From: a virus | Strand: one strand, 5' to 3' | Virus record (IMG/VR): IMGVR_UViG_3300035701_000023 | Span: 1-64,000 of that record | Length of the DNA stretch: 64,000 nt | Shown: positions 1 to 64,000 of the stretch, in pieces | How the letters are laid out: every line of letters starts with the position of its first letter | Position numbering within the stretch: position 1 is the first letter of the stretch | The notes under the pieces: generated by a model | Databases searched by the model: none | What the model was told of the DNA's origin: nothing | What the model saw: only the letters and a program-made list of their open reading frames with translations | Position numbers and translations under genes: made by a program

Positions 1-44
1 GATAGTATAATCCTAGCCTCAATTTCGGGGATATTTTTCTCCAT
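1..44 (-). CDS. 5' end of a divergent gene (partial)
   Basis: On the minus strand an ATG at 44 opens a frame that stays open for 14 codons to the window edge (begins MEKNIPEIEARIIL). Immediately upstream of the ATG on that strand is CGTATATTATATC, which resembles the AT-rich elements found directly before other genes here (46041, 62461, and the minus-strand gene starting at 62385). Too little is visible to name a product. The call rests on the start codon plus this promoter-like context, so confidence is low. Confidence 0.35.
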   Translation of the reverse strand, partial: MEKNIPEIEARIIL

Positions 45-126
45 GATATAATATACGTAAATAGAATAGAAGTTTAAACTATTCATATAATAAATAACCA
101 ATTACTTAATTAACTAAAATAAGTAG

Positions 127-134
127 ATATTTAT
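127..134 (+). promoter_or_regulatory. Late-promoter-like element ATATTTAT
   Basis: ATATTTAT ends 4 bases before the ATG at 139. It is one of eleven copies of an (A/C/G)TATTTAT motif found just upstream of mostly structural genes. If it acts as a -10/-7 element, the transcript would begin at about the start codon. Confidence 0.5.
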
Positions 135-138
135 TGTT

Positions 139-903
139 ATGATAATTTATAAAACAACCAATTTAATAAACGGAAAAATTTATATTGGTCAAGACAAAAA
201 CAATAATCCTAACTATTTTGGATCGGGGGATTTAATTAAAAAATCAATTAAAAAATACGGAAAAAAGAATTTTATAAAAGATATTTTATGTGTTTGTGAT
301 ACAATAGACGAATTAAACAATAAAGAAAAATATTATATTACAGAATATAATACCACGGATAAAAATATTGGTTACAATATAACCATTGGTGGCACAAATG
401 GTACGATGTTAAATAGAAAACACTCTAAAGAAATGAGAGAAAAAATGAAAATCTCCGCTTTAGGTAAAAAAAAATCTGAATCCCATTGTAAAAATATTGG
501 GTTATCAAAAAAAGGAAGAATAATTTCAGACGAGGAAAAAAGAAGACGAAGTAAATATTCACCATTAAGGGGGGTTAAAAAAGGACAACTCAGTTTTGAA
601 GTTAGAAAAAAGATTAGTAATTCAAAAAAAGGTAAAACACATTCAAAAGAAACTAAAGAAAAAATGAGTAAATCTCACATGGGGATAAAAAATTCATTTT
701 ATGGGAAAAAGCATAGTGAAGACTATTTATTAAAAAAAAGAAAACCAATTATACAACTAGACATTGAAGGGAATATATTAAATGAATGGCCAAGTATTAC
801 AGAAGCATCCACACATTTAAAAATCACATGTTCAAGTATATCCTATATGTTAAATGGAAAATATAAAACAGCTGGCGGGTTTAAATTTAAATATAAAAAA
901 TAA
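139..903 (+). CDS. GIY-YIG homing endonuclease with NUMOD-type DNA-binding repeats
   Basis: Predicted free-standing homing endonuclease of 254 residues. The N-terminal GIY-YIG domain shows IIYKTTNLINGKIYIGQ at residues 2-18, a YFGSG motif near 26-30 and a conserved acidic EKYYITEY region near 65-72. The middle holds NUMOD3-like basic repeats (HSKEMREKMK, SKETKEKMSKSHMG, YGKKHSEDYL). The C-terminus resembles a NUMOD1 helix-turn-helix module (PIIQLDIEGNILNEW then ITEASTHLKI). Such enzymes cut a specific target and spread by gap repair. Its stop overlaps the ATG of the gp14-like gene (TAATG), so it was inserted cleanly between genes. It is very lysine- and AT-rich compared with its neighbours, fitting a mobile gene. 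The family call is firm; the target site is unknown. Confidence 0.9.
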   Translation: MIIYKTTNLINGKIYIGQDKNNNPNYFGSGDLIKKSIKKYGKKNFIKDILCVCDTIDELNNKEKYYITEYNTTDKNIGYNITIGGTNGTMLNRKHSKEMREKMKISALGKKKSESHCKNIGLSKKGRIISDEEKRRRSKYSPLRGVKKGQLSFEVRKKISNSKKGKTHSKETKEKMSKSHMGIKNSFYGKKHSEDYLLKKRKPIIQLDIEGNILNEWPSITEASTHLKITCSSISYMLNGKYKTAGGFKFKYKK

Positions 904-1418
904 TGAGTGATAACCGACTTCCTATAACGAGACTTTCTAAATTTTTCTCTCAAGATGACTTTGATTTAAACATTCAAATGGGGGAGGAATATTTACATGG
1001 TGACCTAGCGATGAAACTGGTGTTATACCGTGTTGATAGACAAAAAACAGAAAATGACGACGTTTATGGTGAGGTTGGTAAAGACGAAATAAAATATTTC
1101 CCTCCTGTTGAGATTAGTGCGTTAGTTAGAATAGACGCGCCAAAAAATACCTCATACAAAAATGGTTTACTTAGATACAATGAACCGGGGAATTTAACCT
1201 TTTCTGTTTACGTTAAACATCTTGATGAATTAAAGGTGGATATTAGATATGGTGATTATATCGGTTATCCTGAATCAGAAACAAGGACAAGATACTATAC
1301 TGTGGCAAATGATGGAAAGGTTATTTCTGATGGTAAACATGTAATGGGTGGTTTCAAACCATATTACAGAACAATAACTTGTGTTTTTGCACAGGACGGA
1401 GAATTTAGAGGAGTTTAA
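903..1418 (+). CDS. Neck / head-completion protein, T4 gp14-like (tentative)
   Basis: A 171-residue protein, shorter than T4 gp14 (256 aa). From memory of the gp14 family it shares the order of features: a region describing yeast-like spacing QMGEEYLHGDLAMKLVLY, an acidic VYGE motif near residues 53-56, an LTFSVYVKHL strand, a RYGDYIGYP (gp14 GDLIYFP) motif, and a C-terminal PYYRTITC strand pair. The next gene looks like T4 gp15, and sheath and tube follow, matching the T4 order 14-15-18-19. It would sit at the connector between head and tail. The start ATG overlaps the preceding stop. Function is inferred from order plus weak motif likeness, so it may instead be another connector protein. 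Confidence 0.45.
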   Translation: MSDNRLPITRLSKFFSQDDFDLNIQMGEEYLHGDLAMKLVLYRVDRQKTENDDVYGEVGKDEIKYFPPVEISALVRIDAPKNTSYKNGLLRYNEPGNLTFSVYVKHLDELKVDIRYGDYIGYPESETRTRYYTVANDGKVISDGKHVMGGFKPYYRTITCVFAQDGEFRGV

Positions 1419-1419
1419 A

Positions 1420-2694
1420 ATGTCATTACCTAAAAAATTTAAAAATAACATTGAGGTGTATTATGGTAAAGAACTTTTACCAAGAAGACAGGAAATGTTG
1501 GATGAGATTACAAAATCAGATTCATATCTTCCTGATACTATTTTACATGATGATTTAGATAGAGGTATGCTCAACTATGCTACAGAACATTTTAAAGTTA
1601 TTAGTGGTGAAAAAAGAATACCAGTCATTCCAAGAATATTAACGGTACAGAGATGGGCGGAAATTGAACAAACTTGGGAATATAATGATGAAGATGGAAA
1701 TGTTAATTTACCATTTATTTCAGTTGTGAGAAAACCAGATGCTCAACCCGGAACAAATCCATCAGTTCAAAGAACCATTCCAGATAGACATAGATTTCAC
1801 TATTCAACAGTAAAAACATGGAACGGTGGACAATTAGGTGCCAATATATATAAAATACCCCAACCAATAGCCGTTGATATTAGTTATGATGTTACCATTG
1901 TTTGTCAAAAATTCAGGGATCTTAATAAGTTCAACAAGATCGTGATGGAACGTTTCTGTTCTAGACAGGATTATGTAATTATAAAGGGTCACTATGTTCC
2001 GATTATTTTTGAGAGAAACGAAGATAATACACCGATGGAATCATTGGACGGTAGAAGATTCTACGTTCAAAATTACCATTTTACAATGTTAGGGTTTCTA
2101 ATTGATGGTGAGGAATTTGAGGTTAAACCCGCAATTAATCGTATATTACTTTTGACCGAAATAGTGGACACAAAGGATTTTATAAAACAGACAATTTTTA
2201 AGACGGTTTGTATGGAAGAGGCTGTGTTTATTGCCGAATCGGGACAAACTGTATTTAATGTTCATGAGCCAATAGGGGTTCTTTTTTATGTTACAGTAAA
2301 TGGGGCAACACAATTACTTGGAACAAATTTTTATCATGTTCAGGGAACGTCATTTATTACCTTTGTCAGCCCCCCATATAGTGGAGATTGTACCTGTGCA
2401 GGATGTGATGTACAATGTCCACCAAAGGTTATAATCAAATATTACAAGGGTAGAAGTACATATATGGTTGACTCAAACGGTAGACCAATCCAATTGGTTG
2501 AAGAGAATTTCACCTATACAGGAGGTAGTTTGAGTTTCACGGTTGAACATATTATAGATTGTGTTGTTACATTAGACATAAATGGACTCGTGGAAGAAGA
2601 AGGGGTTGGTTTTGAGATCACCGGATCAAAAACAATTACCTTATTGTCCGCTCCGGTAAATCCATCAAGTATAGGTATAAGATACCTCTATTAA
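1420..2694 (+). CDS. gp15: Tail terminator / proximal sheath stabiliser, T4 gp15-like
   Basis: The frame is open from 1381, but the ATG at 1420 is preferred because it follows the stop of the upstream gene by one base and the protein then begins MSLPKKFKNN. The product has 424 residues. Residues about 60-260 follow the gp15 pattern: IPVIPRILTVQR, then a loop ending in IPQPIAVDISYDVTIVCQKFRDLNK, then RRFYVQNYHFTMLGFLIDGEEF. T4 gp15 caps the finished tail and joins it to the neck. The C-terminal third (about 268-424) is extra relative to T4 and looks like two copies of a small beta domain separated by a Cys-rich loop (CTCAGCDVQC, near 324-333). Gene order supports the call. Confidence is moderate because identity is low. 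Confidence 0.6.
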   Translation: MSLPKKFKNNIEVYYGKELLPRRQEMLDEITKSDSYLPDTILHDDLDRGMLNYATEHFKVISGEKRIPVIPRILTVQRWAEIEQTWEYNDEDGNVNLPFISVVRKPDAQPGTNPSVQRTIPDRHRFHYSTVKTWNGGQLGANIYKIPQPIAVDISYDVTIVCQKFRDLNKFNKIVMERFCSRQDYVIIKGHYVPIIFERNEDNTPMESLDGRRFYVQNYHFTMLGFLIDGEEFEVKPAINRILLLTEIVDTKDFIKQTIFKTVCMEEAVFIAESGQTVFNVHEPIGVLFYVTVNGATQLLGTNFYHVQGTSFITFVSPPYSGDCTCAGCDVQCPPKVIIKYYKGRSTYMVDSNGRPIQLVEENFTYTGGSLSFTVEHIIDCVVTLDINGLVEEEGVGFEITGSKTITLLSAPVNPSSIGIRYLY

Positions 2695-2852
2695 ACTTCC
2701 TCTCCGTACAAATCTTTTTTTCTCGGTTTACAATGTTCCTCAATTAACTTTTCAATGACACGATGAATTTTTTGTCCATTTTTTTGACAAAATTCTTTGA
2801 TCATTAAATGATGAACATTACTGATTTTTACGTTTTTTGTTTTAATATCCAT
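2691..2852 (-). CDS. Small ribbon-helix-helix-like protein
   Basis: A 53-residue minus-strand frame with ATG at 2852 and TAA at 2693-2691, overlapping the end of the gp15-like gene tail-to-tail by four bases. The sequence begins MDIKTKNVKIS and continues with helix-like segments around VHHLMIKEFCQKNG and IHRVIEKLIEEH. This is the strand-helix-helix layout of MetJ/Arc-type DNA-binding proteins. The tail is short and charged. Directly upstream of its start (2866-2897) are three copies of CTATCTTTT, one inverted, which could be its own operator. It is a lone minus-strand gene in a plus-strand virion operon. The coding call is good from composition and context; DNA binding is inferred from the fold pattern only. 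Confidence 0.6.
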   Translation of the reverse strand: MDIKTKNVKISNVHHLMIKEFCQKNGQKIHRVIEKLIEEHCKPRKKDLYGEEV

Positions 2853-2865
2853 AGTTAAATTTTAC

Positions 2866-2897
2866 AAAAGATAGAAAACTATCTTTTACTATCTTTT
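2866..2897. promoter_or_regulatory. Candidate operator: triple CTATCTTTT repeats
   Basis: AAAAGATAG (2866-2874) and CTATCTTTT (2879-2887) form a perfect 9-bp inverted repeat with an AAAA loop. A further direct copy of CTATCTTTT lies at 2889-2897, ten bases, about one helical turn, after the second. The array lies between the start of the minus-strand ribbon-helix-helix-like gene and the sheath late promoter, so a bound protein could affect both directions. Confidence 0.4.
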
Positions 2898-2932
2898 CAA
2901 GAAAAATACGGAAATCTTTCCAAAAAACAAAG

Positions 2933-2940
2933 ATATTTAT
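2933..2940 (+). promoter_or_regulatory. Late-promoter-like element ATATTTAT before the sheath gene
   Basis: ATATTTAT lies 38 bases before the sheath ATG, leaving an A-rich leader with no Shine-Dalgarno sequence. The same element with a similar leader precedes the tail tube gene, fitting strong late expression of these two abundant proteins. Confidence 0.5.
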
Positions 2941-2978
2941 TAGATGAGTAATAAAAATTTTAATCAAACAAAAAATCA

Positions 2979-5801
2979 ATGGCAACTTCAAACAGAGTCT
3001 TTGTTTCTCCGGGTGTCTACACATCTGAGGTAGATTTAACCTTCGTCGCACAAAGTGTTGGTGTAACAACATTAGGTTTAGTAGGTGAAACATTAAAAGG
3101 ACCAGCTTTCGAACCGGTTCTAATATCAAGTTTTGACGAGTTCAAAACATATTTCGGAAACACATCCCCTGAAAAGTATGGTGACGGAAATCCAAAATAC
3201 GAATTGGGTTATGTTGCTAAGTCTTATCTACAGGAATCCAATCAACTTTTTGTAACTAGGGTATTGGGATTAACAGGTTATAAACCTTATAATACATTTG
3301 CAATTCAAACGTTGGGTGGAGTAAATGCAACATTATCGGTAACTCCAACATCAACAGGAACTACAATGATAAAAACTGGGGTAACCACAAGTCCTGTTTA
3401 CTCTGAACTTTCAGATAAATATGATGTGGATGGAAATACCATTCCAGCATATGTTAGTGGTGGTACTTGGTCAAATGATAATTGGTTTACTATTGGTCAA
3501 GTTCCAAATTCAGGTACATCGGGATTAACTGGTACATCTATTTCATCTCCGATTGGAATATATAACAATAAGAACTGGTATAATATTTATTTCCATAAAT
3601 CAGGTGGAACAGATTCAACAATTGATGCGGTTTATTCTTATTTGTTCGTATATAGTGCTTCGACATCAACATTTATTGTTACTAGATATTCATATCCAGC
3701 ATCTTTAAACACAGATTATTCTGGTGTAATAGTTGCTGCATTAAGATCAAGAGGTCGATATGTTGGACAAACATTAACTCTTGAGGTATCGTCAAGTTCT
3801 GCTCTTAGTTTTTCTTCATCAACAATTGCAACTGATCCGTTGAGTGAATTTACATTAGATGTAACAGGTTCAACAAGTGGGGCTAAATCCTTTACATGTT
3901 CAATGGATACAAATTCAACACATAGTATTACTAAAGTTTTGGGTACGAGTGTATTTGATAAAAACTATGCTGACTTCCCTGTATATGTACATGAATCATA
4001 TCCTAATTTATTAAAGAACGCATATCAACAGGGTTGGGTTAGAGGTTTGAATGTAACAAAGGTTTATCATTTGGACACTACTGAGTTTAATCGTCAATGG
4101 GACACAACATTGTCTCCAACTGTGGTTTCTGAGGTACGTGGTGGTGAGGTAGCAGATCTTTTCCAAGTAATTACAATTTCTGATGGAAACGATGCAAACA
4201 GACAGGTAAAGATTAATATTGTTAATATTAACCTTGATACCACAGAATTTGATTTATTGGTTCGTGACTTTAATGACACCGACGAAAATATGTCAATTCT
4301 TGAAAAATACACAAGATGTTCCATGAACCCAGATATGCCGGGATATATCGCAAAGAAAATTGGTACAAGTAATACAGAATATGAATTACAGTCTAAATAT
4401 ATTATGTTGGTTATAGCTGATAATGCCCCAATCGACGCTTTCCCTGCGGGATTTAAAGGATTTGTGAGTAATAGTAATGTGTCGGGATCAACATTAGGTA
4501 GTGTAGTATATAAAACACAATATTTTGATGCGGGTGATGTTGTTTATTACAATAGTGACGGATCTGAGGAAACAACAAACGGAGATAAGGTTAGAAAAGT
4601 TTGTTTGGGACTTTCTTCACAATCAGGTTTTGATTTTGATGCTGATTTGTTTACGTATAAAGGTCAATCAGCTAATGACGAAACATTTGGTTTCCACTTA
4701 TCAGTAAATGCCGCAAGTATTACTGGAACAACATATAAAACAACTCCATATGATTTGGAAGGAGTTAATAAAGATAAGTTGGATACAATTGGGTATCGTA
4801 AATTTACATTTGCGGTTTGTGGTGGTTTCGATGGTTGGGACATTTACAGAAACGTAAGAACAAATGGTGATTCCTATATATTTGGTAGAAATACCTATAT
4901 ATCTGGAAATACAACAAATGGTGGTGTGTTCAGTACGTCAGCAGGAAATTCAGATTACTATTCTTATCTAGCGGGTATTGAGACCTTCCTAAATCCTGAA
5001 GCGGTTAACATTAACGTGTTCGCAACACCGGGAATCAACTTCTATGATCACAGTTCACTTACCACACAGGCAATTGACATGATTGAGAACGACAGATCCG
5101 ACTCACTTTACATTATAAACTCACCTAACGTAACTACATCTGATGAGGTGATAAGTAATCTAGATAATCTAGGATATGATAGTAGTTATTCCGCAACATA
5201 TTGGCCTTGGATTCAAATTAGAGATCAGGACAACGCAACACAATTGTTCATTCCACCAACAGCTGAGGTTGTTAGAAACATAGCGTTAACTGATAACGTA
5301 TCCTATCCTTGGTTCGCAGTTGCTGGATATTCAAGAGGTTTGGTTAAATCAATTAAAGCCCAGAAGAAACTGACTTTGGATGAAAGAGATGAACTTTATT
5401 TGAACAGAATTAACCCGATCGCTACTTTCTCGGATACTGGTACAATCATTTGGGGTAATAAAACCCTTCAGGTTAGAGAATCAGCCCTTGACAGGATGAA
5501 TGTGAGAAGGTTACTATTGAGAGCAAGAAAATTGATATCAGCGGTATCAGTAAGGTTGTTATTTGATCAGAATGACGATCAGGTGAGAAATGAATTCTTG
5601 AGGTTAACTAATCCAATTCTTGAAGCAATTAAGAAAGAGAGAGGTCTTTATGACTTCCGTGTAACGGTTTCAAACGCACCAGAGGATTTGGATGCTAACA
5701 CGATGAGAGGTAAGATTTACATCAAACCAACTCGTTCTCTTGAGTTCATTGAATTGGAATTCATTGTTACACCAACAGGTGCATCATTTGAAAATATATA
5801 A
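2979..5801 (+). CDS. gp18: Contractile tail sheath protein, T4 gp18-like
   Basis: A 940-residue sheath subunit. The N-terminus reads RVFVSPGVYTSEVDLTF, the classic start of contractile sheath proteins that links adjacent subunits. The C-terminal third is the conserved polymerising core: INVFATPGINFYDH, YWPWIQIRDQ, PPTAEVVRNIALTD, PWFAVAGYSRG, then LNRINPIATF and a helical RLLLRARKLISA segment, ending in the strand that completes the neighbour's fold. T4 gp18 has 659 residues. The extra length lies in the middle (about 110-480), where Ser/Thr/Gly-rich beta-type sequence suggests surface-exposed inserted domains. It has its own late promoter and terminator, so it is probably monocistronic, followed by the tube gene in T4 order. 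Very confident. Confidence 0.95.
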   Translation: MATSNRVFVSPGVYTSEVDLTFVAQSVGVTTLGLVGETLKGPAFEPVLISSFDEFKTYFGNTSPEKYGDGNPKYELGYVAKSYLQESNQLFVTRVLGLTGYKPYNTFAIQTLGGVNATLSVTPTSTGTTMIKTGVTTSPVYSELSDKYDVDGNTIPAYVSGGTWSNDNWFTIGQVPNSGTSGLTGTSISSPIGIYNNKNWYNIYFHKSGGTDSTIDAVYSYLFVYSASTSTFIVTRYSYPASLNTDYSGVIVAALRSRGRYVGQTLTLEVSSSSALSFSSSTIATDPLSEFTLDVTGSTSGAKSFTCSMDTNSTHSITKVLGTSVFDKNYADFPVYVHESYPNLLKNAYQQGWVRGLNVTKVYHLDTTEFNRQWDTTLSPTVVSEVRGGEVADLFQVITISDGNDANRQVKINIVNINLDTTEFDLLVRDFNDTDENMSILEKYTRCSMNPDMPGYIAKKIGTSNTEYELQSKYIMLVIADNAPIDAFPAGFKGFVSNSNVSGSTLGSVVYKTQYFDAGDVVYYNSDGSEETTNGDKVRKVCLGLSSQSGFDFDADLFTYKGQSANDETFGFHLSVNAASITGTTYKTTPYDLEGVNKDKLDTIGYRKFTFAVCGGFDGWDIYRNVRTNGDSYIFGRNTYISGNTTNGGVFSTSAGNSDYYSYLAGIETFLNPEAVNINVFATPGINFYDHSSLTTQAIDMIENDRSDSLYIINSPNVTTSDEVISNLDNLGYDSSYSATYWPWIQIRDQDNATQLFIPPTAEVVRNIALTDNVSYPWFAVAGYSRGLVKSIKAQKKLTLDERDELYLNRINPIATFSDTGTIIWGNKTLQVRESALDRMNVRRLLLRARKLISAVSVRLLFDQNDDQVRNEFLRLTNPILEAIKKERGLYDFRVTVSNAPEDLDANTMRGKIYIKPTRSLEFIELEFIVTPTGASFENI

Positions 5802-5814
5802 TAAAAATAAGAAT

Positions 5815-5840
5815 GGGTGGTCAAAAGACCACCCGTTTTT
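5815..5840 (+). terminator. Rho-independent terminator after sheath
   Basis: GGGTGGTC (5815-5822), AAAA loop, GACCACCC (5827-5834), then GTTTTT. A perfect 8-bp GC-rich stem placed 13 bases after the sheath stop codon. Confidence 0.9.
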
Positions 5841-5842
5841 AG

Positions 5843-5858
5843 TGTTCCACGCGGAACA
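5843..5858. other. parS-like dyad TGTTCCACGCGGAACA
   Basis: A 16-bp dyad directly after the sheath terminator. It differs from the bacterial ParB-site consensus TGTTTCACGTGAAACA at three positions (13/16 identical). The arms TGTTCC and GGAACA are perfect inverted repeats. It could be a ParB-type binding site, another protein's operator, or only a small second hairpin followed by an A-run. Confidence 0.3.
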
Positions 5859-5909
5859 AAAAATATATAACGTTTATAACTTTTTGAAGAAAATAATTTG
5901 GTAAAAAAA

Positions 5910-5998
5910 CCCAGTATATAGGGACCTAATTATCTAGTATTTATTATTGAAGCTCTTTTTTTGAGGAAGTTAATTTTAAATATTCTAGTTATACTGGG
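5910..5998 (+). ncRNA. Structured intergenic element between sheath and tube genes
   Basis: CCCAGTATA at 5910-5918 pairs perfectly with TATACTGGG at 5990-5998. Inside, CTAG-TATTTA pairs with TAAATA-TT-CTAG with one two-base bulge, and a further GCTC/GAG contact can close a T-rich terminal loop. The result is one long nested rod about 89 bases long in a gap of about 270 bases between the sheath terminator and the tube promoter. I do not recognise a known RNA family. It may be a small RNA, a processing site or a protein-binding cruciform. Nothing else coding is visible in this gap. Confidence 0.45.
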
Positions 5999-6068
5999 CC
6001 AGTAAAAAACTACGAAAAAAAATTGATAAAGTCAAATATTTCCAAAAAAAAAGTTTTTAAACGAGGAT

Positions 6069-6076
6069 ATATTTAT
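6069..6076 (+). promoter_or_regulatory. Late-promoter-like element ATATTTAT before the tube gene
   Basis: ATATTTAT lies 35 bases before the tail tube ATG, followed by an A-rich leader without a Shine-Dalgarno sequence, in parallel with the sheath gene. Confidence 0.5.
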
Positions 6077-6111
6077 AAAGAAGATAAACAAAAAAATTAA
6101 ATAAGAATAAA

Positions 6112-6600
6112 ATGGCAGATCTTTTAATGAAAATGCCGGTTCCTTATGAACCGAAAAGAGTCAACCGATTCCTCCTTAGATTTCCTTCATCATTGGGAAT
6201 TAACGAATGGTATGTTACGTCGGCCGCTAGACCTAGTGCTAAGATAAACTCAGTACCTATTCCATTTATCAACACAGAAACATACGTTGCTGGTAGATTC
6301 GTTTGGAATGAACTTAGAGTTACCTTCAAAGACCCGATTGGACCTTCAGCTTCACAAGCGTTGATGGAATGGTTCCGTTTACATGCTGAATCTGTTACTG
6401 GTAGAATGGGTTACGCCGCAGGATATAAAAAAGACATTGAATTGGAAATGTTAGACCCAACAGGGGTTGTAATTGAAAAGTGGATCCTACAAGGAACATT
6501 CATTACTGATTTAAACTTTAATGAATTGGACTATTCAAGGGACGAACTTGCAACTATTACTGCGTCGCTTCGTATGGATCGTTGCATCCTCGTGTATTGA
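6112..6600 (+). CDS. gp19: Tail tube protein, T4 gp19-like
   Basis: A 162-residue protein, close to T4 gp19 (163 aa), that would stack as hexameric rings to form the inner tail tube around the tape measure. Recognisable features are the N-terminal PYEPKRVNRFLLRFPSSLGI, the strand pair ETYVAGRFVWNELRVTFKDPIG, the helix ALMEWFRLHAESVTGRMGYAAGYKKDIEL and the C-terminal WILQGTFITDLNFNELDYS strand pattern typical of the family. It follows the sheath gene as in T4 and has its own late promoter and its own terminator, fitting a very abundant virion protein. High confidence. Confidence 0.95.
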   Translation: MADLLMKMPVPYEPKRVNRFLLRFPSSLGINEWYVTSAARPSAKINSVPIPFINTETYVAGRFVWNELRVTFKDPIGPSASQALMEWFRLHAESVTGRMGYAAGYKKDIELEMLDPTGVVIEKWILQGTFITDLNFNELDYSRDELATITASLRMDRCILVY

Positions 6601-6621
6601 TTTTTTCTTAACACCAAATAT

Positions 6622-6670
6622 AAACCAGTAATTACTTTAGGGATCATTCCCGGGAGATTACTGGTTTTTT
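6622..6670 (+). terminator. Rho-independent terminator after tube gene
   Basis: AAACCAGTAAT (6622-6632) pairs with ATTACTGGTTT (6657-6667), an 11-bp stem followed by TTT. The 24-base loop holds a smaller self-complementary CCCGGG. Confidence 0.85.
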
Positions 6671-6718
6671 GTTGCGGGAAACTTTACAATACACTACTTA
6701 TTAAGTAAATTATACATT

Positions 6719-7474
6719 ATGGACGAATACAGAATTGACCCAACAATCGCTTACGATGTTGTTACCCTACCTTCGGGAGGAATCTACTACGAAAATAAAA
6801 AGAAATCAGTCAAAGTGGCATATCTAACTGCAACAGATGAGAACATCCTTTCTTCACCAAACTTGGTAGCAACGAATGGTGTTATCGATGAACTTATAAA
6901 GAGGAAAATTCTTGATAGAGACATCCAAGGTGATGATCTGATTGAGGAAGATAGACAAGCCATTCTTATTTTTTTAAGAAACACTGCTTGGGGTTCAGAG
7001 TATAATGTATCAGCTATTGATCCAAAAACTGATAAAGAATTTCCATTTAAGGTTGATCTTTCGGTGTTAAAAACAAAAGAATTCAAACTTGTGGAGGATT
7101 CAAATGGGGAATTTCCATATCATTTTGAGAAAAGTAATGTGAACATAACATTTAAATTTCTAACAAGAAAACAGGAAAAAGAGTTAAAAGAATTAATAGA
7201 TAGTTGGACAGATGAAACTCTCGGAGTTCCTCCACGATCATCCAAACGATTGGAAATGATGATCAAATCTGTTGCAGGTAGTCGGGATCAAATGAATATT
7301 CATAATCTTATTGAAAGACTACCAATTAAAGATGCTCAAGATTTCAAGAAATTTGTTAATGAAAATAAACCCGGATTAGACTTAACCCAAAATGTAAAAA
7401 CCCCGTCAGGAGATATAATCCAAGTTAATATTGGATTCGGGGTAGAATTCTTTCGCCCTTTCTACGGATTATAA
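6719..7474 (+). CDS. gp26: Baseplate hub assembly protein / tail assembly chaperone, T4 gp26-like
   Basis: A 251-residue member of the T4 gp26/gp51 baseplate family. Family marks are VTLPSGGIYYENKKKSVKVAYLTATDENILSSPNL near the N-terminus, then ELIKRKIL and a LIEEDRQAILIFLRNTAWGSEYNV segment. T4 gp26 and gp51 act in assembly of the baseplate hub. In this position, between tube and tape measure, many tailed phages encode a pair of tail assembly chaperones made by ribosomal frameshifting. Here the frame stops at 7472-7474 (TAA), and the expected C-terminal gp51-like segment is present in the +1 frame immediately afterwards (7473-7604). The family call is good; the chaperone role is inferred from position. 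Confidence 0.75.
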   Translation: MDEYRIDPTIAYDVVTLPSGGIYYENKKKSVKVAYLTATDENILSSPNLVATNGVIDELIKRKILDRDIQGDDLIEEDRQAILIFLRNTAWGSEYNVSAIDPKTDKEFPFKVDLSVLKTKEFKLVEDSNGEFPYHFEKSNVNITFKFLTRKQEKELKELIDSWTDETLGVPPRSSKRLEMMIKSVAGSRDQMNIHNLIERLPIKDAQDFKKFVNENKPGLDLTQNVKTPSGDIIQVNIGFGVEFFRPFYGL

Positions 7475-7604
7475 AAAAACACAACTTACGGAAATATTGT
7501 TCTTAATTAAAAGAGGGTTCTCATGGGGGGACATTCTTTCTATGCCTGTATATGTGAGAAGGTATTATGTTGAGTATATTCTTGAATTAGAAAATTCAAG
7601 TTAA
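7473..7604 (+). CDS. gp51-like C-terminal segment in the +1 frame (possible frameshift product)
   Basis: Directly downstream of the gp26-like stop, the +1 frame is open from 7446 to the TAA at 7602-7604. It encodes KKTQLTEILFLI, then RGFSWGDILSMPVYVRRYY and a VEYILELE helix. The G-F-S-W-x-D-I-x-x-M-P-x-x-x-R-R-Y-Y pattern is typical of the C-terminal part of tail-assembly chaperone and gp26/gp51 proteins. There is no ATG that would give this segment; TTG at 7497 is the only near-cognate start ahead of the motif. The junction reads GGA TTA TAA AAA AAC. Either the ribosome shifts +1 at or before the stop, or it reinitiates, or a base is missing in this genome. Coordinates give the region added by a +1 shift at T7472. 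Confidence 0.55.
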   Translation, partial: KKTQLTEILFLIKRGFSWGDILSMPVYVRRYYVEYILELENSS

Positions 7605-7605
7605 C

Positions 7606-7613
7606 CTATTTAT
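7606..7613 (+). promoter_or_regulatory. Late-promoter-like element CTATTTAT before the tape measure
   Basis: CTATTTAT ends 4 bases before the ATG at 7618 and overlaps the very end of the gp51-like frame. This predicts a transcript that starts at or within a base or two of the start codon. Confidence 0.5.
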
Positions 7614-7617
7614 TAGT

Positions 7618-9579
7618 ATGAATCAAGAACTATTAAGATTAGCAAGAGCACGAAACAGTTCCTTGTTTATTAGTACATATCTCTCATTAAATCCGGGACA
7701 CACTAACACTCAAGCGTCAAGTGCATATAATGGATATCTTTCACAAATTGCTGGAGGAAATGGCGGAGGAACAGGTGGTGGTTATACTCCCCCACCCGCA
7801 AACAACAATGGTGGAGCTGGTGTTGGGGGTGGTGGATGGTTAACAACCATTGGATCAACACTAAACGATGGATTTAAAGGTATTGTCGGTCTTACAGAAA
7901 AATTTTACAGAACACAGTTTGGACAAAATAAAGAACTTGGTGGTCCTGATAATAATGTGGGTCAAAAAATATTAGATCTATTACAAAGTGGTGGATTTAA
8001 TCCACTTAAATTAATTGGTGGTGGTTTTGTTGAAATTGAAAATGAAATTCTTGATCAGTTAACCAGAGAATCTCAATTAAAAAGTGAGATAAACTCAAAA
8101 AGTACTTTAACATTAGAACTATCAAAAGACTTAAGAGAAGATATTTTAGAATCATCAATAAATGCTTCTAAATTTGGATTTACACTTAACCAACTTGGTG
8201 AATTATATACGGGTTTAGCTGAAAAATCTGGTAGATATGCATTAATTAATAAGGAGACAATGGATTTAGCTGCACCAGTGGCCGCAACTTTATCCATGAG
8301 TATGGAACAACTATCAGATACAATTAATGAATTTGAAAAAGTTGGTAAGGGTGCTAATGACACACTTGAAACTATATTTGAAGTTGAGAAAAGATCAATG
8401 GTTCTTGGGTTAAATGGTAAAAAAATAGTTGCAGATTTACAAACAAATATTGGAAAATTAAACGAATACGGATTTAAAAAAGGGGTTGAGGGATTAGCTG
8501 AAATGACGAGAAAGGCCGTTGAATTCAGAATGAGTATGGAGGAATCATTTAAAATTGCCGATAAGGTAATGAATCCAGAGGGTGCGTTAGAGTTAACGGC
8601 AAATTTACAGGTATTAGGTGGAGCAATTGGTGATTTTAATGATCCACTTAAACTAATGTATATGGCAACAAATAATGTTGAGGGATTACAAGATGCGTTA
8701 ATTGATGCATCAAAATCTCTAGCAACATATAATGAGGAGCAAGGTAGATTTGAAATTACAGGGATTAATCTAAGACGAGCTAAAGAAATGGCAACTCAAT
8801 TGGGTGTTTCTTATCAAGAATTGGCAAAGGGTTCAATAGCGGCCGCTGAAAGATCTAATGCTGCAACGTCATTAATGATGAGTGGATTACAAATGAAAGA
8901 TGACGATAAAGAACTTCTTTTAAACTTATCAAGAATGGAAAAGGGTGAAATGGTTATAAAAATACCACAAACCATTGCTAGTAGATTTGAAGGTAAAACA
9001 GAAGTTAGACTTGACCAAATGACTGAAGGGTTGAAAAAGGAATTAATAGCAAATGCCGAAGCCATAAAAGGAATGAAACCTGAAGATATGGCTATGGCAC
9101 AATTAACTGAGACACAAAAGATGGCTATGTATTTAGAATCAATTGCCGCTTGGGGAAAAAGAAGAGGAGTACAAATATTCAGAGGAGCATTAGAAGGATC
9201 GGGGTTACAGGGTAAAATGCAAGATAAATATAGTGACATAATCAAATATAGTAATGAAATAAAACCCACAATAAAAGACGTAAACTTTCAGCAAAATATT
9301 AAAGTGAAAACCGAAGAAGGTATTGATAATTTAAAAAAAATACCCGAAAGATTAAAACAAAAGGGTAAAAAAATATTAAACGATGCAGGTGATTGGATAG
9401 AAGATAATTTAGGTATAGGTAAAGTTGATGTTAAACACACACACGAACATATCTTCAGAACACCAAATCTTGTTGATAACATTTCAAGAGAAATGATTAA
9501 AGGTAATATGATGATGACCGAAGAACCAAATCCAAGAGGATATCTTGGTAAAAATAAAATGAATAATAATTATGTTTAA
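7618..9579 (+). CDS. Tape measure-like tail protein
   Basis: A 653-residue, mostly helical protein directly after the chaperone-like pair, the standard position of the tape measure. The N-terminus (about 45-77) is an unusual Gly/Pro/Asn-rich linker. Residues about 140-560 are long amphipathic helices with repeated Ala/Leu/Glu-rich segments, as expected for a rod in the tail lumen. T4's equivalent is gp29 (590 aa). By the common rule of about 0.15 nm per residue it would fit a tail near 100 nm. The C-terminus carries KVDVKHTHEHIFRTPN, seen in other large-phage tape measures as the segment before the last helices. Function is inferred from position and composition, not from a catalytic motif. 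Confidence 0.7.
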   Translation: MNQELLRLARARNSSLFISTYLSLNPGHTNTQASSAYNGYLSQIAGGNGGGTGGGYTPPPANNNGGAGVGGGGWLTTIGSTLNDGFKGIVGLTEKFYRTQFGQNKELGGPDNNVGQKILDLLQSGGFNPLKLIGGGFVEIENEILDQLTRESQLKSEINSKSTLTLELSKDLREDILESSINASKFGFTLNQLGELYTGLAEKSGRYALINKETMDLAAPVAATLSMSMEQLSDTINEFEKVGKGANDTLETIFEVEKRSMVLGLNGKKIVADLQTNIGKLNEYGFKKGVEGLAEMTRKAVEFRMSMEESFKIADKVMNPEGALELTANLQVLGGAIGDFNDPLKLMYMATNNVEGLQDALIDASKSLATYNEEQGRFEITGINLRRAKEMATQLGVSYQELAKGSIAAAERSNAATSLMMSGLQMKDDDKELLLNLSRMEKGEMVIKIPQTIASRFEGKTEVRLDQMTEGLKKELIANAEAIKGMKPEDMAMAQLTETQKMAMYLESIAAWGKRRGVQIFRGALEGSGLQGKMQDKYSDIIKYSNEIKPTIKDVNFQQNIKVKTEEGIDNLKKIPERLKQKGKKILNDAGDWIEDNLGIGKVDVKHTHEHIFRTPNLVDNISREMIKGNMMMTEEPNPRGYLGKNKMNNNYV

Positions 9580-9589
9580 TAGTAATTAA

Positions 9590-12500
9590 ATGCCGAGTTA
9601 TTTAGATTTTGATACGACGAGAGTTTTTAGGGACTTTATATTGGGGAGAACACTCCAACAACCAAATGGTCCACAGACTTTTACTGCCTCTAACTATGAC
9701 TATCATGATTTAAGTAATTTCCCAAATGTTGATCCGGGGGACGTTGAAACAAACAGACCACAGGAATTATTACAAACACAAACATCCAACATTTATAAAC
9801 CCTTAATATATGATATTGAGGATACATTACATACATTACCAAGACGGGCAAATTTAAGTTTATATCCATATTTTCAAAGTGATTCACATAATCTTATTGG
9901 TATAATGTTGACGGATCATTATGACAATGAATCGGAACTTTTCAAATTCGCAGCTCATTACATAAAGGAAGAGAGAAACGGACCCGTTCACGCTAGGATT
10001 GAACAAAACACATATGCAGCAACGGTCGGAAGGGTAAGACTTATAGATGCTCTTAACGGTAATACTGCGACGGCTATAAATCTTTTAACAGGTAGAGAAC
10101 CACTTATTGAAAGTAATAATAAAATTACAGTATCAAAAACCGTTCCCGGTAAAGTAATTGATTTCACTCAAACCGTTGTGGGTACTGAATTACCATTCTC
10201 ACTTATTCCGGGTAACTATTTAACTGACCCAGCAAATCCAATTAATTATAGACCCGTAGCAAACACACAAGTGGGAGCAATCATACAAGATGTAACAGGA
10301 GCTCTCGGATCATTAATTGGAGTACAAAGAAGACCTAAATTAGATAAAAAACCTTCAGATCTTTTTATTGAATATATGGGTGATGGTCAGAAGAAAGAAT
10401 TATATAATTTATTAACGTTTTCAAAATACGCTCCAAATTATACAACAACAGCAAGATCACAAAATTCATCAAAACCATTTAATTTTATTGACAGAGCGGC
10501 ACAAGGTGTAAAAGATTTCTTAGGACTTGAGGCGCCCGCAGGAGTAGCATATATTGGTGATGATCGAGCCAACGATGTAAAACATGGAATGAATGACTTT
10601 TATGACAGACCTGTTAAGAGTCCTTATTACCTTAGTTTAATGTTTGATACAATACAAGCTGAATTGTTTCAAACTTCTAAAAATGTGGGTGAAGGCGGAC
10701 AAATATCAGGTAAATTAACGTGGATAAGTAAGAATTCAAAAAATAAACTTGGGATTAACAACGACCAATATGTTTCACAAAGTTCAAATTTAGAAACCTC
10801 TCTTTCAACAAAATATGGTTTCAGAGAAGATTCAATTTTAGGTGTTACCCAAGAATTATTAAATACATTACCAACCAATGGAGGTGAATCACGATCACAC
10901 GTTGCAAATGTTATTGATCAAACAAGTAGAGTTTTCCGTGAGGGAGATGTGAGAATGTCGAGAGGTTCTGCGATAAAATATGTTGACAAAACTTCCGGGG
11001 AAGAAAGTGGAGTGGAATATTGTAGGGTGTGGACAAAAGATAGGCCATACTTTTCTATGTCAGACACAATGAAGAAAACCAATAATATTAGAAAGTTTGA
11101 TGATAGTGTATTGGGTGGAACTAGTCGTGTTTGGAATATAAACATTGCCCCCATGTCTGACGGTAACAAGGGATTTGGTAATTCTTCGAATATTGTGTCA
11201 GATAAAGATCATTATGGTGGACAATTTTATGCTAAGAAATACATGTTTTCCATTGAGAACTTAGCGTGGAAATCCTCAACATCAGAAGGGTTTACCGTAT
11301 TAAATTTACCATATTGTGAAAGAGGTCCAAATGGTGGTCGTGTAATGTGGTTTCCACCATACGATTTAAAAGTGAGTGAACAAAATAGTGCGAAATGGGA
11401 AGAAAACACTTTTTTAGGAAGACCCGAGCCAATATATACATATCAGAATACATCAAGGTCTGGACAGATTTCATTTAAGGTTGTTGTTGACCACCCAAGT
11501 GTATTAAATTTACTTATCCGTGAATATTTCAGGGATATGACAGACGATGATGCTGAAAACTACATCAACGCTTTCTTTGCGGGATGTCAAGATGTAGATC
11601 TATATGCATTGGTAAGAAAATTTGCCACTCTTGATGGGGATGATGTTATATTAATACAAAGATATCTAAACGCTGGTCTCAATTCTGAGATAATTCAGAA
11701 ATATAAAACAACAACAGATGATATTAAAGAAAATAAACCAACAAGTGAATCTGTTACGAGTGATCCAAAGAATTCTAATGCGGGAGGTGATGGAGGTAGT
11801 TTTGATATATCATTAAATTTTGCAAATGATTATCCAAAAAATTCAAATAGCTTTAAAAGTGATGTGTCATATAAGAAACTTTATACCGAATTTAATAATG
11901 TAGACGTGAAAAACGCGTCGGTGGCTAAGTTAGGCACAGATGTAACAACATTGATTTTAGGATATGCTGCTAATAAAACAACATATGGTAATGACCATAA
12001 TATTTTATTTGGTAACCCTGTTCCTGTTGTTGCTAATCTTGCGACAAGTGTGACACAGATACAAACTGAGTTAATAAAAAGGTTTGATGATTTAACAACA
12101 AAATATCAAGATTATAATAGTAAATTAACACAATTGAAAACGGATATTTCTGACGGGAAAGTACAAACTGTTACATTTAATATTCACTCATCAACATCTG
12201 CGGTTGCAGATAACAAATACAATATGAAACTTTCTTATAGAAGGGCTTATAGTATTATTATTGATATTTTGGAAAAAGTGTCAAAAACATCATCAGTTGA
12301 TTCTAAAGTAATAAGTGGGTTAAAATGGGATAATTTTGACACTAACGATGATGGTACTGGTAAATCACAAGATAGAGAGGTGTCATTTAAAGATTTGGGG
12401 TATTCAACAGACGGATCAATTAAGTTTAAAACATTAAACTATGGTGAGAAATATTCAAATGATGATGCTGATGGTTTGATATGTACTGGTAAAGAATTTA

Positions 12501-14371
12501 AAGGAGTTAAAGATTTGAATATAAACGCCCCAATCTCATTTGGTTGTAGAAGAACCAAAGTTAAAATGTCCTATACTAAGTCCGTTACTCAACCAACACA
12601 GGAGAATACGAATGTTACTAAACCAACATCCGCTTCTAATACAATATTAACTCCAGATGGTGTTGTAACAATTCCATCTAGAATAAAAAAGCCACCAATC
12701 GATGTGATGAAAAGGATAATAATGAAGACGCTTTCTGAATGTTATTATTTTAAGAAACTTGAAGAAGATTCACCAGTTGCGTTTACCGCATTAAGAGAAA
12801 AATTAAGATATTTTCATCCGGCGTTTCACTCAACAACGCCAGAGGGATTAAATGCGAGATTAACATTTTTAAACCAATGTGTAAGACCCGGTGACACTAT
12901 TCCCATTAAAGGTATATCAGATGACATGGATCTTAACGCTAGAAATACAACGTTTGGTCCACCACCAATTTGCGTTCTAAGGGTTGGTGATTTCTATAAT
13001 TCAAAAGTGGTTATCAGAGATGTTAATATAACATTTGACGACACAACATGGGATCTTAATCCAGAAGGTATTGGGGTTCAACCAATGATTGCCAATGTTA
13101 ACCTACAGGTTAATTTTATCGGTGGTCACGGTTTAGCAAGACCAGTGGAAAGATTACAGAACGCGTTATCATCAAACTTCTATGCAAATACGGAGATGTA
13201 TGATGAAAGGTCAATTTCAACCAATAAAACAATTGATGGAGTTGACGCTGAAAAATATACGAAGGAGTTTTTGGAACAAATTCAAAAAAACGCACATGAA
13301 GCTCCAAGATCAACAACAGATGTAAGTAGCATGGGTAAAATTCATCAAGGTGAATATATTGGACAACCTATTAAAACGACATTATCCTATGACACACTTA
13401 TAAAAGATGTTTTTGAGAAAACAAAAAATTACTTTACATCATATCAGGATGCATATAATAAAACACAAGTAAAATATGGCCCCGAAATAACAAGTATGTT
13501 CTTTTCTTCAACTTATAGAACAATAAAAGACTATACGGTATATCAGGGCGCCGCGGGTTCACCACAAACAACAATCACATTATTTGGTCTTTATCTAAAG
13601 GGTAAAGAATTGAACATTTTGAGTAGAGGACTTAAATCAAAAATGGTTGATGATATTGAAAATAATATTGTTAATTTAACCAAAGACGTTTTTAATATAA
13701 AAATAGGTGAGGTTAAAATACCAAATTCAAACCAACTTCTAAAACCTTTTATTAGTTCAACAATTCAGAATGTAATTGATGATATTGTAAACCATAAACC
13801 AGTTCAGGATTTGGAGACATCCAGAAATGAGTTGATTTCAGCATTGGATAAGGTAAATTACATAATTTATTATTTACATGATGCAATGATAGAAGGGGAA
13901 AAGTATTCTCAATTTGGATTAACTGGGTTTACATATGATTTATTGTATAACAAATATTCAAATTGTATTAATTTTTTAACTTCAAATTTATCAAAATTAA
14001 CATCACATATTGACACATCAATTGATTTTAATAATCCATCTTCAATAACAACCGCACAAACGGTAAGTATGATGTCTGTTTTATTAAAACCATATCGGAA
14101 CGACATTTATAACTTATATCAAGATACTATTGTGTTCAGACCTAACGTTGAAAAACCAATAATTGGAACAGCGTTAGATAAATTCATGGTAACACCTAGT
14201 GAAATATCATTTAAATTGGGTAAGACACCTGAATTAACAGATACAAAGACACTTAGTTTTGAATTTTCATATAATGGAGAAATAACAGACACAAGTGAAA
14301 GGACAAATCTTAAGAATTTAAAATCATCAAAAGTACTGGTGACAACAAAATTAAACTATTATAAACCATAA
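9590..14371 (+). CDS. Very large baseplate / tail-tube-junction protein with OmpA-like segment
   Basis: A 1593-residue virion protein, probably of the central baseplate. Around residues 605-665 (WKSSTSEGFTVLNLPYCERG, then FLGRPEPIYTYQNTSRSGQISFKVVVDHPSVL) and again near 1110-1180 (CVLRVGDFYNSKVVIRDVNI, then TWDLNPEGIGVQPMIANVNLQV) it has the beta-rich patterns of tube-initiator or junction proteins such as T4 gp48/gp54. Residues about 858-890 (VTFNIHSSTSAVADNKYN then KLSYRRAYSI) match the core of OmpA-type peptidoglycan-binding domains. It starts 10 bases after the tape measure stop, so it is co-transcribed with it. No single T4 gene matches its length; it may be a fusion of several hub components. 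The structural role is confident, the exact counterpart is not. Confidence 0.6.
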   Translation: MPSYLDFDTTRVFRDFILGRTLQQPNGPQTFTASNYDYHDLSNFPNVDPGDVETNRPQELLQTQTSNIYKPLIYDIEDTLHTLPRRANLSLYPYFQSDSHNLIGIMLTDHYDNESELFKFAAHYIKEERNGPVHARIEQNTYAATVGRVRLIDALNGNTATAINLLTGREPLIESNNKITVSKTVPGKVIDFTQTVVGTELPFSLIPGNYLTDPANPINYRPVANTQVGAIIQDVTGALGSLIGVQRRPKLDKKPSDLFIEYMGDGQKKELYNLLTFSKYAPNYTTTARSQNSSKPFNFIDRAAQGVKDFLGLEAPAGVAYIGDDRANDVKHGMNDFYDRPVKSPYYLSLMFDTIQAELFQTSKNVGEGGQISGKLTWISKNSKNKLGINNDQYVSQSSNLETSLSTKYGFREDSILGVTQELLNTLPTNGGESRSHVANVIDQTSRVFREGDVRMSRGSAIKYVDKTSGEESGVEYCRVWTKDRPYFSMSDTMKKTNNIRKFDDSVLGGTSRVWNINIAPMSDGNKGFGNSSNIVSDKDHYGGQFYAKKYMFSIENLAWKSSTSEGFTVLNLPYCERGPNGGRVMWFPPYDLKVSEQNSAKWEENTFLGRPEPIYTYQNTSRSGQISFKVVVDHPSVLNLLIREYFRDMTDDDAENYINAFFAGCQDVDLYALVRKFATLDGDDVILIQRYLNAGLNSEIIQKYKTTTDDIKENKPTSESVTSDPKNSNAGGDGGSFDISLNFANDYPKNSNSFKSDVSYKKLYTEFNNVDVKNASVAKLGTDVTTLILGYAANKTTYGNDHNILFGNPVPVVANLATSVTQIQTELIKRFDDLTTKYQDYNSKLTQLKTDISDGKVQTVTFNIHSSTSAVADNKYNMKLSYRRAYSIIIDILEKVSKTSSVDSKVISGLKWDNFDTNDDGTGKSQDREVSFKDLGYSTDGSIKFKTLNYGEKYSNDDADGLICTGKEFKGVKDLNINAPISFGCRRTKVKMSYTKSVTQPTQENTNVTKPTSASNTILTPDGVVTIPSRIKKPPIDVMKRIIMKTLSECYYFKKLEEDSPVAFTALREKLRYFHPAFHSTTPEGLNARLTFLNQCVRPGDTIPIKGISDDMDLNARNTTFGPPPICVLRVGDFYNSKVVIRDVNITFDDTTWDLNPEGIGVQPMIANVNLQVNFIGGHGLARPVERLQNALSSNFYANTEMYDERSISTNKTIDGVDAEKYTKEFLEQIQKNAHEAPRSTTDVSSMGKIHQGEYIGQPIKTTLSYDTLIKDVFEKTKNYFTSYQDAYNKTQVKYGPEITSMFFSSTYRTIKDYTVYQGAAGSPQTTITLFGLYLKGKELNILSRGLKSKMVDDIENNIVNLTKDVFNIKIGEVKIPNSNQLLKPFISSTIQNVIDDIVNHKPVQDLETSRNELISALDKVNYIIYYLHDAMIEGEKYSQFGLTGFTYDLLYNKYSNCINFLTSNLSKLTSHIDTSIDFNNPSSITTAQTVSMMSVLLKPYRNDIYNLYQDTIVFRPNVEKPIIGTALDKFMVTPSEISFKLGKTPELTDTKTLSFEFSYNGEITDTSERTNLKNLKSSKVLVTTKLNYYKP

Positions 14372-14376
14372 TTGAA

Positions 14377-14700
14377 ATGAGTAGATCATATTACGATAGA
14401 TACGAAGAGTTTATACAAGATGGTGAATTTAAAATTGTACCCGGGATTGAAATTCCAATTAAAAAAACTGACAAATACGTAATCTACAAAAAGAGTAAGG
14501 ATAGATTTGATAAAATTTCCGACGATAGTTATGATTCACCCCTTTTCGGTTGGTTAATAATGTTAGCGAATCCGCTAGTGGGGGGACTTGAACATGAAAT
14601 ACCGGACAATTTCTTGGTAAGGGTGCCTTTTCCATTGGTCAGCTCTTTACAAGACTATAAAAGGGGTGTAGAATTGTATAAATTGTATTATGGGGAATAA
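14377..14700 (+). CDS. gp53: Baseplate wedge protein, T4 gp53-like / LysM-like
   Basis: A 107-residue protein. The central motif YKKSKDRFDKISDDSYDSP followed by FGWLIMLANPL is the signature of gp53-type and LysM-like baseplate proteins (DR-x-D-x-I-A ... Y-G-D ... W-W-I-I-x-x-A-N). In T4, gp53 joins wedges to the hub during baseplate assembly. T4 gp53 has 196 residues, so this is a shortened form holding only the conserved module. It lies between two giant hub candidates, starts 5 bases after one and overlaps the next by 11 bases in another frame, so all three are translated from one message. Confidence 0.65.
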   Translation: MSRSYYDRYEEFIQDGEFKIVPGIEIPIKKTDKYVIYKKSKDRFDKISDDSYDSPLFGWLIMLANPLVGGLEHEIPDNFLVRVPFPLVSSLQDYKRGVELYKLYYGE

Positions 14701-17700
14701 TGATCTATCAAATAATGAGAACATACTTGTTAAAATTGATCACAATAACTTAATTTATGTTGATCCAAATAGTGTTGTAAACAATGGTGAGGTAGAACCA
14801 AGAGGAGTTAAACAAGAAAATTTAGTGATGTATGTTAATTTGGAGGCGGATTTGGTTCCTAGAACCACTTTGGTCGCTGATGGTGATAAAAATACGCTTT
14901 TTTCAGTTGCAAAAGGCACGATTAATCTTCTAAGAAATCAAAAAGACCGGGATTATGACACTACTTGGTCAGACGCATATTTTAATGTGGAGGAAAAAAC
15001 CACAAAAGACATAAAAGGGAATCTTAAAGGTACTGGTGAGTTCTTTCAATCAGATGGTATGGCACAATCATTCGGTATTGATAGTATTAACATCACAACG
15101 AAGGGTTTAAATTCCATTCCACAAGTCACGATCAATTTTATTGATGTAAGAGGAAAGACATTGTTTGAATCACCAGAGAACTCACCATACAAAGCGTTCT
15201 TTCATTTACCTTGGCCAATATTTTATCTAACGGTTAAGGGTTATTATGGTAAAGCAATACGATATAGACTTCACATGGTGAAGTTTAGTACAAAATATAA
15301 TGAAAATAATGGTAATTTTGAGATTACCACAAACTTCGTCGGATCTACTTTTGCGTATCTCAATGATATTCCAATCAATGGTATTCTTAACTCACCATAC
15401 ATGTACATGATTGAGGAAGAAGTTTCTGAAAAAACATTAAAAGACGGTGTAGAACAGATAAAAGTTAAAAAATCTTCCAAAGGGTATTCAATGTTAAGAT
15501 CAATATACAATGAATACAAACAAAAGGGATTAATTGATAAGAATTTCCCCGTAAGAACGTTACGTGAACTAATTGAAATTGCAAAAAGTCTAGATAAGAC
15601 ACTTGAAAGAGAAATTTTTGCTGAAATTGTGGATATGAAAATTTTTTCGGGGGTTAAAGATTTTGAACAGAAAGTAGTTGACTTTGAAACCGCCGTAGAA
15701 TCGTGGGCTGAACAATATTTAACATTTGAAAGTTTTTCCATATTGGAAAGTAATTCTCTCACAATAGGGACAGGAACAAATGTTAAATATTTTTATATAA
15801 AGGGGCCCAATAAAACAATAGACAAGTCTATTATTGGATCCGAAATTGTGGGGACACTTGAAAAAATAATAAAAGAAAATATTGATTCTTTAGATAAAAT
15901 TCAATTTTCAACTAATTCTAAAGTTGATAAAAAGATTAAATTTACTGAAATAAAAGCGAACAGTTATGTTAAATATTCAAACGGTATTAAACAATATCAT
16001 AATAAAGATAAAGATGGAAAAATTGGTGTTGCAATAGATAAACTTATTGAGGATATAAGAAAAATAATTAATCAATTTAACAAACAAAAATTAAAACTTC
16101 AAGGAGAGGTTGAAGCGGAAATGAATACGATTGTAAGAGATCCAACAAAAGGTATTGGATTTAATCCTACAATCAGAAATATATTTGCAGTGGTTCTTGC
16201 AAATGCAGAAGTATATATTCGCTTAATGAAGGACGTTCATACACGAGCATTTGATAAGGCAGATGAAAGAAAAGAATTATTAAAAGGATTTAGTGATGAA
16301 ACTCCGGGAGGAAGTTCAATTTATCCGTGGCCAGAAGTAAAAAAGAGCGCGGGAAGTGGATCTAAACATAAAGTGATAGTATATCCCGGTGATAAAGATC
16401 TTGCGCAACAATTACAATCTAGAAATCCCGAATTATGGCCAGAAGTTGATTTCATTGAAAATTATCAAGCAATTGCAACCAAAAAATTTGATACATTATC
16501 AGATAATGAAGGTGGTGTCGGTAAAATAAACTATGTTTTTGAAAGTAATCAACCCGAAGACTCATTAAGAAAGATCAGTTCATTGAATAATATAATTTAT
16601 GGCAATCCATATATAAATAAATCAATTGTTTCTATACTTTATGAGATTTTTGAAAGATCATATTATATAACACTAATCGATTCCTTTAATGATGCCACAA
16701 TTAAGGAATTGGCTAATATTGAATTTAAAAATTTAGAAGAAAGTATCAAAGAAGATTTTGATGTGATGGGATTTTTACAAAAAGAAATAAAAGATTCTAG
16801 TAGTCTTTATTTAAGGATGGTACAATTGTCAATATTTGAAAAATATCCATATTTAAAAGATCAACTTCCTACTATTCCATATTTAAATGATAGTTTAAAT
16901 TCCCCATTCAGTATTGAACAATATGTCGGAACCATATCTACCGATCATGATACCGATTACCCAAAACTTGAGGATAATTTAAAGAATTATGCTCCAGAAA
17001 GTTATAGAAAAAATATATATCCATTTAATTCGTCATTATACTTAAACTATTTAAATCAAACCACATTTAGTGATGATGAATTCAAATTCGGTGAAGTATT
17101 AAATGTTAATACACAAGAAGCGTTTATTAGTTCGCCAATTGATCCAACATTATGGGTAAAAGATGGAAGTCAAGCAAATCTTTTCAAAAATGATTTTAAT
17201 TTATCGGGGAAAACAGTAAACATTTTAAACACACCATATTTTCACAAACAATTACAGTCTGAATTTGGAACAAGTGAGAATCGTGGAAAATATGTTGGGT
17301 CATCATATCTTCTTTTAAACTCATTACCCTTTAAAGATTTGGATGATAGTTTCTTATTATCAAAAATAAAGGTTTCGTCTTTATTTAGGGAAATTGGATC
17401 AACACATTTTGTTCCATATCACTTAATTTTAAAGTGGGGGTCATTATATCACAGATATAAGAAACAAATCATCGATGGTGTTGATATATTGGATGGGTTT
17501 TTAACCGCATTAAACAAAACGGAAAGTTTTGATGGAAATATGTTCTTTGATAACTATTCTGGAACGACATTCTCAGTATTAGGTACTAACATTACATATT
17601 CCAACCATAAAGATGTTGGTGTTCACCCTGTTTATGATGCAATATTCCATCAAATAATTAATGGATATACTCACTATGATGTTCTGTCAGGTAACACGTC

Positions 17701-20428
17701 ATTTTCAGCAAAAACCAATAATGGTAGTATAGTGATGATTAGTGGAAACACAAATGGTCAGAATTATTGGACAAATTTCGTGGATAACTCAAAATATGAT
17801 GGATCATTAAGATATACCATATTACCTAGTGATGGGTCTAACTTAAAACCAACAAACGATAACTTTTTTGTTAGAGAACAGAGAAGTATGAGATCAATAT
17901 GGAAAGAAGAGGTAAATAATGTTAGTTTTAGTGGTTTAACCTTCCCTGCATATAATGAATATGATAGAACATATGTTTCCGGGTCAACAAGGGCAACAGA
18001 TGACAACAAATTTGGAATCTCAACAAATTATAGAAAGGTAATCGACTTAATTGCCACTTTTAGTCCTGATATTTTAAATCAATTTGAGGATATGTTCTTA
18101 ACATTTGCATCTAATAAATTGGATGAGGAAATAGAGTATAAACAGTTTGGTAATGTTTCATATTATCAATTTCAGGATATATTGAAGGATATTTCTACCG
18201 TTGAAAAATTATCAACCGATACGACGAATATTCAACAGTTAATTGTTGATATAAAAAATAGACAAGATAAAAAACTTGTAGAAATCACTAATAAGATATT
18301 AAGAACAAACAATTTGTTAAGTTTTACCGTTGCAAACCCAAAAGAGATTGATGCTCATGTTATCGGTGGATTTGCAGAGGCGTATCCATCAATAATAATT
18401 GATAATAATGTACTTGGAGGTAACACATTCTCATATGCAACATTTAACATATCACAAATTGCAGGTAATTCAAAATACATTAAATTGTATGTTGGTGAAG
18501 ATGTGGATGGAAATTATTTACAATTCTTTGCAACAAATGATGTTGAATTGAGTGAAGAGAATGTATTAACATTCAGACCATTAATATTACTTTTTGCGGG
18601 GCTTTATAGTATAAATCCATCGTTAACAAAAATTGATTTTCAAAAATACCTAAGAGATAATGTATTAACCATCCCAACATCAAGAGGGATAAAATTAACA
18701 AAAAGACATGCCCTATTCTTGGATACATTAATACCAAAATTTTCAGGATTTAAGTTTGATGACGCACAACAAACCACGGAGAAAAATGGATACAATGATG
18801 ATCCACTAAAACTAGAGACATATAGTTATTTTAAATCGTTTAACGATAAATGGATTGGGGGGAATTCAATAGGACAAAGAACCCTACTAGAAGAGTTTTT
18901 ATTTTTGGATAAGTCAAATAAAGACATTGGAAACATTGCTTATTTAAATTTAGAAAGATTAATTTCAATAGGGAACACTAAAAATCAGAACACTAACTTA
19001 TATGGGGTTATTTCGATGTTAATTCAGGGAACGGGATTTGATATGAGGGCTCTCCCATCATATGTTAATTTTTACGGTGCCAATTATGGTATAAAAGCTA
19101 AACCAACACCATCAAAAACGTTAGCGAAGAATTTGTTTGGTACTTTCTTGGAGGTTGACTATCAGGAATCATCTCCAAAAATTATTATACAATATACTGG
19201 TCCAACTTCAAAACATCTTGATCTTTCTAAATACAGTAAAGAATATAAATTCGTGGATGATAGTTTCAACATGGGTAACATTAATAATCATCCATTGGTG
19301 TTAACAGCCCCAGAGGTATTTAACACCGGTGATCTCTATAGGTCAAACAGGGTAGTTGCGTTTGAGGTAAGTTTTGGTGATCAATACCAATCAATTTTCA
19401 AGGGAGTTCAACTTGATCAAGCATCCATTAAAAACACAACAGAGGCGTTTATTGCTCAAGAAAATCTAGCCAGAGCTGAATCAGGAGCAAACGCATATCA
19501 AGTAGATATTGGATTATTTGACATATATCGACAATCATCATACACTTGTGCGGTTACATGTATGGGTAATGTAATGATACAACCAACAATGTATTTCTAT
19601 CTTAAGAATATACCAATGTTCAAGGGATCATATTGGATTAAAGAGGTTACACATAACATCAAAGGAAACTCAATATCGACCACGTTTACCGGAGTAAGAA
19701 TACCTTATGCTTCGCTTCCTGATCCAAAAGATTCGTTCATGGCAACGTATAAACCGTTCTTTGATGCAATAACCAATAAGGCAATAATAAGACAAAATAA
19801 AATAGATAAAAATCCAACCTTACAAAAGTCAATAAAAACTAATGACGGTAAAAATGTATCTATTATTGTTTTAAATAAAGAAACGTTGAATAATATCATT
19901 AATAGATCGGGAATAAGTGACTATGGTATTCCGTTTAATGGTGGGGGAATTAATCAAGAACAATACATCCAATTAATTAAATATAATGGTGAAGAATGGT
20001 TAGAGGCCGTTGCCGTCGAAATGGGAGGAAGTAATTATACGCCGCCAGTACCATTATCAATATTTAACAAAGTCACTAATCCTCCAACCAATCCGTTGTA
20101 TTTTAGTGAACTTAATAAAGACAGTCAGGGAAACTACAGAGACTTGGATTTCTATGCCACAAGATTCCAACTTGACACAGGTATACCAAATATGTTAACG
20201 GGATGTACAACTGATTTTTTTAATCCTAAAAATGGAATCTCACGTAGTGGCCTAGAATCGAGTAATCAATTAATATCAACACCAAGACGTGCAACTGGCG
20301 CGGTTCACGTTGGTCCAAATAGTGAAGAATATGGTATTGCACTATCAAGATCCCTAATGACTAAATTAAAATTGGTTGATGGGGATGTTGTATATTTTAA
20401 GATAAGGAATGATAAGTACGATCATTAA
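14690..20428 (+). CDS. Giant baseplate hub-like protein
   Basis: The largest protein in the window, 1912 residues. The early part (about 110-230) has INITTKGLNSIPQVTINFIDVRG and YLTVKGYYGKAIRYRLHMVKF, a hub-like strand pattern. Near 1640-1690 the sequence PMFKGSYWIKEVTHNIKGNS followed by STTFTGVRIPY resembles the end of gp27/gpD-type hub proteins, which form the ring at the tip of the tube. Between them are long low-complexity Asn/Asp/Ser-rich stretches. The ATG at 14690 lies inside the gp53-like gene; a TAATG ATG at 14700 is in a different frame and was rejected. It could combine T4 gp27-like and other hub functions. Virion location is confident, detailed role not. Confidence 0.6.
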   Translation: MGNNDLSNNENILVKIDHNNLIYVDPNSVVNNGEVEPRGVKQENLVMYVNLEADLVPRTTLVADGDKNTLFSVAKGTINLLRNQKDRDYDTTWSDAYFNVEEKTTKDIKGNLKGTGEFFQSDGMAQSFGIDSINITTKGLNSIPQVTINFIDVRGKTLFESPENSPYKAFFHLPWPIFYLTVKGYYGKAIRYRLHMVKFSTKYNENNGNFEITTNFVGSTFAYLNDIPINGILNSPYMYMIEEEVSEKTLKDGVEQIKVKKSSKGYSMLRSIYNEYKQKGLIDKNFPVRTLRELIEIAKSLDKTLEREIFAEIVDMKIFSGVKDFEQKVVDFETAVESWAEQYLTFESFSILESNSLTIGTGTNVKYFYIKGPNKTIDKSIIGSEIVGTLEKIIKENIDSLDKIQFSTNSKVDKKIKFTEIKANSYVKYSNGIKQYHNKDKDGKIGVAIDKLIEDIRKIINQFNKQKLKLQGEVEAEMNTIVRDPTKGIGFNPTIRNIFAVVLANAEVYIRLMKDVHTRAFDKADERKELLKGFSDETPGGSSIYPWPEVKKSAGSGSKHKVIVYPGDKDLAQQLQSRNPELWPEVDFIENYQAIATKKFDTLSDNEGGVGKINYVFESNQPEDSLRKISSLNNIIYGNPYINKSIVSILYEIFERSYYITLIDSFNDATIKELANIEFKNLEESIKEDFDVMGFLQKEIKDSSSLYLRMVQLSIFEKYPYLKDQLPTIPYLNDSLNSPFSIEQYVGTISTDHDTDYPKLEDNLKNYAPESYRKNIYPFNSSLYLNYLNQTTFSDDEFKFGEVLNVNTQEAFISSPIDPTLWVKDGSQANLFKNDFNLSGKTVNILNTPYFHKQLQSEFGTSENRGKYVGSSYLLLNSLPFKDLDDSFLLSKIKVSSLFREIGSTHFVPYHLILKWGSLYHRYKKQIIDGVDILDGFLTALNKTESFDGNMFFDNYSGTTFSVLGTNITYSNHKDVGVHPVYDAIFHQIINGYTHYDVLSGNTSFSAKTNNGSIVMISGNTNGQNYWTNFVDNSKYDGSLRYTILPSDGSNLKPTNDNFFVREQRSMRSIWKEEVNNVSFSGLTFPAYNEYDRTYVSGSTRATDDNKFGISTNYRKVIDLIATFSPDILNQFEDMFLTFASNKLDEEIEYKQFGNVSYYQFQDILKDISTVEKLSTDTTNIQQLIVDIKNRQDKKLVEITNKILRTNNLLSFTVANPKEIDAHVIGGFAEAYPSIIIDNNVLGGNTFSYATFNISQIAGNSKYIKLYVGEDVDGNYLQFFATNDVELSEENVLTFRPLILLFAGLYSINPSLTKIDFQKYLRDNVLTIPTSRGIKLTKRHALFLDTLIPKFSGFKFDDAQQTTEKNGYNDDPLKLETYSYFKSFNDKWIGGNSIGQRTLLEEFLFLDKSNKDIGNIAYLNLERLISIGNTKNQNTNLYGVISMLIQGTGFDMRALPSYVNFYGANYGIKAKPTPSKTLAKNLFGTFLEVDYQESSPKIIIQYTGPTSKHLDLSKYSKEYKFVDDSFNMGNINNHPLVLTAPEVFNTGDLYRSNRVVAFEVSFGDQYQSIFKGVQLDQASIKNTTEAFIAQENLARAESGANAYQVDIGLFDIYRQSSYTCAVTCMGNVMIQPTMYFYLKNIPMFKGSYWIKEVTHNIKGNSISTTFTGVRIPYASLPDPKDSFMATYKPFFDAITNKAIIRQNKIDKNPTLQKSIKTNDGKNVSIIVLNKETLNNIINRSGISDYGIPFNGGGINQEQYIQLIKYNGEEWLEAVAVEMGGSNYTPPVPLSIFNKVTNPPTNPLYFSELNKDSQGNYRDLDFYATRFQLDTGIPNMLTGCTTDFFNPKNGISRSGLESSNQLISTPRRATGAVHVGPNSEEYGIALSRSLMTKLKLVDGDVVYFKIRNDKYDH

Positions 20429-20439
20429 CAAAAATTGAG

Positions 20440-20447
20440 ATATTTAT
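20440..20447 (+). promoter_or_regulatory. Late-promoter-like element ATATTTAT
   Basis: ATATTTAT ends 10 bases before the ATG at 20458. The 20 bases TATTTATATAAAAAAGAATG at 20441-20460 are repeated exactly at 63738-63757 in front of the NusG-like gene. Confidence 0.55.
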
Positions 20448-20457
20448 ATAAAAAAGA

Positions 20458-20661
20458 ATGCAAAATCCTAAATTAAATGACGCGGTTGAACAATTCTTAA
20501 ATCCCAAGATAGTTACCCCTATTTCTGATGACGATAAAGATCAGGAAGTATGTGACCTACAAACGGGAGAATGTTATGTAATAAGAACCAAAGATGGAAT
20601 TGTTGAAAGAATAAATAAAACTTATGTCACCGAAGACGGTAGACAATTACTACAAGACTAA
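20458..20661 (+). CDS. Small acidic protein of unknown function
   Basis: A 67-residue protein I do not recognise. It is acidic, with an IVTPISDDDKDQEVCDLQTG segment containing CDLQTGEC, a short Cys-x6-Cys loop, and ends with YVTEDGRQLLQD. It follows a clear late-type promoter and lies at the end of the baseplate region, 4 bases before a Pro-rich gene, so it is probably a late virion or assembly gene. No membrane segment is visible. Confidence 0.7.
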   Translation: MQNPKLNDAVEQFLNPKIVTPISDDDKDQEVCDLQTGECYVIRTKDGIVERINKTYVTEDGRQLLQD

Positions 20662-20665
20662 AGTT

Positions 20666-21376
20666 ATGTTAGAGAAAAAACTACAGGAGGAACTTGATCG
20701 TTTTAGAAGTATTAACAAATACGCTAGAAAATTAATGATGGAACAAGATGTTCCACCACCCCCAGAAGAAACCCCACCACCACCTCCACCACCCGGAGGA
20801 GACGCTCCCGCAGAGGACGTTCCACCACCCCCAGATGCTACGGCACCCGGAGATGACACACCACCCCCTCCACCCGGTGGAGAGGCACCAATGACAGATC
20901 CATCAATACCATCAGATACCGGTATGGGTGGAGAGGATACACAGGAAATGGATATAACTGATTTGGTTAACATGACCACGAGTATCAAAAAAGATCTTGA
21001 AGCACATACACAGGACAATGGTACCGTTATCGCTAAAATGGACGATGTGTTTACCAAGTTAACGGATCTTGAACACCAACTATCTCAAATGGATAATGTA
21101 ATAGCAAAGATTGATGAATTGGGAGCAAAGGTAGAAACAATGAAAGATAAAACACCTGAAGAAAAATTAGAAATGAGATCATTAGATTCCTACCCATTTA
21201 ACCAAAATCCACAAGAATTCTTCGCAAAGAAACAAGAAGATATGAGGTCAAGTGGTAAGAATGAATATGTTCTAACAAAGGGTGATGTTCAAGATTATTC
21301 AATTGACTCCGTTAAGAAATCTTTTAATCCGAATGACGAAGAACAGGACGACCAAGAATTGGGTCAACGATTTTAA
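20666..21376 (+). CDS. Proline-rich coiled-coil protein, possible virion component
   Basis: The frame is open from 20624, but the ATG at 20666 is preferred because it follows the upstream stop by 4 bases and begins MLEKKLQEELDRF, a helix. The product is 236 residues. Residues about 33-70 are Pro/Gly-rich with three PPPP-type runs, making a flexible linker. Residues about 95-160 form a predicted coiled coil (LVNMTTSIKKDLEAH, then VFTKLTDLEHQLSQMDNVI). A helix near 165-180 begins TPEEKLEMRSLDSYPFNQNP. The C-terminus is acidic. Helix, long Pro-linker and coiled coil suggest a tail or head appendage or a scaffold. Followed by a strong terminator. Confidence 0.65.
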   Translation: MLEKKLQEELDRFRSINKYARKLMMEQDVPPPPEETPPPPPPPGGDAPAEDVPPPPDATAPGDDTPPPPPGGEAPMTDPSIPSDTGMGGEDTQEMDITDLVNMTTSIKKDLEAHTQDNGTVIAKMDDVFTKLTDLEHQLSQMDNVIAKIDELGAKVETMKDKTPEEKLEMRSLDSYPFNQNPQEFFAKKQEDMRSSGKNEYVLTKGDVQDYSIDSVKKSFNPNDEEQDDQELGQRF

Positions 21377-21403
21377 CCCACAAAAATATTTTAAAAAAAG
21401 ATT

Positions 21404-21432
21404 AAGCCAGATTTTACATTCTGGCTTTTTTT
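21404..21432 (+). terminator. Rho-independent terminator closing the late unit
   Basis: AAGCCAGA (21404-21411), eight-base loop, TCTGGCTT (21420-21427) and a T-run. It separates the virion genes from the gp32 replication block, and its TGG is followed after exactly 11 bases by the gp32 promoter-like element. Confidence 0.9.
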
Positions 21433-21435
21433 ATG

Positions 21436-21443
21436 TATATTTT
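21436..21443 (+). promoter_or_regulatory. Early/middle-promoter-like element ATG-TATATTTT before gp32
   Basis: TTTTTTATGTATATTTT ends 35 bases before the gp32 ATG. The same TGG-N11-TATATTT spacing occurs at 62434-62455 and, with a GG, at 46686-46705. Confidence 0.45.
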
Positions 21444-21478
21444 ATTATAAACAATTAAATAAATTTAAAAAAAAACTT

Positions 21479-22336
21479 ATGTCAGTATTAGAATCAGTAC
21501 TCGCACAGTACGAAAAAAACAAGCAAGCCACAAGTGGTAATAACAATTTTTCTGAAGAAGAAAGAATGAAAAAGTACTTCACCACAGTTCTCGGAAAGGG
21601 AGTAACTACAGAAGAAAGACGTATTCGTATTCTTCCTCCAGCAGATGGAACAACACCATTCGTTGAAGTTAAATTCCACGAAGTTCAGGTAGGTGGAAAA
21701 TGGGTAAAATTATGGGATCCAGCACAAGAAGGAAAAAAATCTCCATTAAATGAAGTGGCTGAGGGTTTAAAAATGACTGGTGATCCAAATGACGCTGAAC
21801 TCGCTAAAAGCTATTATTCACGCAAATTCTTTATTGTTAAAGTGATTGATAGAAATCATGAACAAGATGGTCCAAAATTCTGGAGATTTAAATTTAATTC
21901 TAAAGGTGATGGTGCCATTGACAAGATATTACCCATCTGGAGGAATAAGGGGGACATTACAGACCCAGAAAAAGGTCGCGACCTTATCCTCACCCTAACT
22001 CTAACTAAGTCAGGAAAGGGAAAAGAATACACCGTGGTTAGTTCTGTAATCCCTGAAGATATAGGTCCATTAAGTACCGATCCTGAACAAGCAAAAGTTT
22101 GGTTGGATAACAAATCAGTTTGGTCAGATGTTTATTCTAAAAAAGGTGAAGATTACCTTGAAATGGTTGCTAAAGGTGAAACGCCTAAATGGGATAGAGA
22201 TGCTAAAAAATGGGTTTCAGATTCAACTGGTGAAATTAATATAAACGGAACGGGGGCATCGGCTACCGCGTCGCCAACCATTCCGACCGTTGATCCACAG
22301 GATACCGAAGAACCAAGTGACGAATTACCATTCTAA
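21479..22336 (+). CDS. gp32: Single-stranded DNA-binding protein, T4 gp32-like
   Basis: A 285-residue ssDNA-binding protein that would coat replication intermediates and coordinate the replisome. The N-terminus is a short basic helix region. The OB-type core includes RRIRILPPADGTTPFVEVKF, then YYSRKFFIVKVIDR and FWRFKFNSKGDGAIDKI, matching gp32 layout and length (T4: 301 aa). The zinc-binding Cys residues of T4 gp32 are not seen; the matching region reads GGKWVKLWDPAQEGKKSPLN. The C-terminus is acidic and ends EEPSDELPF, a tip like that of bacterial SSB. It has its own promoter and terminator, fitting high expression, and is followed by uvsX. Confidence 0.88.
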   Translation: MSVLESVLAQYEKNKQATSGNNNFSEEERMKKYFTTVLGKGVTTEERRIRILPPADGTTPFVEVKFHEVQVGGKWVKLWDPAQEGKKSPLNEVAEGLKMTGDPNDAELAKSYYSRKFFIVKVIDRNHEQDGPKFWRFKFNSKGDGAIDKILPIWRNKGDITDPEKGRDLILTLTLTKSGKGKEYTVVSSVIPEDIGPLSTDPEQAKVWLDNKSVWSDVYSKKGEDYLEMVAKGETPKWDRDAKKWVSDSTGEININGTGASATASPTIPTVDPQDTEEPSDELPF

Positions 22337-22342
22337 TTTATT

Positions 22343-22405
22343 GAGTTTGGGTGTATAGTATCATATAGTATCATAACTTTTCACATATACATCCAAACTC
22401 TTTTT
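22343..22405 (+). terminator. Long hairpin terminator after gp32
   Basis: GAGTTTGGGTGTAT (22343-22356) pairs with ATACATCCAAACTC (22387-22400), a 14-bp stem with one G-U pair, followed by TTTTT. The loop holds a direct repeat AGTATCATA. Confidence 0.85.
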
Positions 22406-22424
22406 CATTAAAAAAACAAGTACA

Positions 22425-23447
22425 ATGGCCAAGGACAAAGAAATTAAGAAAAAAACATTCGACTATATTGCTGAATTTTCAAGTGACACAAAATATAAAG
22501 AAGAAAATTTTTATAACTGTGGAGACGCATTTTTAAATGCGTGTGGTGTTCCGGGGCCAATCATGGGAGGAATAAACATGTTTTTGGGTCACACTAATTC
22601 CTCAAAAACAACAGCAATGATTTTAGCGGCGGTAGACGCTCAAAAAAAGGGTCACCTACCAATTTTCATTATTACCGAAAAGAAATGGGATTGGATACAC
22701 GCTAAACAACTTGGGTTACAAGTATCTCAAGACGAAACGGGAAAATGGGTTGGAGATTTTATTTTTAACGATAGTTTTGATTATATTGAACAAATAACAG
22801 ATTTTATTAATAAAATTTTGGATTATCAAATTGCGGGAAAGATTGATAGATCAATAGTGTTTTTGTGGGATTCAGTTGGTTCTATTCCTTGTAAAATGAC
22901 ATTTGATGGTAAGGGTGGAAAACAACATAATGCGTCGGTATTAGCTGATAAAATTGGAATGGGAATTAGTTCAAGAATTTCAAATTCAAAAAAAGAAGAT
23001 TACCCAACAAAAGAAAATCCATTATACGCCACATTAGTTATCGTTAATCAACCGTGGGTGGATATTCCATTAACAAAATTTGAAGGATTACCTGAAATTA
23101 AGGCTAAAGGTGGAAACGCTATCTGGCACGCATGTACTCTTGTGTTCTTGTTTGGTAAACAAAAAAAGGCAGGAATTAATCCAATTGATGCAACAAAAAA
23201 TGGAAAGAAAATTGTTTATGCAATTAGAACAAGAGTATCGGTTATAAAGAATCACATGAATGGTTTACAATTGAAGGGTGGTAAAATAATTGTAGTACCA
23301 CAAGGATATATTTTCGACACAAAAGACGCTATGGAGGAATATAAAAAAGAATATTCTAAATTTTGGGATGATATTTTAGGTGCTGGCGGGGAATTAATAA
23401 TAACTGACACCCACAAAGAAGAAGATGAGGATGATGATGATGATTAA
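22425..23447 (+). CDS. uvsX: RecA-like strand-exchange protein UvsX
   Basis: A 340-residue recombinase that forms filaments on ssDNA and starts recombination-dependent replication. Walker A is GHTNSSKTT (residues 55-63) and Walker B is IVFLWDS (about 144-150), followed by the DNA-binding loop region KGGKQHNASVLADKIG and the RecA-like IVNQPWVD strand. The C-terminus is a run of acids (EEDEDDDDD), as in other UvsX and RecA tails. T4 UvsX is 391 aa. It lies between gp32 and RNase H, a logical recombination and replication unit. The leader before the ATG is A-rich without a Shine-Dalgarno sequence. Confidence 0.93.
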   Translation: MAKDKEIKKKTFDYIAEFSSDTKYKEENFYNCGDAFLNACGVPGPIMGGINMFLGHTNSSKTTAMILAAVDAQKKGHLPIFIITEKKWDWIHAKQLGLQVSQDETGKWVGDFIFNDSFDYIEQITDFINKILDYQIAGKIDRSIVFLWDSVGSIPCKMTFDGKGGKQHNASVLADKIGMGISSRISNSKKEDYPTKENPLYATLVIVNQPWVDIPLTKFEGLPEIKAKGGNAIWHACTLVFLFGKQKKAGINPIDATKNGKKIVYAIRTRVSVIKNHMNGLQLKGGKIIVVPQGYIFDTKDAMEEYKKEYSKFWDDILGAGGELIITDTHKEEDEDDDDD

Positions 23448-23483
23448 GAAAAAAGATTTTTTAATATAATAATTTAATGATAA

Positions 23484-24503
23484 ATGACAACCCTGCTTGT
23501 TGATGGAGACAATTTACTTACCATAGGATTTTATGGAGTTAAGAATTATTTCTATAAGGGTAAACACATTGGTGGTATCTACCATTTTTTAAATACTTTA
23601 AGAAAATCATTTGAAACCTATAAATTAGAAAAGATCGTTGTTTTTTGGGATGGTGAAGAAAATACTTTATCACGTAAAAAGATTTACGCACAATATAAAG
23701 AAGGAACAAAACCCCGGTTTAAAAGTGAAGAAGAGAAGGGTTCTTATAATTACCAAAAAAATAGGATTAAACAATATCTCGAAGAGGTCTTCGTGAGACA
23801 GGGTGAATATCAATACTGTGAGACGGATGATTGTATTGCATACTATGTTCAAAATTCACCCGGGGAAAAGAAAATTATTTATTCGTCTGATGGAGATCTA
23901 GCTCAGCTGGTCTCAGAATTTACAACCCTCTATAATCCATCACATCATAAAGAATATAAACCAAATGATTTATTTACATATCATCATGAAGAGGTATTAA
24001 TAGAGAACATCAAAATAGTTAAAATGATATGTGGAGATCCATCAGATAACATCTCTGGAATTAGAAACCTAGGAATAAAAAGATTTATTAGTTTTTTTCC
24101 AGAGGTTAAAACCCACCCGATGACATTAACCGGGATAATTAATAGATCAAATATTTTGTTTGAGGATGATAAACATAATAAAACTCTTGCAAATTTATTA
24201 ACTGGAGTAACTAAGTATGGTGTCTTTGGAGATGAATTTTTTGAAATAAATAACAAAATAGTGAATCTTGATGATCCACTTTTAACTGAAGAAGCGAAGG
24301 ATGACATTGATGGGTTGATTGGAGGAATTTTGGACCCTGACGGTAGATCATATAAAAATACAATAAGGATGATGACAGAAGATGGTCTATTTAAGGTTTT
24401 ACCTAAATATGACGATGCGTGGACAAACTTTTTTAATCCATTTTTACGATTAACAAGAAAAGAAAAAAATAAGAGAATAATTAAAATTAGAAATTATGAG
24501 TAA
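23484..24503 (+). CDS. rnh: 5'-3' exonuclease / RNase H of the FEN family, T4 Rnh-like
   Basis: A 339-residue flap nuclease that would remove RNA primers from Okazaki fragments. Acidic metal-ligand motifs are in order: LLVDGDN (4-10), VFWDGEE (near 53-59), YCETDDCIAYY (near 112-122), IIYSSDGDLAQLV (near 131-143) and the H3TH region ICGDPSDNISGIRNLG (near 181-196). T4 Rnh has 305 residues. It is placed after uvsX and its 3' end overlaps the next gene by 8 bases. Confidence 0.9.
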   Translation: MTTLLVDGDNLLTIGFYGVKNYFYKGKHIGGIYHFLNTLRKSFETYKLEKIVVFWDGEENTLSRKKIYAQYKEGTKPRFKSEEEKGSYNYQKNRIKQYLEEVFVRQGEYQYCETDDCIAYYVQNSPGEKKIIYSSDGDLAQLVSEFTTLYNPSHHKEYKPNDLFTYHHEEVLIENIKIVKMICGDPSDNISGIRNLGIKRFISFFPEVKTHPMTLTGIINRSNILFEDDKHNKTLANLLTGVTKYGVFGDEFFEINNKIVNLDDPLLTEEAKDDIDGLIGGILDPDGRSYKNTIRMMTEDGLFKVLPKYDDAWTNFFNPFLRLTRKEKNKRIIKIRNYE

Positions 24504-24945
24504 TAATCAAGAAATAACAAAATTTGAGTTTTTATTGACATTGGAAGGTAATATTATATGTCAAAGATTTTTCAATGTAAAGGGTCATAACCCCGTTTCC
24601 AGAAGATCTATGGATCTCCATTATTATATAAAAGAAATTTGTTCACATATCTCGGAAGATTTAAAAATAAAAAGTTCCGACTATCTATGTGAAAATCAAA
24701 ATTATTTATCAAATTTCGACCATGTGGAAGGTGATGTTGATAAAAAAAATGAACATTTTTTAATGGAAATTAAGCTCGGAGACGACGTATTTATTCAAAG
24801 AATATTCCCAGCATATTACTATCACCCAAAGGTAAGGTATACTGTGGATATTAGGCCGCGGCTTAAGATAATATTACAGAATTTGACAGATATATTGTCA
24901 CTGGAAGAGCTTGAGACGAGTTACCTACAGCACGAATTAAATTAA
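24496..24945 (+). CDS. Conserved hypothetical protein in the replication block
   Basis: A 149-residue protein I do not recognise. It starts inside the last codons of RNase H (8-base overlap) and ends 20 bases before the helicase, so it is translated with them. The sequence is soluble-looking with LEGNIICQRFFNVKG near the N-terminus and a basic Tyr-rich PAYYYHPKVRYTVDIRPRLK segment near 105-123. It has no membrane segment or known catalytic motif. Its position suggests a replication accessory role (T4 has the helicase loader gp59 in this block), but no similarity to gp59 can be claimed. Confidence 0.65.
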   Translation: MSNNQEITKFEFLLTLEGNIICQRFFNVKGHNPVSRRSMDLHYYIKEICSHISEDLKIKSSDYLCENQNYLSNFDHVEGDVDKKNEHFLMEIKLGDDVFIQRIFPAYYYHPKVRYTVDIRPRLKIILQNLTDILSLEELETSYLQHELN

Positions 24946-24965
24946 TGAATATTATATAATCTTTT

Positions 24966-26336
24966 ATGAACGAAAAAAACTTTGGGCATCTCGGGTCGAC
25001 CTTCCAACAGTCACTAATCAAATCAATAATTGAAGATAGAAAATACGGGGAAACAATAATAGATGTAATTGAAAGTAGGTATTTTGATAATGTCTCCTTT
25101 AAATTCATAATGGAGAACATTAAGGAATTCTATTTAAAGTATAACGTGATCCCTGACTATAGTAGTCTTGAACAAAAAATTGCGGCTGAAAATCAATCCA
25201 AAGATTCCACAAAAATACATATTGATACTCTTACCATAATCCGGGAAAAAGCGGTTGATACCATTTATACTAGGGACACTGCCCTTAATTTCTGTAAACA
25301 ACAGAATTTAAAAAAAGAGTTAAAGAAAGTAGATAACATTATTGAGAATGGTAACTTCGAGGAATATTCCACAATAGAGGAAATTATTCAAAAGGCATTA
25401 CAAGTAGGTGTAACTACAAATTTAGCTAAAGATGTTTTTGATGATATCGAAGGAACATTAAGAAAGAATTTCAGACACCCGATACCGACCGGTATTTCTG
25501 GGTTGGACTCAATGTTAAAAGATGGATTAGGAAGAGGAGAATTAGGAATAGTACTCGCACCGACTGGTGTTGGTAAAACCACTTTTTTAACCAAAATTGC
25601 TAACAGTGCTTTTAATTGTGATTTCAATGTGTTACAAATCATTTTCGAAGATAATGAAGAAGTTATAAAAAGAAAACATTACACAATATGGTCGGAGATA
25701 ACGGCGGATGAACAACCTGACAGACAGGAAGAAGTTATACGTACAATACTTGAAACACAAGAAAACTCCAAGGGTAAACTTAAGATTTTAAAGTTGGTTA
25801 GTGGTGATGTAACAATATCTGAGATAAAATCTCAGGTAAGAAAACTAAAGTCCGAGGGGTTTAAAATAGATTTATTGGTTTTAGATTATATCGACTGTAT
25901 AGCGCCAGAGAGAGCAAGTTATGGTGAAGAATGGAAGGGTGAGGGTCAAATCATGAGAAATTTAGAATCGATGACTGATGAATTTGATATTGCTATATGG
26001 ACAGCAACACAAGGTAATCGTGAGTCAATCGTTACTGAAATTGTAACAACAAATCAAATGGGTGGATCAATCAAGAAGGCACAGATTGGACACGTCGTAG
26101 TATCGATAGGTAAAACATTGGAACAGAAAGAACACAATTTAGCTACGGTGACACTATTAAAATCCCGTATAGGTAAAGATGGAATTGTGTGGCAGAATTG
26201 TAAATTTGATAATGAGTTCCTTGTTATTGATACAGAGTCGCAAAATACCCTTCTTGGTCATGAAGAATTGAAGATAGAAGATAAGAAGACAAGGGCAAGG
26301 GAGGCTTACATAAAGCGACAGGAATTAAATAGATAA
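24966..26336 (+). CDS. gp41: Replicative DNA helicase, T4 gp41 / DnaB-like
   Basis: A 456-residue hexameric replicative helicase. The N-terminal domain (about 1-155) is helical as in DnaB. The RecA-like domain has HPIPTGISGLDSMLKDGLGRGELGIVLAPTGVGKTTF-type order with Walker A PTGVGKTT at 199-206, an FED motif near 227-229, and Walker B LLVLDYID at 303-310. The ATQGNRE motif near 345 and a GKTLEQKE-type segment follow. T4 gp41 has 475 residues. It would partner with the DnaG-like primase at 46810, which is not adjacent. The start ATG at 24966 is the only sensible one upstream of conserved sequence. Confidence 0.92.
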   Translation: MNEKNFGHLGSTFQQSLIKSIIEDRKYGETIIDVIESRYFDNVSFKFIMENIKEFYLKYNVIPDYSSLEQKIAAENQSKDSTKIHIDTLTIIREKAVDTIYTRDTALNFCKQQNLKKELKKVDNIIENGNFEEYSTIEEIIQKALQVGVTTNLAKDVFDDIEGTLRKNFRHPIPTGISGLDSMLKDGLGRGELGIVLAPTGVGKTTFLTKIANSAFNCDFNVLQIIFEDNEEVIKRKHYTIWSEITADEQPDRQEEVIRTILETQENSKGKLKILKLVSGDVTISEIKSQVRKLKSEGFKIDLLVLDYIDCIAPERASYGEEWKGEGQIMRNLESMTDEFDIAIWTATQGNRESIVTEIVTTNQMGGSIKKAQIGHVVVSIGKTLEQKEHNLATVTLLKSRIGKDGIVWQNCKFDNEFLVIDTESQNTLLGHEELKIEDKKTRAREAYIKRQELNR

Positions 26337-26424
26337 AAGTGGAAACAAAAATAATACGTTCATATGTTCGTATGGGTAATCTATTTTTAAAAAAATAAAA
26401 TAAAAAAATATAGACAAAAGAAAA

Positions 26425-28698
26425 ATGCATAAAGGAAAAAAATTTCTGAGTGACTTGAAATTACATTCAGATTATTTCAAGTGGTTAGAAGATAAGGGTA
26501 GATATGAAACATGGGACGATGCATGTTACAACATAATAGATGGACACAAAAAAAAATACGATAAACATCTTACCGAATTAGATCCATATTTGAATTCTGC
26601 ATTGGAGAGTATGAAAGATCAAGTAATCTTATCCTCCCAACGAAATTTACAATATCGGTATGAACAGATAATGAAACATAACACAAGAATGTTTAACTGT
26701 ACATCTGGTCACATTGTAAGAAATAAAGTATTTCAAGAGATTTTTTATTTAGCATTATCTGGATGTGGTTTCGGTGGCGGATTATTAATACCATTTGTAA
26801 GAAACCTAAGTAAGATTAAAAAAAGAACCCTTGGTGCTAAATCATTTATTATTGACGATAGCATTGAAGGGTGGGCAGATGCATTAGGTGTGTTAATGTC
26901 CTCATATTTTGTAGATGACCAACCATTTCCAGACTATGCTGGATATGTGGTCAAATTTGATTATTCAAAAATCAGAGATAAAGGATCACATATTAGTGGC
27001 GGGTTTAAAGCTCCCGGTCCAGATGGAATAAAACAATCATTGGAAAACATTGAAGAATTGATAAATAGATGGATTGAAAAGGAAGGAAATACAATTCGAC
27101 CAATTCTTGCGTTTGACATTATTTGTCATTCTGCCGATGCGGTATTATCGGGTGGTGTTCGTAGATCCGCTCTAAATATGATTGTTGATCCAAATGATGA
27201 TGAAATGATTCACGCAAAGACGGGTAATTGGAGAACAGAAAACCCACAAAGAAAACAGAGCAACAACTCCGTATTGTTGTTAAGAGGAGAAGTAACAAAA
27301 GAAAAATTTGAATATCTTGTTAAATTAAATGATGGGGCAAATGATATTGGATTTGTGTTCGCTAACAGTTGGTTTGATATGTTCAATCCATGTTTTGAAA
27401 TTCTTAAGATACCAGTATTGATGGCTGTTGATTTTTCAAAAATCAAATACAGCCAAATTTATAATTTTGTTAAAGAGAATAAAGATAAGTTTGGTATACA
27501 GGGATGTAATCTATCAGAAATAAATGCTGAGAAATGTACAACAAAAGAAAAATTTTTAAGAGCCTGTAAAGATGCTTCTATTTTAGGAACATTACAGGCA
27601 GGATATACTGATTTTCCATACTTGGGAAAGACAAGTAAAAAAATATTCGAAAGAGAAGCACTATTGGGTGTGAGCATAACAGGGTGGATGAATAACCCAA
27701 AATTATTTAATCCCGAATTATTAAGAGAGGGTGCCGAAGTAGTTAAATCAACAAATAAAGAAGTTGCAACTATCATTGGTATTAATCAGGCAGCAAGAAC
27801 CACTTGTGTTAAACCGTCAGGTAACGCATCAGTTGTGTTGGGAACAGCTAGTGGTATTCATCCAGAACATTCTGAAAAATATTTCCGTGTCATGCAATTA
27901 AATAAAGAAACTAATACCGCAAAATGGTTAGAAGAAAACATGTCATTTTTACTTGAGGAAAGTGTTTGGTCAAGTACCAAGAGTGATTATGTTGTTTTTG
28001 TTCCCATTGAAAATCCAAAGAATGGTTTATTTAAAAAGAATATGAAAGGTGTTAAACATCTTGAATACATTAAAATGGTTCAGGAGAATTGGGTAAACGC
28101 TGGCACGAACAAAGAATTGTGTGTTTATGATGGAATAAATCACAATACAAGTTGTACAGTAATCATTGACGATAAGGACGAAATTATCAATTATATTTGG
28201 GATAATAGAAATTTTTTCACTGCAGTTAGTTTTATGTCAGATTATGGAGATAAGGACTTTAATCAAGCTCCATTTACATCTGTATTGGAACTTAATGACC
28301 TTATTGTTGAATATGGTAAGGGGTCTATCTTAGCCTCTGGTTTGGTAATTGATGGGTTACATTATTTTGACAATAATCTATGGTTAGCGTGTGATATTCT
28401 TATAAGTATGCAAACAGACAAACAAATACCAATTACTGGAACAAGAGAACAGGTTCTTTTAAGAAATTATTGGTTAATGAGAGCCAAAAAATTCGCAAAG
28501 AACTATTTCAAAGGAGACATCACCAGAATGATATATTGTTTAAAAGATGTACATTTGTTTCATAAATGGGAAACCGTTACTCGTCAATTTAGGGAAGTGA
28601 ATTTTGGTGAAATTTTAGATAAACCACAATATAAAGATATTTCAGATTATGCTGCCATGAGTTGCAGTGGAGGAGCGTGTGAAATTACAAAAATTTAA
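26425..28698 (+). CDS. nrdJ: Class II (B12-dependent) ribonucleoside-triphosphate reductase
   Basis: A 757-residue monomeric RTPR-type enzyme that would make deoxynucleotides with adenosylcobalamin. Key cysteines fit this class: C92 (FNCTSG), C323 (NPCFEI, the radical Cys), C361 (GCNLSEIN) and the C-terminal redox pair C747/C752 (CSGGAC, same spacing as in the Lactobacillus enzyme of 739 aa). Other family marks are SGCGFGGG, SGGVRRSA and KPSGNASVVLG. Between the active-site cysteines C323 and C361 there are 37 residues rather than about 10, an insertion of roughly 27 residues. No small subunit gene is present, as expected. The upstream gap is A-rich, with a dyad at 26354-26373. Confidence 0.88.
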   Translation: MHKGKKFLSDLKLHSDYFKWLEDKGRYETWDDACYNIIDGHKKKYDKHLTELDPYLNSALESMKDQVILSSQRNLQYRYEQIMKHNTRMFNCTSGHIVRNKVFQEIFYLALSGCGFGGGLLIPFVRNLSKIKKRTLGAKSFIIDDSIEGWADALGVLMSSYFVDDQPFPDYAGYVVKFDYSKIRDKGSHISGGFKAPGPDGIKQSLENIEELINRWIEKEGNTIRPILAFDIICHSADAVLSGGVRRSALNMIVDPNDDEMIHAKTGNWRTENPQRKQSNNSVLLLRGEVTKEKFEYLVKLNDGANDIGFVFANSWFDMFNPCFEILKIPVLMAVDFSKIKYSQIYNFVKENKDKFGIQGCNLSEINAEKCTTKEKFLRACKDASILGTLQAGYTDFPYLGKTSKKIFEREALLGVSITGWMNNPKLFNPELLREGAEVVKSTNKEVATIIGINQAARTTCVKPSGNASVVLGTASGIHPEHSEKYFRVMQLNKETNTAKWLEENMSFLLEESVWSSTKSDYVVFVPIENPKNGLFKKNMKGVKHLEYIKMVQENWVNAGTNKELCVYDGINHNTSCTVIIDDKDEIINYIWDNRNFFTAVSFMSDYGDKDFNQAPFTSVLELNDLIVEYGKGSILASGLVIDGLHYFDNNLWLACDILISMQTDKQIPITGTREQVLLRNYWLMRAKKFAKNYFKGDITRMIYCLKDVHLFHKWETVTRQFREVNFGEILDKPQYKDISDYAAMSCSGGACEITKI

Positions 28699-28701
28699 AA
28701 T

Positions 28702-28929
28702 ATGAAATGGTCAGAAACAGCTGAAATGGTATTCATATCAAATCGAATCAAAGAAGATGATCGTATACGATTTGTTAAGGACTTACGTTTGACACTCAGG
28801 TTAGATTATGAAATGCCAGCAAAAGAAGTTAGAAAATTAAATGACAATAAGGTTATTGAATTATGGTTGGAAATTCATTCAAGACCTGAAAATCGAATCG
28901 GTGGAGCGGATTTGACTACTCGACTATAA
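28702..28929 (+). CDS. Small conserved hypothetical after ribonucleotide reductase
   Basis: A 75-residue charged, helical protein, starting 3 bases after the reductase stop, so probably co-translated. Begins MKWSETAEMVFISNRI and has a basic middle (VKDLRLTLRLDYEMPAKEVRKL). No known domain is recognised. It is the last gene before a structured spacer and a terminator. Confidence 0.6.
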   Translation: MKWSETAEMVFISNRIKEDDRIRFVKDLRLTLRLDYEMPAKEVRKLNDNKVIELWLEIHSRPENRIGGADLTTRL

Positions 28930-28941
28930 AGATAATGGATG

Positions 28942-29042
28942 GCTCCCTCAAACGAAATATGGAATAACCTCCAGAGTCTAGTGTCATCAAGGTGTACCTT
29001 GAACATCTATGGTTTGGTAATACAGGGGGCGAAAACCGAACC
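28942..29042 (+). ncRNA. Structured RNA candidate with possible pseudoknot
   Basis: Three elements can be paired by eye. TCAAGG (28987-28992)/CCTTGA (28997-29002) forms a hairpin with a TGTA loop, extended outward by TGT/ACA after a two-base bulge. GGTTTGG (29011-29017)/CCGAACC (29036-29042) forms a second hairpin with one G-U pair. The loop of the second contains GGGGGC (29025-29030), which can pair with GCTCCC at 28942-28947, giving a pseudoknot. The stretch is much richer in G and C than its surroundings, has no open frame, and is followed at once by a terminator. I checked it against cobalamin riboswitch motifs and group I intron cores and saw no match. Confidence 0.5.
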
Positions 29043-29051
29043 ACTAACTTG

Positions 29052-29085
29052 ATAACCCGTGACGAATTGTCACGGGTTATTGTTT
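29052..29085 (+). terminator. Rho-independent terminator
   Basis: ATAACCCGTGAC (29052-29063), loop GAATT, GTCACGGGTTAT (29069-29080), then TGTTT. A perfect 12-bp stem ending the reductase and structured-RNA unit, just before the gp25 late promoter. Confidence 0.92.
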
Positions 29086-29106
29086 ATTACCATTTTTCTA
29101 TTCATT

Positions 29107-29114
29107 ATATTTAT
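29107..29114 (+). promoter_or_regulatory. Late-promoter-like element ATATTTAT before gp25
   Basis: ATATTTAT ends 4 bases before the ATG at 29119. The longer open frame from 29059 would run through both the terminator stem and this element, which is why the shorter start is chosen. Confidence 0.55.
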
Positions 29115-29118
29115 TGAT

Positions 29119-29571
29119 ATGAGTATAACATATGGAGTAGATTATCCCTTCATGGACAGTCAAAAGGGAGATTTTTTAAAAATGACCGAAACTCCCGAAA
29201 GAGAGGTTAGAGCGAATCTGATTCATCTTCTTTTATCTAGAAAAGGTAGTAGATATTTTTTACCTGATTTCGGAACAAGATTATATGAATATATTTTTGA
29301 TGAGAATGACACAGTAGTCTTCGGTCAAATTGAAGATGAAATAAGAGAATCTATAAGAAAATATATTCCAAATTTGGATATAAATTCCATAACAATAACA
29401 TCGGCCGAAAATGATCCCGATGAACCTGTAAGTATTGTTGAGGGGGAAGATAATAGATTGTTTAGGGTTTCACAAGGAGCAACTAAACCATACACCGCAA
29501 AGGTTAAAATAGACTATACGGTAAATAACGGAGCATTTTCATCTTCCGACTTTATAATTATTAACATATAA
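29119..29571 (+). CDS. gp25: Baseplate wedge protein, T4 gp25-like
   Basis: With the ATG at 29119 the product is 150 residues, near T4 gp25 (132 aa). The GPW/gp25 fold is shown by VRANLIHLLLSRKGSRYFLPDFGTRLYEYIFDE-type order: a helix ending in LLLSRKGSR, then PDFGTRLYEYIF, then a helix VFGQIEDEIRESIRKYIPNL and alternating strands to the end. gp25 is part of the wedge core that nucleates the sheath. It is the first gene of the wedge operon and is followed after one base by gp6, the T4 order. The extended frame from 29059 adds a hydrophobic stretch not expected in this family. Confidence 0.85.
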   Translation: MSITYGVDYPFMDSQKGDFLKMTETPEREVRANLIHLLLSRKGSRYFLPDFGTRLYEYIFDENDTVVFGQIEDEIRESIRKYIPNLDINSITITSAENDPDEPVSIVEGEDNRLFRVSQGATKPYTAKVKIDYTVNNGAFSSSDFIIINI

Positions 29572-29572
29572 A

Positions 29573-31405
29573 ATGGGTAAAAAAATTACATACGCAAAGA
29601 GAGATTTTGCGGGACTAAGACAAGAATTAGTTAATTTAACTAAGGATTATTATCCCGATTTGGTTAAAAATACAAATGATGCTTCAATATACTCTGTTTT
29701 ATTAGATTTAAACGCGGCCGTTTCAGATAATTTACATTTTCATATTGATAGAGTATGGCAGGAAACGATGTTAGATTTTGCCCAACAAAGACAATCCCTC
29801 TTTTTTATTGCCAAAACATATGGGGTTAGATTACCGGGAAACAGACCCTCAGTTGCGTTATGTGACTTTTCAATTACTGTTCCAGTAAGGGGGGATAAAG
29901 AAGATGAAAGATATGAGGGTATTCTAAAGACGGGAGCTCAGGTTTCTGGTGGAGGTCAGATATTTGAAACAATCAATGATATTGATTTTTCAATACCATA
30001 TAATGATAGAGGGGAACCAAACAGATTAAAGGTTCCCAATTTTGATGGAAATAATCAATTAGTATCATACACTATAACAAAGAGAGAACCCGTTGCAAAC
30101 GGTGCAACAAGGATTTATAGAAGGGTTATAAACACATTAGATCAAAGACCATTCCTTAAACTTTATTTACCTGAGCAAAATGTTCTTGGTGTTACTTCGG
30201 TAATTCATAAAGAAGGAACAAATTTTTCATCAAATCCAACATCAAGTGAGTTTTCAAATTCCACAAATAAATGGTATGAAGTTAAATCCTTAATTCAGGA
30301 TAAGATTTTTATTCCAGATCCTACCTCCGTTTCGGATACTGAAAACTTTAAATCGGGGAACTATCTTAGTGTAAATAATAAACTCATAACAGAATATACT
30401 CCCGAAGGTTATTTTTCATTAACATTTGGATCGGGTAATGTTGATCCAATGGACAATATGGATAGTTACATGACAGGAAATATGAAAGTTAATCTATCAA
30501 ATTATTTGAATAATCTTTCATTGGGAATGTTACCTAAAGCGGGAACAACATTGTTTGTTAAATATAGAATAGGTGGGGGTAAGAGTTCTAATCTGGGGGT
30601 TAATATTATTACAAGTGTGGACAATATTGAATTTAATGTAGGTGGACCAAATGGTTCAATTAATACACAAGTTGCAAATTCGTTAAGAGTTACCAATGTA
30701 ACTCCTGCGGTTGGGGGAGCAGATCAACCAACAATTGAAGAGATTAGAAATATGATTGCATATAATTTTGCGGCTCAGAATAGGGCAGTAACATTAAACG
30801 ATTATAAATCATTAATTGAAAGCATGCCATCAACATATGGCGCGCCAGCCAAGGTGAATGTTATGGAAGAGGATAATAAGGTTAGAATCAAATTAATCTC
30901 ATATGATGATAAAGGAAATTTAACTGATGTGGTTTCCAATACCCTAAAAAATAATATTGTAAATTACTTATCTGAATATAGAATGATAAACGACTATATC
31001 GATATTGTAAGTGGTGAAGTTGTTGATTTGGGGTTAGAGATTGATTTGATGATTGATAAAAATGAAAATCCAACAGATGTTGTGTCGGCTTCTATAAATA
31101 CGGTTATATCATCTTTTGCAATAGAAAAAAGGAAGATGGGTGACCCATTATTTCTTGGTGACTTATCCAAAGATCTTGGAAATGTTCCCGGAGTAGTTAA
31201 CGTAATTGAAATTCGGGCTTATGGATTAACCGGAGGAGAATATTCTTCATCTGAGGTTGCTCAATCTTATCTTGACGATATCACTAAAGAAATTGCACAA
31301 TCCGATATGACTATCTTCATGAAGTCAAATCAAATATACCAGATTAGATTCCCAAACAAGGATATTAAGGTTAGAGTAAAAACATTGGGAACGACTACAT
31401 TCTAA
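29573..31405 (+). CDS. gp6: Baseplate wedge protein, T4 gp6 / baseplate J-like
   Basis: A 610-residue protein close in length to T4 gp6 (660 aa), which dimerises to form the ring of the baseplate. The N-terminus is typical (KRDFAGLRQELVNLTKDYYPD, then DASIYSVLLDLNAAVSDNLHFHIDRVWQE). A MIAYNFAAQNRAVTLNDYKSLI motif near 395-415 marks the start of the J-like domain, followed by the strand KVNVMEEDNKVRIKLISYDD. The C-terminus has the family's small-domain pattern. It follows gp25 with 1 base between. High confidence. Confidence 0.88.
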   Translation: MGKKITYAKRDFAGLRQELVNLTKDYYPDLVKNTNDASIYSVLLDLNAAVSDNLHFHIDRVWQETMLDFAQQRQSLFFIAKTYGVRLPGNRPSVALCDFSITVPVRGDKEDERYEGILKTGAQVSGGGQIFETINDIDFSIPYNDRGEPNRLKVPNFDGNNQLVSYTITKREPVANGATRIYRRVINTLDQRPFLKLYLPEQNVLGVTSVIHKEGTNFSSNPTSSEFSNSTNKWYEVKSLIQDKIFIPDPTSVSDTENFKSGNYLSVNNKLITEYTPEGYFSLTFGSGNVDPMDNMDSYMTGNMKVNLSNYLNNLSLGMLPKAGTTLFVKYRIGGGKSSNLGVNIITSVDNIEFNVGGPNGSINTQVANSLRVTNVTPAVGGADQPTIEEIRNMIAYNFAAQNRAVTLNDYKSLIESMPSTYGAPAKVNVMEEDNKVRIKLISYDDKGNLTDVVSNTLKNNIVNYLSEYRMINDYIDIVSGEVVDLGLEIDLMIDKNENPTDVVSASINTVISSFAIEKRKMGDPLFLGDLSKDLGNVPGVVNVIEIRAYGLTGGEYSSSEVAQSYLDDITKEIAQSDMTIFMKSNQIYQIRFPNKDIKVRVKTLGTTTF

Positions 31406-31444
31406 AAACGATTTTCTTTATCTTAATAGAAAATCATCTGGTTT

Positions 31445-31452
31445 CTATTTAT
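31445..31452 (+). promoter_or_regulatory. Late-promoter-like element CTATTTAT
   Basis: CTATTTAT ends 5 bases before the ATG at 31458. A short inverted repeat (GATTTTCT 31410-31417 / AGAAAATC 31428-31435) without a T-run lies just upstream, so some termination of the gp6 message before this promoter is possible. Confidence 0.5.
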
Positions 31453-31457
31453 TATAA

Positions 31458-34400
31458 ATGCAAAAACATCGGATTTACACGGATATTGGTAAGGACCAAA
31501 AGATTACCTTAGAAATTAAACAAGATTATGATCTTCTTGAGATATTGTCTCTCAAATTTTCACAAAAGGATATCTATTCATCTTTCTGTGCTGATTATGG
31601 TGTGGTTTGTGGTAGAATTTCAGTAAATAATGGATTTGGTATTCCAAACGCTAAAATTTCTATTTTTGTTCCTCTTTCAACGGATGATGAGAATGATCCT
31701 GTAATATCTTCCCTATACCCATATAAATCAACTGATCAAAGAGACGAAAACAATTATAGATATAATTTACTACCCTCTAGACAACAACATGGCGGTCACG
31801 TACCGACAGGTACCTTTCCTGATCAAAGAGACGTATTAACCCGGGAAGAGGTGTTAGAGGTGTATGAGAAATATTACAAATACACGGTTAAAACAAATAC
31901 CGCGGGTGACTTCATGATTTGGGGAGTACCACTTGGGTCTCAGATTCTTCATGTTGATGTTGATCTGTCAGATATTGGTTGTTTTTCTTTACGACCTTAT
32001 GATTTCATCAGACAGGGTTCGGGGGTGGATTCATTTCAAAACAAATATACTTTCAAAGGATCTGAAGATATTGATTCATTACCACAGATAGTTTCATTTG
32101 ATAAAACAATTGAAGTTTATCCATTTTGGGGAAATCAGGATCTATGTGAAATAGGGATAACGAGAACAGATTTCGACTTATCAAGTCAAGGAGTTAAAAT
32201 AGAACCGAAAGCCTTCCTTATTGGGGGAACATATACCGATACAGGTAAGAACGCAGTAAATAAAAATTGTGACGCAAGAACCAAAATGGGTAGAAAGTGT
32301 GACTTAACCACTAAAACTGGAACAATTGAGGCTATTAGATTTACATCCACAAAAGATGAAAATTACAGACCAATTTTAGAAAAATTTGAATTACATGAGG
32401 ATATACCAGAGGATGGTTCATTTGTTGTTCCATTACCAATGAACATGGAATATATCATCACCAATGAATTTGGTGAAAATGAAATAACCAATGATCCGAA
32501 TAAAGGAATACCCACAGCTGCGTGTTATAGATTCCGATTTACATTAAATGATTCTGGAAACTCAAGAATCAGGAAGAACGCGTCGTATTTAGCTCCGAAT
32601 ATTCGAGAGTATAGTACCGATATTAATAAATCATATTCCTTTTCTACAGACTATAATGATTATCCATCGTTGGCCATTAATAGTTTAATTCTTGATAATA
32701 CCGATGGACAATTCTATCCAAAGGATTATTTTTATAGATTTCAATATAATAAAGTTTATACCGTATCATCATTTCAAAGCTTATATTCACAAAATTCCAC
32801 ATTTGAACGTGATAAGTATGTTGGAATTAAAGAAATAGTTCCTTCAGAAGAAGAGGATTGTTCGTCAGATGTTGTAACTCCCCCGGTTAATTTTGGAGTT
32901 AAAAATAAAACATTTCAGTTATTAATTGCCGATGTTCTTTTATTTTTTGAACATCTCATAAATTTAATTGTGTTGACATTTATCAACACGGTTACAATTG
33001 TATTTCATGATTTTGCAGATGCGGTTGATTTTCATCCAATAAAGTTTCTTGCGAAGGCAGTAAGAAAATTTGCATATAGAATACAATCTGGTGGACAAAA
33101 GAAACTATATCTAATTTCATATCCTGAATGTGAAGAATGTAATGGTGAAGATAGTTTTGGGGCAGAAACTCAAAATACAGAAATATTAAATTTTTGTCCT
33201 GTTGCGAGTGGTCAAACATATGGAAGCAATGATCAAACTATATTTACATCAGGTATAACGGGGGCAAGTTCTTCGTGGGTTATTAATCATGGTTTAGGTG
33301 AGTTAAATCCAATCGTACAAGTTATTGATGGTACAAATACAACAATAACTCCAACAAATATTGTATATACAGATGTTAATAATTTAACCATAAATTTTGG
33401 TTCTGCCGTTACGGGTACAACAATTATTACCTTATCGAATCAATCATATCGAATAAGACCAATGGTGGGATCAATTGACTATACTACAGTTACAGGTGGA
33501 ACGGGTTGTACATTAAATACTCGAATAGCTAATGACGCTGACTTGGTTGCTAAACAATATTATCCACCCCCAAGTCTTAGTAGTGGTTATTATCTTAGAT
33601 ATACAGGAATAACAACGAGTGCAACAACGATTGTTGAATTAAATACCGAACCAAATGGTGATCATTTTGAAATTCAAAACGGACAATTAGTATTTATAGA
33701 CTATTCAAATATATTCACCCCACAAGCTACATATACTTTTGAAATTGTTGATAAGTGGCAACCATCAGGGTCTACTGGAACGACACTTACCCTTGAATCA
33801 GGATGTGAATTATTTGATTGTCCATATGATGAAGATTTGGTTAAATATTACTATGAGGGAACGGGATCATCAAGAACAGTCGTTAGTGGTTGTACAGCAT
33901 TGGTTACTGCAACCAATTTATCAAATAGAGACGAACATCTGGTTACATCATATAAGGGTGAGAATTTTCCAAGAGATACTGATAGTGGTGAAACTGAATT
34001 TGCAAATGGTGTGTTTTATTTTGTACCGGCTACACAAACAAATAAGAAATTATGGTCAATTCTTAAAGAATATAGAAGAAGAAAAAGGGTATGTAAATTA
34101 TTTTGTGGTGGAATAGTAAACTTTTCATTCATAGATAATTGGTTATCTGGTTCACTATATTTTTTCCAATTCAAATCAAAAAAAAATAAATATTGTAGTG
34201 ATGTAATTCATAAAGATACCGATGATAGATATTATTATAGATCAACATCATATGTTGACGCAACAAATACTTGGGGAATAGATAGAGGAGATGTAACACT
34301 TTTAAATCGACCAACAACATTTGTTGATTTAGGCCCGAGGGATGAATTTATAAAAGAAATTTGTATTGATCAATCTCTTGACCCTAATTGTTCAGTATCA

Positions 34401-35384
34401 AGATCAATTGGACCAACATCATTTCAAAGTTTTGGTGAACTTTTAGGGTTAGCCATAAATTATAGAATGGATGTGAGTAATAATTTATTTGATATAAATA
34501 ACTTCTTCGATAATTCTGGGTTTACAGTTACTAATAGGGTTTTCGATGGTGATATTACACAATTAATTTCTATTAATAATGAGGTTGGAATTGCTGAGTT
34601 TGATCTACAAGATCCAAAATATTTAGGATATAGTTATCAGGTATTAGACCCGGATACTTATCCACAATTATTTAAACCACATGGATATTGGGGACCACTT
34701 CCTGTAACGTTTGTGTTGGATGAAGATGGTCAAAGAATAAGGGCATGTATAAATGAACCAACCCATATTGACTATTATGGTAATCCTGTTGAGGGTAGAT
34801 TAACAGAAGCTTCTCAACCTGTACCGTTTTTCTTATGGGATAAAAAAGGAACGGGGTTTGGTGGAACAGATGAGAATACATCAGATGACCAATCATGGGA
34901 CTATTCAACAGTTGTTGTACAACCACTTCAAGGAATGACAACAGGGTACACCATAACAGGTATACCAAACGATTCGTCTGATAAATATTTGTTATTACCA
35001 ATAACCGAAACGTTTAGTGGACTTACAATAACAGGAAACGTTACAAATGAGGTTCACTATGATGCAATTTCCTTAACGGATGATCATTTGAATTATGACA
35101 CCGAATATCCGGGATTTGTGTTTTTACATGTAACAGGTGGAACTACCACAACACCAACAGCTGGAGTTTTATATGCCAGATATGGTGCTGCGGGAAATTG
35201 GTGGTCAACATATTGGGACATAAATATTGATTTTATTTTACATAGAACGGAGGACTACTGGGGACGAAGACAAATATTATCAACCCCATTTATGTTTTAT
35301 TTCGGATTAAAGGCGGGTAAAACAGGAATAGATAAATTTATTGACCTATTTGGTCCTAAAGGGGCGTTCCCATCAGCTGAATAA
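31458..35384 (+). CDS. Large baseplate wedge protein (positional T4 gp7 counterpart)
   Basis: A 1308-residue structural protein following gp25 and gp6, the position of T4 gp7 (1032 aa). Residues about 50-180 resemble a carboxypeptidase-regulatory-type beta domain (VCGRISVNNGFGIPNAKISI, then VKTNTAGDFMIWGVPLGS). A hydrophobic helix lies near 487-522 (LLIADVLLFFEHLINLIVLT). Residues about 604-665 contain a tail-fibre-type domain (INHGLGELNPIVQVIDGTN, then TINFGSAVTGTTIITL). The C-terminal region is Asp/Asn/Thr-rich. It is the first gene of a unit in which each ORF joins the next by TAATG. It is virion-associated with good confidence; equivalence to gp7 is by order only. Confidence 0.55.
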   Translation: MQKHRIYTDIGKDQKITLEIKQDYDLLEILSLKFSQKDIYSSFCADYGVVCGRISVNNGFGIPNAKISIFVPLSTDDENDPVISSLYPYKSTDQRDENNYRYNLLPSRQQHGGHVPTGTFPDQRDVLTREEVLEVYEKYYKYTVKTNTAGDFMIWGVPLGSQILHVDVDLSDIGCFSLRPYDFIRQGSGVDSFQNKYTFKGSEDIDSLPQIVSFDKTIEVYPFWGNQDLCEIGITRTDFDLSSQGVKIEPKAFLIGGTYTDTGKNAVNKNCDARTKMGRKCDLTTKTGTIEAIRFTSTKDENYRPILEKFELHEDIPEDGSFVVPLPMNMEYIITNEFGENEITNDPNKGIPTAACYRFRFTLNDSGNSRIRKNASYLAPNIREYSTDINKSYSFSTDYNDYPSLAINSLILDNTDGQFYPKDYFYRFQYNKVYTVSSFQSLYSQNSTFERDKYVGIKEIVPSEEEDCSSDVVTPPVNFGVKNKTFQLLIADVLLFFEHLINLIVLTFINTVTIVFHDFADAVDFHPIKFLAKAVRKFAYRIQSGGQKKLYLISYPECEECNGEDSFGAETQNTEILNFCPVASGQTYGSNDQTIFTSGITGASSSWVINHGLGELNPIVQVIDGTNTTITPTNIVYTDVNNLTINFGSAVTGTTIITLSNQSYRIRPMVGSIDYTTVTGGTGCTLNTRIANDADLVAKQYYPPPSLSSGYYLRYTGITTSATTIVELNTEPNGDHFEIQNGQLVFIDYSNIFTPQATYTFEIVDKWQPSGSTGTTLTLESGCELFDCPYDEDLVKYYYEGTGSSRTVVSGCTALVTATNLSNRDEHLVTSYKGENFPRDTDSGETEFANGVFYFVPATQTNKKLWSILKEYRRRKRVCKLFCGGIVNFSFIDNWLSGSLYFFQFKSKKNKYCSDVIHKDTDDRYYYRSTSYVDATNTWGIDRGDVTLLNRPTTFVDLGPRDEFIKEICIDQSLDPNCSVSRSIGPTSFQSFGELLGLAINYRMDVSNNLFDINNFFDNSGFTVTNRVFDGDITQLISINNEVGIAEFDLQDPKYLGYSYQVLDPDTYPQLFKPHGYWGPLPVTFVLDEDGQRIRACINEPTHIDYYGNPVEGRLTEASQPVPFFLWDKKGTGFGGTDENTSDDQSWDYSTVVVQPLQGMTTGYTITGIPNDSSDKYLLLPITETFSGLTITGNVTNEVHYDAISLTDDHLNYDTEYPGFVFLHVTGGTTTTPTAGVLYARYGAAGNWWSTYWDINIDFILHRTEDYWGRRQILSTPFMFYFGLKAGKTGIDKFIDLFGPKGAFPSAE

Positions 35385-37171
35385 TGGAAAACAAAAAAAT
35401 AATATTACCAACATTAAAACATGCTAACTCCAGTGAAGAGGAACATTCACTTAGGGTGGAGCTTGAAAAAAAAGAAATACTTTTAAGAGAAGGTGATCGG
35501 GACATTGTTTTAGATTTATCGAAACTTTTTGATAAGGAACGAAATGAAAGTAAGGGATATAAAATTTATGGAAAAATAAAAATGATTTTCCGTAACATGT
35601 ATAGTGGTAATACAAATTATGAGTATCTAAGACAAAGATTGTATTTAGTTGGTGACGGGTCCGATGGCAATTTTAGTGGATTTTTACCATATGATGAATT
35701 CGCTTTTTTAAGGCGCGATGTCATAAGAGAATTAAACACACCAAATAGTGGTAGTGTGTTGGGTAGTTTTACACAAAATTTAAGTTTAGTAGGAAGTTCT
35801 GGCCATACACTCGTTACCTCAATTACCGCCCCATATCAAAATTGGAATCTTTATCTTTCTTATGTTTATACCGGAGACACCACATATCCAATAAGTTATA
35901 CATTAACGGGGGGAACAGACATATCATTCACAGCCGAAGATGGAATTCCGTTTAGAGTGTCAAGTAATGGAAATTATTATAAACTCACATCTCCAATTGA
36001 ACATGGTATGAGTGAAGGAGAATTTATTGTTGTATCTGGAGGAACATTAAATAATTCAGTGCCAATTAGCGGAAGAACATTTCATATTGATAGTGTTGGT
36101 GATGAATATCATAATTCTGAAAAATATGTTGTAAATGTTTTGAAGAATGAGTTTACCACTGGAACAACACTCAGCACAGTTATATTGGGTAAAAGATGTA
36201 CCGATAGAAACAATATATCATTAACCTTATCTAAATATTATGTTCATAAACATAAGACATTAACCGACATTAATGGTTATATAATGGATAAAGTGGGGTT
36301 TGAATCTGCATTATGGGAAGACGAAAAGAAAATAATTTTTGAAAACTCAGCGGGGGTTAACGATCTTATTGTTGAAAGAAACAGAATGGAATCTGTTCTT
36401 TTTGATTTCAAAGAACCATTCATTTTAACGGGATTAACCAACAATTTAGGATATACACCAACGGATGTTTATGTAACAATGATTTTCAGAAATGGTGAAG
36501 GATATTTTGATTACCCACCCAAGATTGGATATAAGTTTAATTTTCACGATTCGTGGATTGACAATCATTTTAGTGGAACAACATCTAATGAAATAACATT
36601 AACGGGAGTAACGTTTACGGGGAACACTAGTATATCTGGTTATACTGGTTATACGTTTATTAGCGGACAAACATTACCAAAAGGATCAATTCTTGTGGGA
36701 GCATTTGTTGAATATAATGAATATGAATTAAAAGAAAGAATTGTTAGTGAGACTTTTCATAAAATAGTTACTCCTGTTGTACATTTTGATTTTGAACAAG
36801 ACAACCCAGCGTTTTATTCTGGAGCATCTGCCAATAATTTAGTGGGACTTTATTACCAACCACATCATAGAATTAAATTAAGGGAATTATCACCATATAT
36901 GGAAACAGCAAAAATGGGAGAAACAATCATTGATTTACCTGAAAATACAAAATATTTTAAAAGTGAAAACATATGGAAATGGAGAGATTTATATGATCAC
37001 GGATATGTTGATCCCGATGGAAATGGAACAAATTTTCCATTTTTAAATGATGTACATAATGTTAAATTAGAGATTAATTTCTATTTAAGAAATGAGAAAC
37101 AATATATAAATAAATCAGATGGGTTAGATAAATTTAATTACATCGGTAAAAAGAAAAAGAAAGATTGTTAA
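35384..37171 (+). CDS. Baseplate/tail structural protein, unnamed
   Basis: A 595-residue protein whose ATG overlaps the previous stop (TAATG). The N-terminus is charged (HSLRVELEKKEILLREGDRD). The middle is beta-rich with Thr/Gly/Ser runs such as TFTGNTSISGYTGYTFISG near 408-426. The C-terminus ends in a Lys run. I recognise no catalytic motif. Position after the gp7-like gene corresponds to T4 gp8, but no sequence likeness is claimed. Probably an outer wedge component. Confidence 0.55.
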   Translation: MENKKIILPTLKHANSSEEEHSLRVELEKKEILLREGDRDIVLDLSKLFDKERNESKGYKIYGKIKMIFRNMYSGNTNYEYLRQRLYLVGDGSDGNFSGFLPYDEFAFLRRDVIRELNTPNSGSVLGSFTQNLSLVGSSGHTLVTSITAPYQNWNLYLSYVYTGDTTYPISYTLTGGTDISFTAEDGIPFRVSSNGNYYKLTSPIEHGMSEGEFIVVSGGTLNNSVPISGRTFHIDSVGDEYHNSEKYVVNVLKNEFTTGTTLSTVILGKRCTDRNNISLTLSKYYVHKHKTLTDINGYIMDKVGFESALWEDEKKIIFENSAGVNDLIVERNRMESVLFDFKEPFILTGLTNNLGYTPTDVYVTMIFRNGEGYFDYPPKIGYKFNFHDSWIDNHFSGTTSNEITLTGVTFTGNTSISGYTGYTFISGQTLPKGSILVGAFVEYNEYELKERIVSETFHKIVTPVVHFDFEQDNPAFYSGASANNLVGLYYQPHHRIKLRELSPYMETAKMGETIIDLPENTKYFKSENIWKWRDLYDHGYVDPDGNGTNFPFLNDVHNVKLEINFYLRNEKQYINKSDGLDKFNYIGKKKKKDC

Positions 37172-37962
37172 TGAAAATACTACGATCCGACAATGAATTA
37201 AAATTGATCTTGAATAGCGAACAAGATTTTAAACCAGACGCTGGATGGGAGGAGAACTTGTCTCAATTAGAGGAAGAGAGTTTAAAAAAGGTAATTAACC
37301 CTGCGGAGAACTATGAAACGATTAGGTATATTCATAAACCATACCTGTCAGTAAGCGGAGTTATCCAGACCGACATATGGTTTTATTTTTATTTTGTTAG
37401 TGGTGGAACATATACAAATGGATTGGAATATGGATTAGTTGGTATTACACCACAGGAAAACGCTAAAATGTTAAAACAATCAACTGAAAGTTTTTTCAGG
37501 TTAGAATTTTATAAAACACCAAACAACGACGATCCTGACAGAATAAATAGAAAATTGGTTTTCAGTAAAAATCTTTCATTACCACTAGGTGAAAAATTTT
37601 TTTACACCACGTTAAGAGATTATATCCACGTACCTGTATTCATGGGTAGTAACTATCGTAATAAAGAAAACATGTATCTATTTTGGTTTCAGGATGATGA
37701 GGCGTTTAGTGAGACAACGTTAACTGGAGACACATTTTGGATGACGGCAAAATTTTTTAATGCAAAGGATGGGTCAATAATTGATTTCACAAATAGTGGT
37801 TTAACAATCTCCCAAGAAGTGGAAGAAATCAGGGATATGTATTATAAGATCATAATTGATAGATCAGATTATTCATATCAGGTTTATTCATACACGGGAA
37901 CAACAGGAACAAGAGTTGGAAAAACATTTATCCCAATTAAGTTCTATGAAAAACAGTCATAA
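37171..37962 (+). CDS. Baseplate/tail structural protein, unnamed
   Basis: The ATG at 37171 overlaps the previous TAA by one base and gives a 263-residue protein beginning MKILRSDNELKLIL. A TTG two codons upstream extends the frame slightly but is less likely. The protein has DIWFYFYFVSGGTYTNGLEYGLVGITP near 63-90 and looks like a compact alpha/beta virion protein. Its stop overlaps the next ATG. No family is recognised. Confidence 0.55.
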   Translation: MKILRSDNELKLILNSEQDFKPDAGWEENLSQLEEESLKKVINPAENYETIRYIHKPYLSVSGVIQTDIWFYFYFVSGGTYTNGLEYGLVGITPQENAKMLKQSTESFFRLEFYKTPNNDDPDRINRKLVFSKNLSLPLGEKFFYTTLRDYIHVPVFMGSNYRNKENMYLFWFQDDEAFSETTLTGDTFWMTAKFFNAKDGSIIDFTNSGLTISQEVEEIRDMYYKIIIDRSDYSYQVYSYTGTTGTRVGKTFIPIKFYEKQS

Positions 37963-38876
37963 TGGAAAAGGTAAGACATCAAATATTAAAATACAACACG
38001 GGGTTAACTTTTGATCTTCCTATTTACCTAGAATCATCAGTTGATGAAATGGGGGTGATGGTTGATTTTGATGGAGACATTACCCAAGTGGAACTTTTCT
38101 GTAATTTCAGTTACACACAAACAGGATCAACAATTGATGTTTATAATACCGTTTATATTGAAAGATTTAGAAGATATTATGAGGCAACATTCACAATTGA
38201 TTGGGGGGACACCACGACATCCAACTTACCCGCCCATACGGGTAATACATTAACAACAGCAAGTAAATCGTACACAGGAACAGGAGAATATAACATTTCA
38301 ATCACCCTAGATTCTCCGTGGACAAAACAGAAATTAACTAAAAGGGTAAAAGTCCCTATGGATATTTCGGTTTCAAATCCTTTGGGAACATTTAGTGGAT
38401 TTACAATCCCATATACAATTTTACCCGGTTCAATTGACTATCTGAATGATTTGGATTACACTACGGGACATACTGGGAATACCACATTCACATATATAGC
38501 GATTGGTGGTAGTAAAATAATTGAAAAGAAACTTTATGGTTCTAATACCTATACAGGAATCACTACGGGGACTACTGGTGACCTAACATATAGTGGGTAC
38601 ACTATTGACACCTTGAATTATCGAGACTATTCTGATGGGTATACAATGATCACAGGAACAACATCGGGATTTACTAAGGAAGAGGTGTTTAATTCTGTTT
38701 TAACCAGAAATGAACATTTTTTAGGGTTTGTGGATGAACCAACGATATATTCGGACATTTTTGTGGAAAGAGGTAAGATGGGGGTGATGGAAAATAATCT
38801 AAGATTAAGTGAAATTGATAACATGATGGAGTTGGAGATCTATGGAAATGGGTTCTTCGTTGTTAAAAAACAATAA
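37962..38876 (+). CDS. Tail structural protein with PKD-like beta domain
   Basis: A 304-residue protein joined to its neighbour by TAATG. Residues about 70-125 (YYEATFTIDWGDTTTSNLPAH, then YTGTGEYNISITLD) have the W-G-D-G ... Y-x-x-x-G-x-Y-x-V pattern of PKD/immunoglobulin-like surface domains. The rest is Thr/Gly-rich beta sequence. Such domains often decorate tail fibres and bind carbohydrate or neighbouring proteins. It is the last gene of the unit begun at 31458. Function inferred. Confidence 0.55.
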   Translation: MEKVRHQILKYNTGLTFDLPIYLESSVDEMGVMVDFDGDITQVELFCNFSYTQTGSTIDVYNTVYIERFRRYYEATFTIDWGDTTTSNLPAHTGNTLTTASKSYTGTGEYNISITLDSPWTKQKLTKRVKVPMDISVSNPLGTFSGFTIPYTILPGSIDYLNDLDYTTGHTGNTTFTYIAIGGSKIIEKKLYGSNTYTGITTGTTGDLTYSGYTIDTLNYRDYSDGYTMITGTTSGFTKEEVFNSVLTRNEHFLGFVDEPTIYSDIFVERGKMGVMENNLRLSEIDNMMELEIYGNGFFVVKKQ

Positions 38877-38881
38877 AAATC

Positions 38882-38889
38882 ATATTTAT
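38882..38889 (+). promoter_or_regulatory. Late-promoter-like element ATATTTAT
   Basis: ATATTTAT, followed by an A-rich 12-base leader, before the ATG at 38902. It lies within 6 bases of the preceding stop codon. Confidence 0.5.
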
Positions 38890-38901
38890 AAATAAAACAT
38901 T

Positions 38902-39819
38902 ATGGCAGTAGGATCATACGGAATTATAAGACCATCAGATATCTCTCCCGCAGACGTGGAAATTTATTACCATTATGTGGCCAGTAGAATATCCACCGCT
39001 GATGTCACACTAAAAAGATTAGATCCACAGGATGTTCTCACCCCTGTGTTTCATAATAGTGAAACAACAGACGACACTAATGCGCCGAATGTTGAAATTT
39101 TGGGTGGGTTATATAATCTAAAATTAAGTTCAGCTGATTTTTCTGAACTCGGGATATATACCCTTCACATTAGACCAAAACAAATAAGAACATCCATTAC
39201 AGACTGTGGAATACTCGCTTCTTTACCTTCAGTTAGGGGATTAATAATTGATTTGAGTAATGTTCCATCCGCTGACAGAAATAAATTCACCCCACAAGGA
39301 TTAGTTGGATATAGGATTGAGTATATCAATCCAGATAACAACGCTAAAATTCCGAATTTTTACAGAGTGGTCACATCTTCGTTTTTCTGTACTCCCGTTG
39401 TTTCAAATTTAACAAACACAGCACAGAAAGCAATCAGATACCAATATAGTGATGAAGCAACGAATCTGATGTTCTTAACTGTAACACCATCATCGGCGCC
39501 ATCAAGTAGGCCAAACACGGTTCCATTCATTGGTCAACCAGCACAGAAAATTATTTTAACGAACACATTTTTGAATCCAACTACACTTGAAATCGAAATG
39601 GTTGAACATGATTCAACAACATTAGCATATGCGTTGTATGGTAATCAAACCAAAGCAATAGCTCCGGGTATTTACACCATCTACGATAATAACAATAATA
39701 TCTATAAACAATACAATTTATATGAAATCAAGGATGACTTGAATGAAACATTGTATGAAGTTAGGGAAAAGAAAACGGATATTGATCAGACGTTAGATTT
39801 TAATACCATAACAGGATAA
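38902..39819 (+). CDS. Structural protein, unnamed
   Basis: A 305-residue protein with its own late-type promoter. The sequence is beta-rich, starting MAVGSYGIIRPSDISPADVE, with a GIYTLHIRPKQIRTSITDCG segment near 92-111 and a C-terminal charged tail (YEVREKKTDIDQTLDF). Length and composition suggest a fibre-base or wedge component. No T4 homologue is recognised. The stop overlaps the next ATG (TAATG), so it is coupled to the 1340-residue protein that follows. Confidence 0.6.
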   Translation: MAVGSYGIIRPSDISPADVEIYYHYVASRISTADVTLKRLDPQDVLTPVFHNSETTDDTNAPNVEILGGLYNLKLSSADFSELGIYTLHIRPKQIRTSITDCGILASLPSVRGLIIDLSNVPSADRNKFTPQGLVGYRIEYINPDNNAKIPNFYRVVTSSFFCTPVVSNLTNTAQKAIRYQYSDEATNLMFLTVTPSSAPSSRPNTVPFIGQPAQKIILTNTFLNPTTLEIEMVEHDSTTLAYALYGNQTKAIAPGIYTIYDNNNNIYKQYNLYEIKDDLNETLYEVREKKTDIDQTLDFNTITG

Positions 39820-42800
39820 TGGCGACAACACATAAAGTACCAAGTCAGGCGGCGAGCGGTAGGGATACCTTTAATGATAATTTAGTCGGTGTACAAATTA
39901 CCGATGGTACTAGTCAATTGACTAATACAAACTTTGAACTTGACAAGAACATTCCAGAAAAAGATAGTAAAAAATTTAAAACAAATCCTTTTTCTGAATT
40001 CTTAACTTTAGACACATTAAACAAAGAAACATCTTCCCCAACAACACAGACACAAGAAGAAATTGATCAACAAATTAGGTTTAAAAACGCTAAAAATGAT
40101 GCTGGCAGATCACTTTACGGGTCATTATCAAGTAGAATATTAGTATCTATCAATAGAATTATAAGTAAGTTTCCCGCGGCGTTCATGGTGGATAAGGATA
40201 ATTCAACAAGTACGTCAGCGGTTACCGCAAGTGAAATATCATATGATATTAGTACTAACACCACTAAATTTACGGTTGAATCCTCAAAAACATATAACCC
40301 ATTTGAAATTGAATTTTCAAAACCAAATTCCAATATCTTACCTGAAACGGATAATGAAATAAGAAGATTTTTTTCTTCTTATAAAAAATATGTTGTTGAA
40401 TTAAGTGGAATACAATATAGTGTTGTAAATTATATTGAACCAAACATTAACAAAAAGATGGTATTAACCATCGAAGGTAATCCTTTTACTGGTTCAACAT
40501 ATTTGGAAAATATTTTAGTTAGACCAATAGATGGTATTACTGAAGAATTTTTCAATGGGTTGGATGACTTAGAAAATCAACTATTAAATAGGGAATCAAA
40601 TCCATTGTATACCGCAAGTTTCATTGTTCCAAGAGATAGTTTTGATCATACCACAACAGATTTAATAACGGTAAAATACACTTGGCCAACATCTAAAGAT
40701 GGGTGGAACATTAAAGTGACTGGTTCGGATTACGATGCCATGATCAACGAATTGAGTGATTTAGCAACGGAAATTGATGATTATAAGTCTAATTTAATGG
40801 TTAGATTTTTATCCTCACCTCAATTATTTGAGTTTGATACTGAAGATAAGAAAATGGAATCGGTGTTTCAGTTATATGGTCAGAACTTTGACAAGGTAAA
40901 AAAATACATCGATAATATTGCTTTCATGAGGAACATATCCTATGATGGTATTAATAATTTACCTGATATCTTACTTAAAAATCTTGCGGAAACCCTTGGA
41001 TTATCAACTGTGAACCTATTTGATGAAAAGAAATTTGAAGAAATTCTTTATACACGACACGACACACAATATGGTGGTGAATCGATGGCTCGCAATATAA
41101 TTGAGGCGGAATATGAATTTTACAGAAGATTATTGGCTAACCTATCCTTTATTTATAAATCAAAGGGAACAAGGTCTGCAATTAATTTCTTTTTAAGATT
41201 TTTAGGGGCGCCAGAACCTTTGATTAAAATTGAAGAACATGTTTATCAGGTTATAGGTCTTCCAGAATCTAAAGATTTGGAAGGGGATATTAGAGACGTA
41301 ATTCAGGGAACAAAAACAAGAATCACCGGATATTATAGTGGAGTAACAAGTGGATATACTTATGAAAAACTAATTGAAACAGGAACAACAACATTTACAA
41401 GGGAAGGTTATCCCGTTGATGAAGTAAGCGGATTACCAAGAAAAGCATCCAATTCAATAACTGACATATATTTCCAAAAGGGTTCGGGATGGTACGATAT
41501 TACGTTACAGCATCGCTCAAGAGACATTTTAGACACCGAAAATTCAATTTTAACTGGCAGAACAAAAACAATCAAAACAAAATCAAGGGCATATGATTAT
41601 GGTGAAGATTATTTTGATGTTTTTAGGACGCTTCCCGGGTTAGATACAGGATATGAACTTGAAAACGTGGTAGACAATGTAAAGGCGCATATTGTTGATG
41701 ACAAATCACCAATAATATTGAACAGGAAGAATATCGGTGTTTATTTATCACCAAGCAGAGCAATTGATTATGATATATGGAAAAAATCCAGAGATTTAGT
41801 GTTAACATTTGGTACGGAAACATTATATCCACAAACCGGTATAACCTTTGCTGAATTTTTAGATAAGACAATACATAGTCAAATAAAAAACTCACATACG
41901 ATTCGATATAAAAAGAATTACATCGCTCTTGAGGATGTATACACATCATATGTTAACAGCTCAGGATTCACACCATATAATTTCATTGATTCACATGAGT
42001 TTATTTTGAAAATGAGCCCATATTGGGTTCAAGTTATTGAACAGATAATTCCAGCAACTACTTTATGGACGGGAGGTAATTTAATTGAAAATAACCTATT
42101 TGGTAGGTCAAAATATAAATATAATCTAGGGTGTCAAGTAAAAGAGATAATACAGAAATTAGAACCAGAACCGGGGTTTGTACAAGAAGTTACAGATGAA
42201 ATTGTATTATGGGATCCAGATAAAATTTGTAATATTAAATTCTATCCAGAATTTATTATCGATTGTATAACATATAGTGGAACATTATCATCATCATATG
42301 CCATAATGAGTGGATTAACATCCGTTCCAAATCTCAATGCCGCATTATATAGTGATCTCTATGTAACATATAATCCAGATTACACTGCGCTTCGTGTATT
42401 ATGGAAAAAAGCGTTGATTAATTATTTGGATAATGAATTAAACGTCCCCGATCCCGTTGTTTCATATGAATTTTTTACTAACACCGATGGTATTGAAATG
42501 ATTAAATTTAGTTCATATAAAAACGGCCCACATGAGTGTAGTATAATGGATTCTTTAGAATTTAAAACGAAAGTTGTTTCTGTTGGAGGGTGTGCAATTG
42601 TACCATGTAATCCAGATTGTAGCATTTATAACATAACAATAGATCAGGGAGACATTAATCTCGGAAATGGGAATGTTGTTTATTTATCTAATTATGAATG
42701 TGGAGCAACTGGCTCAACCACATTAACATATACAACACCACAAACATTTGATCTTTGTATACAGGCAACTGAAGGAATTCCATATCTCTACATTTATACG

Positions 42801-43841
42801 GGAGCATCAGTTAATGTACCATGTATATATTCAACCGCAGCGAACACTCACGGATGTTGTACGGGATGTACTGATGGTTGTACTAATTTTGATGTTACAT
42901 TTTATGGTCCATATACCGTAGCATTAGCGACAGGTAATACTATTCATGCGAATAATACTGTTTACGTTGAATATAAAACATGTGGTCAATCAATTTCAAC
43001 TCCAGATAATATTTCAACTAAGATACTTACTGGAAGTACAACAGGATACACAACATATTATAATGAACTATGTACAATATATTATACAAGTACCGGTATG
43101 ACAAATTACCCAAGAATGTATTTCTATCAAAACGACATTGCACAATCAATAGATCCGGATAACTATATATTCAATGATACTAGAGTTTGTTGTACCACTA
43201 TTCAATGTGCGTTTACTTGTGAAAATTATACTGTAGCGGTTGACCCATTAGATCTCGCGATGGCAACAGGAAACACAGGTCATAGTAACAATACGGTTTA
43301 TGTTGGATATAAATTATGTGACCCAACAACTGGAGATCCAACAACCAGTACATTAGAATTTACAACGGGAGGAACATATATTGATGCTTTCTGTAATAGA
43401 TCATCTTCAGATCCGGGGGTATATTTCTATCAAAATGATATTCAAATTACTGGTGGTGTATCATCGTATCTCACAATTGGTGATACTTGTTGTGATACGG
43501 GTTGTACTAAACCTAGTGGTCTTGTAACAAATTCATTAATTAGTAGTGTAATTATTACAGGAACTACGTATAATTTTTATACTGGGGACACATCTGAAGT
43601 AAATACGGCCTTTGATCGATATCTTATTAGTGGAGGTACAATTACTGGATATACAATGTTTGATTCATACTCAGTTAATCTAAATGAGAGAATATACACA
43701 ACAGGTCAGACAAATTGTTCGTGTTCAATATCAGACGGAATATATTGGCAGTTTGATAGTTCACTTAACAATCCATATAATCCAAATGTGAAGTTAGTAA
43801 CGGTGATTAATTGTATAATTTACAATATAATAGGTCCATAA
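39819..43841 (+). CDS. Large tail/baseplate protein with Cys-rich C-terminal repeats
   Basis: A 1340-residue protein. Residues about 330-480 resemble P2 gpI-type baseplate proteins, with the diagnostic SFIYKSKGTRSAINFFLRFLG near 443-463 after a helical stretch on tail architecture (DNIAFMRNISYDGINNLPD). The C-terminal part (about 934-1225) consists of three tandem Cys-rich modules, each ending in a CC pair and sharing TGN..H.NNTVYV.YK.C and YFYQNDI motifs. Such repeats suggest an exposed, disulfide- or metal-stabilised adhesive arm. It is coupled to the previous gene. I infer a baseplate periphery or receptor-contact role. Confidence 0.6.
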   Translation: MATTHKVPSQAASGRDTFNDNLVGVQITDGTSQLTNTNFELDKNIPEKDSKKFKTNPFSEFLTLDTLNKETSSPTTQTQEEIDQQIRFKNAKNDAGRSLYGSLSSRILVSINRIISKFPAAFMVDKDNSTSTSAVTASEISYDISTNTTKFTVESSKTYNPFEIEFSKPNSNILPETDNEIRRFFSSYKKYVVELSGIQYSVVNYIEPNINKKMVLTIEGNPFTGSTYLENILVRPIDGITEEFFNGLDDLENQLLNRESNPLYTASFIVPRDSFDHTTTDLITVKYTWPTSKDGWNIKVTGSDYDAMINELSDLATEIDDYKSNLMVRFLSSPQLFEFDTEDKKMESVFQLYGQNFDKVKKYIDNIAFMRNISYDGINNLPDILLKNLAETLGLSTVNLFDEKKFEEILYTRHDTQYGGESMARNIIEAEYEFYRRLLANLSFIYKSKGTRSAINFFLRFLGAPEPLIKIEEHVYQVIGLPESKDLEGDIRDVIQGTKTRITGYYSGVTSGYTYEKLIETGTTTFTREGYPVDEVSGLPRKASNSITDIYFQKGSGWYDITLQHRSRDILDTENSILTGRTKTIKTKSRAYDYGEDYFDVFRTLPGLDTGYELENVVDNVKAHIVDDKSPIILNRKNIGVYLSPSRAIDYDIWKKSRDLVLTFGTETLYPQTGITFAEFLDKTIHSQIKNSHTIRYKKNYIALEDVYTSYVNSSGFTPYNFIDSHEFILKMSPYWVQVIEQIIPATTLWTGGNLIENNLFGRSKYKYNLGCQVKEIIQKLEPEPGFVQEVTDEIVLWDPDKICNIKFYPEFIIDCITYSGTLSSSYAIMSGLTSVPNLNAALYSDLYVTYNPDYTALRVLWKKALINYLDNELNVPDPVVSYEFFTNTDGIEMIKFSSYKNGPHECSIMDSLEFKTKVVSVGGCAIVPCNPDCSIYNITIDQGDINLGNGNVVYLSNYECGATGSTTLTYTTPQTFDLCIQATEGIPYLYIYTGASVNVPCIYSTAANTHGCCTGCTDGCTNFDVTFYGPYTVALATGNTIHANNTVYVEYKTCGQSISTPDNISTKILTGSTTGYTTYYNELCTIYYTSTGMTNYPRMYFYQNDIAQSIDPDNYIFNDTRVCCTTIQCAFTCENYTVAVDPLDLAMATGNTGHSNNTVYVGYKLCDPTTGDPTTSTLEFTTGGTYIDAFCNRSSSDPGVYFYQNDIQITGGVSSYLTIGDTCCDTGCTKPSGLVTNSLISSVIITGTTYNFYTGDTSEVNTAFDRYLISGGTITGYTMFDSYSVNLNERIYTTGQTNCSCSISDGIYWQFDSSLNNPYNPNVKLVTVINCIIYNIIGP
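42618..43493 (+). repeat. Three tandem Cys-rich coding repeats
   Basis: Modules at about 42618-42860, 42879-43193 and 43218-43493, each starting at a Cys codon before an N-x-x-V-type strand and ending in a TGTTGT (Cys-Cys) pair. Copies two and three share ATGN..H.NNTVYV.YK.C and YFYQNDI. Copy one is more diverged. Confidence 0.65.
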
Positions 43842-43852
43842 ATAAAAAGATA

Positions 43853-43860
43853 ATATTTAT
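43853..43860 (+). promoter_or_regulatory. Late-promoter-like element ATATTTAT
   Basis: ATATTTAT ends 5 bases before the ATG at 43866, another candidate for a transcript beginning at about the start codon. Confidence 0.5.
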
Positions 43861-43865
43861 CAAAT

Positions 43866-46001
43866 ATGAGTTTTTTAAACACAAATAATTCTGAGTTCCT
43901 AACCGTAAGAATTACAAAAAAGGGAAGAAACGCCATTTCTAAGGGTAATTTTGTTATTTCCTATTTTCAGGTTGGAGATTCTGAATATGATTACACTCAT
44001 CCCTTTGATAAGTTAACGGGTGCGGGAGGATCACCTAGTCAGAAGGTATTTTCACCTATGGATAAAGAGAGTGGCGTTAAATACCCGTATAAAATAGACT
44101 CAACAAGTGGTGTAACCACATATGGTAACCCAATACAACAAGCATATACTGACACATTAAGAAATGTGATGGGGCCAGCTGGTTTCGTCACAGATTATAT
44201 CCCATATCAAACAACAGGAACGGGGTTTACTGGAACAACCGTAATGTGTGTTACATCTACGTTAAATTTTACTGGTTTAACCGGAACAAATACACTTACA
44301 GTACCAACAGGCAACACATATCAAAATTGTGAGTTCATAACATTAGTTTTTAATACGTTTGATAATACCAACCCTAATGATCCATTAATTAAAAGTGGTA
44401 GAACAAACAGTTTAGTTTACAAAGTAACCGGAATAACTGGTAACACTTTATATTTGGATAGAAAAACCCCAACACTTTCCGGAGTAACAGGAACAGCAGA
44501 AATTGTAGGAAATAAATGTTCAATTGAATTCCCAATTATTACGGGAACAACATGTCCACCACCAAGTTGTGATCCATATGATCAACACGATCCTTGGACT
44601 TTGGATATTGTGTGGGGAGAAAACCCAATTGGATATACGGGGGCAACGGAAAATAATTTGACTGGTTTTACCGGCAACCAATTCGTATCGACAAAACAAT
44701 TTTTGGGATATACAACATCATCGGGTCAGAGTGTAAATTCAGGTACAACATATACAAACTCATATGACGAGGTGATTTATGTAACACCCGAAGAACAAAG
44801 GGTACTAGCAATTATACATTACTCTGAATTGGGGGACATTGTAAATGATCCCGAAAGATTTTTCAAGTATGATGATTATATTAGTACCAATGATGTGATT
44901 GGTGATTCAATAGTTGATGATAGGAGTGGTAACACAATTACTGATACCGAATATTTTGAAATATATATACCATTTATTTTATACCACAGGAACACAGGAA
45001 CAACTATTGGCGCCACTTTCCATATGGATACGGTTAACCAACTGGTAGAGACACCAACAACGATTAGTGATGGAAGATCTGAATTAGCGTTTAGATATTT
45101 GTTAGACGAACAGAACAATAGGGTTGGTAGGGCTTATTACAATAACAAAACAATTGTATTTGATGATCAAGAATTGGTAGCAATACTAGATTACAGATCA
45201 AACAGGAAACATACCCTTGGATCACCTAAGACATTCTTAGTACATAGTGATAACACTTTAGTAAATTCATTGGTTTCCGGGGTAACAGACCAAAAATTCT
45301 GGATAACTTATATATTCACGAATTCAGGAACAACATTGAATTCATTACCGTGTAATTACTATACAAGTATTACAAGTGTTGGATCTTCATCAAATGATTG
45401 TCACCCAAATGTCCCGTCTAACATTGGAATTAAATTTGACATAGGTACATTCCAATTCATGGAAACCACATTATCTGGTTTTACAAAAGGATTTTTAGGA
45501 ACTGGATTTAAGGTGTTGGTACAAGAAACCACAATGACTGGGTATCCATCCACCGATTTATGGAGAGAAATTGATTATACCACACAGGCAAGTGGAAATG
45601 GTATTTCATATCTGAATAGAACAAATATTGAAGACAAAACATTTATAATCACCAAGTCGGGATATACAGGTGCATCATTATTTAATCTCGACACATATAT
45701 GGGAAATGGATACATTGTTCAGGAACCATCTACCAAACCAAAATTCGGTGACGAACAACCATTCCCCGGAAGCATAAAACTTATTAGATCAACCGACATA
45801 GAAGTGATGGACTTTCTAATAAATCTACCAAGTACTCAATTTACCGTAACACAAAATCCAACATATACAATTGGAGATACTAAAAAAATAACGGAGATTG
45901 CATTATTGAATAATAATAAGGAAGTATATGCTGTTGGAAAAACAGCAAGTCCTTTAACAAGATCAGGTACTCAGGTGTTTGCGTTGAAATTGGATTTCTA
46001 A
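43866..46001 (+). CDS. Large tail structural protein, unnamed
   Basis: A 711-residue protein with its own late-type promoter. The N-terminus (FLTVRITKKGRNAISKGNFVISYFQVGDSEYDY) resembles the start of phage tail proteins that attach to the baseplate. The following region is Thr/Gly-rich (TGTGFTGTTVMCVTSTLNF, LTGTNTLTVPTGNTY), then more globular, including LAIIHYSELGDIVNDPERFF near 315-334. It is the last virion gene before the recombination block. A short-fibre or wedge-tip role is possible but not shown. Confidence 0.6.
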   Translation: MSFLNTNNSEFLTVRITKKGRNAISKGNFVISYFQVGDSEYDYTHPFDKLTGAGGSPSQKVFSPMDKESGVKYPYKIDSTSGVTTYGNPIQQAYTDTLRNVMGPAGFVTDYIPYQTTGTGFTGTTVMCVTSTLNFTGLTGTNTLTVPTGNTYQNCEFITLVFNTFDNTNPNDPLIKSGRTNSLVYKVTGITGNTLYLDRKTPTLSGVTGTAEIVGNKCSIEFPIITGTTCPPPSCDPYDQHDPWTLDIVWGENPIGYTGATENNLTGFTGNQFVSTKQFLGYTTSSGQSVNSGTTYTNSYDEVIYVTPEEQRVLAIIHYSELGDIVNDPERFFKYDDYISTNDVIGDSIVDDRSGNTITDTEYFEIYIPFILYHRNTGTTIGATFHMDTVNQLVETPTTISDGRSELAFRYLLDEQNNRVGRAYYNNKTIVFDDQELVAILDYRSNRKHTLGSPKTFLVHSDNTLVNSLVSGVTDQKFWITYIFTNSGTTLNSLPCNYYTSITSVGSSSNDCHPNVPSNIGIKFDIGTFQFMETTLSGFTKGFLGTGFKVLVQETTMTGYPSTDLWREIDYTTQASGNGISYLNRTNIEDKTFIITKSGYTGASLFNLDTYMGNGYIVQEPSTKPKFGDEQPFPGSIKLIRSTDIEVMDFLINLPSTQFTVTQNPTYTIGDTKKITEIALLNNNKEVYAVGKTASPLTRSGTQVFALKLDF

Positions 46002-46040
46002 CTATTCACATTTGTAAAAATATTACGTATATATTGTTTT

Positions 46041-46640
46041 ATGGACGTAAAATTTAAAAATAAGCCAAAAATTCTCGGGTTAGATATCTCAACCAAAACA
46101 ATTGGATTTGCATTATTTGATATTTCAGGATCAAATCTACTAGAACTAACCCATTTTTCTCCGAAAATTAAACCACAACCAGAAGAGAAGATGGAGGAAA
46201 TGATAAAAAAGGCCGACACATTCAAAAAACATTTAGAAGAATATAAAGATGTGGGAATTGTTCGAGTTATCATTGAGGAACCCTTATTAAATTCAAATAA
46301 CATTTATACAATTGCAACATTATTGAGGTATAACACGATGATTTTAAAATCATGTTATGACGTGTTGGGAATTCTACCAACATTTATTTCTACATATAAT
46401 GCAAGAAAATTTGCGTTTCCTGATTTGGTTGGACCAAACGATAAAGGTAGGAATGTTTTGTTTGGTGGATACCCCCGGGATATTGATAAAAAACATATTA
46501 TTTGGGAGCACGTAAACGCCGTTTGTCCCGAAGTTAAGTGGTTATATGGTAAAACGGGGTCCCTTAAAAAGGAGTGTTATGATATGAGTGATGCAGCAAC
46601 AGCCGTTATTGGGTATATCAATATGAACAAAATAAAATAA
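46041..46640 (+). CDS. RuvC-like Holliday junction resolvase
   Basis: A 199-residue RNase H-fold nuclease that would resolve branched DNA before packaging. Catalytic acids are in the usual order: D15 in ILGLDIST, E79/E80 in VRVIIEEPL, and D181/D184 in CYDMSDAATAV at the C-terminal helix. T4 itself uses endonuclease VII (gp49), so this is a different solution to the same step. It begins the recombination block and has an AT-rich promoter-like sequence (ACGTATATATTG) ending 4 bases before its ATG. Confidence 0.85.
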   Translation: MDVKFKNKPKILGLDISTKTIGFALFDISGSNLLELTHFSPKIKPQPEEKMEEMIKKADTFKKHLEEYKDVGIVRVIIEEPLLNSNNIYTIATLLRYNTMILKSCYDVLGILPTFISTYNARKFAFPDLVGPNDKGRNVLFGGYPRDIDKKHIIWEHVNAVCPEVKWLYGKTGSLKKECYDMSDAATAVIGYINMNKIK

Positions 46641-46712
46641 ATGATAAAAAGTTTTAAATATATTTTCAAGACTATTTTACTTTTTGGTTTTTATGCGTTA
46701 TATTTAAACTAG
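46641..46712 (+). CDS. Possible 23-residue hydrophobic peptide
   Basis: ATG at 46641, immediately after the resolvase stop, encodes MIKSFKYIFKTILLFGFYAL and three more residues before TAG. A basic start followed by one hydrophobic helix would make a single-span membrane peptide. It overlaps a promoter-like TTTTTGG-N11-TATATTT at 46681-46705, so chance cannot be excluded. Confidence 0.25.
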   Translation: MIKSFKYIFKTILLFGFYALYLN

Positions 46713-46744
46713 GACGGGACATGTGGAAACGCATGTTGATTAGC

Positions 46745-46781
46745 ATCCTCCGGAGTTGGTGTCTTCGGAGGATTTTTTTTT
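46745..46781 (+). terminator. Rho-independent terminator
   Basis: ATCCTCCG (46745-46752) pairs with CGGAGGAT (46766-46773), then a T8 run. A smaller hairpin ACATG/CATGT (about 46719-46737) lies upstream. Together with the TATATTT at 46699-46705, the stretch 46706-46781 could be a short separate transcript. Confidence 0.9.
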
Positions 46782-46809
46782 ATCACAAATTTTTCGTATT
46801 ATTTTCGTA

Positions 46810-47751
46810 ATGTCAAAACGTAATGAGGAATATATACCAGTTCTTGAAATTTTAAAAGACATTTTAGGTACCTATAAATTTCATAATGATTATAAGGGTC
46901 AAATCTCCTTTGATTGTCCAGTTTGCTCATATGAAATTAAAGGATTAGAACGTGGAGATGGTAAAGGTAACTTGGAAATCAATTACATAGACGAAGTATA
47001 CAAGTGTTGGTCTTGTGCTGAGACTCACGAAACTCACGGATCTATTTTTAAGTTAATTAAATCCTTTGGAACACCAAAACAACTTAAACAATATAAACTT
47101 CTAAGACCCGAATCAGAAGAAGATCGTCCCGAGAGAATCTACAAACCAGTTAAAATTCCCAAAGAATTTATTTCATTTAAAACCGCAAGCCCCGGAATAA
47201 GACTTACCCATTATTATAAACAGGCGTTAAATTACATTAGAAAAAGAAATATCACCGATGAAATGATTGAAAAATATGACATTGGGTTTTGTTATAGTGG
47301 TGAATATGAAAATAGAATTATAATTCCGTCCTACGATGTTGAGGGGGAGTTAAATTACTTTATTGCTAGATCCTATCTTCCGAAAACAAAAATGAAATAT
47401 AAAAATCCTGAAGCCCAAAAGGAGATAATCATATGGAATGAACATCTCATTAATTGGGATGATCCGGTCTATCTTGTTGAAGGGGCGTTCGATGGTATAT
47501 TCTTAAATAACTCAATACCCATGTTAGGTAAGTTTATAACAGATAAACTTTTCAAGTTAATATATGAAAACGCAAAAAAAATCATAATAGTTTTGGATGG
47601 AGATGCTTGGTACGATACGGAAAAACTATACCACAAACTTAATTGTGGTAAATTGTTTGGTAAAATATTCGTTGTCAAACTACCCATAGATAAGGATATT
47701 GCTGATTTACAGGGGAAATTAAACGATTATAAAATATATCAATTAGATTAA
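46810..47751 (+). CDS. gp61: DNA primase, T4 gp61 / DnaG-like
   Basis: The ATG at 46810 is chosen; the longer frame from 46756 would start within the terminator. The product is 313 residues. The N-terminus is a zinc-binding domain (CPVC at 36-39, CWSC at 66-69). The TOPRIM domain has the glutamate motif LVEGAFDG at 222-229 and the D-x-D motif VLDGDAW at 261-267. It would make RNA primers for the lagging strand with the gp41-like helicase. T4 gp61 has 342 residues. It is followed after 1 base by a nuclease gene. Confidence 0.88.
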   Translation: MSKRNEEYIPVLEILKDILGTYKFHNDYKGQISFDCPVCSYEIKGLERGDGKGNLEINYIDEVYKCWSCAETHETHGSIFKLIKSFGTPKQLKQYKLLRPESEEDRPERIYKPVKIPKEFISFKTASPGIRLTHYYKQALNYIRKRNITDEMIEKYDIGFCYSGEYENRIIIPSYDVEGELNYFIARSYLPKTKMKYKNPEAQKEIIIWNEHLINWDDPVYLVEGAFDGIFLNNSIPMLGKFITDKLFKLIYENAKKIIIVLDGDAWYDTEKLYHKLNCGKLFGKIFVVKLPIDKDIADLQGKLNDYKIYQLD

Positions 47752-47752
47752 A

Positions 47753-48610
47753 ATGGATTTAAAAACAATTGCAGAAGAAATAAAAGAAATTATTTCACAG
47801 AGACAAAAAGAACTTAGATTATCATTCGTAGAGAAAAAACACATTTACTATATGATGGATACCGATGGAAAAATTAGAAGCAATTTCCCATCAGTATCAA
47901 AACTTGTTAAGAAATTTCATGAACCATTTGATGCTAACGCTAAGTCTCTTCAAATGTGTAAAGGTGATGTTGAGGCTCAGAAACTATTACTTGCTGAATG
48001 GAGAGCCGCTGGTGACTATTCAACTAATATGGGTAGTAGGGTTCACTATTTGTTGGAAACGGATCTTGTGGAAAGATATGGTAATTATAAGGAAATAAGA
48101 CAACCAGAATTTGTGGTTGACGATATTCAAATAGGTAAGAGCGATAAAATGATTGAAGCAGGAAAACAATATATCGACCTGATGCATGAAAGAGGGGCGG
48201 TTTTATTGGATACAGAAATGGTGTTAGGTGATCCTGAATTGGGTTACACTGGACAGCCCGATAAGAACTGGTTGATGTTTAATAAAGAAAAAACCGATAT
48301 TGGGTTCGTTGTTTCAGATTGGAAAAGTAATCAACCGAAAAATTTTATTCCACAATGGTATAATAAGTACTTATATCCACCTTTTAATAAACATAGAGAT
48401 TATGCGTTAACACATTATTTTGTACAGTTACCATTATACGCAAGACTTCTCTTAAAAATGTTAAAGGGGTCTAAGTATGAAGATCTAAAATTACTTGGAT
48501 GTGTTGTTACACTATTAAAAGAAGATGGAACATTTGAAGAATTCAGAGTTCCTCCAGATATTAACCAAACAATATTAACAATGGACATTACAAAATACAC
48601 TAAAAAATAA
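47753..48610 (+). CDS. PD-(D/E)XK superfamily nuclease (Cas4/RecB-like)
   Basis: A 285-residue protein with the sequence order of RecB/Cas4-type nucleases: GSRVHYLLE near 99-107 (His motif), GYTGQPDKNWLM near 163-174 (the PD Asp), VVSDWKSNQPKNF near 186-198 (D-x-K), and HYFVQLPLYARLLL (Q-x-x-x-Y) near 222-235. No Fe-S cluster cysteines are seen, so it is probably not a Cas4 itself. It sits in the recombination block between primase and gp47, suggesting end processing. Specificity is unknown. Confidence 0.75.
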   Translation: MDLKTIAEEIKEIISQRQKELRLSFVEKKHIYYMMDTDGKIRSNFPSVSKLVKKFHEPFDANAKSLQMCKGDVEAQKLLLAEWRAAGDYSTNMGSRVHYLLETDLVERYGNYKEIRQPEFVVDDIQIGKSDKMIEAGKQYIDLMHERGAVLLDTEMVLGDPELGYTGQPDKNWLMFNKEKTDIGFVVSDWKSNQPKNFIPQWYNKYLYPPFNKHRDYALTHYFVQLPLYARLLLKMLKGSKYEDLKLLGCVVTLLKEDGTFEEFRVPPDINQTILTMDITKYTKK

Positions 48611-48615
48611 ACTAT

Positions 48616-48810
48616 ATGAGTGGAGACGTTGAATTTGGTAATTGTAAAATCTGTAAAAAAGAAGACATACCAATAAATAGGAGATACTATCATTATGATA
48701 TAAAATGTGAATGTCACTCACCTAATCATTTTGAAATTGTTTACCATTGTAATAATTGTGAACCAAAACCACCACAAAAAACACAAATTTGGATCAAACC
48801 AATTGATTAA
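48616..48810 (+). CDS. Small zinc-ribbon protein
   Basis: A 64-residue protein with CKIC at 10-13, CECH at 31-34 and CNNC at 45-48, a pattern able to hold one or two zinc ions. It lies 5 bases after the nuclease and 12 bases before gp47, in a tight operon. Small zinc ribbons of this kind often bind nucleic acid or a partner enzyme. Specific role unknown. Confidence 0.7.
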   Translation: MSGDVEFGNCKICKKEDIPINRRYYHYDIKCECHSPNHFEIVYHCNNCEPKPPQKTQIWIKPID

Positions 48811-48822
48811 AAAAATAAATTC

Positions 48823-49626
48823 ATGATAAAGAAGACCATTCACATTGCTGACATCCATATCAGGACGTTTCAATTACACGACCTCTACCGAAAACAATTT
48901 GAAACGTTTTTAGATAAATTAAAAACAGATTTGTTGATGTTTAATAAAGATGAAGTGAGAATTATAATTGCTGGAGATATTGCTCACCAAAAAATAAACA
49001 TATCCAATGAACAGGTTATGTTAACCTCTTGGTTCTTGTCTGAGTTGTCAAAACTTGGTAAGGTAATCATTATTCCGGGTAATCACGATTTCTTGGAGAA
49101 CAACACACAGAGGTTGGATAGTATTTCCCCCGTTGTAGAATTATTAAACAGTTCCAACATTGTTTATTATAAAGATGGTGGAGTATACAAAGATGATAAC
49201 CTAAATTGGGTTGTGTTCTCATTATATGAACATAATCAGAGACCAATTTATACACCAGAAAAGGGTGAAATGTATATTGGACTATTCCACGGACCAATAC
49301 AGGGATTATCAACCGATTTGGGATTTCAGTTTGAGGATGCATATGAACCATTAAATTTTCATGGGTTAGATCTACTTTTATGTGGAGATATACATAAACG
49401 TCAAATATTCAAATTACCGGGAGGTGGTAAAGGTGTGATGATTGGTTCATTAATACAACAAAATTTTGGGGAAACAATGAAACATCACGGATATGGAGTT
49501 TATGATGTGGAAGACGATGATTATACATTCGTTGATATTGAAAGTATACAACCATTTATGCATTTTAAAATAACTGACATTAAAGATATTGAAAATGAAA
49601 AAGAAGAGTTACTTAACCTTGGATGA
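48823..49626 (+). CDS. gp47: Recombination nuclease subunit, T4 gp47 / Mre11-SbcD-like
   Basis: A 267-residue calcineurin-type phosphoesterase. Metal-binding motifs are in order: HIADIHIR (7-14), IAGDIAHQ (near 48-55), IIPGNHDFL (near 83-91), LFHGP (near 153-157) and CGDIHKRQ (near 187-194). With gp46 it would degrade and resect DNA ends to start recombination-dependent replication and break down host DNA. T4 gp47 is 339 residues, so the C-terminal capping region is shortened. A small gene overlaps its 3' end, and the gp46 homologue follows three genes later. Confidence 0.9.
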   Translation: MIKKTIHIADIHIRTFQLHDLYRKQFETFLDKLKTDLLMFNKDEVRIIIAGDIAHQKINISNEQVMLTSWFLSELSKLGKVIIIPGNHDFLENNTQRLDSISPVVELLNSSNIVYYKDGGVYKDDNLNWVVFSLYEHNQRPIYTPEKGEMYIGLFHGPIQGLSTDLGFQFEDAYEPLNFHGLDLLLCGDIHKRQIFKLPGGGKGVMIGSLIQQNFGETMKHHGYGVYDVEDDDYTFVDIESIQPFMHFKITDIKDIENEKEELLNLG

Positions 49627-49894
49627 TGAGTTCATAATGTATTGTGAGTTAAATAATATTCAAGACATTGAGAAATTAGCGAAGGAGACATTTAATAGAG
49701 GGTTTACTCTTTTGAAATATGGTGAAACCCCAAAAATAGATAAGAAAGAGGTAATAAAAAAATGGGAAGAATCGGAATTACTTAACGGATTAAAGCCAGC
49801 TAAAAAGAAAAAAGCGTTCAAGATAATGGAACCAAATCCAAATCAAACAATAACACCAATAGTAAAAGAAGAAAAAGATTTATATGATGAATAA
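49589..49894 (+). CDS. Small conserved hypothetical overlapping gp47
   Basis: A 101-residue protein whose ATG lies 38 bases inside the end of gp47 in another frame. The middle LDDEFIMYCELNNIQDIEKLAKETFNRGFTLLKYG-type sequence reads as a compact helical domain and I have seen similar sequences in other large phages, but I can give it no name. The C-terminus is Lys/Pro-rich and flexible. Its position between gp47 and gp46 suggests a partner of the nuclease complex, which is inference only. Confidence 0.65.
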   Translation: MKMKKKSYLTLDDEFIMYCELNNIQDIEKLAKETFNRGFTLLKYGETPKIDKKEVIKKWEESELLNGLKPAKKKKAFKIMEPNPNQTITPIVKEEKDLYDE

Positions 49895-49931
49895 ATTTGG
49901 TGATATAATTTTTTTTATCATTTTTTTTGTT

Positions 49932-49939
49932 TATATTTT
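49932..49939 (+). promoter_or_regulatory. Early/middle-promoter-like element TATATTTT
   Basis: TTGTTTATATTTTATTATG: TATATTTT ends 3 bases before the ATG at 49943, so the transcript would be leaderless or nearly so if this is the -10/-7 element. It follows a T-rich run. Confidence 0.4.
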
Positions 49940-49942
49940 ATT

Positions 49943-50254
49943 ATGTTACAATTAAGTTTATGGATATTGATAGCTTACGGGATGACCTCTATAATTGTGT
50001 GGGGAGCAATATTTGAAGATGTGAGAGGATGGATTAAAAAAAGATCCAAATTCTTTGGTGATTTAATAAGTTGTACATTATGTACAGCAACGTGGGTGGG
50101 GTTCTTCCTGTCCATTTGTTTAGGAGGATTAACATCAACAACCTTTGGTGTTCATTGGTTGATTGGAATATTTTTCGACGGTATGCTTACCGCCGGCGCC
50201 GTTTGGGTATTAAATTCTCTTATCGAGTTCTTCGAAGAGAATAGAATTAAATAA
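49943..50254 (+). CDS. Small membrane protein with CxxC motif (DUF1360-like)
   Basis: A 103-residue protein with three predicted membrane helices, near 3-22 (QLSLWILIAYGMTSIIVWGA), 46-68 and 72-94, and a conserved ISCTLCTATWVGF motif at the start of the second. This layout (Y-G-x-T ... F-G-x-L-I-x-C-x-x-C-x-x-x-W-x-G) matches a small membrane family common in large phages and bacteria with no known function. It has its own promoter-like element. Confidence 0.75.
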   Translation: MLQLSLWILIAYGMTSIIVWGAIFEDVRGWIKKRSKFFGDLISCTLCTATWVGFFLSICLGGLTSTTFGVHWLIGIFFDGMLTAGAVWVLNSLIEFFEENRIK

Positions 50255-50262
50255 TAAATTAA

Positions 50263-50886
50263 ATGGGACATGTAATATTAACAAACGCATCGTATGATGA
50301 TAGTAAAATAAGAATCGCCGCCCCCGAAATTATAGAAAAATGTTTAGGAATCAAGGTTTATTCAAACCCAGCAAAATATAAAGTAGATACTTTAACATTT
50401 GAACATCCAACAATTGAGGCCATTGAACTTGATCATGGACGATTTATTGGTCATTATTTCCATCCAGATAATGAATGGTACAATAAAAAGGGATTGTATG
50501 GAATACCAAAAATTTTGGACGAAACGTTAAATATTCCGTATAGAAAATTTGAATCAAAAACGGTGGGAAATGGTAAACAGGTCATTTATTTAAGAACTAA
50601 TATTGATTTCTCCCAAGCAAATTTTATTATGCCTCCTATAATTAATGATGTGTCAACACATCTATACTCAACGTGGATTTGTGAGAATAATAAAAATAAA
50701 ACACCCGAACACTTTGCTTGTTTTTTACGTAAATATTGTAACGTTTATAATAGAGATAAAAAAACAAATCTATTCCTTATGGAAGAAACCATACCCATAT
50801 TCAGACTAACATCTGACATAGAAAAAGAGAACGATAAAAAGATGAGACTAATAAGAGTAAATGAACGCAGATTAATAAAAAATTAA
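50263..50886 (+). CDS. Conserved hypothetical protein
   Basis: A 207-residue soluble protein I do not recognise, 8 bases after the membrane protein. It starts MGHVILTNASYDDSKIRIAA and has a His/Asp-containing IELDHGRFIGHYFHPDNEW segment near 48-66, which could be a metal site, and a basic C-terminus (KKMRLIRVNERRLIKN). Position just upstream of gp46 places it in the recombination block. Confidence 0.65.
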   Translation: MGHVILTNASYDDSKIRIAAPEIIEKCLGIKVYSNPAKYKVDTLTFEHPTIEAIELDHGRFIGHYFHPDNEWYNKKGLYGIPKILDETLNIPYRKFESKTVGNGKQVIYLRTNIDFSQANFIMPPIINDVSTHLYSTWICENNKNKTPEHFACFLRKYCNVYNRDKKTNLFLMEETIPIFRLTSDIEKENDKKMRLIRVNERRLIKN

Positions 50887-50957
50887 TATTAAATAAATAC
50901 ATATTCAACTGAACGAATAGATTATTTACATAGTTTTACGTTAAGATAAAAAAATAG

Positions 50958-53294
50958 ATGAACAATCCGTACATAAAAGTTGAATGGGAAGATACACCGG
51001 AGAATCTTACACAGGAAAGAATTAAGAGGGTTAAAACGTATTTTGAAAATAAATACAATTCCACCAACGTAAAAATAGTTACAAAAATATCTTCTAACGA
51101 TTCCAACACCAAATTAAAATCATTAGAAGTTAGTGATAATATATTAGATCAACAATATCAGAAAACATTGGTGAAGGATTTTATTGAAGATAATAAAATC
51201 GACATCAAATGGGACATGGTAAACAGGTTGGACGATAAGGTTAATGCTGAAATCGATAAATCCAATCAAAATAAGGTCAGATATAATAAATGGCATCTTA
51301 AACGGATTGAATTTTCAAATTTTCTTTCATTCGGTGAAGATAATATAATTGATTTTACGGATCTGGATGGAATAACCGTAATTGAATCAACCCCAAGGAA
51401 TTTCGGTGGGAAATCCACCGCCACGGTGGATCTATTGTTGTTTCTGTTCTTTAATGCCACCACAAAAACAAAAACCAACGTTGAGATCTTCAATAAGTTT
51501 ACAGATGTTGATGAGGTAAAAGTTAAAGGACATGTCACCATTGATGGTGAAAATTATGTTATATCGAGAATCATTTCAAGAAAGAAAAGTAAATCAGGAG
51601 AGTATACAGTAAAAAATGACTTGGAATTTTCAAAAGAAAGTAACAATGGTGCAATCTTAAATTTATCGGGTGAACAAAGAAGAGAAACAGAAAGCATCAT
51701 CACTTCAGCAATTGGTACTGAAGAGGATTTTCTTTCAACCATTTTAACTACTGGTAATAATTTAGAAGAACTTATTGAATCAAAACCCACCGCTAGAGGG
51801 CAGATATTAACCAAATTTTTGGGATTGGAAAGTCTCAAACAAAAAGAAGATATTGCTAAGAATATATATAATGAGTGGTCAAAGAAACTTGTTTCTAATA
51901 CAAACAATACTGTTGATCTTATTGATCAAAATAAAAAACATTCCGAAAGTATTGAATTTTCAAATTCCGAAATTATACGTTTAAGTGAGAAATTAATTTT
52001 AACAACTGGGAGATTAAAAGAGTTGGAGGATAAAAGAGAAAACGCCCTTAAATCTAGAAATAACGGAATTGATCAGGAGTTAATTAATACTAACCCCGTA
52101 ACACTCAAAAAAGAAATTGACATTGATATATTACAGAAATCAACAATCGTAAAATCCGGTAATGAGGTAAATGTGGTTGAACCCAAAAGTTTCTATTTGG
52201 AAGAGGAACACGAATCCATCAAGAAAAAAATATCAAATCTTCAATTTGATATTAAATTAAAAAGGGATGAGATTAATAGAAACAATAATACCATCAAACA
52301 GATTGAAGAGGGTAAAATTTGTCCAACCTGTAATAGACCAATGGATGAGGTTGATCATAGTGATGAAATTCAAAAATTAAAAGAAACTAATCATGGGTTA
52401 AACGGGTTAATAGATATAAATGTTTTGGATGTTGATGAAAATACCATCGAAGAAGTTAATTTTTCAATTCTCAAAAAAGAATATGATGAATATGAAAGGA
52501 ACAAGCTTCGTAAAGCAAGATATGAATTGGATGCCGAACAAAAACAGATTGAGATTGATTCCAAACACACAAAATTGGAACGATATGAAAATAATAAATT
52601 AAAACTTGAAGAAAATCAGAAAATTGATCAGGACATAATAATATATAAAACACAAATCGACACCGCGAACGGGGATATTCGGCAAATAAGTAATAATATC
52701 GAGAGGGAAAGAAATAACGTATCCAATCTAACAGAAAAAATTCAAATTAACATTGAACTCATTAAGAAAATCAAAAGTGAAGAGGAGTTGATTGGAGTAT
52801 TTAAAATTTATTTTACGATATATGGTAAGAATGGAATATCAAAAGTAATCATCAAAAACATGATACCACTTCTTAATCAGGAGTTACATAGGTTGTTGTC
52901 TGACAGTTGTTATTTTACTTTAGAACTAAACATCAACGACAAGAATGAATTGGAATTTTTAATGATTGATAATGAAACTCGTGTAGTTAAACCACTATCA
53001 AGTGGATCTGGATATGAAAAAACCATCGCCTCATTAGCAATAAGAAGTGTATTAACGAAGGTTTCATCATTACCCAAACCAAATGTTGTGGTAATGGATG
53101 AAGTGTTGGGTAAAATTGCCGACGATAATTTGGAAATGGTGGGTGAGTTTTTCAAGAAGATTAAAAATTATTTTGAACACATTTTTGTAATATCACACAA
53201 CCCGTTGATTAGGAACTGGTCGGATAATATAATTATGATCAAGAAACCCGACAATGTGTCATCAATAGAATACGTTACAACAAAAATTTCATAA
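50958..53294 (+). CDS. gp46: Recombination nuclease ATPase subunit, T4 gp46 / Rad50-SbcC-like
   Basis: A 778-residue SMC-like ATPase. Walker A lies in PRNFGGKSTATVDLL (about 147-161), followed by coiled coil, the zinc hook CPTC (near 454-457), returning coil, the ABC signature (LSSGSGYEKTIASLAI near 674-689) and Walker B VVVMDEVLGKI (near 712-722), then a D-loop and His switch FVISHNP. It opens and tethers DNA ends for gp47. T4 gp46 has 560 residues. The extra length includes an N-terminal extension of about 112 residues ahead of the ATPase start RIEFSNFLSFGED, rich in Asn/Asp/Lys and unlike known gp46. Confidence 0.9.
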   Translation: MNNPYIKVEWEDTPENLTQERIKRVKTYFENKYNSTNVKIVTKISSNDSNTKLKSLEVSDNILDQQYQKTLVKDFIEDNKIDIKWDMVNRLDDKVNAEIDKSNQNKVRYNKWHLKRIEFSNFLSFGEDNIIDFTDLDGITVIESTPRNFGGKSTATVDLLLFLFFNATTKTKTNVEIFNKFTDVDEVKVKGHVTIDGENYVISRIISRKKSKSGEYTVKNDLEFSKESNNGAILNLSGEQRRETESIITSAIGTEEDFLSTILTTGNNLEELIESKPTARGQILTKFLGLESLKQKEDIAKNIYNEWSKKLVSNTNNTVDLIDQNKKHSESIEFSNSEIIRLSEKLILTTGRLKELEDKRENALKSRNNGIDQELINTNPVTLKKEIDIDILQKSTIVKSGNEVNVVEPKSFYLEEEHESIKKKISNLQFDIKLKRDEINRNNNTIKQIEEGKICPTCNRPMDEVDHSDEIQKLKETNHGLNGLIDINVLDVDENTIEEVNFSILKKEYDEYERNKLRKARYELDAEQKQIEIDSKHTKLERYENNKLKLEENQKIDQDIIIYKTQIDTANGDIRQISNNIERERNNVSNLTEKIQINIELIKKIKSEEELIGVFKIYFTIYGKNGISKVIIKNMIPLLNQELHRLLSDSCYFTLELNINDKNELEFLMIDNETRVVKPLSSGSGYEKTIASLAIRSVLTKVSSLPKPNVVVMDEVLGKIADDNLEMVGEFFKKIKNYFEHIFVISHNPLIRNWSDNIIMIKKPDNVSSIEYVTTKIS

Positions 53295-53308
53295 AAAAAA
53301 TAAGAAAA

Positions 53309-53980
53309 ATGTACAACAGTAGTAACCAGTTTAATCTTTTTGCAAAAGATAAAGGAATTAGTTCACTTACGATGGATTATCACAAAAAAAGAATTGAAAA
53401 TAATATGACACCATATATTATTGAGGAACGACCAATGAATATTGCTCAGATGGATGTGTTCTCGCGTTTGATGATGGAACGGATTATTTGGGTGGCTGGT
53501 GTTGTAAATGACAATATGTCAACAATTGTTCAGGCACAACTTATGTTCTTGGATAGTATAGATAAGAATGATATTACGATGCATATCGATAGCCCGGGAG
53601 GGGGAGTTAAAGAAGGATTATCGATGATTGATGTTATGGAATACGTTCATTCCGATATAAGAACAATCAACACTGGTATGGCGGCTTCAATGGGATCAAT
53701 ACTATTGGGAGCGGGAACAAAAGGTAAAAGAGGATCATTGAGGTTTTCGAAAACAATGCTCCATCAATCTTCAGGTGGATTTGAGGGTAATATTCAAGAT
53801 GCTGAAATTAATATGGTGGAATGGAAAAAGACGAATAATATTATTTTTGAACTCTTGGGTAATTATTGTGGGAAGACCAAAGATCAGGTGATGAAAGACG
53901 CTACCCGGGATTTATGGTTATCTTCTGACGAGGCACTGAAATACGGTATAATCGATGAGATAGTGAAAAAGAAGAAGTAA
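53309..53980 (+). CDS. clpP: ClpP-type serine protease, Bacteroidota-like
   Basis: A 223-residue ClpP. The triad is visible: S127 in GMAAS, H152 in TMLHQSSGG and D201 in ATRDLW. The oxyanion motif DSPGGG is at 94-99. The N-terminal ISSLTMDY...MTPYIIEERPMNIAQMDVFSRLMMERII order is the form I know from Bacteroidota housekeeping ClpP. No Clp ATPase gene is visible, so it may join the host ATPase or act alone. T4-like phages usually encode a different prohead protease (gp21). Whether this ClpP matures capsids or alters host proteolysis is open. It sits directly upstream of the sigma factor gene. Confidence 0.9.
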   Translation: MYNSSNQFNLFAKDKGISSLTMDYHKKRIENNMTPYIIEERPMNIAQMDVFSRLMMERIIWVAGVVNDNMSTIVQAQLMFLDSIDKNDITMHIDSPGGGVKEGLSMIDVMEYVHSDIRTINTGMAASMGSILLGAGTKGKRGSLRFSKTMLHQSSGGFEGNIQDAEINMVEWKKTNNIIFELLGNYCGKTKDQVMKDATRDLWLSSDEALKYGIIDEIVKKKK

Positions 53981-53992
53981 TGGCAATTTCTA

Positions 53993-54007
53993 TATATGTA
54001 TATTTAT
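53993..54007 (+). promoter_or_regulatory. Overlapping early- and late-type elements before the sigma gene
   Basis: TATATGTATATTTAT contains both the early-type core ATGTATATTT and the late motif ATATTTAT (54000-54007). It lies within an imperfect palindrome TTTCTATA...TTATAGAAA. The sigma ATG is 73 bases downstream. Confidence 0.45.
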
Positions 54008-54080
54008 AGAAATAATTCTAAAAAATTTTGAATTATGAATTTTATTTAATATATTAATAAACCAACACAATCAACTCACC

Positions 54081-54899
54081 ATGCAGATAAAAAAATCTAT
54101 AACCCTAAACACCGAAGAATTTCAACAATACATAAAAGATTTAAAGAAAATACCAGTAATTAGCCACAAAAGGCAGGAGGAGATCTTTTTAAAACTTAAT
54201 AAAAAAAATATTGATAAAACGGAACGGGAAGAACTTTTAAATGAGTTGGTGATTGGTAATTTACGTTTTGTGATTTCTGTTGCTAAAATGTATCAAAATC
54301 AGGGGTTAGATATACTTGATTTAATTTCCGAAGGAAATATTGGGTTAATAAAGGCATCCAAGAGATATGATCCAACGAGTGGGTTTAAATTCATATCATA
54401 TGCTGTGTGGTGGATAAAACAATCAATCATTGCGTCTTTAAATGAATATTCTCGGACAATACGAATACCATCAAATTTAATTCAAGAGTCACAGAAACAA
54501 AAAAAGGGTAACGATAAATCCGAAGAAAATGATTTTTTCATAAAACCAGAAGATGAATCAAACGAAACTAATTTACCATACTGTGTTGGATTGAATAGTG
54601 AAATAAATGAAGATGGTGATCAACTTATTGATATCATACCAAATAGAAATGCCGATAATCCTGAAAACTCATTAAATACTAAGGATGAGATAAAAAAGAA
54701 GGTATCATTAATGTTAAGTGTCTTAGATGAAAGAGAAAAAATCATTATTGAAAAATATTATGGATTGACAGGGGTTGAGTCAAATTTAGATGATTTGGGT
54801 GAGGAATTTGGATGTACAAAAGAAAGAATCCGTCAGTTGAGAGATAAAGCCATAAAGAAGTTACGAAACGAAAGTTTTACACTTCTTAAGTATTTATGA
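54081..54899 (+). CDS. Sigma-70 family factor, Bacteroidota RpoD-like
   Basis: A 272-residue sigma factor. Region 1.2/2.1 begins IKKSITLNTEEFQQYIKDLK, region 2.1-2.2 has LVIGNLRFVISVAKMYQNQG and LDLISEGNIGLIKASKRYDP, and regions 2.3-2.4 have GFKFISYAVWWIKQSI. Region 4 is intact (LDDLGEEFGCTKERIRQLRDKAIKKLR). The order and wording follow the Bacteroidota primary sigma (about 287 aa). The section corresponding to region 3.0-3.1 (about 137-170) is replaced by a short charged linker, while a region 3.2-like NSEINEDGDQLIDIIPN is kept. It sits where T4 has its late sigma gp55 (near 46/47), so it may direct RNA polymerase to the TATTTAT promoters. Confidence 0.9.
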   Translation: MQIKKSITLNTEEFQQYIKDLKKIPVISHKRQEEIFLKLNKKNIDKTEREELLNELVIGNLRFVISVAKMYQNQGLDILDLISEGNIGLIKASKRYDPTSGFKFISYAVWWIKQSIIASLNEYSRTIRIPSNLIQESQKQKKGNDKSEENDFFIKPEDESNETNLPYCVGLNSEINEDGDQLIDIIPNRNADNPENSLNTKDEIKKKVSLMLSVLDEREKIIIEKYYGLTGVESNLDDLGEEFGCTKERIRQLRDKAIKKLRNESFTLLKYL

Positions 54900-54903
54900 T
54901 ACT

Positions 54904-56091
54904 ATGAAATGGCTTAAAATATTATTGGGATTTTCGGCAATATTGGTTGCTGGATGTGCCGCATTTTTTTCCGTAACAGGTTTAGGTTTATTATTTAGTG
55001 GTGCCGCTATGTCAGTAATGATAATGGCGGGATCACTTGAGTTTGCTAAGTTGGTTGCGGCTACCTATCTTAAACAAAAGTGGACAGAACTCAAGGGTTT
55101 CTTTAAATGGTATCTCGTTTCCGCTGTTATTATTTTAATGATAGTAACATCTGCGGGTATTTTCGGATTTTTATCAAACGCCTTCCAACAACAAAGTATT
55201 AAATTAGATCAGGTACAAAGAGAAATTTCCGTATGGGATGTAAAAATTAAATCAAATGATGATCAGGTTAAATCCTTAACAACCCAACTATCGGCATTAC
55301 AGAGTAATCAAACAACCATTATTGATAAAGGTAAAATCAATAGAACGTTATTGAGATCGGTTGACAATAGGGATAAACAAGTATCCAAGATACAAGATAA
55401 AATTTCGGTTTATCAAGATAGTACCGTTAAATATAATCAATACATTAATAATATTAAAAATACCAATATTGGATTGGAAAAAGAAATTGGTGGATTTAGA
55501 TTTGTTGCTCAGGCTTTTAATGTTGAATTGGGAACGGTTGTAAAGTTTTTTATATTATTAATCATCTTTGTTTTTGATCCATTGGCTATAGCGTTGATAG
55601 TTGCGTTTAATCAGATGTTGATGTTCAAAAAAAGAAAGGATGATGATGTAAGTGACGGTGTTAATCCTCAAGATTTAATGGGTGAAGTTTCAAGAGTTAG
55701 ATTATCTGAAGATGATCTTAGTAAATTGGAAACATTTTTAAACAGACCACCCAAACCAAATGATGATTTAAAACTCGCGGCGGATGAGTATGAAAAAAGA
55801 ATGAGAGAATATGTTGACGAACACCATGACGATAATGATGAGGATCATTCTCACAAAAATTACCCACACGATAACGAAGAGGATGATCATGGTGCGGAAA
55901 TTAATGAGAGGGAAAGTTCTTTCCACCAAGCCCCCGAATTTGTTGATAAAGAGACAATAATTTCCACCGTAACCCCCGAAAAAGAAAATAATTTCCACGA
56001 AGAACCAAAAAAAGAAAAAATCTATCATAAAGAATGGCCTCATTATGAATTGAACAACAATGAGGAAAACGAGAAAAAAAATAAAACATAA
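54904..56091 (+). CDS. Membrane protein with coiled coil and acidic His-rich tail
   Basis: A 395-residue protein. Hydrophobic helices lie near 3-25, 28-50, 68-92 and 208-235, with a coiled coil (about 95-190, containing SIKLDQVQREISVWDVKIKS) between the third and fourth. The C-terminal 130 residues are highly charged with His/Asp/Glu runs (EHHDDNDEDHSHKNYPHDNE). Such a protein would sit in the host inner membrane. It follows the sigma gene after 4 bases. I do not recognise a function; candidate roles are host takeover, lysis control or membrane docking of phage complexes. Confidence 0.7.
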   Translation: MKWLKILLGFSAILVAGCAAFFSVTGLGLLFSGAAMSVMIMAGSLEFAKLVAATYLKQKWTELKGFFKWYLVSAVIILMIVTSAGIFGFLSNAFQQQSIKLDQVQREISVWDVKIKSNDDQVKSLTTQLSALQSNQTTIIDKGKINRTLLRSVDNRDKQVSKIQDKISVYQDSTVKYNQYINNIKNTNIGLEKEIGGFRFVAQAFNVELGTVVKFFILLIIFVFDPLAIALIVAFNQMLMFKKRKDDDVSDGVNPQDLMGEVSRVRLSEDDLSKLETFLNRPPKPNDDLKLAADEYEKRMREYVDEHHDDNDEDHSHKNYPHDNEEDDHGAEINERESSFHQAPEFVDKETIISTVTPEKENNFHEEPKKEKIYHKEWPHYELNNNEENEKKNKT

Positions 56092-56094
56092 GAT

Positions 56095-56754
56095 ATGTTG
56101 ACCATTTATGATATAGAAAGTCTAAACAACATTAAATTAAATGTTAATAAAAGAAGGACAAAAAAAACACAAATTTTCCTATATGACACTCAAAGGAGGA
56201 TGGATGATTTTATTAATAAATTGAAATACCGGAATAACGGGACATATAAAGACGTGCCACACTTCATTATCTCCAAACTGGGACACATTTATCAGATATT
56301 TGATACCAACCATTCATCGGTAACATTTGGTGATTCGAAGATCGATAATCGTTTAATAAAGATAGCCATTGAAAATCTCGGATGGTTAAATAAAAATACC
56401 ATAAATGGATTCCTTTTTAATTGGATTGGTGACCCTTACCGAGCTGAACCATGTGTTAAAGTGTGGAGAAACCATTATTACTGGGACAAATATACCGATG
56501 AACAAATGAGTACCATATTTGAACTCTCCAATTTCCTTTTTGAGAAACACAAAATTAATAAAAAAATAGTGCCCTCTCAGGGTTTTCTCCAAAACATACA
56601 AAATTTCGATGGGATAGTCTGTAAATCAAATTTTTCAGATATTTATACAGATATAAACCCTTCGTTTAATTTTAGATTATTCAATAATGGAGAACAAACC
56701 GATATCAAATTACGATCTGACAAAAAAGATGTTGAACACATTAAGGAAACTTAA
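56095..56754 (+). CDS. N-acetylmuramoyl-L-alanine amidase-like protein, possibly inactive
   Basis: A 219-residue protein resembling the Amidase_2 fold: PHFIISKLGHIYQIFDTNHSS near 59-79, then IKIAIENLGWL and a C-terminal GIVCKSNFSDIYTDINPSFNF near 170-190, equivalent to the family's G-I-V-x-R-x-N ... D-x-N-P-x-F region. The first zinc His expected in the N-terminal strand (I-x-I-H-x-T) is Tyr here (IFLYDT), so a normal zinc site looks incomplete. It may be a degenerate, structural or altered-specificity amidase. Its last 22 codons overlap the next gene. Confidence 0.6.
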   Translation: MLTIYDIESLNNIKLNVNKRRTKKTQIFLYDTQRRMDDFINKLKYRNNGTYKDVPHFIISKLGHIYQIFDTNHSSVTFGDSKIDNRLIKIAIENLGWLNKNTINGFLFNWIGDPYRAEPCVKVWRNHYYWDKYTDEQMSTIFELSNFLFEKHKINKKIVPSQGFLQNIQNFDGIVCKSNFSDIYTDINPSFNFRLFNNGEQTDIKLRSDKKDVEHIKET

Positions 56755-57253
56755 TGAGGAACAAGCATCTAAGAGAGCCCTAACTGAAGGGTATGATTTA
56801 CCTGACGATATGCCCGCCAACGATAACCCTCAAGGTGGATCCGATCAAACTCCCGAATCCGTGGCGAGTGACAATGTTAAAGACAATATTACCGTTATAA
56901 ATGACGTTGACGTTAAATTACAATCCGGGGATCAAGCAGATATGCAGTTGTCGGACGAACAAAAGACAGCAATTTCAGGAATAATAGACACATTCAGACA
57001 ACAGGTTTCACAGATCGCAAGTCTTGACCCCGGATTTTCAATTAGTCCAAATCAGATTAGATTTGATGGACAGTTAACCGATTTTGATTTAAGATTCACA
57101 TTTGTTGCTGGACAAGACACGGGATTATATCTAATTTCAGATATGATGTTGGTTAATCCAGATGTATTAGCAATTATAACGAAAATGGGACAGTTTGATA
57201 AGATGTATAGGGATGCGATGGAACCATTACTAACACAAAGACAAAATAACTAA
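56687..57253 (+). CDS. Acidic protein, possible virion/head-associated
   Basis: A 188-residue acidic protein whose ATG lies 68 bases inside the amidase gene in another frame. It has a helical start (YDLTKKMLNTLRKLNEEQA), a Pro/Asp/Asn-rich linker (about 40-75), and a compact C-terminal domain with KTAISGIIDTFRQQVSQIAS and LTDFDLRFTFVAGQDTGLYL. It looks like a small virion protein with a disordered spacer. It is followed after 2 bases by another small gene. No known family recognised. Confidence 0.6.
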   Translation: MENKPISNYDLTKKMLNTLRKLNEEQASKRALTEGYDLPDDMPANDNPQGGSDQTPESVASDNVKDNITVINDVDVKLQSGDQADMQLSDEQKTAISGIIDTFRQQVSQIASLDPGFSISPNQIRFDGQLTDFDLRFTFVAGQDTGLYLISDMMLVNPDVLAIITKMGQFDKMYRDAMEPLLTQRQNN

Positions 57254-57255
57254 TA

Positions 57256-57495
57256 ATGCCGTTAACAGCTCAGGATAAAAGTGAAATTAGAAGTATGATA
57301 AAGAAAGAGGTAAAAAACTTTCTTGATACAACTCAGGCTCACAATGTCGTTATCAAAGTTATTCAAAAAGAACTTGGAACAAGGAATATTGATGATAAAA
57401 TCGTTGAACTATCAACCAAAGTTGTTGTTGAATTGTTTAAGACATTGTGGCAGAGAAAATCGTTCTGGGAAGGAGCAATTAAAAACGTTAGATAA
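57256..57495 (+). CDS. Small helical conserved protein
   Basis: A 79-residue, wholly helical, basic-acidic protein (DKSEIRSMIKKEVKNFLD, then TKVVVELFKTLWQRKSFWEG). It has the look of a small oligomerising protein. It joins the next gene by a TAATG overlap at 57493-57497. No function recognised. Confidence 0.6.
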   Translation: MPLTAQDKSEIRSMIKKEVKNFLDTTQAHNVVIKVIQKELGTRNIDDKIVELSTKVVVELFKTLWQRKSFWEGAIKNVR

Positions 57496-58154
57496 TGGAA
57501 AAAGGATTAAAATCATTAAGAGATAGATTAGATTTTCTAGAATTTTCATTATCCAACACCGTCGATCCGATAAATGTAATACATATAGAGGGACAAATGA
57601 AAGAGGTTAAGAATAAAATAGAAAAAATAAAAAAGAATAATAAAATGGGTGGGTTAAAAGATAAACATAAGGAAAAAAAAGTGGAGAAATCTGAACCTAA
57701 AGAACAAACAATGGCCGATTCTTCTGGTTCGTTTGAATCTCCAATGAGCGCCCCCATTACAAAAAGAAAAATCTACCAACAACACAATTCCAAAAAATAT
57801 GGTAAACAGCAGGATGTTGATGAGGTAACGGACGCATCATCATCTGGATCGTTTGATGTTCCATTTGGTGGTGGAACGAAAGGGCGTAAAGATCCATTAA
57901 AAATTGATGGGGTTAAGAGTATTGCGAACTGTATGGCCGTAAAAAAGAAAAACTTTCCAAAGTGGGGTGGTCCCGGTGGAACATTCATCAAGATTAAGGA
58001 GAAATGTAAGAAGTTCCCCTATTGTAATCAGGGTGACATCAACGCTATTGAACCACTACGTGAGGCGATCGCTGAAACAGCAAAAGAATATGGTTTATCG
58101 ATTGGTGAGGTGGAGAATCTTGTGTTAAACGAGATTAAACGAATATTTATCTAA
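57495..58154 (+). CDS. Basic protein with repeated SSGSF motifs, possible internal virion protein
   Basis: A 219-residue protein. After a coiled-coil start (LKSLRDRLDFLEFSLSNT) and a Lys-rich linker it carries two SSGSF motifs (SSGSFESPMSAP near 76-87, SSGSFDVPFGGG near 115-126). Then comes IDGVKSIANCMAVKKKNFPKW and WGGPGGTFIKIKEKCKKFPYCNQGDI, a conserved-looking Gly/Lys/Cys module, and a final helix. The repeats could be processing or docking sites. Basic, modular character fits a DNA-associated head protein, but this is inference. Confidence 0.6.
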   Translation: MEKGLKSLRDRLDFLEFSLSNTVDPINVIHIEGQMKEVKNKIEKIKKNNKMGGLKDKHKEKKVEKSEPKEQTMADSSGSFESPMSAPITKRKIYQQHNSKKYGKQQDVDEVTDASSSGSFDVPFGGGTKGRKDPLKIDGVKSIANCMAVKKKNFPKWGGPGGTFIKIKEKCKKFPYCNQGDINAIEPLREAIAETAKEYGLSIGEVENLVLNEIKRIFI

Positions 58155-58155
58155 T

Positions 58156-59565
58156 ATGAAACCAAAAGAATTAAATGATTTTATTAATAGTATCGTTGCC
58201 GAAGAGGTAAAAAATACGATATTAGAAGAATCTATGGAGGGTGGAAAGAAGGTTTACCACATTAAAAGTGAAAATGAGCCTGTTGATACCTTTGATACTC
58301 CTGAAGAAGCTTATCATCATTTAGATCTTTATAAAAAAGACCACCCCGGTAAACAATTTATTATTGAGAAGGGGATATATGAATCCCATTCCGATATGAT
58401 TGAGAAATTAGACGCTATGGGTGAACAAATTGAACAAAACGAATCAAACAACATGAAAAAATCTCCAGTTAAGGTAAAAAGTATTGCTGAGGCAATATTA
58501 CACGCTAAAGAAAACGGAATCAAGAAAGTTAGAATAAACGAAGAAGTATTTGACGTTGCTGAGGCATGGGAAGAAATGGAAAAACAGGAAGGTAAGGAAG
58601 AAGAAATGAGTGAGAATGATGACTTCGCTTCAAAAAAATGGGGGGTTAACCATAAAAAATCAACCGCTGGAATGCCTGAACTTCCTGAAAAGAATCCGTG
58701 GGATGAAAAGGAAGAAGATGGTGGTGATGAAAAAAAAGAACCAAAAAAAGGTGTTGATCTTGGTAAGTCATTTGAAAAATTTAAAAAAGAAACAAAAGAG
58801 GAAGAAGAATGTGATGAGTGTGGAGGAGAGGAAATAAGCGAGGCTGTTTGTGAAAAATGTGGTAAAGAACCATGTGAGTGTGTCGTTAAAGAATCAAAAA
58901 AGAAAAGTGTTAGAATAACCGAAGCCCAACTCATCAATGTAATTTCAAACATTGTAAAAGAATCATCAGAAAGTATTCCGGGTGTTTCAGTAACTAAGAA
59001 GGCGCAGGCGGGGTCTAAGAAAGAGAATGACGCAAATGCCACAGCGGTAGGAAAGAAGATGAAAGATTATCTATCATTTGACGGTAATGACAATCCAGAA
59101 TTCCCTAAACAGATCGGTAAAGGAGAAAAAATTGCGATTAATAATACTAAAGAAGAAGAAAGTGTGGTTGATGATAATAGAGGAAGGGGTCCAGAAAATT
59201 TAGTATATGATCAGGAGCCATCCAAAAAATTTAAAGAAAGAATGAAAGGTTCATTGGAAGGAGATACGAAGATGGGCAATTCAACAGACTCAACAAAAAT
59301 TCAAAAAAAGGATATAACAAATGGTGGAGATGTGGGTGACACGATGGATGGTAATGGAACAACAATTAAAACCGACACCGGTAAAAAAATTAATAAATTA
59401 ATACCAACGAAGGAAAAGGAAAAGAAAGAAGAACCAAGATATAAAAAAGAACCAGTACCAGTTAAGGTTGTAAAAGAATCCACAGGTATTAAGTTCTCTA
59501 CATTAGTTGAAGAAGAATTGGTAAGAATGAACAGGCTAACAAAATACAATAATAAAACTCAATAA
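58156..59565 (+). CDS. Acidic Lys/Glu-rich protein with zinc-ribbon core, unknown role
   Basis: A 469-residue, very charged and mostly disordered-looking protein. It starts with a helix (ELNDFINSIVAEEVKNTILE), has a YHIKSENEPVDTFDTPEEAYHHL module near 35-55, a Cys-rich core CDECGGEEISEAVCEKCGKEPCEC (about 216-239, written here in part as CDECGG and CEKCGKEPCEC), and further helices RITEAQLINVISNIVKES and IKFSTLVEEELVRMNRL like the N-terminal one. Three similar helices suggest repeated binding modules. The long minus-strand open frame across it is a composition artefact. Likely a scaffold, core or inhibitor-type protein. Confidence 0.6.
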   Translation: MKPKELNDFINSIVAEEVKNTILEESMEGGKKVYHIKSENEPVDTFDTPEEAYHHLDLYKKDHPGKQFIIEKGIYESHSDMIEKLDAMGEQIEQNESNNMKKSPVKVKSIAEAILHAKENGIKKVRINEEVFDVAEAWEEMEKQEGKEEEMSENDDFASKKWGVNHKKSTAGMPELPEKNPWDEKEEDGGDEKKEPKKGVDLGKSFEKFKKETKEEEECDECGGEEISEAVCEKCGKEPCECVVKESKKKSVRITEAQLINVISNIVKESSESIPGVSVTKKAQAGSKKENDANATAVGKKMKDYLSFDGNDNPEFPKQIGKGEKIAINNTKEEESVVDDNRGRGPENLVYDQEPSKKFKERMKGSLEGDTKMGNSTDSTKIQKKDITNGGDVGDTMDGNGTTIKTDTGKKINKLIPTKEKEKKEEPRYKKEPVPVKVVKESTGIKFSTLVEEELVRMNRLTKYNNKTQ

Positions 59566-59590
59566 TTTCTTTTTTTTAAATCCTTTTATA

Positions 59591-59599
59591 TGTATATTA
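59591..59599 (+). promoter_or_regulatory. Early/middle-promoter-like element TGTATATTA
   Basis: TTTTATATGTATATTAG precedes the ATG at 59613 by about a dozen bases and shares the ATGTATATT core seen before gp32 and the Nudix gene. Confidence 0.4.
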
Positions 59600-59612
59600 G
59601 TGATGATAGATT

Positions 59613-60068
59613 ATGGAAAATAAACAGGATTATATTGAGCACATTTCACCAGATAATTATAAGAAGCAAATAGAAGTTTGGTATCGGGCATATAATATCA
59701 GTCGTGAGAAAACAGAACTTTTTCACGACTTTCTTATTTCCATATGTGAGTTGGTTAATAATACCTTTCTTGGAAAAGAAGTTATGGAATATGAAGAAGA
59801 CCAAAAAAATCATTTTAATTGGTGTTGGGATAAAAATATAACCAATTTTGCCAAGGAAAAGATTTTCTTTAAAAACAGAGGTAATCTTCATGAGTATTTC
59901 TGGAATTTCTTTCTGGAAGGATACTATTTTCCGAAAATGGAAGATACCCCCATTAAATTGATGGATTATTTTACAAAACTATTTGATTTTAACTACATTA
60001 AGTCCAGATCTGAACTCGATGTTGTTATGGAAATTTACAAATTATTAGAACAAAACTTGAAAAAGTGA
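59613..60068 (+). CDS. Hypothetical protein, aromatic-rich
   Basis: A 151-residue soluble protein, rich in Trp/Phe/Tyr and acids, with IEVWYRAYNISREKTELFHDF near 20-40 and NLHEYFWNFFLEGYYFPKME near 92-111. No membrane helix, zinc site or known enzyme motif is evident. It has its own promoter-like element. No function recognised. Confidence 0.65.
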   Translation: MENKQDYIEHISPDNYKKQIEVWYRAYNISREKTELFHDFLISICELVNNTFLGKEVMEYEEDQKNHFNWCWDKNITNFAKEKIFFKNRGNLHEYFWNFFLEGYYFPKMEDTPIKLMDYFTKLFDFNYIKSRSELDVVMEIYKLLEQNLKK

Positions 60069-60105
60069 TTTTTATTCCATATATTAATATCAAAAACTGA
60101 ATATT

Positions 60106-60318
60106 ATGGAATCATTAAAAACTATAAAAGAATTGGTGGAAAAGATGTCCGTCGACACCAATAAGGTTTATCTAAAAGGTAATAGAAGCGCATCCATCAG
60201 GGCAAGAAAATATGCTCAAGAGATCAAAGATCTCATAAAAACATTTCGTAAGGATATTTTAGAAGAAATGAAGAAACACGATACAAAAAAAGTAGTAAAC
60301 CATGATGGTGGAAATTAA
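60106..60318 (+). CDS. Histone H1-like (Bacteroidota-type) DNA-binding protein
   Basis: A 70-residue protein. The sequence LKTIKELVEKMSVDTNKVYLKGNRSASIRARKYAQEI-type order (helix, K-G-N-x-S-A-x-x-R-A-R-K, helix) matches the small histone H1-like proteins common in Bacteroidota, which bind DNA through a basic loop. In the phage it could organise the genome, protect it, or act on host DNA. It overlaps the next small membrane gene by 17 bases. The family call is from pattern memory and length (about 58-70 aa is usual). Confidence 0.72.
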   Translation: MESLKTIKELVEKMSVDTNKVYLKGNRSASIRARKYAQEIKDLIKTFRKDILEEMKKHDTKKVVNHDGGN

Positions 60319-60481
60319 ATTATTTCTTTTTATATTAAGTTGCTTATATTCTTTAAAATATATTGTTCAATTTATTGTAAGATTAAAGGAACCAGACCCT
60401 AAACCAATTGTTATTAACAATGTTTCTCAGGTATTATTATATCTTGGGGTGGCATATATAATAACATTTATATTAACTTAA
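60302..60481 (+). CDS. Small two-span membrane protein
   Basis: A 59-residue frame starting MMVEIKLFLFILSCLYSLKY in the end of the histone-like gene (ATG at 60302). It has two hydrophobic segments (about 4-25 and 41-58) separated by a polar loop with KEPDPKPIVINN. The layout and conserved-looking loop make it a likely real gene. It fills the 167-base gap before the next gene. Function unknown; a role in host membrane or lysis control is possible. Confidence 0.6.
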   Translation: MMVEIKLFLFILSCLYSLKYIVQFIVRLKEPDPKPIVINNVSQVLLYLGVAYIITFILT

Positions 60482-60485
60482 TTTT

Positions 60486-60980
60486 GTGTACGAAAGTATA
60501 AAACAATTACAACCGTATTTTTATTCTCTCCGGGAGATAAATAATAAAGTCAGTTTAGATATTAAACTTCCATTATCTTGGAAGTATGATGCCATTGTTT
60601 TTCCATATAAAGGAATAAACACACAAGTACAGGACAAGAACGATAAGTTTAATTTATTGTCTCTAATATCTGTAACAACAAAGGAAGGATATGATATGGT
60701 TTTAGCGTGTGCCACGGAAATAATATCAGTTAATAAGGATGAAGAAGAAAAACGAAAACTTTATGACTTAAAGATAAAAGAACTTAATTCATTTTTTGAA
60801 CAAAAAGTCAACGAATTAAAAACATTATTTCAGAGTCAATCGCTAGAAGCATTAAAGGAATTAAATTATAAACCAGAAAATGAACGAGAAGATACACATA
60901 ACCCAAGCGTTGGATTGGTTGAACAAGGAGATAAAGAAGGACGAGAAGCAAGTACAGAAGAACAAGGAAAGAATGATTAA
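60486..60980 (+). CDS. Hypothetical protein with GTG start
   Basis: A 164-residue protein that begins at a GTG (60486), 4 bases after the preceding stop; no ATG is available before the conserved-looking LQPYFYSLREINNKVSLDIKLP. The N-terminal half (to about 85) looks globular. The second half is helical (KIKELNSFFEQKVNELKTL), then an acidic tail read through the next gene's frame. Its last 101 bases overlap the 60880 gene. Unknown function. Confidence 0.65.
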   Translation: MYESIKQLQPYFYSLREINNKVSLDIKLPLSWKYDAIVFPYKGINTQVQDKNDKFNLLSLISVTTKEGYDMVLACATEIISVNKDEEEKRKLYDLKIKELNSFFEQKVNELKTLFQSQSLEALKELNYKPENEREDTHNPSVGLVEQGDKEGREASTEEQGKND

Positions 60981-61077
60981 TGAAATTAAGACGTTGGATA
61001 AAAACGAGATGTTTCCAACTCCAAAAAAAATATCATTCTTGGATAAGGTCTTTAAAATATTTGGCATAAAACAATGA
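60880..61077 (+). CDS. Small basic helical protein, overlapping gene
   Basis: A 65-residue protein starting MNEKIHITQALDWLNKEIKKDEKQ in a different frame within the end of the previous gene. The first half is a long amphipathic helix, the second half ends KKISFLDKVFKIFGIKQ, which could contact a membrane. Its stop overlaps the next ATG (ATGA). In the overlap this frame has the more protein-like sequence. Function unknown. Confidence 0.55.
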   Translation: MNEKIHITQALDWLNKEIKKDEKQVQKNKERMINEIKTLDKNEMFPTPKKISFLDKVFKIFGIKQ

Positions 61078-61367
61078 GGGAAATTCTAATGAGAAGGGAA
61101 ATTATAAGATTTAAACGGTATATTGAACAATATTTAATTCATCATCTATTTGACATAATTAATATGGATGACATTAATGGTGAAATAAGTAACATGTTTG
61201 AGTTTGAAAAAATAGAGGGGGTATATAGAGATTCACCAGATGGATATCAAACCTATACGTTTTATATTCAACCAGCTGTTGCTGTTGAACATATTGTTAT
61301 TGATTTTACAATTGTGTCAAGTGGAATTATCAATAATCCTATTGATAATTTTAAGTATTTAAAATAA
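61074..61367 (+). CDS. Hypothetical protein
   Basis: A 97-residue protein translationally coupled to the previous gene (ATGA). It starts MREILMRREIIRFKRYIEQY and ends with strands around YQTYTFYIQPAVAVEHIVIDF. An internal ATG two lines of codons later (MRREIIRF) is an alternative start. No family recognised. Confidence 0.6.
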   Translation: MREILMRREIIRFKRYIEQYLIHHLFDIINMDDINGEISNMFEFEKIEGVYRDSPDGYQTYTFYIQPAVAVEHIVIDFTIVSSGIINNPIDNFKYLK

Positions 61368-61374
61368 AGTAATC

Positions 61375-61608
61375 ATGGAAAAGAAAGGCGACCCATTAAA
61401 TCAATTGGCAATCATATCAGATCTTATTGAAAGATTAAATATCAACTCAGATTCAAACACTTTGGTTATTGGATTAAATAAAGTTGAATTCACTAAAGTA
61501 TTTGATTTGATTCAAAAAAAATATGATAAGAAAACTGAGGCACCCGAAGACACGTTTAAATTAACAATAGGTGCTCTTGAGATTATCTTTAATATGAATA
61601 ATGTCTAA
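61375..61608 (+). CDS. Hypothetical protein
   Basis: A 77-residue acidic protein (DLIERLNINSDSNTLVIGLN, then FTKVFDLIQKKYDKK). It is the last plus-strand gene of this operon, and its end overlaps that of a convergent minus-strand gene by 20 bases. No function recognised. Confidence 0.6.
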   Translation: MEKKGDPLNQLAIISDLIERLNINSDSNTLVIGLNKVEFTKVFDLIQKKYDKKTEAPEDTFKLTIGALEIIFNMNNV

Positions 61609-62227
61609 ACAACTCAGTTCTCTTAAATCCTTTAGACTCTAATAAATTATATAGTTGTTTTCTTTGGTAGGTAGTAACATCTTTTACGAATATAAAATTA
61701 CCTCTTTTTTTTCTTGTAACCTCATCTTTAACAATTTCAAATAATCTTTCAGTATCGGCAATGTTTTTATTACCAAATAAGAGTATATCATTTTCGACCT
61801 GAACAAATAATTTATTATTTAGTGTGAATATTTGGGCAATGTCATTTATTTTTAAGATTTGTTCCATCATAACATGATAACGGATTCTTTTTTTCTTTTG
61901 AAAATCGTAAACTAACTCCTCTTCCCAATATGGAATGATTTCCTTGATTCTGAATTTATTATTTTCAATTATTGCCTCTGTTAATCTACCTAAACTATCC
62001 CGAACATAAGTTTTAGTTGCCCATCTGTTATTGGGAAATATTAATGAGAGTTCATAAATGAGTTCTTGTTTTCTTTTATTACCTTGTAATTTTATATATA
62101 AGGGTTTTTTTTGTGTTTTAAACTCTCTCCAATATTCATATACGGTTGTTCTTCTCATACACCGGTACAATATCCTAACTCTCTTCTTGTTACAGAAAAG
62201 AACAATAAAATATTTACCATTTTTCAT
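61589..62227 (-). CDS. Conserved hypothetical on the minus strand
   Basis: A 212-residue basic protein. The plus strand has no competing frame across most of this stretch, and the composition is protein-like, so it is real. N-terminal strands (GKYFIVLFCNKKRVRILYR) lead to a basic segment (VYEYWREFKTQKKPLYIKLQ) and a C-terminal KDVTTYQRKQLYNLLESKGF. It could bind nucleic acid but no family is recognised. Its ATG overlaps the stop of the upstream minus-strand gene, forming a two-gene minus-strand unit. Confidence 0.75.
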   Translation of the reverse strand: MKNGKYFIVLFCNKKRVRILYRCMRRTTVYEYWREFKTQKKPLYIKLQGNKRKQELIYELSLIFPNNRWATKTYVRDSLGRLTEAIIENNKFRIKEIIPYWEEELVYDFQKKKRIRYHVMMEQILKINDIAQIFTLNNKLFVQVENDILLFGNKNIADTERLFEIVKDEVTRKKRGNFIFVKDVTTYQRKQLYNLLESKGFKRTELFRHYSY

Positions 62228-62385
62228 AATAATTTAATTAAAGAATAAATTCCGTATATTGCTAAGAGTGACCATATTATAACGAACCAAACCACTCCCC
62301 AACTAAGGGTTGGTACATTATTAGAGATTTCCCTCTCCATCCTCTCCCTGAATTTATCTTTCTTTTTACAATCTGAACATCCCAT
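62224..62385 (-). CDS. Small CxxC single-span membrane protein
   Basis: A 53-residue minus-strand frame beginning MGCSDCKKKDKFRERMEREI, with a Cys-x-x-Cys motif, a charged region, then one membrane span (LSWGVVWFVIIWSLLAIYGI). Its stop overlaps the next gene's start (ATGA). The ATG follows directly after an AT-rich element (ACTTATATTATACT) like that of the left-edge divergent gene. Function unknown. Confidence 0.65.
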   Translation of the reverse strand: MGCSDCKKKDKFRERMEREISNNVPTLSWGVVWFVIIWSLLAIYGIYSLIKLL

Positions 62386-62460
62386 AGTATAATATAAGTA
62401 TTTTTTTTATATTTTCCAACCAATTTCTTTTTTTGGTTTTTTTTATGTATATTTTTTCAT
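62386..62460. promoter_or_regulatory. Divergent promoter region
   Basis: This 75-base gap drives genes both ways. On the plus strand TTTTGG (62431-62436), 11 bases, then TATATTTT (62448-62455) end 5 bases before the Nudix ATG. On the minus strand TTATATTATACT abuts the ATG at 62385. Both predict very short or absent leaders. Confidence 0.45.
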
Positions 62461-62889
62461 ATGAAATACGTGTCGGGGTTTATGTTTAATAGGGATAGGT
62501 CTGAGGTGGCGTTGATTAAAAAAAATCGCCCAGAATGGCAGAAAGGGTTTTTAAACGCCATCGGGGGTAAAATAGAAGAGGGAGAACATGAAATAAACGC
62601 AATGTGTAGAGAGTTTGAGGAGGAGACGGGGTTAAAAACGTATTACTATGACTGGAAGTATCTTATAAAGTTAATTAATAAAAATCCAGACTGGGAAGTT
62701 CAATTTTTTAAGGGTAATGTCGAGGATTTTAGTCAAATCAAATCAATCACAGACGAAGAGGTTGTTATTATTAATGTTTCAAACTTAGAGAACGAAAAAG
62801 TGATACCAAATCTTCATTGGTTAATTAAAATGTGTTTAGATGATGAGGTTGTTGGTGGCAATATTACAAATAAATCAAAAATAAAATAA
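62461..62889 (+). CDS. Nudix hydrolase
   Basis: A 142-residue Nudix enzyme. The full box is present at residues 36-58: GKIEEGE, seven residues, then REFEEETGL, with all catalytic glutamates. Such enzymes cut nucleoside diphosphate-linked compounds; T4 NudE acts on ADP-ribose and Ap3A-type substrates, but this sequence alone does not tell the substrate. An RNA decapping or nucleotide-pool role is possible. It has its own early-type promoter and is followed after 1 base by the methylase. Confidence 0.9.
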   Translation: MKYVSGFMFNRDRSEVALIKKNRPEWQKGFLNAIGGKIEEGEHEINAMCREFEEETGLKTYYYDWKYLIKLINKNPDWEVQFFKGNVEDFSQIKSITDEEVVIINVSNLENEKVIPNLHWLIKMCLDDEVVGGNITNKSKIK

Positions 62890-62890
62890 A

Positions 62891-63733
62891 ATGATTTCAT
62901 ATATTGGTGGAAAGGCTAGAATCGGCAAATGGATCGTTCCATTTATCCCAAAAGATATAGAAACGTATGTAGAGGGGTTTTCAGGGATGTTCTGGGTCTT
63001 CTTTAATATGAACCTTATGGACTATCCAAATTTAAAAACGGTCATTTATAACGACTTTAATGGTCTTAACGCGAATCTTATGAAGTGTTCCCTTCAATAT
63101 GAAAGATTGTGGGAAGAATTGAACAAATATCCTTGTCAACAGCTCGGAGTAGTCGACACCCCTAAAGAATATGGTGAATTATTCAGAACGTGTCAAAAAG
63201 AGGTTTTTGATCCGGGGTTTGTGGTTGGGGATGAACCAAATTTTGATGCTGCGGGTAAATATGTATATGTTTTAACACAGGTGTTTTCAGGATCTAAACC
63301 AGAAACCTCTACCTATACTGATTATAAGGGAAAATACCGTTGCAAGGTTCTTATTTTTATGGATAAGTTAAAACATCCCGAATATAGGAAACATTTTGAT
63401 AAAATAACATTTGTGGAGAATAAAGATTTTGAAGAGGTGGTTGAAAAATACGATTCACCAACAACTTATTTTTATATGGACCCACCCTATTGGAAAACCG
63501 AAAATTATTATTCAAATCATGATTTTGATGCAAAGGATCACGAGAGATTAATTAATTGTTTAAAAAATATGAAAGGAAAGTTTGGTTTGTCTTATTATGA
63601 ATTCCCCAAACTTTTAGAATGGTTACCGAAGGATCTTTATCATTGGGAACAGAAAAATTTCAAGAAGGCGGCCGCAGCCAAGAAAGACGGGACGCAAAAT
63701 GAGGGAACTGAATTGTTAATTATGAATTATTAA
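62891..63733 (+). CDS. DNA adenine N6-methyltransferase, Dam-like
   Basis: A 280-residue methylase. Motif I-like YIGGKARIGKWIVPFIP is at 4-20 (SAM-binding in the D12/Dam class), motif IV is DPPYWK near 198-203, and FGLSYYEF near 234-241 is the target-recognition follow-up. The order (FxGxG first, DPPY late) is that of alpha-class Dam enzymes. It would mark phage DNA, giving protection from restriction or a signal for replication and packaging. The recognised sequence is not deducible. No matching restriction endonuclease is next to it. Confidence 0.85.
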   Translation: MISYIGGKARIGKWIVPFIPKDIETYVEGFSGMFWVFFNMNLMDYPNLKTVIYNDFNGLNANLMKCSLQYERLWEELNKYPCQQLGVVDTPKEYGELFRTCQKEVFDPGFVVGDEPNFDAAGKYVYVLTQVFSGSKPETSTYTDYKGKYRCKVLIFMDKLKHPEYRKHFDKITFVENKDFEEVVEKYDSPTTYFYMDPPYWKTENYYSNHDFDAKDHERLINCLKNMKGKFGLSYYEFPKLLEWLPKDLYHWEQKNFKKAAAAKKDGTQNEGTELLIMNY

Positions 63734-63736
63734 TTG

Positions 63737-63744
63737 GTATTTAT
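63737..63744 (+). promoter_or_regulatory. Late-promoter-like element GTATTTAT before the NusG-like gene
   Basis: TATTTATATAAAAAAGAATG at 63738-63757 is identical over 20 bases to 20441-20460. This includes the ATG, so promoter, leader and start are shared with a gene 43 kb away. Confidence 0.6.
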
Positions 63745-63754
63745 ATAAAAAAGA

Positions 63755-64000
63755 ATGGATAAATTTTGGTATATTGTAAAAGTGCTACCGGGAAAAGAAA
63801 GACAATTATCTGAGCAGTTCAACCAACAAATATTATTAAACAAAATAAAAAATATTAATAGATTTGTTTGTCCAACTGAACAGGAAGTTATTACATTAAA
63901 AAACAAAAAAATTTTAAGAGAAAAGGTGATATATACGGGATATCTTTATTTTGAATCTAAAAAAAAATTAGATAATTTAGAATTGGAAGAAGTGGCTAAT
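63755..64000 (+). CDS. NusG-like transcription factor, N-terminal part (partial)
   Basis: The first 82 residues of a protein that runs off the window. MDKFWYIVKVLPGKERQLSE is the standard start of the NusG N-terminal domain, followed by KNINRFVCPTEQEVITLKNKK and YTGYLYFESK, equivalent to the P-x-E ... P-G-Y-x-x-x pattern that binds the RNA polymerase clamp. The C-terminal KOW domain, if present, lies beyond the edge. A phage NusG-like factor could speed or antiterminate late transcription, and it has a late-type promoter itself. Confidence 0.75.
   Translation, partial: MDKFWYIVKVLPGKERQLSEQFNQQILLNKIKNINRFVCPTEQEVITLKNKKILREKVIYTGYLYFESKKKLDNLELEEVAN

Follow-up and report, generated by a model that had tools for sequence, protein, structure and literature searches.

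TATTTAT as a probable T4-like late promoter, often abutting the start codon, in a group of large phages that probably infect Bacteroidetes

The phage sequence IMGVR_UViG_3300035701_000023 raises the question whether the heptamer TATTTAT, which stands in front of many of its structural genes and in several cases almost touches the ATG, is a late promoter, and whether the mRNAs starting from it would be leaderless, as a first-pass annotation of the sequence had suggested. The window, i.e., the whole stretch analysed here, comprises bases 1-64000 of this 68,302-base IMG/VR record, which is incomplete. Judged by its genes, the phage has a contractile tail and T4-like equipment, namely tail sheath and tube, baseplate hub and wedge, a UvsX-like recombinase, a DnaB helicase, an SbcC/D-like pair, a primase and a head protease. 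A megablast search against known phages with the first 25 kb of the window as query gave no match. Relatives were collected from IMG/VR with four proteins as queries, namely sigma, sheath, wedge and 38902 (genes are named by their start position where needed). This yielded 320 loci, which were reduced to 168 loci with 2711 genes by dropping near-duplicates, the 287-kb relative G001 included. Gene starts are predicted ones, taken as the first ATG of the longest open reading frame.

Within the window as a whole, TATTTAT is not over-represented, with 45 copies on both strands compared to 53.3 expected from shuffled sequences. However, 11 of the 56 gene starts have a copy within 45 nt upstream, a 13-fold enrichment (P about 1e-9), and TATTTAT is the top enriched 7-mer at this location. 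The signal is positional and does not lie in the whole-window frequency. All eleven copies that the first-pass annotation had named are present on the plus strand, and the five described as lying only 4-5 nt before an ATG do so (4 nt for genes 139, 7618 and 29119, 5 nt for 31458 and 43866); this latter list was incomplete, as the copies at 54891 (6 nt) and 58144 (5 nt) are of the same kind (Table 1). The preference for A, C or G in front of the motif recurred in the relatives at about 94%. Several individual copies deserve mention. In relatives, the ortholog of gene 903 begins 4-7 nt behind the counterpart of the copy at 128, and judged from this comparison the copy now drives a homing endonuclease gene inserted ahead of 903, its apparent original target. 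The copy at 29108 lies just 3' of a hairpin and T-rich sequence, the one at 54001 is not conserved in the relatives and is possibly a leftover from a lost late gene, and the family of gene 63755 matches a transcription antiterminator (NusG-like) PHROG. The motif of the 56687 family, 43 nt before the start, was left out of the support, since it keeps a fixed distance within the upstream coding frame and may be kept by protein coding.

Table 1. Copies of TATTTAT ahead of genes in the window and the sigma factor gene of the window. Gap, number of bases between motif and ATG; relatives, family members carrying the motif.
Feature	Position	Strand	Gap (nt)	Downstream gene or description	Relatives
TATTTAT	128..134	+	4	homing endonuclease gene, 139-903	
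TATTTAT	2934..2940	+	38	tail sheath gene, 2979-5801	55/60, mostly gaps 34-41
TATTTAT	6070..6076	+	35	tail tube gene, 6112-6600	46/52
TATTTAT	7607..7613	+	4	gene 7618-9579	29/29, gap 4 in 14
TATTTAT	20441..20447	+	10	small gene, 20458-20661	
TATTTAT	29108..29114	+	4	gp25-like baseplate wedge gene, 29119-29571	32/34, all gap 4 or 5
TATTTAT	31446..31452	+	5	gene 31458-35384	34/35, mostly gaps 5-8
TATTTAT	38883..38889	+	12	gene 38902-39819	35/36, mostly gaps 11-13
TATTTAT	43854..43860	+	5	gene 43866-46001	
TATTTAT	54001..54007	+	73	sigma gene 54081	1/42 (within 120 nt)
TATTTAT	54891..54897	+	6	gene 54904-56091; motif within 3' end of sigma gene	15/42
TATTTAT	58144..58150	+	5	gene 58156-59565; motif within end of preceding gene	30/36, gaps 4-8
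TATTTAT	63738..63744	+	10	gene 63755, runs past window	15/20
Sigma factor gene	54081..54899	+		primary (sigmaA/RpoS-like) type, regions 2 and 4	

Across the 168 non-redundant loci and their 2711 genes, the motif is distributed in a nearly all-or-none fashion per ortholog family. Where a family supplies the opening gene of a virion unit, 83-100% of its members carry the motif, counts that also reflect shared ancestry; in most families of replication, recombination and sigma genes the share is zero or close to it. The sigma gene family itself has the motif in 0 of 42 members, the helicase, exonuclease and SbcC/D-like families have it in none or nearly none, and gene 29573, directly behind the wedge gene 29119, lacks it in all 50 relatives. 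TATTTAT is found to mark the first gene of virion units, a feature of T4-type late promoters. Over 1648 starts in the relatives, the motif is enriched 17-fold. The word is strict, as at 4-6 nt before the ATG TATTTAT occurs 66.7 times per position compared to at most 7.7 times for any single-base variant, and the rate at these gaps is 56 times that further upstream. In G001, the upstream neighbour is divergent for 18 of the 84 genes with the motif, and the start site must therefore fall between the two genes.

The register of the presumed start site was derived from gaps pooled over four relatives of 251-311 kb each, which are not fully independent as some of the genes are orthologs. The numbers of genes at gaps 0 to 14 (1, 1, 1, 1, 26, 30, 23, 12, 7, 3, 2, 8, 9, 11 and 20) show that gaps of 0-3 are all but excluded, that the counts rise sharply to a maximum at 4-6 and drop again at 8-10, and that a second maximum follows at 13-17; gaps 8-10 hold 12 genes versus 42 at gaps 13-15 (P 5e-5). 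Farther upstream, the motif occurs at a background rate of 0.47 per position, compared to 26.3 at gaps 4-6. In promoters with gaps 11-17, A is found in 84, 94 and 87% at bases 5, 6 and 7 behind the motif, respectively. For base 6 the share of A is 83-100% at each single gap from 11 to 17, and this A is therefore tied to the motif and not to the ATG. Bases 5, 6 and 7 are also the places that the A of the ATG takes at gaps 4, 5 and 6. Most simply, transcription would begin with the motif-locked A, which in the abutting promoters would be the A of the AUG. In frames that open 4-6 nt behind the motif, no usual start codon other than ATG is among the most frequent first codons, and a Shine-Dalgarno (SD)-like element, strictly defined, precedes only 49 of the 2711 genes; an AUG start and the lack of an SD are both features of leaderless mRNAs. 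The sequence pattern thus supports late mRNAs that are leaderless or nearly so for about a third of the late promoters; to this extent the original suggestion stands, but not for sheath, tube and others, for which the same register predicts leaders of roughly 5-35 nt.

The genes without TATTTAT provide an internal calibration of this register. They carry the Bacteroidetes sigmaA box, which is enriched near compared to far from the start (TATATTTG 7.6-fold, TAHHTTTG 3.8-fold), whereas late genes are depleted of TAHHTTTG (0.6-fold near versus far) and their element lacks the invariant TTTG; the late class does not belong to the Bacteroidetes sigmaA promoters, which here serve the non-late genes of the phage and which it resembles in position (T-12 A-11 and following) and in start-site spacing. 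In Flavobacterium johnsoniae, the box covers -12 to -5 and is separated from the start site by 4 or 5 nt (PMC6847099). If T-12 and A-11 of both boxes are aligned, TATTTAT comes to lie at -12 to -6 and the predicted gap to an ATG at the start site is therefore 5, as observed. The early boxes have an ATG-abutting peak of their own, mainly at gap 4 (14 genes) with none at 5-6, next to a main peak at 17-23, which indicates the same register as for TATTTAT. The ATG-abutting share, with 'late' assigned by gene content (virion and packaging genes), is 91 of 271 for the late and 19 of 209 for the early promoters (P 9e-11). As a separate observation, at gap 4 the ATG lies one base upstream of the canonical start, and some mRNAs may begin slightly differently.

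T4 late promoters consist of TATAAATA and are read by gp55 together with gp33 and the gp45 clamp. Common to T4 and the phages studied here are one AT-rich -10 box with no -35 element, AT-rich sequence downstream and the location at the first genes of virion units (PMC2988020), and a gp55-like sigma is encoded in four large relatives and in two further phages, Flavobacterium phage immuto and Microcystis phage Mel-JY01. The distance of the single box from the start site is about one helical turn if transcription starts 5-7 bases after TATTTAT, as the motif-locked A suggests, and no -35 partner appeared in family-balanced or pooled profiles. The T4 consensus is not kept, TATTTAT being the dominant word. 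The first-pass annotation had taken the motif for the reverse complement of the T4 element, which was not borne out: TATTTAT is oriented with the gene, and ATAAATA and TATAAATA, tried upstream of genes, gave no peak near the ATG. TATTTAT rather appears to act forward, as a variant of the T4 box. Applied to the 75-125 kb region of T4, the same method recovered the known late box ATAAATA at gaps 14-28 and none nearer, whereas here about a third of the boxes stand 4-7 nt from the ATG. A search for a T4-type sliding clamp with PF02916 found only that of T4 itself, at a sensitivity of Pfam that would miss divergent clamps.

Of the other explanations, chance occurrence of an AT-rich word in AT-rich intergenic sequence is scarcely credible. 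It would agree with the whole-window count, which does not exceed that of the shuffles, but not with the enrichment at the starts of window and relatives, and the strict word, its family-specific spacing and the conservation tests already refute it. It is very unlikely that TATTTAT is an RNA feature, e.g., an AU-rich cleavage site or a ribosome-attracting element before late cistrons. AU-rich sequence near the AUG would suit such a role, as would the copies inside the end of a co-directional upstream gene (54891, 58144), but downstream cistrons of the same units lack the motif, the gap ranges from 4 to 40 by family, and the divergent neighbours in G001, the A locked 5-7 bases after the motif as expected for a start site, and the recovery of T4's box as the counterpart by the same method all argue for a promoter. 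Hardly more probable is that the near-ATG promoters are real but that ribosomes start at an in-frame codon farther downstream, behind ordinary leaders. As the starts are predicted, such a shift is conceivable; however, in ATG-abutting families the conserved protein sequence starts at most a few residues behind the predicted methionine (M..TYGIDYPFRDS, M.NKLPITRLSKFF), and the gap is tied sharply to the ATG, being 4 or 5 nt in 32 of 32 motif-bearing members of the 29119 family. The proposed late promoter is upheld by its gene-class specificity, the motif-locked A, the exclusion at 0-3 nt, the two-peaked gap distribution and the calibration by the early promoters.

With regard to the factor recognizing the motif, the first-pass annotation had pointed to the sigma factor encoded in the window. 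This primary-type sigma, acting in place of host sigmaA late in infection, has in its favour that the gene is conserved in many relatives, lies among late genes and encodes both regions 2 and 4. But nothing in immuto, in whose late regions TATTTAT is the top 7-mer (17 versus 1.6 expected), matches this sigma, sigma region 2 or region 4, and Mel-JY01 (10 copies versus 0.8 expected) has no match to region 4. In addition, sigma factors with region 4 usually want a -35 element, and no conserved -35 block is visible here. Co-occurrence of the window sigma with the motif thus breaks down in immuto and, as far as region 4 is concerned, in Mel-JY01; this sigma probably does not read TATTTAT and remains a rather unlikely alternative. 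A second, divergent, gp55-like sigma of 232 aa was found in the four large relatives and in both immuto and Mel-JY01; it was not found in the 68-kb record, which is incomplete. Its profile has the T4 gp55 chain as best PDB match (E 1.9e-4) and hits a single place in the T4 genome (39723-40133, E 4e-6), located in a 188-aa open reading frame which we take, from position and length, to be gene 55. An AlphaFold model of the protein is of low confidence (pLDDT 65), its best fold matches being sigma factors, though weak ones. Because immuto and Mel-JY01 share the motif and the gp55-like protein, while the window sigma was undetected in immuto and its region 4 in Mel-JY01, the gp55-like sigma fits better as the candidate reader, a link that consists in co-occurrence in a few phages. 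Sigma-type genes in the relatives are almost never preceded by TATTTAT themselves.

The two further phages also bear on the question why the promoter could come so close to the gene. In Mel-JY01, which was reported from a cyanobacterium, an SD-like element in a looser definition precedes 34% of the genes, compared to 3-5% in the four relatives, and the motif mostly stands 13-45 nt from the ATG, with none at 4-6. T4, which also uses SD, has none at 4-6 either (0 of 34 versus 79 of 274, P 3e-5). This agrees with the notion that a promoter can shift close to its gene where no SD leader is required. In immuto, which has a Flavobacterium host and almost no SD, 4 of 32 promoters abut the ATG, and SD freedom alone therefore does not set the abutting share. 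In mycobacteria, the -10 element is located immediately upstream of the AUG in leaderless transcripts. A -10 element next to the AUG, ATG starts and the lack of SD are shared with leaderless transcripts of mycobacteria and others, including some phages, and the mechanism has been reviewed (PMC9031893). The difference is that here they belong largely to one temporal class, with about four times the share in the phage's own early class. The share also lies above the 5.5% of leaderless transcripts in F. psychrophilum (PMC9723704), and in F. johnsoniae leaders exceed 10 nt in 87% (PMC6847099).

A host among the Bacteroidetes is probable for this phage group, given its promoter box, its lack of SD elements and its relationship with immuto. 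By gene content, the group may be likened to the freshwater Bacteroidetes bS21 phages (Chen et al., 2022; PMC9723584), as 9 of the 14 large relatives encode bS21; TATTTAT stood upstream of only 3 of the bS21 copies inspected. In metatranscriptomes of the bS21 phages, transcripts of the structural genes and bS21 appeared late and did not form a single operon (PMC9723584), in agreement with a multitude of separate late promoters. The main text of that study does not mention promoters, sigma factors or leaderless mRNA.

Taken together, we assign a probability of about 0.8 to the reading that TATTTAT is a T4-like late promoter with a gp55-like reader, and that about a third of the late units are leaderless or nearly so, in a group of large phages probably infecting Bacteroidetes. 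A phage gp55-like sigma, encoded outside the window, would borrow the host RNA polymerase and read TATTTAT as a -10-position element, and transcription would start at an A 5-7 bases downstream. Since Bacteroidetes ribosomes work without SD pairing, an mRNA would not require a leader to accommodate an SD; the initiating A would, in about a third of the late units, be the A of the AUG or lie within 1-3 bases of it, and the remaining units would keep their short leaders. That the late programme is split on purpose, with the minor virion and packaging proteins (gp25-like wedge, portal, terminase) leaderless and sheath and tube leadered, and a phage bS21 or another late factor tuning ribosomes to 5'-terminal AUGs, is a doubtful extension of this model.

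The gp55-type late promoter and the leaderless mRNA are both known as kinds, and in the open-access literature searched we found no description of a TATTTAT late promoter or of leaderless late mRNA in Bacteroidetes phages. What appears to be new is the TATTTAT word itself and the systematic way in which it abuts the ATG in one temporal class. The cultivated Flavobacterium phage immuto offers itself as a test phage. If correct, the reading would identify the late promoter of large phages that are abundant and for the most part uncultured, and in which start sites may be predicted nearly to the base, and it suggests how a phage promoter can shift once ribosomes need no Shine-Dalgarno leaders.

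The divergent gp55-like protein is a second sigma factor in all four large relatives. Flavobacterium phage immuto (immuto26A_153) and Microcystis phage Mel-JY01 (WWT39502.1) encode it too, both proteins being annotated as hypothetical only. In G001, the 287-kb relative, many late proteins (e.g., in its stretches L342, L343 and L344) share N-terminal tags, for example M(K)xxITESQLKxLI or LTESxLxxLI, which resemble capsid-targeting leaders cleaved by prohead protease; the late promoter was present at 12 of the 16 tagged genes.

Features within the window, its record's end stretch (L005) and a stretch of G001 (L339)
Feature	Location	Strand	Remark
Homing endonuclease	window 139-903		lies after the late promoter (128) and before gene 903
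Conserved 52-aa protein	window 2691-2852	minus	resembles ribbon-helix-helix ParG
Transcription antiterminator (NusG-like)	window 63755 onward (L005:756-1277)		under late promoter
Highly repetitive region	L005:3439-5303		at record's end
Divergent gp55-like sigma	L339:12056-12751 (= G001:C1:50056-50754)

Among the relatives, the late promoter abuts gene 903. As the homing endonuclease has been inserted between the two in the window, it captures this promoter, which now serves the endonuclease. The gene of the 52-aa protein, whose similarity to ParG (E 0.004) lies below the family cut-off, runs opposite to the virion genes, and its family is preceded by a TATTTAT of its own in 46 of 55 relatives. 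The repeats at the record's end are probably a collagen-like fibre gene.

A strong Shine-Dalgarno sequence, AGAGGAG, precedes the family of window gene 1420-2694 in 37 of 54 relatives, and the element is nearly absent from all other genes (49/2711 in total in the relatives' gene set). In Flavobacteriales, an extended Shine-Dalgarno is known for rpsU, the bS21 gene (PMC9976891). Therefore, gene 1420-2694 and its orthologs may be bS21-sensitive phage genes.

Follow-up and report, generated by a model that had tools for sequence, protein, structure and literature searches.

Overlapping gp26-like and gp51-like frames at a viral tail locus and a probable programmed +1 frameshift between them

The tail locus and its two overlapping frames

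The window analyzed here is the whole 64,000-nucleotide stretch at positions 1 to 64,000 of a 68,302-base IMG/VR virus record (IMGVR_UViG_3300035701_000023), and it contains a run of tail genes whose features are collected in Table 1. ORF1 belongs to the T4 gp26 family according to both Pfam (PF12322, T4_baseplate; 35.2 bits against a cut-off of 24.5) and a PHROG profile search (phrog_150, baseplate hub; E 1.2e-11). Its AlphaFold model (pLDDT 92) gave 55 Foldseek matches at E <= 0.001 in BFVD, to the viral gp26 family and with E values down to 3e-27. As read in the preliminary description, this frame ends GGA TTA TAA at 7474.

A second open stretch, ORF2, overlaps the end of ORF1 in the +1 frame and translates as NSFALSTDYKKTQLTEILFLIKRGFSWGDILSMPVYVRRYYVEYILELENSS. 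It is bordered directly 5' by a TAG at 7443-7445 and closed by the TAA at 7602-7604, and the part that would be translated after a shift (7455-7601) amounts to about 50 codons. The earlier remark that this module has no ATG of its own holds up to the MP motif: the sole ATG, at 7542, encodes the M of LSMP. A single TTG occurs at 7497. Because the TAG blocks the +1 frame on one side and ORF1 terminates on the other, any change of frame is confined to 7446-7474.

Table 1. Features of the tail locus in the window, with the basis of each assignment.
Feature	Position	Strand	Basis or remark
Tail sheath protein (gp18-like)	2979..5801	+	phrog_23, E 3.9e-61
Tail tube protein (gp19-like), immediately 5' of ORF1	6112..6600	+	phrog_4542 tail tube, E 1.6e-24
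ORF1, putative short ('G-like') product, T4 gp26 family, 251 aa	6719..7474	+	PF12322, phrog_150, AlphaFold/Foldseek
GGG Gly codon, 4 codons 5' of the slip codon, outside the two-frame overlap	7439..7441	+	clade-invariant
ORF2, +1-frame open stretch, gp51-like C-terminal module	7446..7604	+	profile match, omega
Candidate +1 frameshift site TTC TTT CGC (E-, P- and A-site codons)	7448..7456	+	sequence comparison
Candidate P-site slip codon TTT	7451..7453	+	UUU to UUC re-pairing of tRNA-Phe proposed
Putative skipped base C, first base of the rare CGC	7454	+	next base C or T in 155/155
Candidate A-site codon CGC	7454..7456	+	joint-rarest sense codon
ORF1 zero-frame stop; termination here would give the short product	7472..7474	+
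ORF in tape-measure position	7618..9579	+	position only

The overlapping pair lies between the tail tube gene and an ORF assigned to the tape measure by position only. A tape measure had been described as following the pair: the position agrees with that in Flavobacterium phage immuto, where a tail tape measure protein is annotated at the equivalent place, but the ORF found no match in the profile library searched. Elsewhere in the window, an ORF at 139-903 begins like GIY-YIG homing endonucleases, a likeness recognized by eye only.

Judged by omega values of 0.08-0.09 beyond the ORF1 stop in three clades, ORF2 is under purifying selection. Profile comparison further indicates homology between ORF2 and the C-terminal gp51 module: the ORF2 profile hits the gp51 module of cyanophages at 93% (E 3.7e-7), and that module in turn matches the C-terminus of T4 gp51 at 93% (E 3.1e-7). 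The likeness to T4 gp51 rests on the cyanophage intermediate, since the direct match is weak (8%, E 0.004). When ORF2 was read through the shift, the phrog_150 score rose from 45.6 to 49.8 bits, and the match, which had ended at profile position 233, reached 270. By itself, ORF2 had neither a Pfam or PHROG match nor a solid tblastn match among named phages, and a sequence search of solved structures returned chance matches only.

Conservation of the layout and the candidate shift site

Relatives were collected from named phages and IMG/VR, giving more than 200 loci, of which 221 had enough DNA for a frame test in which a frame counted as open if it continued for at least 90 nt beyond the ORF1 stop. 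The second part was open in the +1 frame at 220 of the 221 loci and in the other frame at 16, a difference that excludes a chance layout; at none were both parts in one continuous frame. These loci are partly copies of one contig and not all independent, and they comprise 185 distinct ORF1 sequences. A one-base sequencing error, which the preliminary description had asked to be checked, is likewise excluded, since 220 relatives keep the +1 layout. All 13 further loci from genome assemblies were +1, as were Rhodothermus phage RM378, Microcystis phage Mel-JY01, immuto, Listeria phage LIS04 and Streptococcus phage GXN1. The sole exception to +1 among the 221, the 595-kb phage record LR756511.1, carries the C-terminal module in the -1 frame, as an ORF of its own with an ATG start.

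The preliminary description had proposed a programmed +1 shift, giving a gp26-gp51 fusion, across the TTA-TAA stop. We find strong support for such a shift but not for that location: although relatives keep the two-frame layout, a conserved TTA-TAA context was not found. Comparison of the sequences instead strongly supports a shift at TTC TTT CGC, seven codons 5' of the stop. With a +1 step after the second Phe of EFF, the predicted fusion of the window reads EFF/ALSTDYKK (the slash marking the step), and the same step yields SFL/GLTPEYRAGL in immuto, NFF/GLSNEYRL in Mel-JY01 and FF/VLSTAYRNA in the marine clade, so that FFxL[ST]x[DE]Y forms one conserved motif spanning the junction in the main clades. 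The zero-frame tails differ among relatives (RPFYGL, WPDAGV or WPK, each followed by the stop), with TAA, TAG or TGA placed 4 to 9 codons past the shift, and the NTA-TAR seen at the stop is coding for [DE]-Y-[KR] in the +1 frame.

The codons TTY TTT CGN are conserved in the window clade, the marine clade and most Firmicute-phage relatives, and the immuto clade has TTT TTT TGG or TTT CTT TGG. Of 162 representatives, 133 have TTT as the slip codon and 7 have TTC, compared with a TTT share of 74% in the rest of ORF1 (P 1e-10). In the window clade, 43 of 44 members have TTT, the single TTC (L008) being only apparent and due to a misplaced match; the sister clade has TTT in all 33, and the background TTT frequency is about 80%. 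The next base is a pyrimidine in every distinct ORF1 of three clades (Table 1). CGC accounts for 2 of the 6215 codons of the window's large ORFs, the copy at the site included, and TTYTTTCGNCC occurs once in the 68-kb record, at 7448. The site thereby has the make-up of UUU_CGN sites, namely UUU in the P site, then C, with a CGN Arg codon in the A site. The constraint on TTT and the following pyrimidine fits slippage of the P-site tRNA-Phe from UUU to UUC with an A-site codon that is read slowly. In one subclade (L219, L221, L225 and L232) the site reads TTA TTT/TTC AAT CCC AGT, and slippage may take place at CCC_A instead.

The Gly codon upstream of the slip codon is GGG in 43/43 window-clade ORF1s versus a 10% background, and in 41/62 of the immuto clade; it may act as a stimulator, as a ribosome-pausing or anti-Shine-Dalgarno element. 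Fold z-scores for the sites of the window, L038 and L002 ranged from -0.9 to +1.1, and no downstream stimulatory RNA structure was found there; the absence of an obligatory downstream structure is as expected of UUU_CGN sites.

The -1 half of the family and the two T4 genes

A phrog_150 search of named T4-like phages detected another half of the family, in which the gp51 module overlaps the end of gp26 in the -1 frame. This arrangement was found in S-PM2, P-SSM2, HTVC008M, phiM12 and Cr30, likewise in KVP40 and Atu_ph07, and in 78 of 78 IMG/VR cyanophage-clade loci, none of which was +1. The cyanophage genes (S-PM2, P-SSM2, HTVC008M) have the modules and the two junction Phe codons in common with the window phage, but their C-terminal module lies at -1 after U_UUU_UUC and is annotated as a second gene, whereas the window phage is +1. 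At the cyanophage-clade junctions listed, T_TTT_TTC (U_UUU_UUC) falls on the same two Phe codons, and gp26 and a short gp51 would be joined by such a -1 site in S-PM2 (150471-151363), P-SSM2 (6495-7390) and loci L294-L373. A GAGGGA-like sequence often stands about 10 nt upstream, at a dnaX-like spacing. For S-PM2, the predicted junction-spanning peptide is SFFRISMFYNNLENYYR. Cyanophage gp51 is reported to lack the first ~200 residues of T4 gp51, the cause not being given (Sullivan et al. 2010, PMC3037559); on the reading proposed here, the missing residues would be gp26 itself, supplied by frameshifting.

T4 has the short and long forms as two genes with no frameshift, where the window phage has one gene. 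T4 gp26 is the short form, ending in EFFELL before its stop, and gp51 is the long form, full length in frame. Both ORF1 and its predicted fusion belong to the same family as these proteins, T4 gp51 consisting of a gp26-like fold plus the C-terminal module. A model of T4-type gp51 shows a gp26-like fold extended by helices at the C-terminus, with matches to gp26 proteins at E 2e-9. In the tree, T4 gp26 and gp51, which are separate paralogues, group together (100/83) beside KVP40, and a 100/100 branch divides the T4/KVP40 side from the +1 side. Given this grouping and the gp26-like build of T4-type gp51, duplication most likely took over from frameshifting in the T4 lineage. Locus L234 is -1, consistent with its position in the tree; Atu_ph07 is placed with the +1 side, by a branch that is long and unreliable.

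We consider it reasonably likely that gp26/gp51 is the universal tail-assembly chaperone system of the T4 superfamily, using, at one and the same pair of Phe codons, +1 shifts (UUU_CGN, UUU_UGG) in one half, -1 shifts (U_UUU_UUC) in the other and gene duplication in T4.

Proposed mechanism, tail function and alternatives

The window phage, which is related to T4, very probably uses a +1 frameshift, and we regard it with high confidence as the best overall explanation that one gene gives, through this shift, a gp26-gp51 fusion and hence a chaperone pair. Comparison among relatives establishes the two-frame architecture, the site and the selection; for the slippage itself and the ratio of products, we infer the following. 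Most ribosomes would terminate at 7474 and yield the short gp26-like protein. With the slowly read CGC in the A site, the P-site tRNA-Phe would in some cases slip one base forward, from UUU to UUC, so that C7454 is skipped and reading goes on in the +1 frame to 7604, giving a gp26-gp51 fusion of 294 aa. Unstimulated UUU_CGN sites shift only a few per cent of the time.

The influenza A PA-X site, UCC_UUU_CGU, has been shown experimentally to operate by P-site slippage on UUU_C with CGN in the A site (PMC3498833). PA-X and the plant amalgaviruses (PMC3498833, PMC5052127) resemble the window in having a P-site UUU with C as the next base, a CGN codon in the A site and no clear downstream stimulator, but they concern eukaryotic viruses and unrelated genes, whereas the window is from a bacterial virus with UUU_UGG and CUU_UGG variants among its relatives. 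Shifts of -1, -2 or +1 are all known from tail chaperone genes (PMC5009743), +1 having been proposed for haloarchaeal HSTV-2 and HF1-like viruses (PMC5009743, PMC7230728). The preliminary description had set a +1 shift apart from the usual -1 slippery site; the direction stands, but in light of these viruses it is not unprecedented. The HF1-like myoviruses are close in kind, with +1 tail chaperone genes and a conserved TTT-CGC proposed as the site, as here (PMC7230728), although their host is archaeal. Since the HF2 genome had no match to the gp26 profile, this likeness is apparently convergent.

With respect to function, the lambda G/GT and P2 E/E' pairs are encoded, like the pair described here, between the tail tube and tape measure genes (PMC5009743), but are made by a -1 rather than a +1 shift. 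The known chaperone families showed no demonstrable similarity to the ORF1 family (PF12322, phrog_150) in our searches. In a fold search of the PDB, the HK97 tail assembly chaperone gp13 (2ob9) ranked second for ORF1, with a non-significant score (E 1.6, probability 0.21). Conservation of both the frame relation and the shift site among relatives, as seen here, is what a chaperone pair would call for. Frameshifted tail assembly chaperone pairs were reportedly treated by Xu, Hendrix and Duda in 2004. By analogy with lambda and P2, both forms, short and long, would act in assembly by binding the tape measure protein and bringing in subunits of the tail tube. The chaperone role is put forward from gene position and from homology to T4 gp26 and gp51. 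Both T4 proteins are classed with the hub assembly chaperones, and gp51 is described as an essential protein that is missing from the particle and whose function is unknown (PMC3004832). This classification, taken with the position between tube and tape measure, suggests that the T4 superfamily has its equivalent of the lambda G/GT pair in gp26/gp51. In Citrobacter phage Moon (KM236240.1, 116606-118244; L384), gp27 and gp28 are annotated as a tape measure chaperone and a GT-like fusion, an annotation that conflicts with gp26/gp51 as the G/GT pair.

The fusion could alternatively be real but a structural hub subunit with an extension, as in the T7 and T3 capsids or the Listeria tail, with no chaperone pair involved. 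Baseplate hub subunit is indeed the usual annotation of gp26, and genetic work puts gp26 in the T4 hub (PMC3004832). We nevertheless consider this unlikely, because T4 gp51 is needed for assembly yet missing from the particle, gp26 is listed with the chaperones (PMC3004832), and the location of the genes, between tube and tape measure, is that of G/GT pairs.

The kind of system proposed is already known, both as UUU_CGN +1 sites and as +1 tail chaperones. Three aspects appear to be new: the occurrence of such a system in the gp26/gp51 family, a homologous site at which the shift changes between +1 and -1, and its replacement by duplication in T4. A literature search, for which subscription journals were mostly out of reach, found no paper naming a gp26/gp51 frameshift. 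If gp26/gp51 is such a pair, the unexplained essentiality of T4 gp51, the truncated gp51 of cyanophages and the assignment of Moon gp27/gp28 would all be accounted for, and T4 tail assembly would gain a hypothesis that can be tested directly. The site, conserved across hundreds of related viruses, would then represent a natural experiment in which one homologous position changes between +1 and -1 and is finally replaced by duplication. Hundreds of records that list a short gp51 gene would then have to be re-annotated to show a frameshift product.

The remaining alternatives concern how ORF2 comes to be translated. It might be translated independently, from the TTG at 7497 or a non-standard start and perhaps coupled to termination of ORF1, giving a free gp51-like mini-protein; short gp51 genes whose ATG lies close to the gp26 stop are indeed annotated in cyanophage and KVP40 records. 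However, ATG, GTG and TTG are all absent from the relevant stretch in 13 of 44 window-clade and 18 of 78 immuto-clade ORF1s, and from the vicinity of the stop at 15 of 78 cyanophage-clade loci. Conservation also begins 5' of any such start, with FFxLSx[DE]Y and the frame overlap kept and the codons preceding the TTG constrained in both frames, and an independent start leaves unexplained why the module keeps strictly to +1 in one clade and to -1 in the other. We therefore judge this explanation quite improbable.

Very little probability attaches to a +1 shift at the TTA-TAA stop. This position falls inside the permitted interval, and pausing at a stop codon stimulates +1 shifting in prfB, but a slip from UUA to UAU would not re-pair, the identity and distance of the stop vary among relatives, and the conserved FFxL[ST]x[DE]Y would no longer be read if the shift took place there. 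A -2 shift at the preferred site, adding one residue, would arrive in the identical frame and is used by Mu gpGT (PMC5009743). At TTC TTT C, however, UUU moved two bases back would not re-pair, whereas UUU to UUC improves pairing, and the influenza UUU_CGU site was found by mass spectrometry to shift +1 and not -2 (PMC3498833), so that we hold this route to be very improbable as well. Finally, transcriptional slippage is scarcely credible, because although many relatives have 6-7 consecutive T at the site, the longest T run at the window site is three (TTCTTTC), and TTTCTTTGG relatives are alike with the layout unchanged.
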